Source: Patiria pectinifera (Eukaryota; Echinodermata; Asteroidea; Valvatida; Asterinidae). From it: a DNA stretch of 64,000 nucleotides. Shown here in pieces: positions 1-64,000 of the stretch (its first letter is position 1; each line of letters begins with the position of its first letter). The DNA lies in NCBI GenBank assembly GCA_029964075.1, contig CM057149.1, positions 14,708,197-14,772,196 on the forward strand, given 5' to 3'. The notes under the pieces were generated by a model that saw only the letters and a list, made by a program, of their open reading frames with translations, had not been told where the DNA came from and searched no databases. The translations under genes were made by a program, and so were the position numbers.

Positions 1-678
1 TATTCACTCAAAAAAATAAACATATACCAATAGAAAGAAACAAAAAAAAATACATATTACAAATGAAAAATTAAACAACAGATGCTGAAATGGAGCTGGT
101 GCCAAGGTGCCCTCCTCCCATGTGAACAACATGAGCGTCGGCCTATACATCCACATGCATCTCCAATTCAAATGTATACATAGAGATGTGGTGAATGCAC
201 ATCGACGCCCACACCGCTCATGTGATCGGAATGCACCTAGCTCAGATAACAATAAACAGAATGAATTAAGCAAAAGACAGAGTCATCAGATGTGTGCTAA
301 CCCCAAACCTCCCTCAACTTTTTCCGTGATAGCCCCCCAATTATTATTTTTTTTTTGCGACCGAGCTGTTGTGACTTTTTAGCCCTGAGCCTTGCGCATC
401 TTTTGACACCAAAAACATAAAAATCGGACCACGGGTTTTCCAGCACAAAAAACTGAATTTTCCATTAAACGTAGTGTACACATAGCAGAATTACTGTTCG
501 TGCTTATAATTAATTAGCCATAATTCCAAAACCCTTTGACCTATAGCCATGAAATTTCTTGGGTATGTTCATGATGAGTTGCTCTATGCATATACCTAGT
601 TTCAAAATTTTTCGTCACTCGATGGCTGCGACCCCCTCCCGGCTGAGAGATGGTCAAAACAACCGGGCCCTTTTAGGG
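1..678. other. UBA1 intron, no gene seen
   Basis: This AT-rich sequence lies upstream of the first visible UBA1 exon and is probably intron, because UBA1 must continue to the left of the window. I see no exon with good splice sites and no clear repeat boundary. Positions 340-660 read like an old interspersed repeat, with a T-run and a G+C-rich end, but no terminal repeats were found. Confidence 0.5.
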
Positions 679-891
679 TTAAAGGAATGCTTGGAAGGAG
701 AGAATGGAATCAGATGTCCTAATGTGTATTGGTAGTTGGTTCCACAGGCGAGGTGCTGCTGCTGAAAAGGATCTATCCCCCCATGAGTGGTGTGATGTGG
801 GTTCTTGGAATAAATATTTATTTAGATTGAAGCGTGCGTGTTGAATTGTATGGTGAGAGGAGATCAGTGATGTAAAAGGGGGCTTTGCCAT
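679..891 (-). mobile_element. 3' tail of a non-LTR retrotransposon (LINE)
   Basis: The minus strand encodes about 70 residues ending in a block like GDRSFSAAAPRLWNQLP followed by HIRTSDSILSFQAFL. This GDRSF...APRLWN...LP..IR pattern is the well-known C-terminal tail after the reverse transcriptase of Jockey/CR1/L2-like LINEs in marine animals. Only the last part of the ORF is present, so this is a typical 5'-truncated copy. It sits in a UBA1 intron in antisense orientation. The family assignment is from motif memory, and the clade cannot be fixed. Confidence 0.7.
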
Positions 892-961
892 TGAGAGCTT
901 TATAGACGATTAACATATTAACCGTTCGTTATTTTCTACTTTCCCCTTTACCATGCAATAG

Positions 962-8286
<7,325 letters not shown>

Positions 8287-8745
8287 GTCAAGATACCAGA
8301 CCGAAGTCTTACACAGCAGCCATCTTTTGTTTTTGACACGAGTGTCTATGATGTTCACGGTGAGGGCAGCGTTACAAATAGTCTGGTGCCTCTCATGAAC
8401 GTCAAAAAACAAAATCGGTGGCAATGTGTGACTATCCATACGGTTGCAGACTAGTAAATAAACTGCCATAGACACTGGTGATAAAATATGCACTAACAAA
8501 ATTCAGTAAAAAATACTCGCAACTTTCCAAGGTGTTTGAGTCACACATCAAATTAACTCTTGTTTCATCATTGTCCATTTTCTGTTTAATTTTGTTGGGG
8601 GGTTAACTAATGACTTTTAGGAGAACATTCAATCTAAAGATGATCACCTTTTTTTTTACAAACCCTCAAGTTCATGGCCAACAAAATGCTCAAATACTTG
8701 AGAATTTGAGGGAATGCAAATCGTGATTTGGCCGGCGTAGGCAGC
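8287..8745 (+). other. UBA1 3' UTR / 3' flank, homologous to the satellite
   Basis: The sequence follows the UBA1 stop. AATAAA occurs within AGTAAATAAACTGCC near 8458. Two stretches match the U segment of the satellite array: 8444-8570 (for example GTTGCAGACTAGTAAATAA and AAAAAATACTCGCAACT) and 8636-8745 (ACAAACCCTCAAGTTCATGG, ATGCAAATCGTGATTTGGCC). The true end of the transcript cannot be placed. Confidence 0.7.
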
Positions 8746-9284
8746 TTGGGGCCTATTTACTGGTTTGCAACCATAGGTAGCATTAACAAAGAAATATTGA
8801 TCGTTTCATATTGAAGTAGCTTTGGGCTTGATATCATGGCACTTGTACAGAGTCAGGGAGAAAAAAAAATTGTGAGATAAGCATATCAGTGCAAGCAGAG
8901 TAAAAAAAAATATGCCCCTTGCAAGCAAGTTTACTTAGTAATACTTGCTTTTCATGCGAGATTTCAAAAATCTCTAAATATTGTTTATTAACTGTTAAAA
9001 CGTTTCACTCATAAAGTAATATCGGTATTGGTAAGTATGCAACGTTTGTAAGTATGCTACGTTTACATGTACATTAACCTGGCAGCAAGCAGTTATAATT
9101 TTTTTTGACATTTTTGTCAATTTTTTTTGTGCAAGCCATTTGGTCTGTTATTTACATTCAGGAATCGGTGAGCGTCAGAGAGACGTCACCTTTAGCGCAC
9201 AGATTGTAAAACGTTTCAATGTGAGCGATGTGAACAAAGCAGCTTTTAAATTCTCTTCTCAAATTGTAATAAGGCCATCGTAAG
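8746..9284. other. UBA1 downstream region, nothing recognised
   Basis: AT-rich DNA with several T-runs. No gene, RNA gene or bounded repeat is seen. Confidence 0.6.
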
Positions 9285-9860
9285 TCAGTCGCAGATCGTA
9301 ACGCAAGTCGGTCACAGATCATATCACAAGTCAATCGCAGACCACATCGCAAGTCAACCACGGACCACAGTGCAAATCAATCACAGATCACAACGCAAGT
9401 CAACCACGGACCACAGCACAAGTCAATCACCGACCCCAGTGGAAGTCAATTGCAGATAACAATGCAAGTCAATCACATCACAAGACGGTCACAAATCACA
9501 TCCAAACTTGGTCACAGATTACATAGCAAGTCAATCACAGATCATAACGCAAGTCAATCGCAGATCCCAACGCAATTCACTTACAGATCACATCACAAGT
9601 CGGTCACAGATCACAACGCAAGTCAATCGCAGATCACATCACAAGTCAATCGCATATCACATCACAAGCGCTCACAGATCACATCGTAACTTGGTCACAG
9701 ATCACATCGCAAGTCAATCACAGATCATATCGCAAGTCAATCACAGATCACATTGCAAGTCAATCACAGATCACATCGCAAGTCAATCACAGATCACATC
9801 GCAAGTCAATCACAGATCACATCGCAAGTCACTCTGCAAGTCAGTCACAAGTCGGATTGC
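9285..9860 (-). repeat. 23-bp minisatellite, inverted relative to the UBA1 intron array
   Basis: Tandem copies of CAAGTCAATCACAGATCACA plus TCG, 23 bp per unit and cleaner toward the right. The reverse complement (TGTGATTGACTTG...) is recognisably the same family as the arrays at 4519-4695 and 7040-7535. Short further copies appear at 10,064-10,120 in the first orientation. Apparent ORFs here are by-products of the repeat. Confidence 0.9.
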
Positions 9861-9889
9861 AACTCCAGTCTCAAGTGAAGAGACAATCT

Positions 9890-12179
9890 TAATGGCTGTG
9901 ACAAATTCATTCCTCTGTCATCGTTAATTCCCTTTCGCTTCTGACCAAGTTTTGTAACCAGAGGGGTGTCTGCTAAATGTAAGTAATGCGCACGACTTAA
10001 GCAACTTGGTTTTCAGTTCAAGGCAAATTCGAACGCTGAATACTAAATGCTGACAAAAGCTCTGTTTGTGATCTGACTTGTGATTGACTTGTGATTGACT
10101 TGTGATCAACTTGTAACTTGTTATCATTAAAATTTGGCTATCTGTGGCCATCTGTATGCAGCATTTCTCCCCTTACAATTGTGGCTTGAATGCAAGTGTC
10201 TGAGGGAAGACCACATTTTGTTAACTGCTGAAGTTCTTTAGGTTAAATAAAATGCACATAGGGAAACTTGTATTATCTGTTTAACTACATTGTATCCTTG
10301 GACTACCCCTTCCACCAACTGTAAAAAAAACGACGAGTGCATTTGAGGCTAAAGTCTGTTCCTAATGTTCCCCCACAGATCTCACTGTACCTGTATTCTA
10401 ACCGACCAGTTAGTGAAAAGGAAACTGGATCCATACAAAAGTTGCTGGTCATTTTTAATTGTGTACCCCCAAAAATATTAGTGGACTTATGCGTTGCAGG
10501 GACCTCAGATATTACAGTAACAATGACTGCACAAAAGGCTTACTCATGCCTAGCCAAGGGATGCAACGCCACTGCCCTCTAACTCCGCCCTTCACGCATG
10601 CAGTCTATACTGGCTTTGATGTTGTGTATTTGACATGTAGCACCGAGGGATTTTAGTTTGCTTAAAAGCAGGTAAAAGTGTTCACTGAAAGTGACTGCCT
10701 TAATCGTAAAAGTGTGTGAGATACTGATTGTATTTTTTGTTGGGGGGGGGGGGGGGGGTTCCGTGATAAACACACCTTCAAATTGTAACAGGTTGAGGGA
10801 AGATTTGAAAAATACTAACATTATAAGATGGGATGTCAGGTTGATGGTGTGAACAGTTGCGCGATGGGTAAAAGTCATATAGAAATTAAAGAAATCTCAA
10901 AGTCAACAATTACAGTGGAGAGACCCTGACATCATCCTATCAAACGGACATGCACTAGAATACCGAAAAAAATCTCTCTCTTTGCCGTGTAAAAGAAATA
11001 GAATTAGGTGTGCCTCTGCACCAGTTTACTTGCACCCTTTTTTCAATCCTGGAAAAGTATTTTGGGCCATTAATGTTTCTCCTCGACCTATTTAAACAAC
11101 CACAAAAAGTGTTTTTGTTTGTTATTCTTTTTTGAAAAAAGTTTGACTACATCGTAAAGAACAGTTTCAGGCAAATGTCATGTTATCTTTTGTTTTTTAA
11201 TTTTGTTAAATATGTTATTCATTTTGTGGAGTAATTTTGAGTGAAGCCAATTGAGAAATGGTCAAGTTAGTGTTGCCTGTTTTTCAAGTCATTTCATTAA
11301 TAACCTGTATACACGCAAAGGTTTTGCGGTATTCGGAACAGATGACGGATAGACACGCAACGAGCAAGGCCGGAAATATCTGTCAGCGACCCGCTCGCAG
11401 CGAGCGAGGCCAGAAATATGCATCACCCGCAGATGATGGCCTGAACCCGTCTGGCATCGAGGTTCGTGAAAAACAATCTTGCGCCTTGGTCTGGTCACTG
11501 TCAAAATAATCCCAGCGCGAACTGGTTAAGCAAGCACAATGGATAAACCTGGTCTGCCTGGGAAAACCCCCCAGCAAATTACCAACTTAACTGTTAAAAT
11601 CACTGCATTCATTTTCAAGGGTAAAGTTTTATACATTCCACGAATGACACACTAGATTGTTTTAGCACAGTGAACTGCTTCGCCCGATTTCAACTTGGTC
11701 TTGTGCCCAGTCCTGTATGCACACTTTAAATGCAGCAGTTTATTAAGCCGGCAGTCACCACGCCTCTATGAATCTGTGAACTTTGACCTCTGTTTATTGT
11801 CAGTGAAAACGTGTGCATTATACATTGTATTTAATTGCCTATCCTCGAACATATGTGTCAACATTAAAAGCCACAATATCGCTGACGTATATACCTAACG
11901 TTGCTCTTATTTAACGAAGGCTAGCTATTTTTGTTTTGTTTAGTATTTTGTTTGTTTTCTTCTGATTACGAATCAATTAATAATGGTATGTAATAAATGA
12001 CAGGTACCTGCTGACAAATTGTGTTGGTTAAATTTGATTTTCTTTATATATTTTGTTTGCTTTTAAATCACATGGAAAAGTTCAGAATTTGTTATTTAAT
12101 GTTTTTGTTTTTGAGGAGTATACAACACATTTCCTTTATAAGACCATTAAAACAACCTAAAAACGTTTAAAGTCAAACA
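9890..12179. other. Intergenic DNA between UBA1 and the 39-kb block
   Basis: No exon or RNA gene is supported. Notable points are a short TGTGATTGACT patch at 10,064-10,120, an uninterrupted G-run at about 10,741-10,758, and two similar blocks around 11,358 and 11,399 (CGAGCAAGGCCGGAAATAT and CGAGCGAGGCCAGAAATAT). The rest is AT-rich and featureless by eye. Confidence 0.6.
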
Positions 12180-12184
12180 CAGCC
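12180..12184. other. Left target-site duplication CAGCC
   Basis: CAGCC directly precedes the left inverted repeat and is matched by CAGCC at 51,306-51,310 directly after the right one. Confidence 0.65.
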
Positions 12185-12319
12185 TGCTACAACTGATAAT
12201 GTAGTAACCAATGGGTAATGCATCACTAACCGATTATGTCACAAAAATTAACCGATATTGTATCACTAACCGATAATGTAACTCATATTGACCGATAGTG
12301 TAATAAAATTTACTACACT
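12185..12319 (+). repeat. Left terminal inverted repeat (135 bp)
   Basis: Starts TGCTACAACTGATAATGTAG and aligns without gaps to the reverse complement of 51,171-51,305, with about 18 mismatches (87% identity). Inside are three imperfect copies of an ACCGATAATGTA-type motif. The adjoining inner sequence at 12,317 is already satellite-monomer DNA. Confidence 0.85.
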
Positions 12320-12412
12320 GTTGATTGATGCTCCTCTTGCCTTTTAAAGAATTTCTGCATAGTTTGAAGAAAATTCATTGTTTGGCCAAATTTCATCAAA
12401 AAAGTAAGGCTA
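12317..12412 (+). repeat. Diverged satellite monomer fragment at the left edge
   Basis: The stretch from GTTGATTGATGCTCCTCTTG to AAAAAGTAAGGCTAA is nearly identical to 50,776-50,873 in the right-hand diverged monomers and shares the GGCCAAATTT core of the main monomers. It begins exactly at the point of the monomer where the right-hand array stops (about 51,097). Confidence 0.85.
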
Positions 12413-13792
12413 ATAAACGGGATTCACAACTGTGACCTTATGCGCCGTGCGACCTGTTCACGACATAAAAAAGGGTATTATGAGGACCTATAGTTACATA
12501 TATGCTCGGTATTGCTCCCGGCCCGGTGCATGGAAAAACGTGCCCAATCATCATTATTTTATGCAGCAGCGCAGCCTGAGCTGTTATATGGCTGTATGCC
12601 AGGGCGTACGTGGAGAGCCGTGGACTATTGATAGACAAGATCATGGAAAAACCATGTTTTACGCCTGTTCTGCAACTTCTTCGTAATTCGGGCAACTTGA
12701 AAGGCAGATGGCTTCACCAAGGTAAGAAGCAAACAGTTTTTGGTCTAAAAATATTCAAACTAAGGAAAAAAATATGAAAACTAGAGGTTGTGGTTGTGAA
12801 CAACCACAGAGCTGTTCCCAGTTTTGATTCTCTATTGGACCGTAAACAAAATGATTTAATGATTAACAAAAAATGAGTGTAATAAATTGAAATTATTAAA
12901 AGATTCCACTTCCGGTACAACCTTTTAAATATTCATGACGTCATAGCATAACAATAATTATGTGCACAGTCATAATAATTCAATATAATTATCTGTCAAT
13001 ATAGCTTTGTATTAATGTGAAATTTCAACCTGATCAGATTAATAATTCATGAAATATGCTTTAAGGGTCTGCCATCACCACTTCCGGTAAAACCGGAAGT
13101 GAAGGTCACATGACCTTGACATATAAATTTTCATCTATAACACATCCCTGTCTCTATACCTACTGAATTTAAGATCAATCGGTCAAATAGTTCCATAGTT
13201 ATAAGACTGTAAAGAGTGTCTCATTAAATATTCATGACTTCCGGTCTGATGACGTCATACACCTTAAACTTCGCACACGTCTTAAGTGGGTCAAGGTCAT
13301 CATATACACCAATAATTAGGCCATTCCGACAAACTTCGCCACAGACATCTATTCAAAAAACATTTTTGAAAATTTTGAAACTGTCGCTAGAGGGCGCTCG
13401 AAGATTGCATGACGTCATCGGTAGATGACTTGAAAAATACTATCAGCCAAGAGACTAACATCGTTGAAAGCAAGTTCATATCTATAACCACTTTCAAATA
13501 ATAAGCCACTTCCGGTTTGGGCTTTTTTCGACCGGAAGCAAGGGTCACGTGATTTCACGCACACTGAATGAAATAAAGACCTCAACCTACTCTACCACTT
13601 GCCGGCAACAGAATGCTGCGGACGCGTACGGTTGATTTCTTCTGCATTTTTTAATATTAAAAGTGTCACTATTCAATTGCCTATAAATAAACACCGGATG
13701 ACGTCATCATGACGTCATCACTACACAATGTTGTTTGAGTAAGGGTCTTTGCTTGGACAAAGATTGGTGTAAATGAATTACTGGCAAAGAGC
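12413..13792. other. Left-arm segment rich in CRE and ETS-type sites
   Basis: This is single-copy within the window. It contains five perfect TGACGTCA palindromes (12,936; 13,250; 13,410; 13,699; 13,710) and five to six CTTCCGG or CCGGAAG cores (12,910; 13,081; 13,094; 13,237; 13,509; 13,532). Two cores form a perfect hairpin at 13,079-13,101 (CACTTCCGGT, AAA, ACCGGAAGTG). Another small hairpin, GTGGTTGT/ACAACCAC, lies near 12,790. No ORF of note. It could be regulatory, or a further repeat family inserted between the edge monomer and the array. Confidence 0.5.
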
Positions 13793-16214
13793 TGACCAAA
13801 TACAAAGAGTAGAAGTCAGGCGCGGATCAAGACGGGGTCGAAACCACCCCCTCCCCCTGGTCTGACACACACGAAAAATGCCTGTCCGCCTGTCGGCAGC
13901 AATCGGATAAAAATATTCCTGGTCCGCCCCAGAACGCACATGATGCATTTTACAAAAAACAAATCCGTAAAACAAATTTGTTTATTTTTTTTTAAAGACA
14001 TCCGTCTAATGTTGACTTCTCTTTCGCCCATGGAGCTAGCTAAAACAGATGCACACAGCAATGTTCAATGTTTCTCTGCATATTCATACGAATCGTTTTT
14101 AAGCAGAATTCTAAGAAAGCCGAATGGCCAAGTGGTTAGATTCGTCGTCTACAAATCGCGGGTCCCGGGTTCGAATCCCGTCGATGTGCTTTTGCTTTTC
14201 AACGCACGCATTCAGTCATTATAAGATGTTTAATTTCCCGTCTTAAAACACCAACAGTACCTTAGCTTAATCGGTAAGCACTGCTGCTGGTACTGTCCGC
14301 GAATTCCAGGTTGGCGTCTTCGTACAGGTTCAGGGCATGTGGTCCACTCGGAGGATCAGGGCTTAGGGTGCCGCCCTGTTCCTCCCTTAGCTCTTTGCTT
14401 TTACATGGCGCCTGGCCCTCGGGTTACATGGATGGACAGGGAAGGAAGTGTGTATTGGCTGGGAACGCCGAGATCCCGGAAGAGTCCTAGGGGATCGGCT
14501 GGGGCATTGTTATGGCTCAGACCGATCCCTGAATGCTTAGCTAGCACATAACTTTTTGATTTTTTTTTAAGCCTCTATTTTTTAAGCTTTGGTTTCGTTT
14601 GACATTTAAATCTGCTCGGCAGGTCTCCGGTAGTATTAAAAACAAAACAACGATCTATGTCATAAATCGATGAATATTTAATAATTGACTATAATCAAAA
14701 TTAAGTCAAAATTGGTCACAAATGTTAGGCTCACCCCTTGTATTTTTTCAATTTTGGCCAAAAAATGAAATTCCTTAAAACTTCCAAGAAAGATGCCTGA
14801 GGTACCCCCGAACACATTTCAATTCGATTTGGGAACAAATGTGCATTTGAAAAGAAAATTTTGCCGAAATCGGGCGTAAAAACAGTTGAAAGTTGGCTTT
14901 TTATTTACATGTATTTCCTACCCCGAAATGGATGATTTTTGCCAAAATCTGTCAAAATGTGGGTGTTTGAATATTGATTTATGCCCAACTAGTCTCCAGA
15001 GGTTTTTCTGCGTTGTTTGCAGAAAAGTCAATTTTTGGCCAAATTTGGTTAAAAATGTAAGGCTAACCCCTTGTATTTTTTTTTTCAATTTTGGTCAAAA
15101 AATGAAATTCCTTAAAACTTCCGAGAAAGATGCCTAAGGTATCCCGGAACACTTTCTAATTCGATTTGGGAACAAATGTGCCTTTGAAAAAGAAAATTTT
15201 GCCGAAATCTGGGGTAAAAACAGTTGAAATTTGGCTTATTATTTACATGTATTTCCTACATCAAAATGGATGATTTGTTCCAAAATCTGCCAAAATGTGG
15301 GTGTTTCAATATTGATTCATGCTCCACTCGTCTCCAGAGGTATTTCTGACTCGCTTGGAGAAAAGTCAATTTTGGCCAAATTTGGTTAAAAATGTAAGGC
15401 TAACCCCTTGTATTTTTTTTTTTTCAATTTTGGTCAAAAAATGAAATTCGTGAAAACTTCCAAGAAAGATGCCTAAGGTACCCTGGAACACTTTCTAATT
15501 CGATTTGGGAACAAATGTGCCTTTGAAAAAAAAAATTGGCCGACATTTGGGGTAAAAACAGTTGAAATTTGGCTTTTTATTTACATGTATTTCCTACCAC
15601 AAAATGGATGATTTTTGCCAAAATCTGCCAAAATGTGGGTGTTTGAATATTGATTTATGCTCAACTCGTCTCCGGAGGTATTTCTGCGTTGTTTGCAGAA
15701 AAGTCAATTTTTGGCCAAATTTGGTTAAAAATGTAAGGCTAACCCCTGATTTTTTTTTTCAATTTTGGCCAAAAAATGAAATTCCTTAAAACTTCCAAGA
15801 AAGATGCCTAAGGTACCCCGAAACACATTTCAATTCGATTTGGGAACAAATGTGCATTTGAAAAATAAAATTTTGCCGAAATCGGGCGTAAAAACAGTTG
15901 AAAGTTGGCTTTTTATTTACATGTATTTCCTACCCTAAAATGGATGATTTTTGCCAAAATCTGTCAAAATGGGGGTGTTTGAATATTGATTTATGCTCAA
16001 CTCGTCTCCAGAGGTTTTTCTGCGTTGTTTGCAGAAAAGTTAATTTTTGGCCAAATTTGGTTAAAAATGTAAGTCTAACCCCTTGCATTTTTTTTTCAAG
16101 TTTGGCCCAAAAAAATGAAATTCCTTAAAACTTCTAAGAAAGATGCCTAAGGTAACCCTGGACACATTCCAATTCCATTTGGGAACAAATGTGCCTTTGA
16201 AAAGAAAAAAAAAA
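13793..16214 (+). repeat. Higher-order satellite unit 1 (U truncated on the left, 4 monomers)
   Basis: The match to the other units starts abruptly at CTGACCAAATACAAAGAG (13,793), so the first half of U is absent. The remaining U runs to about 14,700, followed by a half monomer and four full monomers of about 337 bp with starts (AAAACAGTTGAAA) near 14,879, 15,217, 15,555 and 15,889. The monomer has conserved blocks TTTACATGTATTTCCTAC, AATATTGAT and TTTGGCCAAATTTGGTTAAA. Confidence 0.95.
14119..14325 (+). other. Paired tRNA-like (A-box/B-box) elements inside U
   Basis: Element one (14,119-14,189) has an A box TGGCCAAGTGGTTAG and a perfect B box GGTTCGAATCC, 43 bp apart as in tRNAs, but its ends cannot form an acceptor stem. 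Element two (14,254-14,325) has an A box TAGCTTAATCGG with a well-paired D stem (GCTT/AAGC) but no good B box; it leads into a conserved body with a GGGATCGG/CCGATCCC stem. Both look like heads of tRNA-derived SINEs carried by the satellite rather than genuine tRNA genes. Pol III transcription is possible but not shown. The pair recurs in units 2 to 8. Confidence 0.6.
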
Positions 16215-19200
16215 CGCCCATGGACGCGCGAAGCAAATTGGGGCCTGCGACAAAATCGGTCCGTCGAAAAAGCGTGTCACGTCCGTCAGTCGGCAGTGAT
16301 GAAGAGCGCCACCTACTGTCCCAGAGTTATGTCCGCTTTTAAGGTTGCAGACCAGTAAATAAGCTGCCATATACCCCAATAATAAATGCCCCCTCTTCAG
16401 AAATTCAGAAAAAATACTCACAACTCTCTCTGGTATTTGAAACTCACATTCAATTAAAGCGTATTTCCATCCGAAGATGATCACCCTTTAAAATAGTCCT
16501 GAAACCCGCAGCCATTTTGTAAAACGAGGCCTACACTCCATTGCAAAGTAGTGCGCTTTTAGGGCTCAAATTTCATCCAAATTGCATAGAACTAGAAGCT
16601 TACAGTCCTGTGCAAGGCTTCCACTCATATTTGTTACAAACCCTCAAGTACATGGCCCACAGTATGCTCAAATACCGAAGAATTTGAGGGCATGCAAATC
16701 GTGATTTGGCCAGCGTAGCAAATTTTGGAACGATTTTCAAATTTTGAAATTTTTCGGAAATGAAATTCCGAAAAATTTGCCGTCGCTATACTTAACAAAC
16801 ATTCGTAAAACAAACTAGTTCATTTTTTAAAGGCGTCCGTATATTAAATGTTGAAATAGCAGTGACGGGGTTCAGAATCCGTATCTGACCAAATACAAAG
16901 AGTAGAAGCAAGGCGAGGATCAAGACGGGGTAGAAACAAAACACTACCATGGTCTGACACACACGAAAAATGCCAGTCCGCCTGTCGGCAGCAATCGGAT
17001 AAAAATATTCCTGGTCCGCCCCAGAACGCACATGATGCATTTTACAAAAAACAAATCCGTAAAACAAATTTGTTTATCTTTTTTAAAGACATCCGTCTAA
17101 TGTTGACTTCTCTTTCGTCCATGGAGCTAGCTAAAACAGATGCACACAGCAATGTTCAATGTTTCTCTGCATATTCATACGAATCGTTTTTAAGCAGAAT
17201 TCTAAGAAAGCCGAATGGCCAAGTGGTTAGATTCGTCGTCTACAAATCGCGGGTCCCGGGTTCGAATCCCGTCGATGTGCTTTTGCTTTTCAACGCACGC
17301 ATTCAGTCATTATAAGATGTTTAATTTCCCGTCTTAAAACACCAACGGTACCTTAGCTTAATCGGTAAGCACTGCTGCTGGTACTGTCCGCGAATTCCAG
17401 GTTGGCGTCTTCGTACAGGTTCAGGGCATGTGGTCCACTCGGAGGATCAGGGCTTAGGGTGCCGCCCTGTTCCTCCCTTAGCTCTTTGCTTTTACATGGC
17501 GCCTGGCCCTCGGGTTACATGGATGGACAGGGAAGGAAGTGTGTATTGGCTGGGAACGCCGAGATCCCGGAAGAGTCCTAGGGGATCGGCTGGGGCATTG
17601 TTATGGCTCAGACCGATCCCTGAATGCTTAGCTAGCACATAACTTTTTGATTTTTTTTTAAGCCTCTATTTTTTAAGCTTTGGTTTCGTTTGACATTTAA
17701 ATCTGCTCGGCAGGTCTCCGGTAGTATTAAAAACAAAACAACGATCTATGTCATAAATCGATGAATATTTAATAATTGACTATAATCAAAATTAAGTCAA
17801 AATTGGTCACAAATGTTAGGCTCACCCCTTGTATTTTTTCAATTTTGGCCAAAAAATGAAATTCCTTAAAACTTCCAAGAAAGATGCCTAAGGTACCCCC
17901 GAACACATTCCAATTCAATTTGGGAACAAATGTGCCTTTGAAAAAAAATTTGGCCGACATTTGGGGTAAAAACAGTTGAAATTTGGCTTTTTATTTACAT
18001 GTATTTCCTACCCCAAAATGGATGATTTTTGCCGAAATCTGCCAAAATGTGGGTGTTTGAATATTGATTTATGCTCAACTCGTCTCCAGAGGTATTTCTG
18101 CGTTGCTTGGAGAAAAGTCAATTTGTGGCCAAATTTGGTTAAAAATGTAAGGCTAACCCCTGATTTTTTTTTTTTCATTTTTGGCCAAAAAATGAAATTC
18201 CTTAAAACTTCCAAGAAAGATGCCTGAGGTACCCCCGAACACATTTCAATTCGATTTGGGAACAAATGTGCATTTGAAAAGAAAATTTTGCCGAAATCGG
18301 GCGTAAAAACAGTTGAAAGTTGGCTTTTTATTTACATGTGTTTCCTACCCCGAAATGGATGATTTTTGCCAAAATCTGTCAAAATGTGGGTGTTTGAATA
18401 TTGATTTATGCTCAACTCGTCTCCAGAGGTTTTTCTGCGTTGTTTGCAGAAAAGTCAATTTGTGGCCAAATTTGGTTAAAAATGTAAGGCTAACCCCTTG
18501 TATTTTTTTTTTCAATTTTGGTCAAAAAATGAAATTCCTTAAAACTTCCGAGAAAGATGCCTAAGGTATCCCGGAACACTTTCTAATTCGATTTGGGAAC
18601 AAATGTGCCTTTGAAAAAGAAAATTTTGCCGAAATCTGGGGTAAAAACAGTTGAAATTTGGCTTATTATTTACATGTATTTCCTACATCAAAATGGATGA
18701 TTTGTTCCAAAATCTGCCAAAATGTGGGTGTTTCAATATTGATTCATGCTCCACTCGTCTCCAGAGGTATTTCTGACTCGCTTGGAGAAAAGTCAATTTT
18801 GGCCAAATTTGGTTAAAAATGTAAGGCTAACCCCTTGTATTTTTTTTTTTTCAATTTTGGTCAAAAAATGAAATTCCTGAAAACTTCCAAGAAAGATGCC
18901 TAAGGTACCCTGGAACACTTTCTAATTCGATTTGGGAACAAATGTGCCTTTGAAAAAAAAAATTGGCCGACATTTGGGGTAAAAACAGTTGAAATTTGGC
19001 TTTTTATTTACATGTATTTCCTACCCCAAAATGGATGATTTTTGCCAAAATCTGCCAAAATGTGGGTGTTTGAATATTGATTTATGCTCAACTCGTCTCC
19101 GGAGGTATTTCTGCGTTGTTTGCAGAAAAGTAAATTTTTGGCCAAATTTGGTTAAAAATGTAAGGCTAACCCCTGATTTTTTTTTTTCAATTTTGGCCAA

Positions 19201-19642
19201 AAAATGAAATTCCTTAAAACTTCCAAGAAAGATGCCTAAGGTACCCCCAAACACATTTCAATTCGATTTGGGAACAAATGTGCATTTGAAAAATAAAATT
19301 TTGCCGAAATCGGGCGTAAAAACAGTTGAAAGTTGGCTTTTTATTTACATGTATTTCCTACCCTAAAATGGATGATTTTTGCCAAAATCTGTCAAAATGG
19401 GGGTGTTTGAATATTGATTTATGCTCAACTCGTCTCCAGAGGTTTTTCTGCGTTGTTTGCAGAAAAGTTAATTTTTGGCCAAATTTGGTTAAAAATGTAA
19501 GTCTAACCCCTTGCATTTTTTTTTCAAGTTTGGCCCAAAAAAATGAAATTCCTTAAAACTTCTAAGAAAGATGCCTAAGGTAACCCTGGACACATTCCAA
19601 TTCCATTTGGGAACAAATGTGCCTTTGAAAAGAAAAAAAAAA
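16215..19642 (+). repeat. Higher-order satellite unit 2 (full U, 5 monomers, 3.43 kb)
   Basis: First complete U (16,215 to about 17,795). It contains the UBA1-3'UTR-like stretches (16,343-16,480 and 16,634-16,732), a perfect 13-bp hairpin (16,747-16,778, loop ATGAAA), a roughly 48-bp direct duplication (16,801-16,852 against 17,058-17,105) and the tRNA-like pair at 17,210-17,416. Monomers start near 17,969, 18,307, 18,644, 18,982 and 19,319. The extra monomer relative to unit 1 is the first one. Confidence 0.95.
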
Positions 19643-22600
19643 CGCCCATGGACGCGCGAAGCAAATTGGGGCCTGCGACAAAATCGGTCCGTCGAAAAAG
19701 CGTGTCACGTCCGTCAGTCGGCAGTGATGAAGAGCGCCACCTACTGTCCCAGAGTTATGTCCGCTTTTAAGGTTGCAGACCAGTAAATAAGCTGCCATAT
19801 ACCCCAATAATAAATGCCCCCTCTTCAGAAATTCAGAAAAAATACTCACAACTCTCTCTGGTATTTGAAACTCACATTCAATTAAAGCGTATTTCCATCC
19901 GAAGATGATCACCCTTTAAAATAGTCCTGAAACCCGCAGCCATTTTGTAAAACGAGGCCTACACTCCATTGCAAAGTAGTGCGCTTTTAGGGCTCAAATT
20001 TCATCCAAATTGCATAGAACTAGAAGCTTACAGTCCTGTGCAAGGCTTCCACTCATATTTGTTACAAACCCTCAAGTACATGGCCCACAGTATGCTCAAA
20101 TACCGAAGAATTTGAGGGCATGCAAATCGTGATTTGGCCAGCGTAGCAAATTTTGGAACGATTTTCAAATTTTGAAACTTTTCGGAAATGAAATTCCGAA
20201 AAATTTGCCGTCGCTATACTTAACAAACATTCGTAAAACAAACTAGTTCATTTTTTAAAGGCGTCCGTATATTAAATGTTGAAATAGCAGTGACGGGGTT
20301 CAGAATCCGTATCTGACCAAATACAAAGAGTAGAAGTCAGGCGCGGATCAAGACGGGGTCGAAACCACCCCCTCCCCTGGTCTGACACACACGAAAAATG
20401 CCAGTCCGCCTGTCGGCAGCAATCGGATAAAAATATTCCTGGTCCGCCCCAGAACGCACATGATGCATTTTACAAAAAACAAATCCGTAAAACAAATTTG
20501 TTTATCTTTTTTAAAGACATCCGTCTAATGTTGACTTCTCTTTCGTCCATGGAGCTAGCTAAAACAGATGCACACAGCAATGTTCAATGTTTCTCTGCAT
20601 ATTCATACGAATCGTTTTTAAGCAGAATTCTAAGAAAGCCGAATGGCCAAGTGGTTAGATTCGTCGTCTACAAATCGCGGGTCCCGGGTTCGAATCCCGT
20701 CGATGTGCTTTTGCTTTTCAACGCACGCATTCAGTCATTATAAGATGTTTAATTTCCCGTCTTAAAACACCAACGGTACCTTAGCTTAATCGGTAAGCAC
20801 TGCTGCTGGTACTGTCCGCGAATTCCAGGTTGGCGTCTTCGTACAGGTTCAGGGCATGTGGTCCACTCGGAGGATCAGGGCTTAGGGTGCCGCCCTGTTC
20901 CTCCCTTAGCTCTTTGCTTTTACATGGCGCCTGGCCCTCGGGTTACATGGATGGACAGGGAAGGAAGTGTGTATTGGCTGGGAACGCCGAGATCCCGGAA
21001 GAGTCCTAGGGGATCGGCTGGGGCATTGTTATGGCTCAGACCGATCCCTGAATGCTTAGCTAGCACATAACTTTTTGATTTTTTTTTAAGCCTCTATTTT
21101 TTAAGCTTTGGTTTCGTTTGACATTTAAATCTGCTCGGCAGGTCTCCGGTAGTATTAAAAACAAAACAACGATCTATGTCATAAATCGATGAATATTTAA
21201 TAATTGACTATAATCAAAATTAAGTCAAAATTGGTCACAAATGTTAGGCTCACCCCTTGTATTTTTTCAATTTTGGCCAAAAAATGAAATTCCTTAAAAC
21301 TTCCAAGAAAGATGCCTAAGGTACCCCCGAACACATTCCAATTCAATTTGGGAACAAATGTGCCTTTGAAAAAAAATTTGGCCGACATTTGGGGTAAAAA
21401 CAGTTGAAATTTGGCTTTTTATTTACATGTATTTCCTACCCCAAAATGGATGATTTTTGCCGAAATCTGCCAAAATGTGGGTGTTTGAATATTGATTTAT
21501 GCTCAACTCGTCTCCAGAGGTATTTCTGCGTTGCTTGGAGAAAAGTCAATTTTTGGCCAACCCCTGATTTTTTTTTTTTTCATTTTTGGCCAAAAAATGA
21601 AATTCCTTAAAACTTCCAAGAAAGATGCCTGAGGTACCCCCGAACACATTTCAATTCGATTTGGGAACAAATGTGCATTTGAAAAGAAAATTTTGCCGAA
21701 ATCGGGCGTAAAAACAGTTGAAAGTTGGCTTTTTATTTACATGTGTTTCCTACCCCGAAATGGATGATTTTTGCCAAAATCTGTCAAAATGTGGGTGTTT
21801 GAATATTGATTTATGCTCAACTCGTCTCCAGAGGTTTTTCTGCGTTGTTTGCAGAAAAGTCAATTTTTGGCCAAATTTGGTTAAAAATGTAAGGCTAACC
21901 CCTTGTATTTTTTTTTTCAATTTTGGTCAAAAAATGAAATTCCTTAAAACTTCCGAGAAAGATGCCTAAGGTATCCCGGAACACTTTCTAATTCGATTTG
22001 GGAACAAATGTGCCTTTGAAAAAGAAAATTTTGCCGAAATCTGGGGTAAAAACAGTTGAAATTTGGCTTATTATTTACATGTATTTCCTACATCAAAATG
22101 GATGATTTGTTCCAAAATCTGCCAAAATGTGGGTGTTTCAATATTGATTCATGCTCCACTCGTCTCCAGAGGTATTTCTGACTCGCTTGGAGAAAAGTCA
22201 ATTTTGGCCAAATTTGGTTAAAAATGTAAGGCTAACCCCTTGCATTTTTTTCAATTTTGGCCAAAAAATGAAATTCCTTGAAACTTGCAGGAAAGATGCC
22301 TAAGGTAACCCTGAACACTTTCTAATTCGATTTGGGAACAAATGTGCCTTTGAAAAAGAAAATTTTGCCGAAATCTGGGGTAAAAACAGTTGAAATTTGG
22401 CTTATTATTTACATGTATTTCCTACATCAAAATGGATGATTTGTTCCAAAATCTGCCAAAATGTGGGTGTTTCAATATTGATTCATGCTCCACTCGTCTC
22501 CAGAGGTATTTCTGACTCGCTTGGAGAAAAGTCAATTTTGGCCAAATTTGGTTAAAAATGTAAGGCTAATCCCTTGTATTTTTTTTTTTTTTCAATTTTG

Positions 22601-24067
22601 GTCAAAAAATGAAATTCCTGAAAACTTCCAAGAAAGATGCCTAAGGTACCCCCGGAACACTTTCTAATTCGATTTGGGAACAAATGTGCCTTTGAAAAAG
22701 AAAAGTTTGCCGAAATCTGGGGTAAAAACAGTTGAAATTTGGCTTATTATTTACATGTATTTCCTACATCAAAATGGATGATTTGTTCCAAAATCTGCCA
22801 AAATGTGGGTGTTTCAATATTGATTCATGCTCCACTCGTCTCCAGAGGTATTTCTGACTCGCTTGGAGAAAAGTCAATTTTGGCCAAATTTGGTTAAAAA
22901 TGTAAGGCTAATCCCTTGTATTTTTTTTTTTTTCAATTTTGGTCAAAAAATGAAATTCCTGAAAACTTCCAAGAAAGATGCCTAAGGTACCCTGGAACAC
23001 TTTCTAATTCGATTTGGGAACAAATGTGCCTTTGAAAAAGAAAATTTTGCCGAAATCTGGGGTAAAAACAGTTGAAATTTGGCTTATTATTTACATGTAT
23101 TTCCTACATCAAAATGGATGATTTGTTCCAAAATCTGCCAAAATGTGGGTGTTTCAATATTGATTCATGCTCCACTCGTCTCCAGAGGTATTTCTGACTC
23201 GCTTGGAGAAAAGTCAATTTTGGCCAAATTTGGTTAAAAATGTAAGGCTAATCCCTTGTATTTTTTTTTTTTTTCAATTTTGGTCAAAAAATGAAATTCC
23301 TGAAAACTTCCAAGAAAGATGCCTAAGGTACCCTGGAACACTTTCTAATTCGATTTGGGAACAAATGTGCCTTTGAAAAAAAATTGGCCGACATTTGGGG
23401 TAAAAACAGTTGAAATTTGGCTTTTTATTTACACGTATTTCCTACCCCAAAATGGATGATTTTTGCCAAAATCTGCCAAAATGTGGGTGTTTCAATATTG
23501 ATTCATGCTCCACTCGTCTCCGGAGGTATTTCTGCGTTGTTTGGAGAAAAGTCAATTTTTGGCCAAATTTGGTTAAAAATGTAAGGCTAATCCCTTGTAT
23601 TTTTTTTTTTTTCAATTTTGGTCAAAAAATGAAATTCCTGAAAACTTCCAAGAAAGATGCCTAAGGTACCCCCGGAACACTTTCTAATTCGATTTGGGAA
23701 CAAATGTGCATTTGAAAAATAAAATTTTGCCGAAATCGGGCGTAAAAACAGTTGAAAGTTGGCTTTTTATTTACATGTATTTCCTACCCTAAAATGGATG
23801 ATTTTTGCCAAAATCTGTCAAAATGGGGGTGTTTGAATATTGATTTATGCTCAACTCGTCTCCAGAGGTTTTTCTGCGTTGTTTGCAGAAAAGTTAATTT
23901 TTGGCCAAATTTGGTTAAAAATGTAAGTCTAACCCCTTGCATTTTTTTTTCAAGTTTGGCCCAAAAAAATGAAATTCCTTAAAACTTCTAAGAAAGATGC
24001 CTAAGGTAACCCTGGACACATTCCAATTCCATTTGGGAACAAATGTGCCTTTGAAAAGAAAAAAAAA
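19643..24067 (+). repeat. Higher-order satellite unit 3 (8 monomers, 4.4 kb)
   Basis: tRNA-like pair at 20,638-20,844. Monomers start near 21,397, 21,711, 22,050, 22,382, 22,725, 23,066, 23,402 and 23,745. The first lacks about 23 bp around TTGGTTAAAAATG. The gain over unit 2 comes from repeated type-B monomers (TTGGCTTATTATTTAC, ATGGATGATTTGTTCC, TCTGACTCGCTTGGAG). The hairpin in U carries one T-to-C change. Confidence 0.95.
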
Positions 24068-27000
24068 CGCCCATGGACGCGCGAAGCAAATTGGGGCCTG
24101 CGACAAAATCGGTCCGTCGAAAAAGCGTGTCACGTCCGTCAGTCGGCAGTGATGAAGAGCGCCACCTACTGTCCCAGAGTTATGTCCGCTTTTAAGGTTG
24201 CAGACCAGTAAATAAGCTGCCATATACCCCAATAATAAATGCCCCCTCTTCAGAAAAAATACTCACAACTCTCTCTGGTATTTGAAACTCACATTCAATT
24301 AAAGCGTATTTCCATCCGAAGATGATCACCCTTTAAAGTAGTCCTGAAACCCGCAGCCATTTTGTAAAACGAGGCCTACACTCCATTGCAAAGTAGTGCG
24401 CTTTTAGGGCTCAAATTTCATCCAAATTGCATAGAACTAGAAGCTTACAGTCCTGTGCAAGGCTTCCACTCATATTTGTTACAAACCCTCAAGTACATGG
24501 CCCACAGTATGCTCAAATACCGAAGAATTTGAGGGCATGCAAATCGTGATTTGGCCAGCGTAGCAAATTTTGGAACGATTTTCAAATTTTGAAATTTTTC
24601 GGAAATGAAATTCCGAAAAATTTGCCGTCGCTATACTTAACAAACATTCGTAAAACAAACTAGTTCATTTTTTAAAGGCGTCCGTATATTAAATGTTGAA
24701 ATAGCAGTGACGGGGTTCAGAATCCGTATCTGACCAAATACAAAGAGTAGAAGTCAGGCGCGGATCAAGACGGGGTCGAAACCACCCCCTCCCCCTGGTC
24801 TGACACACACGAAAAATGCCTGTCCGCCTGTCGGCAGCAATCGGATAAAAATATTCCTGGTCCGCCCCAGAACGCACATGATGCATTTTACAAAAAACAA
24901 ATCCGTAAAACAAATTTGTTTATCTTTTTTAAAGACATCCGTCTAATGTTGACTTCTCTTTCGTCCATGGAGCTAGCTAAACAGATGCACACAGCAATGT
25001 TCAATGTTTCTCTGCATATTCATACGAATCGTTTTTAAGCGGAATTCTAAGAAAGCCGAATGGCCAAGTGGTTAGATTCGTCGTCTACAAATCGCGGGTC
25101 CCGGGTTCGAATCCCGTCGATGTGCTTTTGCTTTTCAACGCACGCATTCAGTCATTATAAGATGTTTAATTTCCCGTCTTAAAACACCAACGGTACCTTA
25201 GCTTAATCGGTAAGCACTGCTGCTGGTACTGTCCGCGAATTCCAGGTTGGCGTCTTCGTACAGGTTCAGGGCATGTGGTCCACTCGGAGGATCAGGGCTT
25301 AGGGTGCCGCCCTGTTCCTCCCTTAGCTCTTTGCTTTTACATGGCGCCTGGCCCTCGGGTTACATGGATGGACAGGGAAGGAAGTGTGTATTGGCTGGGA
25401 ACGCCGAGATCCCGGAAGAGTCCTAGGGGATCGGCTGGGGCATTGTTATGGCTCAGACCGATCCCTGAATGCTTAGCTAGCACATAACTTTTTGATTCTT
25501 TTAAGCCTCTATTTTTAAGCTTTGGTTTCCTTTGACATTTAAATCTGCTCGGCAGGTCTCCGGTAGTATTAAAAACAAAACAACGATCTATGTCATAAAT
25601 CGATGAATATTTAATAATTGACTATAATCAAAATTAAGTCAAAATTGGTCACAAATGTTAGGCTCACCCCTTGTATTTTTTCAATTTTGGCCAAAAAATG
25701 AAATTCCTTAAAACTTCCAAGAAAGATGCCTAAGGTACCCCCGAACACATTCCAATTCAATTTGGGAACAAATGTGCCTTTGAAAAAAAATTTGGCCGAC
25801 ATTTGGGGTAAAAACAGTTGAAATTTGGCTTTTTATTTACATGTATTTCCTACCCCAAAATGGATGATTTTTGCCGAAATCTGCCAAAATGTGGGTGTTT
25901 GAATATTGATTTATGCTCAACTCGTCTCCAGAGGTATTTCTGCGTTGCTTGGAGAAAAGTCAATTTTTGGCCAAATTTGGTTAAAAATGTAAGGCTAACC
26001 CCTGATTTTTTTTTTTCATTTTTGGCCAAAAAATGAAATTCCTTAAAACTTCCAAGAAAGATGCCTGAGGTACCCCCGAACACATTTCAATTCGATTTGG
26101 GAACAAATGTGCATTTGAAAAGAAAATTTTGCCGAAATCGGGCGTAAAAACAGTTGAAAGTTGGCTTTTTATTTACATGTGTTTCCTACCCCGAAATGGA
26201 TGATTTTTGCCAAAATCTGTCAAAATGTGGGTGTTTGAATATTGATTTATGCTCAACTCGTCTCCAGAGGTTTTTCTGCGTTGTTTGCAGAAAAGTCAAT
26301 TTTTGGCCAAATTTGGTTAAAAATGTAAGGCTAACCCCTTGTATTTTTTTTTTCAATTTTGGTCAAAAAATGAAATTCCTTAAAACTTCCGAGAAAGATG
26401 CCTAAGGTATCCCGGAACACTTTCTAATTCGATTTGGGAACAAATGTGCCTTTGAAAAAGAAAATTTTGCCGAAATCTGGGGTAAAAACAGTTGAAATTT
26501 GGCTTATTATTTACATGTATTTCCTACATCAAAATGGATGATTTGTTCCAAAATCTGCCAAAATGTGGGTGTTTCAATATTGATTCATGCTCCACTCGTC
26601 TCCAGAGGTATTTCTGACTCGCTTGGAGAAAAGTCAATTTTGGCCAAATTTGGTTAAAAATGTAAGGCTAATCCCTTGTATTTTTTTTTTTTTCAATTTT
26701 GGTCAAAAAATGAAATTCCTGAAAACTTCAAAGAAAGATGCCTAAGGTACCCCCGGAACACTTTCTAATTCGATTTGGGAACAAATGTGCCTTTGAAAAA
26801 GAAAATTTTGCCGAAATCTGGGGTAAAAACAGTTGAAATTTGGCTTATTATTTACATGTATTTCCTACATCAAAATGGATGATTTGTTCCAAAATCTGCC
26901 AAAATGTGGGTGTTTCAATATTGATTCATGCTCCACTCGTCTCCAGAGGTATTTCTGACTCGCTTGGAGAAAAGTCAATTTTGGCCAAATTTGGTTAAAA

Positions 27001-29169
27001 ATGTAAGGCTAACCCCTTGCAATTTTTGTCAATTTTGGTCAAAAATGAAATTCCTGAAAACTTCAAGAAAGATGCCTAAGGTACCCGGAACACTTTCTAA
27101 TTCGATTTGGGAACAAATGTGCCTTTGAAAAAGAAAATTTTGCCGAAATCTGGGGTAAAAACAGTTGAAATTTGGCTTATTATTTACATGTATTTCCTAC
27201 ATCAAAATGGATGATTTGTTCCAAAATCTGCCAAAATGTGGGTGTTTCAATATTGATTCATGCTCCACTCGTCTCAGAGGTATTTCTGACTCGCTTGGAG
27301 AAATGTCAATTTTGGCCAAATTTGGTTAAAAATGTAAGGCTAATCCCTTGTATTTTTTTTTTTTTTCATTTTTGGTCAAAAAAAAAAATTCCTAAAAACT
27401 TCAAAGAAAGATGCCTAAAGGACCCTGGAACACTTTCTAATTCGATTTGGGAACAAATGTGCCTTTGAAAAAAAATTGGCCGACATTTGGGGTAAAAACA
27501 GTTGAAATTTGGCTTTTTATTTACACGTATTTCCTACCCCAAAATGGATGATTTTTTCCAAAATCTGCCAAAATGTGGGTGTTTCAATATTGATTCATGC
27601 TCCACTCGTCTCCGGAGGTATTTCTGCGTTGTTTGGAGAAAAGTCAATTTTTGGCCAAATTTGGTTAAAAATGTAAGGCTAATCCCTTGTATTTTTTTTT
27701 TTTTCAATTTTGGTCAAAAAATGAAATTCCTGAAAACTTCCAAGAAAGATGCCTAAGGTACCCCCGGAACACTTTCTAATTCGATTTGGGAACAAATGTA
27801 CCTTTGGAGAGGAGAATTTTGCCGAAATCTGGGGTAAAAACAGTTGAAATTTGGCTTATTATTTACATGTATTTCCTACATCAAAATGGATGATTTGTTC
27901 CAAAATCTGCCAAAATGTGGGTGTTTCAATATTGATTCATGCTCCACTCGTCTCCAGAGGTATTTCTGACTCGCTTGGAGAAAAGTCAATTTTGGCCAAA
28001 TTTGGTTAAAAATGTAAGGCTAATCCCTTGTATTTTTTTTTTTTTCAATTTTGGTCAAAAAATGAAATTCCTGAAAACTTCCAAGAAAGATGCCTAAGGT
28101 ACCCCCGGAACACTTTCTAATTCGATTTGGGAACAAATGTGCCTTTGAAAAAGAAAATTTTGCCGAAATCTGGGGTAAAAACAGTTGAAATTTGGCTTAT
28201 TATTTACATGTATTTCCTACATCAAAATGGATGATTTGTTCCAAAATCTGCCAAAATGTGGGTGTTTCAATATTGATTCATGCTCCACTCGTCTCCAGAG
28301 GTATTTCTGACTCGCTTGGAGAAAAGTCAATTTTGGCCAAATTTGGTTAAAAATGTAAGGCTAATCCCTTGTATTTTTTTTTTTCAATTTTGGTCAAAAA
28401 TGAAATTCCTGAAAACTTCAAGAAAGATGCCTAAGGTACCCTGGAACACTTTCTAATTCGATTTGGGAACAAATGTGCCTTTGAAAAAAATTGGCCGACA
28501 TTTGGGGTAAAAACAGTTGAAATTTGGCTTTTATTTACATGTATTTCCTACCCCAAAATGGATGATTTTTGCCAAAATCTGTCAAAATGTGGGTGTTTGA
28601 ATATTGATTCATGCTCAACTCGTCTCCGGAGGTATTTCTGCGTTGTTTGGAGAAAGGTCAATTTTGGCCAAATTTGGTTAAAAATGTAAGGCTAACCCCT
28701 GATATTTTTTTTTTCAATTTTGGCCAAAAAATGAAATTCATTAAAACTTCCAAGAAAGATGCCTAAGGTACCCCCAAACACATTTCAATTCGATTTGGGA
28801 ACAAATGTGCATTTGAAAAATAAAATTTTGCCGAAATCGGGCGTAAAAACAGTTGAAAGTTGGCTTTTTATTTACATGTATTTCCTACCCTAAAATGGAT
28901 GATTTTTGCCAAAATCTGTCAAAATGGGGGTGTTTGAATATTGATTTATGCTCAACTCGTCTCCAGAGGTTTTTCTGCGTTGTTTGCAGAAAAGTTAATT
29001 TTTGGCCAAATTTGGTTAAAAATGTAAGTCTAACCCCTTGCATTTTTTTTTCAAGTTTGGCCCAAAAAAATGAAATTCCTTAAAACTTCTAAGAAAGATG
29101 CCTAAGGTAACCCTGGACACATTCCAATTCCATTTGGGAACAAATGTGCCTTTGAAAAGAAAAAAAATT
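24068..29169 (+). repeat. Higher-order satellite unit 4 (10 monomers, 5.1 kb)
   Basis: First 10-monomer unit. tRNA-like pair at 25,055-25,261. Monomers start near 25,811, 26,147, 26,483, 26,827, 27,161, 27,496, 27,836, 28,180, 28,509 and 28,847. The order is M1, M2, three B, one C', two B, C, D, and later units keep it. Many single-base gaps in homopolymers between 27,000 and 28,550 may be sequencing errors. Confidence 0.95.
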
Positions 29170-32100
29170 CGCCCATGGACGCGCGAAGCAAATTGGGGCC
29201 TGCGACAAAATCGGTCCGTCGAAAAAGCGTGTCACGTCCGTCAGTCGGCAGTGATGAAGAGCGCCACCTACTGTCCCAGAGTTATGTCCGCTTTTAAGGT
29301 TGCAGACCAGTAAATAAGCTGCCATATACCCCAATAATAAATGCCCCCTCTTCAGAAAAAATACTCACAACTCTCTCTGGTATTTGAAACTCACATTCAA
29401 TTAAAGCGTATTTCCATCCGAAGATGATCACCCTTTAAAGTAGTCCTGAAACCCGCAGCCATTTTGTAAAACGAGGCCTACACTCCATTGCAAAGTAGTG
29501 CGCTTTTAGGGCTCAAATTTCATCAAATTGCATAGAACTAGAAGCTTACAGTCCTGTGCAAGGCTTCCACTCATATTTGTTACAAACCCTCAAGTACATG
29601 GCCCACAGTATGCTCAAATACCGAAGAATTTGAGGGCATGCAAATCGTGATTTGGCCAGCGTAGCAAATTTTGGAACGATTTTCAAATTTTGAAATTTTT
29701 CGGAAATGAAATTCCGAAAAATTTGCCGTCGCTATACTTAACAAACATTCGTAAAACAAACTAGTTCATTTTTAAAGGCGTCCGTATATTAAATGTTGAA
29801 ATAGCAGTGACGGGGTTCAGAATCCGTATCTGACCAAATACAAAGAGTAGAAGTCAGGCGCGGATCAAGACGGGGTCGAAACCACCCCTCCCCTGATCTG
29901 ACACACACGAAAAATGCCTGTCCGCCTGTCGGCAGCAATCGGATAAAAATATTGCTGGTCCGCCCCAGAACGCACATGATGAATTTTACAAAAACAAATC
30001 CGTAAAACAAATTTGTTTATCTTTTTAAAGACATCCGTCTAATGTTGACTTCTCTTTCGTCCATGGAGCTAGCTAAACAGATGCACACAGCAATGTTCAA
30101 TGTTTCTCTGCATATTCATACGAATCGTTTTTAAGCGGAATTCTAAGAAAGCCGAATGGCCAAGTGGTTAGATTCGTCGTCTACAAATCGCGGGTCCCGG
30201 GTTCGAATCCCGTCGATGTGCTTTTGCTTTTCAACGCACGCATTCAGTCATTATAAGATGTTTAATTTCCCGTCTTAAAACACCAACGGTACCTTAGCTT
30301 AATCGGTAAGCACTGCTGCTGGTACTGTCCGCGAATTCCAGGTTGGCGTCTTCGTACAGGTTCAGGGCATGTGGTCCACTCGGAGGATCAGGGCTTAGGG
30401 TGCCGCCCTGTTCCTCCCTTAGCTCTTTGCTTTTACATGGCGCCTGGCCCTCGGGTTACATGGATGGACAGGGAAGGAAGTGTGTATTGGCTGGGAACGC
30501 CGAGATCCCGGAAGAGTCCTAGGGGATCGGCTGGGGCATTGTTATGGCTCAGACCGATCCCTGAATGCTTAGCTAGCACATAACTTTTTGATTTTTTTTT
30601 AAGCCTCTATTTTTTAAGCTTTGGTTTCCTTTGACATTTAAATCTGCTCGGCAGGTCTCCGGTAGTATTAAAAACAAAACAACGATCTATGTCATAAATC
30701 GATGAATATTTAATAATTGACTATAATCAAAATTAAGTCAAAATTGGTCACAAATGTTAGGCTCACCCCTTGTATTTTTTCAATTTTGGCCAAACAATGA
30801 AATTCCTTAAAACTTCCAAGAAAGATGCCTAAGGTACCCCCGAACACATTCCAATTCAATTTGGGAACAAATGTGCCTTTGAAAAAAAATTTGGCCAACA
30901 TTTGGGGTAAAAACAGTTGAAATTTGGCTTTTTATTTACATGTATTTCCTACCCCAAAATGGATGATTTTTGCCGAAATCTGCCAAAATGTGGGTGTTTG
31001 AATATTGATTTATGCTCAACTCGTCTCCAGAGGTATTTCTGCGTTGCTTGGAGAAAAGTCAATTTGTGGCCAAATTTGGTTAAAAATGTAAGGCTAACCC
31101 CTGATTTTTTTTTTTCATTTTTGGCCAAAAAATGAAATTCCTTAAAACTTCCAAGAAAGATGCCTGAGGTACCCCCGAACACATTTCAATTCGATTTGGG
31201 AACAAATGTGCATTTGAAAATAAAATTTTGCCGAAATCGGGCGTAAAAACAGTTGAAAGTTGGCTTTTTATTTACATGTGTTTCCTACCCCGAAATGGAT
31301 GATTTTGCCAAAATCTGTCAAAATGTGGGTGTTTGAATATTGATTTATGCTCAACTCGTCTCCAGAGGTTTTTCTGCGTTGTTTGCAGAAAGTCAATTTT
31401 TGGCCAAATTTGGTTAAAAATGTAAGGCTAACCCCTTGTATTTTTTTCAATTTTGGTCAAAAATGAAATTCCTTAAAACTTCCGAGAAAGATGCCTAAGG
31501 TATCCGGAACACTTTCTAATTCGATTTGGGAACAAATGTGCCTTTGAAAAAGAAAATTTTGCCGAAATCTGGGGTAAAAACAGTTGAAATTTGGCTTATT
31601 ATTTACATGTATTTCCTACATCAAAATGGATGATTTGTTCCAAAATCTGCCAAAATGTGGGTGTTTCAATATTGATTCATGCTCCACTCGTCTCCAGAGG
31701 TATTTCTGACTCGCTTGGAGAAAAGTCAATTTTGGCCAAATTTGGTTAAAAATGTAAGGCTAATCCCTTGTATTTTTTTTTTTTTCAATTTTGGTCAAAA
31801 AATGAAATTCCTGAAAACTTCCAAGAAAGATGCCTAAGGTACCCCCGGAACACTTTCTAATTCGATTTGGGAACAAATGTGCCTTTGAAAAAGAAAATTT
31901 TGCCGAAATCTGGGGTAAAAACAGTTGAAATTTGGCTTATTATTTACATGTATTTCCTACATCAAAATGGATGATTTGTTCCAAAATCTGCCAAAATGTG
32001 GGTGTTTCAATATTGATTCATGCTCCACTCGTCTCCAGAGGTATTTCTGACTCGCTTGGAGAAAAGTCAATTTTGGCCAAATTTGGTTAAAAATGTAAGG

Positions 32101-34275
32101 CTAATCCCTTGTATTTTTTTTTTTTTTTCAATTTTGGTCAAAAAATGAAATTCCTGAAAACTTCCAAGAAAGATGCCTAAGGTACCCCCGGAACACTTTC
32201 TAATTCGATTTGGGAACAAATGTGCCTTTGAAAAAGAAAATTTTGCCGAAATCTGGGGTAAAAACAGTTGAAATTTGGCTTATTATTTACATGTATTTCC
32301 TACATCAAAATGGATGATTTGTTCCAAAATCTGCCAAAATGTGGGTGTTTCAATATTGATTCATGCTCCACTCGTCTCCAGAGGTATTTCTGACTCGCTT
32401 GGAGAAAAGTCAATTTTGGCCAAATTTGGTTAAAAATGTAAGGCTAATCCCTTGTATTTTTTTTTTTTTTCAATTTTGGTCAAAAAATGAAATTCCTGAA
32501 AACTTCCAAGAAAGATGCCTAAGGTACCCTGGAACACTTTCTAATTCGATTTGGGAACAAATGTGCCTTTGAAAAAAAATTGGCCGACATTTGGGGTAAA
32601 AACAGTTGAAATTTGGCTTTTTATTTACACGTATTTCCTACCCCAAAATGGATGATTTTTGCCAAAATCTGCCAAAATGTGGGTGTTTCAATATTGATTC
32701 ATGCTCCACTCGTCTCCGGAGGTATTTCTGCGTTGTTTGGAGAAAAGTCAATTTTTGGCCAAATTTGGTTAAAAATGTAAGGCTAACCCCTTGTATTTTT
32801 TTTGTCAATTTTGGTCAAAAAATGAAATTCCTTAAAACTTCCGAGAAAGATGCCTAAGGTATCCCGGAACACTTTCTAATTCGATTTGGGAACAAATGTG
32901 CCTTTCAAAAAGAAAATTTTGCCGAAATCTGGGGTAAAAACAGTTGAAATTTGGCTTATTATTTACATGTATTTCCTACATCAAAATGGATGATTTGTTC
33001 CAAAATCTGCCAAAATGTGGGTGTTTCAATATTGATTCATGCTCCACTCGTCTCCAGAGGTATTTCTGACTCGCTTGGAGAAAAGTCAATTTTGGCCAAA
33101 TTTGGTTAAAAATGTAAGGCTAATCCCTTGTATTTTTTTTTTTTTTCAATTTTGGTCAAAAAATGAAATTCCTGAAAACTTCCAAGAAAGATGCCTAAGG
33201 TACCCCCGGAACACTTTCTAATTCGATTTGGGAACAAATGTGCCTTTGAAAAAGAAAATTTTGCCGAAATCTGGGGTAAAAACAGTTGAAATTTGGCTTA
33301 TTATTTACATGTATTTCCTACATCAAAATGGATGATTTGTTCCAAAATCTGCCAAAATGTGGGTGTTTCAATATTGATTCATGCTCCACTCGTCTCCAGA
33401 GGTATTTCTGACTCGCTTGGAGAAAAGTCAATTTTGGCCAAATTTGGTTAAAAATGTAAGGCTAATCCCTTGTATTTTTTTTTTTTTTCAATTTTGGTCA
33501 AAAAATGAAATTCCTGAAAATTTCAAAGAACCATGACTAAGGTACCATGGAACAATTTCTAATTCGATTTGGGAACAAATGTGCCTTTGAAAAAAATTGG
33601 CCGACATTTGGGGTAAAAACAGTTGAAATTTGGCTTTTATTTACATGTATTTCCTACCCCAAAATGGATGATTGTTGCCAGAATCTGCCAAAATGTGGGT
33701 GTTTGAATATTGATTCATTCTCAAATCGTCTTCGGAGTTATTTCTTCGTTGTTTGGAGAAAAGTCAAATTTTGGCCAAATTTGGTTAAAAATGTAAGGCT
33801 AACCCCTGATATTTTTTTTTTCAATTTTGGCCAAAAAATGAAATTCCTTAAAACTTCCAAGAAAGATGCCTAAGGTACCCCCAAACACATTTCAATTCGA
33901 TTTGGGAACAAATGTGCATTTGAAAAGAAAATTTGGCCGAAATCGGGCTTAAAAACAGTTGAAAGTTGGCTTTTTATTTACATGTATTTCCTACCCTAAA
34001 ATGGATGATGTTTTCCAAAATCTGTCAAAATGGGGGTGTTTGAATATTGATTTATGCTCAACTCGTCTCCAGAGGTTTTTCTGCGTTGTTTGCAGAAAAG
34101 TTAATTTTTGGCCAAATTTGGTTAAAAATGTAAGTCTAACCCCTTGCATTTTTTTTTCAAGTTTGGCCCAAAAAAATGAAATTCCTTAAAACTTCTAAGA
34201 AAGATGCCTAAGGTAACCCTGGACACATTCCAATTCCATTTGGGAACAAATGTGCCTTTGAAAAGAAAAAAAAAA
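29170..34275 (+). repeat. Higher-order satellite unit 5 (10 monomers)
   Basis: tRNA-like pair at 30,151-30,357. Monomers start near 30,910, 31,248, 31,566, 31,919, 32,263, 32,600, 32,937, 33,279, 33,616 and 33,952, in the same type order as unit 4. The ninth monomer (33,520-33,760) has more substitutions than its counterparts. Confidence 0.95.
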
Positions 34276-37200
34276 CGCCCATGGACGCGCGAAGCAAATT
34301 GGGGCCTGCGACAAAATCGGTCCGTCGAAAAAGCGTGTCACGTCCGTCAGTCGGCAGTGATGAAGAGCGCCACCTACTGTCCCAGAGTTATGTCCGCTTT
34401 TAAGGTTGCAGACCAGTAAATAAGCTGCCATATACCCCAATAATAAATGCCCTCTTCAGAAAAAATACTCACAACTCTCTCTGGTATTTGAAACTCACAT
34501 TCAATTAAAGCGTATTTCCATCCGAAGATGATCACCCTTTAAAGTAGTCCTGAAACCCGCAGCCATTTTGTAAAACGAGGCCTACACTCCATTGCAAAGT
34601 AGTGCGCTTTTAGGGCTCAAATTTCATCCAAATTGCATAGAACTAGAAGCTTACAGTCCTGTGCAAGGCTTCCACTCATATTTGTTACAAACCCTCAAGT
34701 ACATGGCCCACAGTATGCTCAAATACCGAAGAATTTGAGGGCATGCAAATCGTGATTTGGCCAGCGTAGCAAATTTTGGAACGATTTTCAAATTTTGAAA
34801 TTTTTCGGAAATGAAATTCCGAAAAATTTGCCGTCGCTATACTTAACAAACATTCGTAAAACAAACTAGTTCATTTTTTAAAGGCGTCCGTATATTAAAT
34901 GTTGAAATAGCAGTGACGGGGTTCAGAATCCGTATCTGACCAAATACAAAGAGTAGAAGTCAGGCGCGGATCAAGACGGGGTCGAAACCACCCCCTCCCC
35001 CTGGTCTGACACACACGAAAAATGCCTGTCCGCCTGTCGGCAGCAATCGGATAAAAATATTCCTGGTCCGCCCCAGAACGCACATGATGCATTTTACAAA
35101 AAACAAATCCGTAAAACAAATTTGTTTATCTTTTTTAAAGACATCCGTCTAATGTTGACTTCTCTTTCGTCCATGGAGCTAGCTAAACAGATGCACACAG
35201 CAATGTTCAATGTTTCTCTGCATATTCATACGAATCGTTTTTAAGCGGAATTCTAAGAAAGCCGAATGGCCAAGTGGTTAGATTCGTCGTCTACAAATCG
35301 CGGGTCCCGGGTTCGAATCCCGTCGATGTGCTTTTGCTTTTCAACGCACGCATTCAGTCATTATAAGATGTTTAATTTCCCGTCTTAAAACACCAACGGT
35401 ACCTTAGCTTAATCGGTAAGCACTGCTGCTGGTACTGTCCGCGAATTCCAGGTTGGCGTCTTCGTACAGGTTCAGGGCATGTGGTCCACTCGGAGGATCA
35501 GGGCTTAGGGTGCCGCCCTGTTCCTCCCTTAGCTCTTTGCTTTTACATGGCGCCTGGCCCTCGGGTTACATGGATGGACAGGGAAGGAAGTGTGTATTGG
35601 CTGGGAACGCCGAGATCCCGGAAGAGTCCTAGTTGATCTGCTGGGTCATTGTTATGTCTCGTACCGATCCCTGAATGCTTAGCTAGCACATAGCTTTTTG
35701 ATTTTTTTTTAAGCCTCTATTTTTTAAGCTTTGGTTTCGTTTGACATTTAAATCTGCTCGGCAGGTCTCCGGTAGTATTAAAAACAAAACAACGATCTAT
35801 GTCATAAATCGATGAATATTTAATAATTGACTATAATCAAAATTAAGTCAAAATTGGTCACAAATGTTAGGCTCACCCCTTGTATTTTTTTGAATTTTGG
35901 CCAAAAAATGAAATTCCTTAAAACTTCCAAGAAAGATGCCTAAGGTACCCCCGAACACATTCCATTTCAATTTGGGAACAAATGTGCCTTTGAAAAAAAA
36001 TTTGGCCGACATTTGGGGTAAAAACAGTTGAAATTTGGCTTTTTATTTACATGTATTTCCTACCCCAAAATGGATGATTTTTGCCGAAATCTGCCAAAAT
36101 GTGGGTGTTTGAATATTGATTTATGCTCAACTCGTCTCCAGAGGTATTTCTGCGTTGCTTGGAGAAAAGTCAATTTTTGGCCAAATTTGGTTAAAAATGT
36201 AAGGCTAACCCCTGATTTTTTTTTTTTCATTTTTGGCCAAAAAATGAAATTCCTTAAAACTTCCAAGAAAGATGCCTGAGGTACCCCCGAACACATTTCA
36301 ATTCGATTTGGGAACAAATGTGCATTTGAAAATAAAATTTTGCCGAAATCGGGCGTAAAAACAGTTGAAAGTTGGCTTTTTATTTACATGTGTTTCCTAC
36401 CCCGAAATGGATGATTTTTGCCAAAATCTGTCAAAATGTGGGTGTTTGAATATTGATTTATGCTCAACTCGTCTCCAGAGGTTTTTCTGCGTTGTTTGCA
36501 GAAAAGTCAATTTTTGGCCAAATTTGGTTAAAAATGTAAGGCTAACCCCTTGTATTTTTTTTTTCAATTTTGGTCAAAAAATGAAATTCCTTAAAACTTC
36601 CGAGAAAGATGCCTAAGGTATCCCGGAACACTTTCTAATTCGATTTGGGAACAAATGTGCCTTTGAAAAAGAAAATTTTGCCGAAATCTGGGGTAAAAAC
36701 AGTTGAAATTTGGCTTATTATTTACATGTATTTCCTACATCAAAATGGATGATTTGTTCCAAAATCTGCCAAAATGTGGGTGTTTCAATATTGATTCATG
36801 CTCCACTCGTCTCCAGAGGTATTTCTGACTCGCTTGGAGAAAAGTCAATTTTGGCCAAATTTGGTTAAAAATGTAAGGCTAATCCCTTGTATTTTTTTTT
36901 TTTCAATTTTGGTCAAAAAATGAAATTCCTGAAAACTTCCAAGAAAGATGCCTAAGGTACCCCCGGAACACTTTCTAATTCGATTTGGGAACAAATGTGC
37001 CTTTGAAAAGATAATTTTGCCGAAATCTGGGGTAAAAACAGTTGAAATTTGGCTTATTATTTACATGTATTTCCTACATCAAAATGGATGATTTGTTCCA
37101 AAATCTGCCAAAATGAGGTGTTTCAATATTGATTCATGCTCCACTCGTCTCCAGAGGTATTTCTGACTCGCTTGGAGAAAAGTCAATTTTGGCCAAATTT

Positions 37201-39379
37201 GGTTAAAAATGTAAGGCTAATCCCTTGTATTTTTTTTTTTCAATTTTGGTCAAAAATGAAATTCCTGAAAACTTCCAAGAAAGATGCCTAAGGTACCCCG
37301 GAACACTTTCTAATTCGATTTGGGAACAAATGTGCCTTTGAAAAGAAATTTTTGCCGAAATCTGGGGTAAAAACAGTTGAAATTTGGCTTATTATTTACA
37401 TGTATTTCCTACATCAAAATGGATGATTTGTTCCAAAATCTGCCAAAATGTGGGTGTTTCAATATTGATTCATGCTCCACTCGTCTCCAGAGGTATTTCT
37501 GACTCGCTTGGAGAAAAGTCAATTTTGGCCAAATTTGGTTAAAAATGTAAGGCTAATCCCTTGTATTTTTTTTTTTCAATTTTGGTCAAAAATGAAATTC
37601 CTTAAAACTTCCAAGAAAGATGCCTAAGGTACCCTGGAACACTTTCTAATTCGATTTGGGAACAAATGTGCCTTTGAAAAAAAATTGGCCGACATTTGGG
37701 GTAAAAACAGTTGAAATTTGGCTTTTTATTTACACGTATTTCCTACCCCAAAATGGATGATTTTTGCCAAAATCTGCCAAAATGTGGGTGTTTCAATATT
37801 GATTCATGCTCCACTCGTCTCCGGAGGTATTTCTGCGTTGTTTGGAGAAAAGTCAATTTTTGGCCAAATTTGGTTAAAAATGTAAGGCTAATCCCTTGTA
37901 TTTTTTTTTTTTCAATTTTGGTCAAAAAATGAAATTCCTGAAAACTTCCAAGAAAGATGCCTAAGGTACCCCCGGAACACTTTCTAATTCGATTTGGGAA
38001 CAAATGTGCCTTTCAAAAAGAAAATTTTGCCGAAATCTGGGGTAAAAACAGTTGAAATTTGGCTTATTATTTACATGTATTTCCTACATCAAAATGGATG
38101 ATTTGTTCCAAAATCTGCCAAAATGTGGGTGTTTCAATATTGATTCATGCTCCACTCGTCTCCAGAGGTATTTCTGACTCGCTTGGAGAAAAGTCAATTT
38201 TGGCCAAATTTGGTTAAAAATGTAAGGCTAATCCCTTGCAATTTTTTTCAATTTTGGTCAAAAAATGAAATTCCTGAAAACTTCCAAGAAAGATGCCTAA
38301 GGTACCCCCGGAACACTTTCTAATTCGATTTGGGAACAAATGTGCCTTTGAAAAAGAAAATTTTGCCGAAATCTGGGGTAAAAACAGTTGAAATTTGGCT
38401 TATTATTTACATGTATTTCCTACATCAAAATGGATGATTTGTTCCAAAATCTGCCAAAATGTGGGTGTTTCAATATTGATTCATGCTCCACTCGTCTCCA
38501 GAGGTATTTCTGACTCGCTTGGAGAAAAGTCAATTTTGGCCAAATTTGGTTAAAAATGTAAGGCTAACCCCTTGTATTTTTTTTTTTCAATTTTGGTCAA
38601 AAAATGAAATTCCTGAAAACTTCCAAGAAAGATGCCTAAGGTACCCTGGAACACTTTCTAATTCGATTTGGGAACAAATGTGCCTTTGAAAAAAAAAATT
38701 GGCCGACATTTGGGGTAAAAACAGTTGAAATTTGGCTTTTTATTTACATGTATTTCCTACCCCAAAATGGATGATTTTTGCCAAAATCTGCCAAAATGTG
38801 GGTGTTTGAATATTGATTCATGCTCAACTCGTCTCCGGAGGTATTTCTGCGTTGTTTGGAGAAAAGTCAATTTTTGGCCAAATTTGGTTAAAAATGTAAG
38901 GCTAACCCCTGATATTTTTTTTTTCAATTTTGGCCAAAAAATGAAATTCCTTAAAACTTCCAAGAAAGATGCCTAAGGTACCCCCAAACACATTTCAATT
39001 CGATTTGGGAACAAATGTGCATTTGAAAAATAAAATTTTGCCGAAATCGGGCGTAAAAACAGTTGAAAGTTGGCTTTTTATTTACATGTATTTCCTACCC
39101 TAAAATGGATGATTTTTGCCAAAATCTGTCAAAATGGGGGTGTTTGAATATTGATTTATGCTCAACTCGTCTCCAGAGGTTTTTCTGCGTTGTTTGCAGA
39201 AAAGTTAATTTTTGGCCAAATTTGGTTAAAAATGTAAGTCTAACCCCTTGCATTTTTTTTTCAAGTTTGGCCCAAAAAAATGAAATTCCTTAAAACTTCT
39301 AAGAAAGATGCCTAAGGTAACCCTGGACACATTCCAATTCCATTTGGGAACAAATGTGCCTTTGAAAAGAAAAAAAAAA
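34276..39379 (+). repeat. Higher-order satellite unit 6 (10 monomers)
   Basis: tRNA-like pair at 35,261-35,467. A local cluster of G-to-T differences sits at 35,632-35,665 in the otherwise invariant hairpin body of U. Monomers start near 36,021, 36,357, 36,700, 37,032, 37,371, 37,704, 38,043, 38,383, 38,718 and 39,056. Confidence 0.95.
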
Positions 39380-42300
39380 CGCCCATGGACGCGCGAAGCA
39401 AATTGGGGCCTGCGACAAAATCGGTCCGTCGAAAAAGCGTGTCACGTCCGTCAGTCGGCAGTGATGAAGAGCGCCACCTACTGTCCCAGAGTTATGTCCG
39501 CTTTTAAGGTTGCAGACCAGTAAATAAGCTGCCATATACCCCAATAATAAATGCCCCCTCTTCAGAAAAAATACTCACAACTCTCTCTGGTATTTGAAAC
39601 TCACATTCAATTAAAGCGTATTTCCATCCGAAGATGATCACCCTTTAAAGTAGTCCTGAAACCCGCAGCCATTTTGTAAAACGAGGCCTACACTCCATTG
39701 CAAAGTAGTGCGCTTTTAGGGCTCAAATTTCATCCAAATTGCATAGAACTAGAAGCTTACAGTCCTGTGCAAGGCTTCCACTCATATTTGTTACAAACCC
39801 TCAAGTACATGGCCCACAGTATGCTCAAATACCGAAGAATTTGAGGGCATGCAAATCGTGATTTGGCCAGCGTAGCAAATTTTGGAACGATTTTCAAATT
39901 TTGAAATTTTTCGGAAATGAAATTCCGAAAAATTTGCCGTCGCTATACTTAACAAACATTCGTAAAACAAACTAGTTCATTTTTAAAGGCGTCCGTATAT
40001 TAAATGTTGAAATAGCAGTGACGGGGTTCAGAATCAGTATCTGACCAAATACAAAGAGTAGAAACCATGCACGAATAAAGAAAGGGTCGAAACCTCCCCC
40101 CCCCCCTGGTCTGACACACACGAAAAATGCCTGTCCGCCTGTCGGCAGCAATCGGATAAAAATATTCCTGGTCCGCCCCAGAACGCACATGATGCATTTT
40201 ACAAAAAACAAATCCGTAAAACAAATTTGTTTATCTTTTTTAAAGACATCCGTCTAATGTTGACTTCTCTTTCGTCCATGGAGCTAGCTAAACAGATGCA
40301 CACAGCAATGTTCAATGTTTCTCTGCATATTCATACGAATCGTTTTTAAGCGGAATTCTAAGAAAGCCGAATGGCCAAGTGGTTAGATTCGTCGTCTACA
40401 AATCGCGGGTCCCGGGTTCGAATCCCGTCGATGTGCTTTTGCTTTTCAACGCACGCATTCAGTCATTATAAGATGTTTAATTTCCCGTCTTAAAACACCA
40501 ACGGTACCTTAGCTTAATCGGTAAGCACTGCTGCTGGTACTGTCCGCGAATTCCAGGTTGGCGTCTTCGTACAGGTTCAGGGCATGTGGTCCACTCGGAG
40601 GATCAGGGCTTAGGGTGCCGCCCTGTTCCTCCCTTAGCTCTTTGCTTTTACATGGCGCCTGGCCCTCGGGTTACATGGATGGACAGGGAAGGAAGTGTGT
40701 ATTGGCTGGGAACGCCGAGATCCCGGAAGAGTCCTAGGGATCGGCTGGGGCATTGTTATGGCTCAGACCGATCCCTGAATGCTTAGCTAGCACATAACTT
40801 TTGATTTTTTTAAGCCTCTATTTTTAAGCTTTGGTTTCCTTTGACATTTAAATCTGCTCGGCAGGTCTCCGGTAGTATTAAAACAAAACAACGATCTATG
40901 TCATAAATCGATGAATATTTAATAATTGACTATAATCAAAATTAAGTCAAAATTGGTCACAAATGTTAGGCTCACCCCTTGTATTTTTTCAATTTTGGCC
41001 AAACAATGAAATTCCTTAAAACTTCCAAGAAAGATGCCTAAGGTACCCCCGAACACATTCCAATTCAATTTGGGAACAAATGTGCCTTTGAAAAAAAATT
41101 TGGCCGACATTTGGGGTAAAAACAGTTGAAATTTGGCTTTTTATTTACATGTATTTCCTACCCCAAAATGGATGATTTTTGCCGAAATCTGCCAAAATGT
41201 GGGTGTTTGAATATTGATTTATGCTCAACTCGTCTCCAGAGGTATTTCTGCGTTGCTTGGAGAAAAGTCAATTTTTGGCCAAATTTGGTTAAAAATGTAA
41301 GGCTAACCCCTGATTTTTTTTTTTTTCATTTTTGGCCAAAAAATGAAATTCCTTAAAACTTCCAAGAAAGATGCCTGAGGTACCCCCGAACACATTTCAA
41401 TTCGATTTGGGAACAAATGTGCATTTGAAAATAAAATTTTGCCGAAATCGGGCGTAAAAACAGTTGAAAGTTGGCTTTTTATTTACATGTGTTTCCTACC
41501 CCGAAATGGATGATTTTTGCCAAAATCTGTCAAAATGTGGGTGTTTGAATATTGATTTATGCTCAACTCGTCTCCAGAGGTTTTTCTGCGTTGTTTGCAG
41601 AAAAGTCAATTTTTGGCCAAATTTGGTTAAAAATGTAAGGCTAACCCCTTGTATTTTTTTTTTCAATTTTGGTCAAAAAATGAAATTCCTTAAAACTTCC
41701 GAGAAAGATGCCTAAGGTATCCCGGAACACTTTCTAATTCGATTTGGGAACAAATGTGCCTTTGAAAAAGAAAATTTTGCCGAAATCTGGGGTAAAAACA
41801 GTTGAAATTTGGCTTATTATTTACATGTATTTCCTACATCAAAATGGATGATTTGTTCCAAAATCTGCCAAAATGTGGGTGTTTCAATATTGATTCATGC
41901 TCCACTCGTCTCCAGAGGTATTTCTGACTCGCTTGGAGAAAAGTCAATTTTGGCCAAATTTGGTTAAAAATGTAAGGCTAATCCCTTGTATTTTTTTTTT
42001 TTTCAATTTTGGTCAAAAAATGAAATTCCTGAAAACTTCCAAGAAAGATGCCTAAGGTACCCCCGGAACACTTTCTAATTCGATTTGGGAACAAATGTGC
42101 CTTTGAAAAAGAAAATTTTGCCGAAATCTGGGGTAAAAACAGTTGAAATTTGGCTTATTATTTACATGTATTTCCTACATCAAAATGGATGATTTGTTCC
42201 AAAATCTGCCAAAATGTGGGTGTTTCAATATTGATTCATGCTCCACTCGTCTCCAGAGGTATTTCTGACTCGCTTGGAGAAAAGTCAATTTTGGCCAAAT

Positions 42301-44485
42301 TTGGTTAAAAATGTAAGGCTAATCCCTTGTATTTTTTTTTTCAATTTTGGCCAAAAATGAAATTGCTTGAAACTTCCAAGAAAGATGCCTAAGGTACCCC
42401 CGGAACACTTTCTAATTCGATTTGGGAACAAATGTGCCTTTGAAAAAGAAAATTTTGCCGAAATCTGGGGTAAAAACAGTTGAAATTTGGCTTATTATTT
42501 ACATGTATTTCCTACATCAAAATGGATGATTTGTTCCAAAATCTGCCAAAATGTGGGTGTTTCAATATTGATTCATGCTCCACTCGTCTCCAGAGGTATT
42601 TCTGACTCGCTTGGAGAAAAGTCAATTTTGGCCAAATTTGGTTAAAAATGTAAGGCTAATCCCTTGTATTTTTTTTTTTTTCAATTTTGGTCAAAAAATG
42701 AAATTCCTGAAAACTTCCAAGAAAGATGCCTAAGGTACCCTGGAACACTTTCTAATTCGATTTGGGAACAAATGTGCCTTTGAAAAAAAATTGGCCGACA
42801 TTTGGGGTAAAAACAGTTGAAATTTGGCTTTTTATTTACACGTATTTCCTACCCCAAAATGGATGATTTTTGCCAAAATCTGCCAAAATGTGGGTGTTTC
42901 AATATTGATTCATGCTCCACTCGTCTCCGGAGGTATTTCTGCGTTGTTTGGAGAAAAGTCAATTTTTGGCCAAATTTGGTTAAAAATGTAAGGCTAATCC
43001 CTTGTATTTTTTTTTTTTTCAATTTTGGTCAAAAAATGAAATTCCTGAAAACTTCCAAGAAAGATGCCTAAGGTACCCCCGGAACACTTTCTAATTCGAT
43101 TTGGGAACAAATGTGCCTTTCAAAAAGAAAATTTTGCCGAAATCTGGGGTAAAAACAGTTGAAATTTGGCTTATTATTTACATGTATTTCCTACATCAAA
43201 ATGGATGATTTGTTCCAAAATCTGCCAAAATGTGGGTGTTTCAATATTGATTCATGCTCCACTCGTCTCCAGAGGTATTTCTGACTCGCTTGGAGAAAAG
43301 TCAATTTTGGCCAAATTTGGTTAAAAATGTAAGGCTAATCCCTTGTATTTTTTTTTTTTTCAATTTTGGTCAAAAAATGAAATTCCTGAAAACTTCCAAG
43401 AAAGATGCCTAAGGTACCCCCGGAACACTTTCTATTTCGATTTGGGAACAAATGTGCCTTTGAAAAAGAAAATTTTGCCGAAATCTGGGGTAAAAACAGT
43501 TGAAATTTGGCTTATTATTTACATGTATTTCCTACATCAAAATGGATGATTTGTTCCAAAATCTGCCAAAATGTGGGTGTTTCAATATTGATTCATGCTC
43601 CACTCGTCTCCAGAGGTATTTCTGACTCGCTTGGAGAAAAGTCAATTTTGGCCAAATTTGGTTAAAAATGTAAGGCTAATCCCTTGTATTTTTTTTTTTT
43701 TTCAATTTTGGTCAAAAAATGAAATTCCTGAAAACTTCCAAGAAAGATGCCTAAGGTACCCTGGAACACTTTCTAATTCGATTTGGGAACAAATGTGCCT
43801 TTGAAAAAAAAATTGGCCGACATTTGGGGTAAAAACAGTTGAAATTTGGCTTTTTATTTACATGTATTTCCTACCCCAAAATGGATGATTTTTGCCAAAA
43901 TCTGCCAAAATGTGGGTGTTTGAATATTGATTCATGCTCAACTCGTCTCCGGAGGTATTTCTGCGTTGTTTGGAGAAAAGTCAATTTTTGGCCAAATTTG
44001 GTTAAAAATGTAAGGCTAACCCCTGATATTTTTTTTTTCAATTTTGGCCAAAAAATGAAATTCCTTAAAACTTCCAAGAAAGATGCCTAAGGTACCCCCA
44101 AACACATTTCAATTCGATTTGGGAACAAATGTGCATTTGAAAAATAAAATTTTGCCGAAATCGGGCGTAAAAACAGTTGAAAGTTGGCTTTTTATTTACA
44201 TGTATTTCCTACCCTAAAATGGATGATTTTTGCCAAAATCTGTCAAAATGGGGGTGTTTGAATATTGATTTATGCTCAACTCGTCTCCAGAGGTTTTTCT
44301 GCGTTGTTTGCAGAAAAGTTAATTTTTGGCCAAATTTGGTTAAAAATGTAAGTCTAACCCCTTGCATTTTTTTCAAGTTTGGCCCAAAAATGAAATTCCT
44401 TAAAACTTCTAAGAAAGATGCTTAAGGTAACCATGGACACATTCCAATTGCATTTGGGCACAAATGTGACTTTGAAAAGAAAAAA
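39380..44485 (+). repeat. Higher-order satellite unit 7 (10 monomers)
   Basis: tRNA-like pair at 40,366-40,572. U has a short variant stretch at about 40,060-40,105. Monomers start near 41,119, 41,456, 41,793, 42,133, 42,475, 42,810, 43,152, 43,495, 43,832 and 44,170. Confidence 0.95.
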
Positions 44486-47400
44486 CGCCCATGGACGCGC
44501 GAAGCAAATTGGGGCCTGCGACAAAATCGGTCCGTCGAAAAGCGTGTCACGTCCGTCAGTCGGCAGTGATGAAGAGCGCCACCTACTGTCCCAGAGTTAT
44601 GTCCGCTTTTAAGGTTGCAGACCAGTAAATAAGCTGCCATATACCCCAATAATAAATACCCCCTCTTCAGAAAAATACTCACAACTCTCTCTGGTATTTG
44701 AAACTCACATTCAATTAAAGCGTATTTCCATCCGAAGATGATCACCCTTTAAAGTAGTCCTGAAACCCGCAGCCATTTTGTAAAACGAGGCCTACACTCC
44801 ATTGCAAAGTAGTGCGCTTTTAGGGCTCAAATTTCATCCAAATTGCATAGAACTAGAAGCTTACAGTCCTGTGCAAGGCTTCCACTCATATTTGTTACAA
44901 ACCCTCAAGTACATGGCCCACAGTATGCTCAAATACCGAAGAATTTGAGGGCATGCAAATCGTGATTTGGCCAGCGTAGCAAATTTTGGAACGATTTTCA
45001 AATTTTGAAATTTTTCGGAAATGAAATTCCGAAAAATTTGCCGTCGCTATACTTAACAAACATTCGTAAAACAAACTAGTTCATTTTTTAAAGGCGTCCG
45101 TATATTAAATGTTGAAATAGCAGTGACGGGGTTCAGAATCCGTATCTGACCAAATACAAAGAGTAGAAGTCAGGCGCGGATCAAGACGGGGTCGAAACCA
45201 CCCCTCCCCTGGTCTGACACACACGAAAATGCCTGTCCGCCTGTCGGCAGCAATCGGATAAAAATATTCCTGGTCCGCCCCAGAACGCACATGATGCATT
45301 TTACAAAAACAAATCCGTAAAACAAATTTGTTTATCTTTTTTAAAGACATCCGTCTAATGTTGACTTCTCTTTCGTCCATGGAGCTAGCTAAACAGATGC
45401 ACACAGCAATGTTCAATGTTTCTCTGCATATTCATACGAATCGTTTTTAAGCGGAATTCTAAGAAAGCCGAATGGCCAAGTGGTTAGATTCGTCGTCTAC
45501 AAATCGCGGGTCCCGGGTTCGAATCCCGTCGATGTGCTTTTGCTTTTCAACGCACGCATTCAGTCATTATAAGATGTTTAATTTCCCGTCTTAAAACACC
45601 AACGGTACCTTAGCTTAATCGGTAAGCACTGCTGCTGGTACTGTCCGCGAATTCCAGGTTGGCGTCTTCGTACAGGTTCAGGGCATGTGGTCCACTCGGA
45701 GGATCAGGGCTTAGGGTGCCGCCCTGTTCCTCCCTTAGCTCTTTGCTTTTACATGGCGCCTGGCCCTCGGGTTACATGGATGGACAGGGAAGGAAGTGTG
45801 TATTGGCTGGGAACGCCGAGATCCCGGAAGAGTCCTAGGGGATCGGCTGGGGCATTGTTATGGCTCAGACCGATCCCTGAATGCTTAGCTAGCACATAAC
45901 TTTTTGATTTTTTTTTAAGCCTCTATTTTTTAAGCTTTGGTTTCCTTTGACATTTAAATCTGCTCGGCAGGTCTCCGGTAGTATTAAAAACAAAACAACG
46001 ATCTATGTCATAAATCGATGAATATTTAATAATTGACTATAATCAAAATTAAGTCAAAATTGGTCACAAATGTTAGGCTCACCCCTTGTATTTTTTCAAT
46101 TTTGGCCAAACAATGAAATTCCTTAAAACTTCCAAGAAAGATGCCTAAGGTACCCCCGAACACATTCCAATTCAATTTGGGAACAAATGTGCCTTTGAAA
46201 AAAAATTTGGCCGACATTTGGGGTAAAAACAGTTGAAATTTGGCTTTTTATTTACATGTATTTCCTACCCCAAAATGGATGATTTTTGCCGAAATCTGCC
46301 AAAATGTGGGTGTTTGAATATTGATTTATGCTCAACTCGTCTCCAGAGGTATTTCTGCGTTGCTTGGAGAAAAGTCAATTTTTGGCCAAATTTGGTTAAA
46401 AATGTAAGGCTAACCCCTGATTTTTTTTTTTTTCATTTTTGGCCAAAAAATGAAATTCCTTAAAACTTCCAAGAAAGATGCCTGAGGTACCCCCGAACAC
46501 ATTTCAATTCGATTTGGGAACAAATGTGCATTTGAAAATAAAATTTTGCCGAAATCGGGCGTAAAAACAGTTGAAAGTTGGCTTTTTATTTACATGTGTT
46601 TCCTACCCCGAAATGGATGATTTTTGCCAAAATCTGTCAAAATGTGGGTGTTTGAATATTGATTTATGCTCAACTCGTCTCCAGAGGTTTTTCTGCGTTG
46701 TTTGCAGAAAAGTCAATTTTTGGCCAAATTTGGTTAAAAATGTAAGGCTAACCCCTTGTATTTTTTTTTTCAATTTTGGTCAAAAAATGAAATTCCTTAA
46801 AACTTCCGAGAAAGATGCCTAAGGTATCCCGGAACACTTTCTAATTCGATTTGGGAACAAATGTGCCTTTGAAAAGATAATTTAGCCGAAAATCTGGGGT
46901 AAAAACAGTTGAAATTTGGCTTATTATTTACATGTATTTCCTACATCAAAATGGATGATTTGTTCCAAAATCTGCCAAAATGTGGGTGTTTCAATATTGA
47001 TTCATGCTCCACTCGTCTCCAGAGGTATTTCTGACTCGCTTGGAGAAAAGTCAATTTTGGCCAAATTTGGTTAAAAATGTAAGGCTAACCCCTTGCATTT
47101 TTTTTTCAATTTTGGTCAAAAAATGAAATTCCTGAAAACTTCCAAGAAAGATGCCTAAGGTACCCCCGGAACACTTTCTAATTCGATTTGGGAACAAATG
47201 TGCCTTTGAAAAAGAAAATTTTGCCGAAATCTGGGGTAAAAACAGTTGAAATTTGGCTTATTATTTACATGTATTTCCTACATCAAAATGGATGATTTGT
47301 TCCAAAATCTGCCAAAATGTGGGTGTTTCAATATTGATTCATGCTCCACTCGTCTCCAGAGGTATTTCTGACTCGCTTGGAGAAAAGTCAATTTTGGCCA

Positions 47401-49574
47401 AATTTGGTTAAAAATGTAAGGCTAATCCCTTGTATTTTTTTTTTTCAATTTTGGTCAAAAATGAAATTCCTGAAAACTTCCAAGAAAGATGCCTAAGGTA
47501 CCCCGGAACACTTTCTAATTCGATTTGGGAACAAATGTGCCATTGAAAAGAAATTTTGCCGAAATCTGGGGTAAAAACAGTTGAAATTTGGCTTATTATT
47601 TACATGTATTTCCTACATCAAAATGGATGATTTGTTCCAAAATCTGCCAAAATGTGGGTGTTTCAATATTGATTCATGCTCCACTCGTCTCCAGAGGTAT
47701 TTCTGACTCGCTTGGAGAAAAGTCAATTTTGGCCAAATTTGGTTAAAAATGTAAGGCTAAAACCTTGTATTTTTTTTTTTCAATTTTGGTCAAAAATGAA
47801 ATTCTGAAAACTTCCAAGAAAGATGCCTAAGGTACCCTGGAACACTTTCTAATTCGATTTGGGAACAAATGTGCCTTTGAAAAAAATTGGCCGACATTTG
47901 GGGTAAAAACAGTTGAAATTTGGCTTTTATTTACACGTATTTCCTACCCCAAAATGGATGATTTTTGCCAAAATCTGCCAAAATGTGGGTGTTTCAATAT
48001 TGATTCATGCTCCACTCGTCTCCGGAGGTATTTCTGCGTTGTTTGGAGAAAAGTCAATTTTTGGCCAAATTTGGTTAAAAATGTAAGGCTAACCCCTTGT
48101 ATTTTTTTTGTCAATTTTGGTCAAAAAATGAAATTCCTTAAAACTTCCGAGAAAGATGCCTAAGGTATCCCGGAACACTTTCTTATTCGATTTGGGAACA
48201 AATGTGCCTTTGAAAAAGAAAAGTTTGCCGAAATCTGGGGTAAAAACAGTTGAAATTTGGCTTATTATTTACATGTATTTCCTACATCAAAATGGATGAT
48301 TTGTTCCAAAATCTGCCAAAATGTGGGTGTTTCAATATTGATTCATGCTCCACTCGTCTCCAGAGGTATTTCTGACTCGCTTGGAGAAAAGTCAATTTTG
48401 GCCAAATTTGGTTAAAAATGTAAGGCTAATCCCTTGTATTTTTTTTTTTTCAATTTTGGTCAAAAAATGAAATTCCTGAAAACTTCCAAGAAAGATGCCT
48501 AAGGTACCCCCGGAACACTTTCTATTTCGATTTGGGAACAAATGTGCCTTTGAAAAAGAAAATTTTGCCGAAATCTGGGGTAAAAACAGTTGAAATTTGG
48601 CTTATTATTTACATGTATTTCCTACATCAAAATGGATGATTTGTTCCAAAATCTGCCAAAATGTGGGTGTTTCAATATTGATTCATGCTCCACTCGTCTC
48701 CAGAGGTATTTCTGACTCGCTTGGAGAAAAGTCAATTTTGGCCAAATTTGGTTAAAAATGTAAGGCTAATCCCTTGTATTTTTTTTTTTTTTCAATTTTG
48801 GTCAAAAAATGAAATTCCTGAAAACTTCCAAGAAAGATGCCTAAGGTACCCTGGAACACTTTCTAATTCGATTTGGGAACAAATGTGCCTTTGTAAAAAA
48901 AATTGGCCGACATTTGGGGTAAAAACAGTTGAAATTTGGCTTTTTATTTACATGTATTTCTTACCCCAAAATGGATGATTTTTGCCAAAATCTGCCAAAA
49001 TGTGGGTGTTTGAATATTGATTGATGCTCAACTCGTCTCCGGAGGTATTTCTGCGTTGTTTGGAGAAAAGTCAATTTTTGGCCAAATTTGGTTAAAAATG
49101 TAAGGCTAACCCCTGATATTTTTTTTTTCAATTTTGGCCAAAAAATGAAATTGCTCCAAACTTTCTGGAAAGATGCCTAAGGTAACCCTGAACACATTTC
49201 AATTCGATTTGGGAACAAATGTGCATTTGAAAAATAAAATTTTGCCGAAATCGGGCGTAAAAACAGTTGAAAGTTGGCTTTTTATTTACATGTATTTCCT
49301 ACCCTAAAATGGATGATTTTTGCCAAAATCTGTCAAAATGGGGGTGTTTGAATATTGATTTATGCTCAACTCGTCTCCAGAGGTTTTTCTGCGTTGTTTG
49401 CAGAAAAGTTAATTTTTGGCCAAATTTGGTTAAAAATGTAAGTCTAACCCCTTGCATTTTTTTCAAGTTTGGCCCAAAAATGAAATTCCTTAAAACTTCT
49501 AAGAAAGATGCCGAAGGCAACCCTGAACACATTCCAAATCCATTTGGGATCAAATGTGCACTTGAAAAAAAAAA
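44486..49574 (+). repeat. Higher-order satellite unit 8 (10 monomers)
   Basis: tRNA-like pair at 45,467-45,673. Monomers start near 46,226, 46,564, 46,903, 47,236, 47,573, 47,908, 48,242, 48,585, 48,922 and 49,260. The end of the ninth monomer (49,150-49,195) uses the variant TTGCTCCAAACTTTCTGG, closer to the diverged right-edge monomers. Confidence 0.95.
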
Positions 49575-51097
49575 CTTAGCGACGTTGGACGCACGAAGCA
49601 AATTGGGGCCTGCGACAAAATCGGTCCGTCGAAAAAGCGTGTCACGTCCGTCAGTCGGCAGTGATGAAGAGCGCCACCTACTGTCCCAGAGTTATGTCCG
49701 CTTTTAAGGTTGCAGACCAGTAAATAAGCTGCCATATACCCCAATAATAAATGCCCCCTCTTCAGAAAAAATACTCACAACTCTCTCTGGTATTTGAAAC
49801 TCACATTCAATTAAAGCGTATTTCCATCCGAAGATGATCACCCTTTAAAGTAGTCCTGAAACCCGCAGCCATTTTGTAAAACGAGGCCTACACTCCATTG
49901 CAAAGTAGTGCGCTTTTAGGGCTCAAATTTCATCCAAATTGCATAGAACTAGAAGCTTACAGTCCTGTGCAAGGCTTCCACTCATATTTGTTACAAACCC
50001 TCAAGTACATGGCCCACAGTATGCTCAAATACCGAAGAATTTGAGGGCATGCAAATCGTGATTTGGCCAGCGTAGCAAATTTTGGAACGATTTTCAAATT
50101 TTGAAATTTTTCGGAAATGAAATTCCGAAAAATTTGCCGTCGCTATACTTAACAAACATTCGTAAAACAAACTAGTTCATTTTTTAAAGGCGTCCGTATA
50201 TTAAATGTTGAAATAGCAGTGACGGGGTTCAGAATCCGTATCTGACCAAATACAAAGAGTAGAAGTCAGGCGCGGATCAAGACGGGGTCGAAACCACCCC
50301 CTCCCCCTGGTCTGCATGACACACACGAAAAATGCCTGTCCGCCTGTCGGCAGCAATCGGATAACTTTTTGATTTTTTTTTAAGCCTCTATTTTTTTAAG
50401 CTTTGGTTTCGTTTGACATTTAAATCTGCTCGGCAGGTCTCCGGTAGTATTAAAAACAAAACAACGATCTATGTCATAAATCGATGAATATTTAATAATT
50501 GACTATAATCAAAATTAAGTCAAAATTGGTCACAAATGTTAGGCTCACCCCTTGTATTTTTTAAATTGTGTCCAAAAAATGAAATGGCTTGAAACTTGCC
50601 GGAAAGATGCCTTAAGGACCATAGAACACATTCCGATTCGATTTCTGGACACATGTGCTTTTCAAAATAAAATTTCCGAAAATTTGGGGTGAAATCAGTC
50701 AAAATTAATGATTTGTTTTTCCTATAAATGTCGATGATTTTTGCCCAATTCGTCAATATATTTGGTGTTTGAATGTTGATTGATGCTCCTCTTGCCTTTT
50801 TAAGAATTTCTGCATAGTTTGAAGAAAATTCATTTTTTGGCCAAATTTCATCAAAAAAGTAAGGCTTACCCCTTGTATTTTTTTTTAAATTTTGGCCAAA
50901 AAATGAAATGGCTTGAAATTGCTGGAAAGATGCCTAAAGGACCATAAAACACATTCCGATTCGTTTTCTGGACACATGTGCTTTTCAAAATAAAATTGCC
51001 GAAAATTTGGGGTGAAATCAGTCAAAATTAATGATTTGTTTTCCTCTAAATGTTGATGATTTTTGCCCCAATCGTCAATATATTTGGTGTTTGAATA
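49575..51097 (+). repeat. Satellite unit 9: U with internal deletion, then diverged monomers
   Basis: U starts normally but jumps at 50,363 from CAGCAATCGGATAA to CTTTTTGATT. This removes about 640 bp including both tRNA-like elements, and the joint lies at a shared ATAA. From about 50,520 there are two and a half monomers with a shorter period of about 321 bp and clear divergence (CATTCCGATTCGATTTCTGG, GATTGATGCTCCTCTTG). They end at GGTGTTTGAAT next to the right TIR region. They look like the oldest monomers of the array. Confidence 0.9.
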
Positions 51098-51170
51098 CCA
51101 ATACCGGTTAATTGTTGTTACATTATCGGAAGTAACCGATAATGTCACAGCAATTGACTGATACTATGAT

Positions 51171-51305
51171 AGTGTAGTAACATTGCCTACACTATCACTC
51201 AATGTTTGTTACATTATCGGTTAGTGATACAATATCGGTTAATTTTTGTGACATCATCGGTTGGTGATACATTATCCGTTGGTTACTACATTAGCAGATG
51301 TAACA
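51171..51305 (-). repeat. Right terminal inverted repeat (135 bp)
   Basis: The reverse complement starts TGTTACATCTGCTAATGTAG and pairs with 12,185-12,319. Inward of it, at 51,105-51,170, lies a further small palindrome (TTACATTATCGG / CCGATAATGT) built from the same motif, which has no left counterpart. Confidence 0.85.
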
Positions 51306-51310
51306 CAGCC
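51306..51310. other. Right target-site duplication CAGCC
   Basis: Copy of 12,180-12,184, directly after the terminal CA of the right inverted repeat. Confidence 0.65.
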
Positions 51311-52172
51311 TTTCTGGTTGAGAAAAAAAAATAAACTAAAGTTGCAAAATGTACGCATTTTACAACATTTTTCATAACCAGGATAATTTTATGGATGAAA
51401 TTGAAGCCTGTATGAAACATCAATTCAAATTGTTAAGTATCGCGGGTTTGCTCAGTGAAGAGCCAGTTAGTTATTTTTACATTTGTTAACTTTTACAATG
51501 TATTTACATTTTGCATCATATTTTTTAAAAAATTGGTGTGGTCCTCAAAAGTACCGGTCAACTTTTATCCTGAACACGCAACCGTGTTGGATACTGGAGT
51601 CTTGCAAAAGACGTAGTGTGACATTGGTTGTGTTGCGTGTGCCTAACTGAAGATAATTAAGAAAGTGACAAGTCACGTGTCAGAATCCACATAAAAAAAA
51701 GGGACCAATTTTTTTCAATGGAGTCAAAATTGCATATGAATATTTTAATAGCTCTGCACAAAATCAAGTGAGATTCTTATTCAAGGGGTAGGTCAACCAA
51801 TTTTTCCATTTGAAAAAGTAATAATTAGGAAATAATTATAATTCAACAACAGATGTAACAACAAAAACTCAATTTATACATCGTACATAGTGCAGTGACA
51901 GTTAAATGTAAATTTTTCTTCAGATTTTCAACAAAATCTTCCAAAACTGTACATTATGTGTGAAATTGAACATATTTACATTTTTTTTTAATCTCGCAAT
52001 GGGTGACACACTTGAACACACACTTCAGGTTATTTTCTCAAAAACCTAAAGGCGACTTCAGAAGGTGATTGTTGCCATTTCTTTCCATTGTGTCCCCGGA
52101 ACAGAAAATCAGTAGCCTTAAAATCCTGTTAAAGCAAACTAAAATGAATTAAAAATTAATCAACAAATCTCA
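51311..52172 (-). other. FBXO7 3' flank, nothing further recognised
   Basis: AT-rich DNA downstream of the FBXO7 stop. There is no canonical AATAAA on the minus strand; ATTAAA variants occur near 51,738 and 51,984 and may serve as the poly(A) signal. No other gene or repeat is seen. Confidence 0.5.
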
Positions 52173-55100
52173 TCAGAAATAGAAACCCCTATTGCCACTC
52201 CCTGACGAGCGCCCGCCCCTACCCCCTTGGCCGCTACCCAGGGGGTCCCGACGGTTGGGGACCCGAGGCAGGGGGTTCAGTATGGGGTCTCGGCTGGGAA
52301 ATGGGACGATGTCTGGGCCCGGAAACGGGATGATGGCGGGGTCTCTCCTGATGGGGAGTAGGTGCGGTGGGGCCAGGCTGGCAAAAGGGTCCAGATCGTA
52401 ATCTCCACCTCTGTGAATTGAAGAGAAAAAAGAAAGACAACTGACAACTTAGCACAGTTAGCCTGTCAAGTTTAGTGGAAGGGGAGATGATGACTAGAGC
52501 AAGCCCGATCGGAATGGGACAAGCCATTCCATCAGGCTGTACCAGATGTTGACGGGAAGGGTGGGGAGGAGGGAGTGGGCGATAAGGGGTACTAAACTGT
52601 TGCCTGGGGGTCGCCTAAAATGGTGGTGGTAGGAGAGGTGACGGCTAGAACATGCCAAATCTGAATGGGACACACCATTCAACAAGGCTGTGCCAGAGAT
52701 CGTTAGAAAGGGGGAGGCGTGATCGGGTGAGGTTTTTTTTTGGGGGGGGGGCATGATGGGTACTAACCTGTAGCATGGAGGGTAGCATGGCAAGTTTGAT
52801 GATAGTTGAGGTGGTGGCAAGAACATGCCCTGTATGACATCAGGCCATGCAAGTGATGCTAGGGAAGTGGTGGGGAAGTGGTGAGTAGGGATGGGTACCA
52901 TCCTGTAGCCAAGAGGGTATCTGGGTATGTTTGGTGGTAGGGGAGGTGGTGGTAGGAACATGCCTGGTCGGACACCAAGGCTGTACAAGAGATAATAGGA
53001 GAGTGGTGGGGAGGCGCTGAATAGGGGTGGAGGTCGATGGGGTTAGAGGTACTAACCTGTAGCCTGGAGGGTAGCCTGGCATGTTTGGTGGAAGGGGAGG
53101 TGGTGGAAGGAACATGCATATGCCTGGTCAGAGACCTACGCCATACAAGAGATGATAGGGGTGTGGTGGGGAGGCGGTGAATAGGGGTAGGGGTTGATGA
53201 GGTTAGAGGTACTAACCTGTAGCCTGGAGGGTAGCCTGGCATGTTTGGTGGTAGAGGATGTGGAGGCAGGAACATGCCTGGTCGGACAGGGACAGACCGA
53301 TCCATCAGGTTCCTGCGATATTTTTCCAAATCCTTCTTGTTCTTGTACTTCTGCCTGTAGAGCTGTCAAGATTAATGACAAAAACGGCATTGCATTGAAT
53401 GGATAAATTAAATTCTTCATTTCTAATTTTGTGCAATTTAGCACCCGTTTTACATTATCTACTTTCTCATGAGTCCAAACATCCACACAGTTCTGGGGTA
53501 GTTTGGGGCGGTACAGGGAGCAACAGACAGGGTAGTTTGGGTTGATGCAGTAACAACCTGGTTCAAAAATTTGCTTTGTAATGTCTGATTTTGGTAACTC
53601 CCAGGATCAACCCTTTCCACTACCTCACAACTTACTACTTCATTACGCTGTCTGACTTTACACTAATACAATTTTGGAGAAAAAAAACATGGTTTAAAAA
53701 GCACAATTCATAAAAAGAAAAGAAAAAGTGGGACCATGTGTATGGACATAGTGCCCACTACCGTTATTTCACAGTCAATTTTTCCAAGTGGTTAGTACCT
53801 CTCTCCAGTCAAGACTCTGCTCAGACTCCTTGCAGCCGAAGTCTCGCAGCAGGAGCTGTCGCCATAGCGACCTGTCGGCGGCCATGTTGTAAAAGTGGTT
53901 GCAGACCTCAGACACGTTGAGTAAGCTTCGCAGGTCGAGGAAACTCAGAATCAGGAGCTATAAAGTCAGTCCAAAAGGAAAACAAAAGGAATGTTATGGT
54001 TAAAGTTGCTCCCCCATGTTTTTGTTTTTTTAAATGGATTAAGCCGAGCACATTTACTTCAGCTTTAATAGATAATTGTTTTTAAACTACATGTACTTAC
54101 TTGAATTTCAGGGAAAAGAGCCAGGAGTCCATTCAGAGGAACGAGACCCAACTCTGAATAAAAACAAAAATAACAGATTAAATTAATTAATTAGTCAAGC
54201 TGGACCCAAAATGCTCAGTTTAGGACATTACTTACTGACTCGGTCAGTTGTGCATTTACAGGTAGTGCAGGAACCAGGTACCCGATTGAAAAAAACCCCT
54301 GGTACCCTGCCCCCTGGTACCAAGAAACCCAACCCCGCATTTCAAATTATGAAAGTTGCTGTTCAGACTGTTCACAAAAGTCCGCACCAAGATGCAAGTG
54401 TGTACGGTGAGCTTTATAGCTTTACGGTGTACACTGCAACTTCTGTGAGCGTCATAAATGTGAAAAATGCTTTGTTTTCCCGTGTAGCCTGTCTTTTTTC
54501 TTTTCTTTTCTTATTTTGTTCAAAATTTCCCACAAATGATATGCAAAACCTTCCTCCTTTCCTAGTCTGAGATGTCACCAAGTAATTGGTAGTACGCGTG
54601 TCGCGAGTCAGCATGTGCAGGGGGGGGGGGTAGTTGTTTTTACTTCACAAGCGCGTCTGCCTCATAAATATGTACAAGGTGTAATAAAAAGATTGGATCC
54701 TGTCAGTATTTGTATTTGTAGGCAAAGGAATCAATCTACAGCTTCACATTGTGTTGACTATCACTCCATGTTTACATGTGGACTATGGAATCAAAGTACC
54801 TGATCTTGTGGTCAGCAGCAAGGAGTAGGCAATGGAATCCTTGAATAGCCTGGACAGCTGTGGTAGGTTGGTGTACATGGGCTGTTCATCTACACAAACA
54901 AACATGGAGAAATGTAAACACACCACAATGAATTTGAACATTAGATGGATTCCATAGAGTTGGTTTTAAGTATCAGCCATTGTTCAACGGAGCCTGCAAG
55001 TTCCGTAACGTTTGATATTTGTGAGCATTGCAGACTTTATGCGACCCCGCGCGCCAGCCAATCAAAGTCGACTTTAGAAATTGTAACGCCATTTCGAGCA

Positions 55101-58047
55101 AAAGTATGGCGTAAGCTGCTGATTGGTCAATTGGCTGCCATGTTTTTGTAATAGTACAACGGGATACAAAAGACCCATTCGTTTGGTCAGAATCGAGAGG
55201 TCAAGGCACAGTCTTGTTTAGCATAATTAATGGCCGAATCTGCTCGTGTATCAAAGAGGCTGGCTTTGCGAGTGGCTATTCCATAGACTACGGTACATGC
55301 AAGAGCTGGTGGGATGGGGCCAAGATTGGCTTTGGAATTTTGTTCCCTATAATGCAACCAGTCCCGATCCAAGGGAAGTTTAGTCAAGCCCCCACAGTGG
55401 TTGAATGTTCTATCAGTAACATGAACAAATCCAGCCTTGGGAACTTTGGCACTCTAACCCAAGACATGCTCTAGCATACCTCGAGCAAGTGCTGTACAAA
55501 ACATGTAGCTTTAAGCTTGCAGGAAGTATGTTTGATGTTTCTTTGGTCCAGATGCCATATATAGACTTTCTCAAGACTGAATTTGATTCAGTGAACACGC
55601 TTTTCATCAGGGACCAGCTGCATCAGAGAACCAAATAAAAATCCCATTTTGGACAAAGACTATCGAGCTAAACCATTTTGCCAACATCAAGGTAAAAATT
55701 CAAATCAAACAAATTGTTTAAAGGTAGGGTAGATGATATTTGTCACTTGTGCACTTTTTTTCGGTTGAAGCAACAAAAGTGTTCAAAGTCTAAAGACCGC
55801 TGAACGACTAAACTGACAAAGTTTCAGCTCAGCTTCAGCTGTATGTTCAGAGAAAACAATATTCTAGGATCTCAATAACAATTCAAGACTTGCTGAGTCA
55901 TGTTTTGAATTGCACCTGACAACAGTATCCGCGACACTTTCTCATTCAGCCGGTTGCAGCTACACCATGTCATGCACTATTAAACTGATGACTTATAGCA
56001 ACCGCATGTGCGTGTCAACCAACTACTAATGGGAATTTCCAAAAATGTGTCACTTGATGCATCTTTGGAAATGGCCTTCTTTCATTGTTTTCTTCAAAAT
56101 GACAGCTTGCCAGAAAGAATAATTTCACAGGAAGTTTCCTGCCATTACTATCTTTAAACCAAGTAAGCTTTTCATCAATAATTTTGCCAGTCACTTTTTG
56201 GATAGCTGCAAATGATCTACTCTACCTTTAAATATTTTGGCATAGTGGAAGAAATAATTTCTCACCTAGGCCAGTCACATATTCACTTGGGTTCAACTGC
56301 AAAGTAAAAGACGTCTTCCCAGCTGTTATGCCTGTATTGGGAAAGCCAAAACAAACGTTTGAAAAGAGGGAAAGGTTTTTCAAATGAAAAACAAAAAATG
56401 ATTATTGTCAATCACTGATTTTTTGTCCTAGTGGTACCGTATTCAAAATATGGGGATGTAGTCTATTGCTGGTAAAATTTGGTCCGAGTTGTCGCGACCA
56501 TTGCACTGAGTTCTTGGTCCATGCAGGCCGAACACTCACATCAAGAAGCCACACCTTCAAGCACATTCAGAATAACAATAGTCATGCGTACTTCGCAACA
56601 AAGGCGCGATCGAGCCGGTACGCACACGCACCCTTGTCCGTCCCACTGGGGATTTCGAAAGTAGTCACAAAGTTCACGCACAGAATCCATTGGGTTCACT
56701 CACCATACACTACCGTCTGCTTCCCGACCGGCACGCACGCAATGCTACAAACAGCGCCCTCTAAGGACGGATGGCAGTAACGCAGCCTGTGCACCCTGCT
56801 GACCCTCCAACTGGCCGGCATGCTTGCCCTTGCATCATCAACAGAGGGCGCTGTGGGCTGTTTCTTGGCAGAGGTGCCAGGCCTGTTATCTTCCACTTGC
56901 GAATTGTTCTCACTGCTGTCTGCCACGGGCTGCATAAAATGTTGACAATTTAGAAAGAACTGAAATTCAGTGAAGTTGCAAGTGGTGGTATGAGTGACTC
57001 GTAATACAGCAAAAGTTGCACTTAATGGGTTGAGCTGGCCTTTGTATACGTGTACATGTTGATGTTTTTCACAAGGAAGAATGCAACTGATTTAATGAAC
57101 CACACACACTGAACCGACGATTGTCGCTTAAACTGCGCGCCTGTGCTTCGTGTCAATGCACTTGCACCCATTCACAATTTCACAAACCACGTGCCAACGG
57201 AAATTTCCAAAAATGTGTCACTTGACGCATCTTTGGAAATGACCTTCTGTTATCATTTTCCTCAAAATGACAGCACACCAGAAGGAATAATTTCACAAAG
57301 AGTTTAGTGTCATTATCTTTACATCAAATAAGTTTTCTAACAATAATTTGGTAGGTTACTTTTTGGATAGCTGCAAATGTTCTACTCTACCGTCCTTCGT
57401 ATACGAGTACCCTCAAGTGACAGCTTACAAAAGTATGACCCTTTCATACATTTACACATGTATGTACCTCTGTTTGAAACCCAGTCTCCACCATCAATAC
57501 ATGGAGAACAATGCATAGCGCTTCTTCTAAAGTTCTTGGTCTGTTCCCTGAATACAGCGCTCTCAGCCTCTGCGGTATCAGGCAATCCGTTGCGCTCCGG
57601 CACAGCATGGGTTCTCTGACCGACCTCGGCGCAACCTCATTTCCATCTTCCATCCTTGCTTGGCAACCACTTGGGCCTTGCGACTCATCTGTTGTTGCTG
57701 ACATCGTTCGGGTTGAGTTCAAATCTCGAGTTGCAGGAGTTCCCAATTGGCTCTTGTTGTTGGGTGTTCTGCACGCCCCTTTTGAGGTTTGGTTTTGTGT
57801 CCCGTCATCAATTTCCATAGACCCAACCACAACACAATCTGGCTCCGATCCTGTCTGCACGGTCCCAAGACATTGGGAGGCTGAGGCTTGATCTACTGTG
57901 CTCCGAGACCCGACAGCGCCCTCACTTGTTCTGATGATACGCAGTAAGTCTCCCGATACGATACCGCAGTGAGACAGGGGGGTGTCCAGCTCACTCACCA
58001 GTGCTTCTTGGCCATTGAGACTCAATTCAAAGCTCGCCACATCTTGA
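52173..58047 (-). CDS. FBXO7: FBXO7, F-box only protein 7 (eight coding exons, N-terminus missing)
   Basis: FBXO7 is the substrate-binding subunit of an SCF (SKP1-CUL1-F-box) ubiquitin ligase and binds PI31 and proteasome components. Exons in coding order: 58047-57468, 56929-56704, 56331-56266, 54889-54800, 54153-54101, 53957-53799, 53362-53217 and 52410-52173. All have AG/GT borders and phases that fit, giving about 519 residues. In order: the second half of the ubiquitin-like domain (CGIVSGDLLRII); a low-complexity linker; the FP (Fbxo7/PI31) dimer domain (REPMLCRSATD, VLHVLMVETGF, LPQLSRLFKDSIAYSLL); the F-box (LGLVPLNGLLALFPEIQ, then LDLRSLLNVSEVCNHFY and LWRQLLLRDF); LYRQKYKNKKDLEKYRR; and a proline-rich tail with GGDYDLDPF and two RRDP motifs, like the R-x-D-P tail of human FBXO7. 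Human FBXO7 has 522 residues. The exon for the first 35-45 residues was not found. No frame damage is seen. Confidence 0.92.
52440..53290 (-). repeat. Minisatellite made of a FBXO7 exon end and its splice donor
   Basis: About five and a half copies of a roughly 150-bp unit. Each carries the coding end (GMFLPPxPLPPNMPGYPPGYR in the coding copy), then the donor, then about 70 bp of intron. The copy nearest the exon (53,137-53,290) holds the donor used in the gene model (CTACAG then GTTAGT at 53,216). Copies at about 53,056 and 52,767 keep the same donor; those near 52,906 and 52,606 have lost its GT. The period is not a multiple of three, yet long Pro-rich frames stay open across the array. Confidence 0.85.
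53363..53798 (-). other. FBXO7 intron
   Basis: Intron between the F-box exon and the LYRQKYKN exon. No repeat boundary or RNA gene is recognised. Confidence 0.7.
54154..54799 (-). other. FBXO7 intron
   Basis: Intron with a GGTACC-rich patch near 54,278-54,325 and a G-run at about 54,620. No bounded mobile element is seen. Confidence 0.65.
54890..55721 (-). other. FBXO7 intron, left portion
   Basis: Unclassified DNA between the RLFKDSIAY exon and the TTAA MITE. No credible gene is found on either strand. Confidence 0.6.
55722..56227. mobile_element. TTAA-flanked MITE, copy 2
   Basis: Ends AGGTAGGGTAGATGAT and CAAATGATCTACTCTACCT with TTAA on both sides (55,718-55,721 and 56,228-56,231). It matches copy 1 (3444-3974) in inverted orientation, sharing CAGAAAGAATAATTTCACAG-type and CTGCAAATGATCTAC blocks. 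It ends only 38 bp from the FBXO7 exon at 56,266. Confidence 0.85.
56930..57467 (-). other. FBXO7 intron
   Basis: Intron between the long Ubl/linker exon and the exon encoding MPASWRVSRVHRLRY. Its only recognised content is the truncated MITE at 57,190-57,391. Confidence 0.7.
57190..57391. mobile_element. Truncated copy 3 of the TTAA MITE
   Basis: The stretch from GGAAATTTCCAAAAATGTGT to TGCAAATGTTCTACTCTACC matches the right half of copy 2 in the same orientation. The left half and the flanking TTAA are missing. Confidence 0.75.
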
Positions 58048-58141
58048 CTGCAAAGGAATTATAAAAAAAATTTAAAAAAATCTTGTTTTAACAACCGACA
58101 ACATAGGCCTAATGTTAGCAATTAACATGGTTAGCTAGTAG

Positions 58142-58468
58142 CCCCATTTGTGTGGCCTCGGTATTGCTGCGCTGTACGTAAGCCACACGTCTGGTTTCAC
58201 GACTTACTGAGGAGTTTAGTCCGAAACTGGTGCATGTGGACTAAAAAAAAGTTTCCAAAATTCTCAAAAATTTTGAGGAAAGATAACCTAAATCTACCCG
58301 GAGGGCAAAAGATGAGACATCATACAATACAACCATATGCAGTGGTATGTAAACAAATGCCCCAAAAATGTGCGCCAGTGTTTGGACTAAACTCCGCAGT
58401 AGGTTGGAAAACCAGACGTGTGGCCGAACGTACAGCGCAGCAATAGTACTGAGGTCACACAAGTGGGG
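58142..58468. mobile_element. MITE with about 60-bp inverted repeats
   Basis: Starts CCCCATTTGTGTGGCCTC and ends with the inverse of CCCCACTTGTGTGACCTC. Inside the arms both carry ATTGCTGCGCTGTACGT and GCCACACGTCTGGTTT, then GAGTTTAGTCC-type sequence. No matching target duplication is clear, so the superfamily is open. Confidence 0.75.
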
Positions 58469-58477
58469 TTAGCCTAC

Positions 58478-58521
58478 CCCTAGAACTATGGGTATTACAC
58501 GGAATACCCATAGTTCTAGGG
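58478..58521. other. Perfect 19-bp hairpin
   Basis: CCCTAGAACTATGGGTATT (58,478-58,496) and its exact reverse complement (58,503-58,521) are separated by the six bases ACACGG. It lies between two MITEs. No terminator role is expected in an animal genome; it may be a very short fold-back element. Confidence 0.8.
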
Positions 58522-58567
58522 CTAGGGTTAGCTGGCTGGTTAGCATGGTTAGGGTAATCCTTATCTT

Positions 58568-59004
58568 GGCGATCGTGTAGTGTAGGGCCCGGTTCCTATA
58601 AGGGAACAAAATCCACTTTAAAATTATTAGACCGACCAAAGTAGTTGGTGACATTCTTAATAAACAGGTATGTCATAGATACAGGGCAGGGTTTTGATTT
58701 TTTGAGGGAAATTTGGGGGTAAAATGACAATGACAGCGCGGCGACAACACGCAACCCGAAAATAAAGATGGCGATCACCGCGCGATGTACCGTGAGCATG
58801 CACGGCGCGCTGAATCGCAAGGCACAAACTGCGCAGGAAAATCGTGATTTCTACCCCAAGAAACTGTTCAAAATTGCAAAACGGGTGTCATTAGAATTGA
58901 GAAAAGTCTGCTTTTGATTGTAAAGGTGATTTTTGAGCAATAAAAAACATTTTTGACTCTAATTTGATCAAAACAAAACAGGGGCCCTACACTTCACGAT
59001 CGCC
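58568..59004. mobile_element. hAT-like MITE with 8-bp target duplication
   Basis: The ends are GGCGATCGTGTAGTGTAGGG and the inverse of GGCGATCGTGAAGTGTAGGG. CTTATCTT stands directly outside both (58,560-58,567 and 59,005-59,012). An 8-bp duplication is the hAT (or P) size. There is no transposase ORF. Confidence 0.85.
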
Positions 59005-59012
59005 CTTATCTT

Positions 59013-59470
59013 TAAAGGACACCTTTATTTTTACAAGTTCTGTTCAAAACTGACTTTGCAGATGACTGTCCAGTACCAAAAAGACTTTTGCAGTCTTTTA
59101 TCTTCAGATAAACTCATTTTGGTTGTAATTTTGAAAGCACTTTCAAAGAAAATGTGACTTTCCCACCTTTTTTTGCAGTTCACCATCTTGCTTTTTCTAT
59201 CATCTGTTTGCCATTTTCGTCTTTAACCCCTTTTATCAAAGCCCTGCCCTCTTTCTACAAAATTGAACCTGCTGATATTCAAGAATGTGTCAGTGCAGCA
59301 ATTCCCTCATTGTCAACTGTTCAAATGTGTCAAGAAATTTCAGAATGTCGCTTTTGAGTGTCATTCAGTCAGCTGTTTTGGTGAGTCTTTTATTTTTTAA
59401 CCATACAGGGGCCTAGGGCCTAGGAACGGGGTCCTAAAGGATTAGCATGGTTAGCCTAGGCCAAGGCCTT
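59013..59470. other. Unclassified DNA
   Basis: AT-rich, with open frames on the + strand but no recognised domain and no repeat boundary. It could be the 5' part of the FBXO7 first intron. Confidence 0.5.
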
Positions 59471-59730
59471 TTCGAAACGAAGTGGCTATCGTTACGGCAG
59501 CCGTTGTTTAGCGCCCTCCACGATACTTTTTTGATACGCACGCAGGTATATAATTATTTGTTTCCCCACGTTTTAGTGAGCAGTGCAACAGCTCAGTCGA
59601 TAGAGGGTAGCGGGATTTTGCACCGCGAGGTTGCGGGTTCGCATTTCAGTTTTGCACTCGAATTTTTTTCCTTTTCTAACCTGAGGCTTTGGAGGATTTT
59701 TTTTAAAGGCAGTGTATATTTTGCCGGAGA

Positions 59731-59761
59731 CGGCAAACCTTTAGTAAACGTTAGTTTGCCG
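59731..59761 (+). repeat. 31-bp repeat, copy 1
   Basis: Begins CGGCAAACCTTTAG and ends GTTAGTTTGCCG, so its edges are an 8-bp inverted pair. It is identical to 60,217-60,247 in the same orientation. Confidence 0.85.
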
Positions 59762-60044
59762 GATATGCACTGAACATGCGCAGTTACTGTTTTTTTGCAC
59801 ACTAACATTTTCCGGTGACATATTTTAGTCTGGCTCCATGCCAATATTATCGTTGTAATCTCGTATTCACAAGATGGGATTCAGACCATTTTATAATTTC
59901 GGACTTTATTTCCCTTTAAAAAAAATCCCCCAGAGCCCCAAATCTGAAAAAGAAAATGTCATACTTTGCAATAAAATGTTTGAGACATGTTAAAATAATA
60001 AAAGAAGAATATTCTTATTTATTTGGGGATGGGAAAAAAAACCT

Positions 60045-60130
60045 TTAGAATGTGGCGGGGATTGGAATCGAACCCAAGTCATCCCGCTCACTAAAGCCTT
60101 TGCTTAACCACTACACCAAACGTGCTGCAC
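60045..60130 (-). mobile_element. tRNA-like SINE head
   Basis: The minus strand carries an A box TGGTGTAGTGGTTAAGC and a B box GGTTCGATTCC with tRNA-like spacing. No complete acceptor stem could be paired, so this is read as a SINE head or tRNA pseudogene. Confidence 0.55.
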
Positions 60131-60216
60131 AACATTTGGTGGGAATTTCATACAATATCTTATAATTTAGCCTTATCTTAAAGAGTACAGCGCCCTCTGT
60201 TGATATGGATTCCCGC

Positions 60217-60247
60217 CGGCAAACCTTTAGTAAACGTTAGTTTGCCG
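60217..60247 (+). repeat. 31-bp repeat, copy 2
   Basis: Identical to 59,731-59,761. It sits at the inner edge of the opposite arm, although it has the same orientation as copy 1. Confidence 0.85.
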
Positions 60248-60734
60248 TCATTACCTCCGGCAAAATATCCACTATCTTTTTTAAAAGGGAAATAAAGTCC
60301 CAATTTCATAACGTTCAAATTTACTTTTTTCCTTCTATTTTCAAATTTTATATTTTCTTCTAATGTTTTTAATAAAAGTTGCAGTCTACCGTAACGACAG
60401 AAAATGGGAAATGCGTTACGGCTGCCGTAACGATAGCCACTGCGTTTTCGACAACATTCCACTTTTTTTCAAGCGCAATTTACCCGAAAGCTTGAGCCAC
60501 GGATTCTTTTACTTCTGCTACCGTAGGGTCGCCTTCAAAATCCACTTTTTCTGTTCGACCTCCTGATCTTACTCGTAACTTCATTTCTGGGCATTTATTT
60601 GTTCGAAAATCACGTCTTCTTTTTTGTTGTTCTTTTCCACCATCCCAATACAGCAATGCATACGATTATAAAATTGGGGAAGGGCGCCTCTAGCGGTAGG
60701 TAGGTAAACGCGCGTTCGGCCGGCCGGCCGGCCG

Positions 60735-61455
60735 GCCGGTGTGGACGGTAATTCTGTCCCCCGGTAAAAGTGTCCGGGGGGACAGAATTACCTAGGTAAA
60801 AGTGTCCCCCCTGTCCCGTTAATTCTGTCCCCCCTCCAGGTAATTCTGTCCCCTCCAGTTAATTCTGTCCCCCCTGGTTTTGCACGCATAAGTTGTTATA
60901 TTGATGTTATTATAATGAATTCAGCGCACTGGGTATACATTTGTAGATTTTTCCACCCTTCATCAATGATTATCAAAATGAAATTAACGTTGAGATGTTA
61001 ATCAACCGATCTATGTTTCTGCAAGAAAGCAGAAAAGGCACGCAAAGTAATACTCAACCTATCGCTAGCGCGCGCACGCCCTCCGTAGGTGCGGTACATT
61101 CGCGCACGCCCACCATGCAAATCGCTCGCTCCCGAAGTCGACATCAAAACGGGAGTTGTGCTTTGCCGTAAGCACCATTCCCGAATTTAGCAAGGTGCCA
61201 CGCAAAAACAGTTAATAACTTTACTAATATACAGTCTGGGTGCTAGACTTGTGAGGTTGCACGGGGACACATTTACCGGGGGGGGGGGGACGGGACACAT
61301 TTAACGTCGTGCAGGGGACAGATTTACCAAGAGGGGGACAGGTTTACCTAGGTAAAAGTGTCCCGCTCCGGACAGATTTACCGGGTCACGACCCGGTAAA
61401 TTATGTCCGGGGGGATACATTTACCAGGGGGGACAGAATTACCTGCCACACCGGC
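60735..61455. mobile_element. Fold-back element packed with GGTAAWWNTGTCCCC motifs
   Basis: GCCGGTGTGG at the left end is the exact inverse of CCACACCGGC at the right. Within 150-200 bp of each end the motif GGTAATTCTGTCCCC, GGTAAAAGTGTCC or their inverses occurs about 7 times (left) and 9 times (right) in both orientations. The centre (60,880-61,250) is unique. A CGGC run (60,716-60,739) abuts the left end. No ORF of transposase type. Confidence 0.75.
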
Positions 61456-61981
61456 TTTTTTTCATAGGCCCCCGAATTGTTTACAGGCCCCCGAATTTTT
61501 CGTAGGCCCTAAGCACATTGCCTACTGTACCTATTGGGTAATCCAGGCCTGGGGAGAATTTGAAAATTGTCAGTTTTTCTCTTTTCAATTTTCTTTTTAT
61601 TCGAATCCCTCATTTGATCCGTGTCCAATGACGGTGTTCGTTTCACAGATAAGGATATTTGGTACAATGTTGACATTGGGAGTTCAAATGCTTGGACGTC
61701 ATCAAACCGGATAAAAAAAATAAAAATCTTAGGGCTATAAGAATCTATCTCCCAAGTTTGGTGCTTTGGACCAGCCTGGTCACGATTCCGACCATAATGC
61801 CACCTGATTTCTTAGAGTTGACGTGATGACGTGAGTACAAGAACAGATGACTCTTCCCAAGCTAAAGGAGCTGAATTAGAATAAGACAAACAAACAAACA
61901 AATTAAAGTTCCCCGTAACTATTTTACAACAATGCCACCTGACTATAATGAATAGAGACGTTCTTATGAATAGAACAGCAA
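61456..61981. other. Unclassified DNA
   Basis: No gene recognised. A short phrase, ATGCCACCTGA, occurs twice (about 61,796 and 61,931). Confidence 0.5.
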
Positions 61982-61989
61982 CTTGGGAG

Positions 61990-63619
61990 CAAGGGCGGAA
62001 ATCGCTCCTTGAACGTGGGGGGACAGGTTTTTTTTTCTCCCCGAAATTATATTACTCACAAAAAGTCACAGGCTGAACGGACAACTTTCCACTCGTAATA
62101 TGCCATGGGGTATGGCAGCCATAGCGACAGACTTGAAATCAAGTCTGTAATGAGTGGTTTTAATCGCGTCCGCCGCAAGGGCGGATCCAGAACACAATTT
62201 ATTTAGGGGGGGGCCAAAAAAGTTTGGTCCCCCCAAAAAGTGGGTCCAAAAAATTACGGCGTGGGGTTTCGGGGTCCGCTTAAGGGCCCCGAAAAATTTT
62301 TGGATTCTAGATGCTCTGTGATGCGATCTGAGGCAATTTCTGACCACTTCTACCAATTTTTTTTTGAGGAAAAAAGATGGGGGGTGTACTCATTGCCTAC
62401 CTTTATTGCGATGTCACATAAAAAAAATTGGTTTCTTTTTTTTGGGGGGGGGGGTCATGGCCCCCTTGATAATGCAACAATATATTTCTAAACCTCATTG
62501 TGTGCATCGGTATGAAGCCCGGGAAGGGACAGGGTGGAATTTTTTTTTGGAGTTTGCTAATGCGTGGGAACGAATTACTAATTCGTTCGCACGAATTACT
62601 AATTCGTGGGAACGAATTACTACTTCGTTCGCACGAATTAGCAATTCGTGCGAACGAATTACTAATTCGTTCGCACGAATTAGTAATTCGTTCGCACGAA
62701 TTACTAGGCCTAATTCGTCCCCACGAATTACTAATTCGTGCGCATGAATTACTAATTCGTTCCCACGAATTGCTAATTCGTTCGCACGAATTAGTAATTC
62801 GAGCGAACGAATTAGGAATTCGTGCGAAAGAAATAGCAATTCGTGCGAACGAATTAGGAATTCGTGGGAACAAAATAGCAATTCGTGCGAACGAATTAGT
62901 AATTCGTGCGAACGAATTAGCAAACTCCAAAAAAAAATTCCACCCTGTCCCTTCCCGGGCTTCATACCCCCATATTTATAATGGTGTTTCTTCGTAAGCC
63001 AGATGGGCTACTATTGGCCCTCGCTATGGAAACATCATACATATGCATTGCAGTGGCTGCATATATGAATATTCGCTTGAAAACGTCTTAGTCAAGTCGT
63101 TAGACACAGACTGACCATGCCGCGCGTTAGTACATGACTTTTGCATGAATGGTTGTAGCGCTGACGTTGCATGAACAGCGGTGCTATGCGGATCTTGGCG
63201 CTGATCGATGACGGACATAAACCACTATAGTCTAACGACTTGTCATCAAGTCTACCATAGCGATGGCGGGCCTGAGTGGGGCCGAATTTGGTATAGGAGT
63301 AGCAAATTATATGACGTACGCAGGCAACATTGTGTATAACGTATACCCCATGAACCAACACGCACGTACAGTACATGTACGTGGGTAGGCTAGGCGTACA
63401 AGAGCCGTGGTCGAACCGACAAAAAAAACCAAATTGGTTCTCAGCCACAAAGCGACATATCAAAGAGGCTTTTCCCTAAGACTCTGCCATGGTTGGTCAC
63501 CCACCCATACCTACACATGAAAACATGGAGGGGACATTCGACATTGTGTCCCCCCCTTACAAAATTCATGGGGGGGGGGGGACGTGTCCCCCCTGTCCCC
63601 CCCGGGATTTCCGCCCATG
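61990..63619. mobile_element. 1.6-kb hAT-like element with 8-bp target duplication, hosting other repeats
   Basis: The ends are CAAGGGCGGAAATC and the inverse of CATGGGCGGAAATC. CTTGGGAG stands outside both (61,982-61,989 and 63,620-63,627). CAxGGGCGGA termini with 8-bp duplications fit hAT. Both subterminal zones carry runs of G/C in GGGGGGACAGG-like context. Inside is a second CAAGGGCGGATCCAG start (62,174) without a visible partner end, the palindrome at 62,511-62,966, and a 13-bp inverted pair (CAAGTCGTTAGAC, 63,093 and 63,242). No transposase frame. Confidence 0.8.
62511..62966. mobile_element. Giant palindrome built of AATTCGT units (TA-flanked MITE)
   Basis: The arms start TATGAAGCCCGGGAAGGGAC and end as its inverse, then GGTGGAATTTTTTTTTGGAG on both sides. 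The interior of about 350 bp is a run of roughly 20-bp units of the form ACGAATTAGTAATTCGTKCG, each palindromic itself. Long frames are open in several phases on both strands because the unit lacks stops. TA at both ends would suit a Tc1/mariner-type insertion. Confidence 0.85.
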
Positions 63620-63627
63620 CTTGGGAG

Positions 63628-63777
63628 CAATCTCATACGTGTTAACTGTGCCATGTGTTTTGATAAGTATACATCGACGCCACTTACTAAGTATGTTGGA
63701 TCACAGCAGGCATAACGGATTCCAAAGTGGAAGATTCAAAAGACCCGACACGCCCACTCTGAAGTCTTATAATCAAA
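63628..63777. other. Upstream region of a possible gene start
   Basis: Single-copy sequence between the hAT-like element and the candidate ATG at 63,778. No TATA box is evident. Confidence 0.4.
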
Positions 63778-63898
63778 ATGGCGGTTAAGTGGAATTTTCG
63801 CTGTGCATGCTGGGGGTTCATCTCGTCGCTCCTAGCTCCGGTCCTTCTAACCTATTGCTTTTCTCCTCAGTCTCATCTCGCCTTCCGAGTCATAGCAG
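63778..63898 (+). CDS. Possible first coding exon of an unknown gene
   Basis: ATG in good context (AATCAAAATGG) opens a frame of 40 codons plus one base, ending at GCAG followed by the strong donor GTGAGT at 63,899. The peptide begins MAVKWNFRCACWGFISSLLA and continues PVLLTYCFSPQSHLAFRVIA, with a hydrophobic stretch at residues 12-27 that could be a signal peptide or membrane anchor. I do not recognise the protein. A rival reading exists: AATGGCG then GTTAAGT is itself a fair donor, and TTCTAAC plus a pyrimidine tract and CAG at 63,870 is a strong acceptor. That would remove an intron of about 87 bp and give MASHLAFRVIA. Confidence 0.4.
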
Positions 63899-64000
63899 GT
63901 GAGTTGTTGCTTTTATTGACAAACAAAAATCCTTTTTAGGGGTAAAGTTGTTGCAACTTTCTAAATTGTATATGGAACCTATACCAAGACGTATTACGTG

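Follow-up and report, generated by a model that had tools for sequence, protein, structure and literature searches.

A 39-kb satellite block bounded like a single transposon in the sea star Patiria pectinifera, probably inflated after insertion

A 39-kb satellite block lies between the UBA1 gene and an F-box gene of Patiria pectinifera, in a stretch of 64,000 nucleotides that is free of any N and is called the window below. We consider it very likely that the block is one terminal inverted repeat (TIR) element, and probable that this was a non-autonomous element inflated by recombination mainly after its insertion, a history that takes the larger share of our confidence in a single element. 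Arguments on how transposons give rise to satellites often start from arrays that no longer have their transposon ends. Loss of those ends is the last step of one model of satellite origin, as given in the part of PMC12628747 cited here. The present locus keeps both ends with a flank duplication, and also the founding type of monomer beside a higher-order array that is young; with these parts preserved in one place, the order of events becomes readable and testable.

The exons of UBA1 (ubiquitin-activating enzyme E1) are on the + strand and end near 8283, with matches to Pfam E1_UFD (8.5e-18 and 1.8e-12) and to UBA1 in PDB (1e-23). On the - strand, an exon at 53778-53957 matches Pfam F-box-like (1.3e-10). 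Judged by eye, this gene presumably resembles FBXO7, which the searches do not bear out, since the exon matches 23 PDB sequences and FBXO7 is none of them; two ORFs taken as further exons of the F-box gene (57447-58058 and 60483-60665) gave no Pfam match. Once the block is subtracted, the UBA1 stop codon and the F-box exon are about 6.4 kb apart, and it is in this interval that 39 kb of satellite is lodged. Other repeats in the window include 23-bp-period minisatellites on either side of the last UBA1 exon (7042-7535 and 9276-9831), about 69-71% reverse complements of one another, and a pair of 105-bp inverted repeats at 2028-2591 (2028-2132 / 2591-2487, 94%), likely a small TIR element. An array of a ~21-bp near-palindrome, TAATTCGTGCGAACGAATTAG, occupies 62558-62920, and for this reason 62659-62919 also matches 62923-62684 in reverse (81%).

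The ends of the block comprise the following features.

12180-12184, + strand: candidate target-site duplication (TSD) CAGCC, outside the symmetric TIR; the full 10-mer AACACAGCCT is at 12176-12185
12185-12319, + strand: left TIR, 135 bp, with ~20-bp subrepeats (ACTAACCGATAATGTAAC-like)
51098-51170, no strand: inner stretch of 73 bp, extra TIR subrepeats in both orientations, without counterpart on the left side
51171-51305, - strand: right TIR
51306-51310, + strand: CAGCC, second candidate TSD copy; the full common 10-mer is at 51302-51311

An earlier, sequence-only reading described the block as bounded like a single transposon, and its account of the ends was largely borne out. The two 135-bp inverted repeats, which it put at about 87%, align without gaps at 117 of 135 positions (12185-12319 against 51305-51171, E=1.4e-42), whereas random inverted pairs drawn from outside the block, at most 3,000 once draws that touched it had been discarded, reached 54/135 at best; the left arm begins TG and the right arm finishes CA, also as described. 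The same five bases, CAGCC, do flank both sides, but the flank in common is really 10 bp. Between random left-flank and right-flank positions, a 5-mer matches with a chance of 0.0013 (200,000 pairs), and a 10-mer coincidence occurred in 0 of 200,000 random flank pairs. Because the common flank extends to 10 bp, the TSD may be anything from 5 to 10 bp long. A 5-bp TSD leaves the TIR ends symmetric, TG...CA, and one of 8-10 bp offsets them, the left end gaining 2-4 bases; the empty site predicted is the same under either length, ...TCAAACACAGCCTTTCTGG... (...GTCAAACACAGCCTTTCTGG... in the UBA1/F-box interval). The arms differ by 13%, against 1% between the repeat units described below, from which it follows that the arms are either old or were unequal from the start.

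Further backing for the single-transposon reading comes from monomers that are private to the two ends and stand there in complementary phase.

12319-12413, + strand: T0, the first ~95 bp of a terminal-type monomer, breaking off in a predicted hairpin loop
50521-50774, + strand: T1, terminal-type monomer that starts at monomer position 66, as do the eight interior arrays
50775-51097, + strand: T2, complete terminal-type monomer of 323 bp, ending at the phase where T0 begins

T0 and T2, ~38 kb apart, are 96.8% identical over ~95 bp (97.8% over 93 bp by BLAST), and T1 and T2 are 92.1% identical; the best matches of T0, T1 and T2 among 59 interior monomers reach only 75.7-78.5%. This corrects the first reading, since terminal and interior monomers are not alike. 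We take the T monomers to be a separate lineage that the TIR element would own, with T0 assigned to it on ~95 bp, since independent decay of the edges would not make opposite edges alike. The left TIR joins T0 at the phase where T2 ends on the right, with an overlap of 1 bp, a closure with a chance of about 1%. On the simplest reading, the monomer may once have been the entire core of an ancestral TIR-core-TIR element.

Between the terminal monomers lie a segment of unexplained origin, X, and alternating copies of a spacer, S, and arrays, A, of another monomer type.

12414-13791, no strand: X, segment of unexplained origin, matched elsewhere in the window by nothing but short internal palindromes (E up to 1e-3)
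13792-14706, + strand: S1, second part of spacer S, with ~640-bp insert
14707-16208, + strand: A1, ~4.4 interior-type monomers of ~338 bp
16209-17797, + strand: S2, spacer copy
17798-19636, + strand: A2, array of ~5.4 monomers
19637-21225, + strand: S3, spacer copy
21226-24062, + strand: A3, array of ~8.4 monomers
24063-25639, + strand: S4, spacer copy, with ~640-bp insert at about 24849-25487
25640-29163, + strand: A4, array of ~10.4 monomers
29164-34269, + strand: S5 and A5, higher-order unit of 5.1 kb
34270-39373, + strand: S6 and A6, higher-order unit of 5.1 kb
39374-44483, + strand: S7 and A7, higher-order unit of 5.1 kb
44484-49580, + strand: S8 and A8, higher-order unit of 5.1 kb
49581-50520, + strand: S9, final copy of the spacer, lacking the ~640-bp insert and followed by T1 in place of an interior array

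The nine higher-order units of 3-5 kb reported by the first reading correspond to nine spacer copies, but the interior arrays number only eight. All eight consist of ~338-bp monomers in + orientation, separated by a spacer of ~1.58 kb of which S1 and S9 are incomplete copies. Array lengths are graded, at about 4.4, 5.4 and 8.4 monomers followed by five arrays of about 10.4, and the spacer-to-spacer distances from S2 to S9 are 3.43, 4.43, 5.10, 5.11, 5.10, 5.11 and 5.10 kb. The five complete 5.1-kb units (H4-H8) are 0.81-1.38% apart at aligned positions, gaps left out, in all ten pairwise comparisons, and when 24 kb are compared with themselves at an offset of one unit, identity is 97.65% with gaps counted. 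Such low divergence among the five units means that their growth or homogenisation was recent. For the pairs listed, copies S2-S9 are separated in the first part of the spacer by 0-3 differences over ~640 bp, with more divergence in a short C-rich stretch of S2 and S7 (10-19 of ~120) and in the insert of S6 (9-12 of ~663).

As expected of a higher-order satellite, same-position monomers are more alike than neighbours: in a set of 59 complete interior monomers, copies from positions 1, 2, 5, 6, 8 and 9 of the 10.4-mer unit find their best match mostly at the same position in another unit, a clear pattern, and positions 3, 4 and 7 are interchangeable between units. A1 is made up of monomer types 2-8-9 and A2 of types 1-2-8-9. 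Position-specific matching and these compositions together carry what reads in the monomer sequences as the mark of unequal exchange.

The joins between spacer and array bear on how the interior came to lie where it does. X and T0 precede S1, and T1 comes after S9. Each of the eight S-to-array joins has its first 42 bp in common with the S9-to-T1 join and goes over to the interior type beyond this, within the right arm of a hairpin predicted for the one T and the one interior segment folded (z -4.35 and -4.70). This clustering at the hairpin was noticed after the fact, and the array-to-spacer joins, near monomer position ~219 and outside the hairpin, count against a simple rule of joining at the hairpin. 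Spacer sequence hardly differs between the T and interior ends in spite of a monomer divergence of ~24%, and an extra step of recombination or conversion is therefore needed. A ~640-bp insert is present between ATAA repeats in S1-S8 and absent from S9. The S4 insert carries a tRNA-type T-arm (B box) sequence, CGGGTTCGAATCCCG, and may possibly be a tRNA-derived element; Rfam on S4 recovers no more than 15 nt of T-arm, with a score under the threshold of the family. S9 could represent the older state or a deletion at 4 bp of microhomology, and both readings stand because a 4-bp ATAA duplication looks the same as such a deletion. X itself contains several CACTTCCGG / GACGTCAT motifs as well as short palindromes, and the 7 ORFs scanned, out of 19 listed for it, gave no Pfam match.

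Spacer S also matches sequence just behind UBA1 (8439-8758, 72-89% in pieces), and we considered whether it was captured locally from the host, which would favour growth in place. This was set aside, since the match begins at the end of an inverted repeat: a MITE-like element at 8442-8772, with a TIR of about GGTTGCARACYAGTAAATA starting at 8442 and, reversed, at 8772, is colinear with positions ~131-519 of the spacer. More simply, the two would be copies of a dispersed inverted-repeat element.

The earlier statement that the block holds no transposase is not contradicted by a Pfam search of 20 internal ORFs (19 of the 62 listed and one more), which returned 0 families at E up to 1. The block resembles a MITE in its inverted terminal repeats, its candidate TSD (CAGCC, up to 10 bp in common) and, for the 20 internal ORFs scanned, the absence of a transposase. 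Across the whole window, Rfam at gathering thresholds gave 0 hits, and ARAGORN with bacterial settings gave 0. Exact patterns of the TIR, the interior monomer and the terminal monomer were not found in viral contigs, nor that of the TIR in bacterial and archaeal contigs, and blastn of S4 with the start of A4 (24063-28000) found nothing among phages; these nulls are expected and say little about an animal sequence. When pieces of the TIR sequence were used as words to search the literature, all of the matches listed were unrelated by title.

We propose that the block began as a small non-autonomous transposon consisting of a TIR, tandem core monomers of ~323 bp and a second TIR, which a transposase encoded elsewhere would have mobilised in trans. 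It would have inserted between the UBA1 and F-box genes with 5-10 bp of target duplicated, its core perhaps already a short tandem array of T monomers interrupted by X or spacer DNA. Later, a related satellite lineage of the interior type may have been placed, with spacer, between the outer T monomers by recombination, perhaps because an excised satellite circle integrated or through ectopic exchange, the breaks lying at the monomer hairpin. The layout of T and interior monomers could derive from a single exchange inside S, the partners being an X-S-T1 element and an S-interior repeat on a circle or at another locus; such an exchange would also account for the insert in S1-S8 and for its absence from S9. 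Unequal exchange would then have multiplied the spacer-plus-array unit to eight arrays. In favour of this history, the eight arrays are enclosed by nine spacers, beyond which come X at one outer edge and T1 at the opposite one. The window offers no means of dating the insertion relative to the amplification.

Cargo or inflation were the two alternatives first put forward, and inflation fits better. That the ~39-kb block moved whole and carried the satellite as its cargo is unlikely in our estimation. Very large DNA transposons exist, the evidence of TIRs, flanks and terminal monomers fits such a unit equally, and the window holds nothing that decides against it; but with interior units about 1% apart, thus young, and from a different subfamily than the TIR-linked monomers, a smaller element is indicated beneath the arrays and growth inside it is simpler. 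The empty exact-pattern scans for TIR and monomers stand formally on the same side, although in viral, bacterial and archaeal contigs they weigh little. A more elaborate version, which we regard as a long shot, is a satellite-loaded transposon still moving as a unit: the core of the TIR element would have become a monomer, and a diverged higher-order satellite (S with interior monomers) would then have been taken up by homologous integration, perhaps of an extrachromosomal circle. If true, a ready-made 39-kb satellite array can be carried to new places between genes.

It is distinctly improbable that the ends are two different copies of a TIR family which flank an independent satellite array and were joined by recombination or chance. 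The 13% difference between the arms would suit this, as would the lack on the left of the right side's 73-bp inner stretch, but the matching flanks, at the chance levels given above, the private T monomers common to both ends and the phase closure all argue for a single element. In satellite arrays the greatest divergence is commonly found in the monomers at the edges, and an ordinary array with decayed edges, its TIRs no more than old edge debris, would draw on this; we think it very improbable, because independent decay predicts T0 and T2 to be as distant from one another as each is from the interior, and they are nearly identical. Least probable of all is an assembly artefact, a wrong copy number or a false join: units about 1% apart may be mis-assembled in copy number, but the window contains no N, the units carry private differences and the array lengths are graded.

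The TG...CA ends and 5-bp flank suggested an assignment to Ginger/IS481EU. The cited parts of PMC2836005 and PMC10045372 give Ginger2/TDD elements TG...CA-type ends, TIRs of about 50-180 bp and TSDs of 4 or 5 bp, which the block's ends and 135-bp TIRs resemble; a length of 5 bp would by itself fit TDD-4/TDD-5. In the former source, Ginger1 and Ginger2 termini are TGTNR, with TSD targets CCGG/CCGT (Ginger1) and RTATAY (Ginger2). Here the right end, TGTTA, fits and the left end, TGCTA, fails, CAGCC matches neither target, no transposase was found in the ORFs scanned, and the assignment is not supported. The block also lacks the long, tandem-repeat-containing TIRs of foldback elements, having TIRs of 135 bp with ~20-bp subrepeats.

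A TIR unit holding nine higher-order units of 3-5 kb would be exceptional according to the first reading; a precedent exists in Tetris, a foldback element of Drosophila virilis with TIRs and no conserved ORFs. According to PMC4079207, tandem repeats of ~220 bp in its interior expanded to satellite arrays that reach 66 copies, fibre-FISH places long internal-repeat arrays between two terminal domains on DNA fibres, and its TSDs are 8-10 bp. On our reading the present block is likewise a TIR element with an internal repeat grown to satellite, and its 10-bp common flank allows a Tetris-type TSD. Unlike in Tetris, where the repeats are inside the TIRs, the 323-338-bp monomers here form the core between 135-bp TIRs, in one orientation, and they are arranged in spacer-based units of 3-5 kb, in two monomer lineages, near genes.

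In a limited search of the literature, including part of PMC12910113, we found no array of this size that has higher-order units and a spacer and is enclosed by intact TIRs with a flank duplication. MITEs of the clam Donax trunculus, reported by Satovic and Plohl in 2013 under a title naming tandem repeats, reportedly carry a central array, as the block does, but their arrays are said to be short. In the Xenopus MITEs Xstir and miDNA4, tandem repeats derive from or are carried in the interior, miDNA4 having one monomer or an array of variable length (PMC12628747, in the part describing them). The block resembles these, on that description, in bearing tandem repeats in the internal part of an element; it differs in that the accounts of Xstir and miDNA4 given there mention no higher-order units and state no array length. 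Satellite growth inside TIR elements has thus been described already, in Tetris, Xstir and miDNA4, and the Patiria block would be an unusually large and readable case of it.
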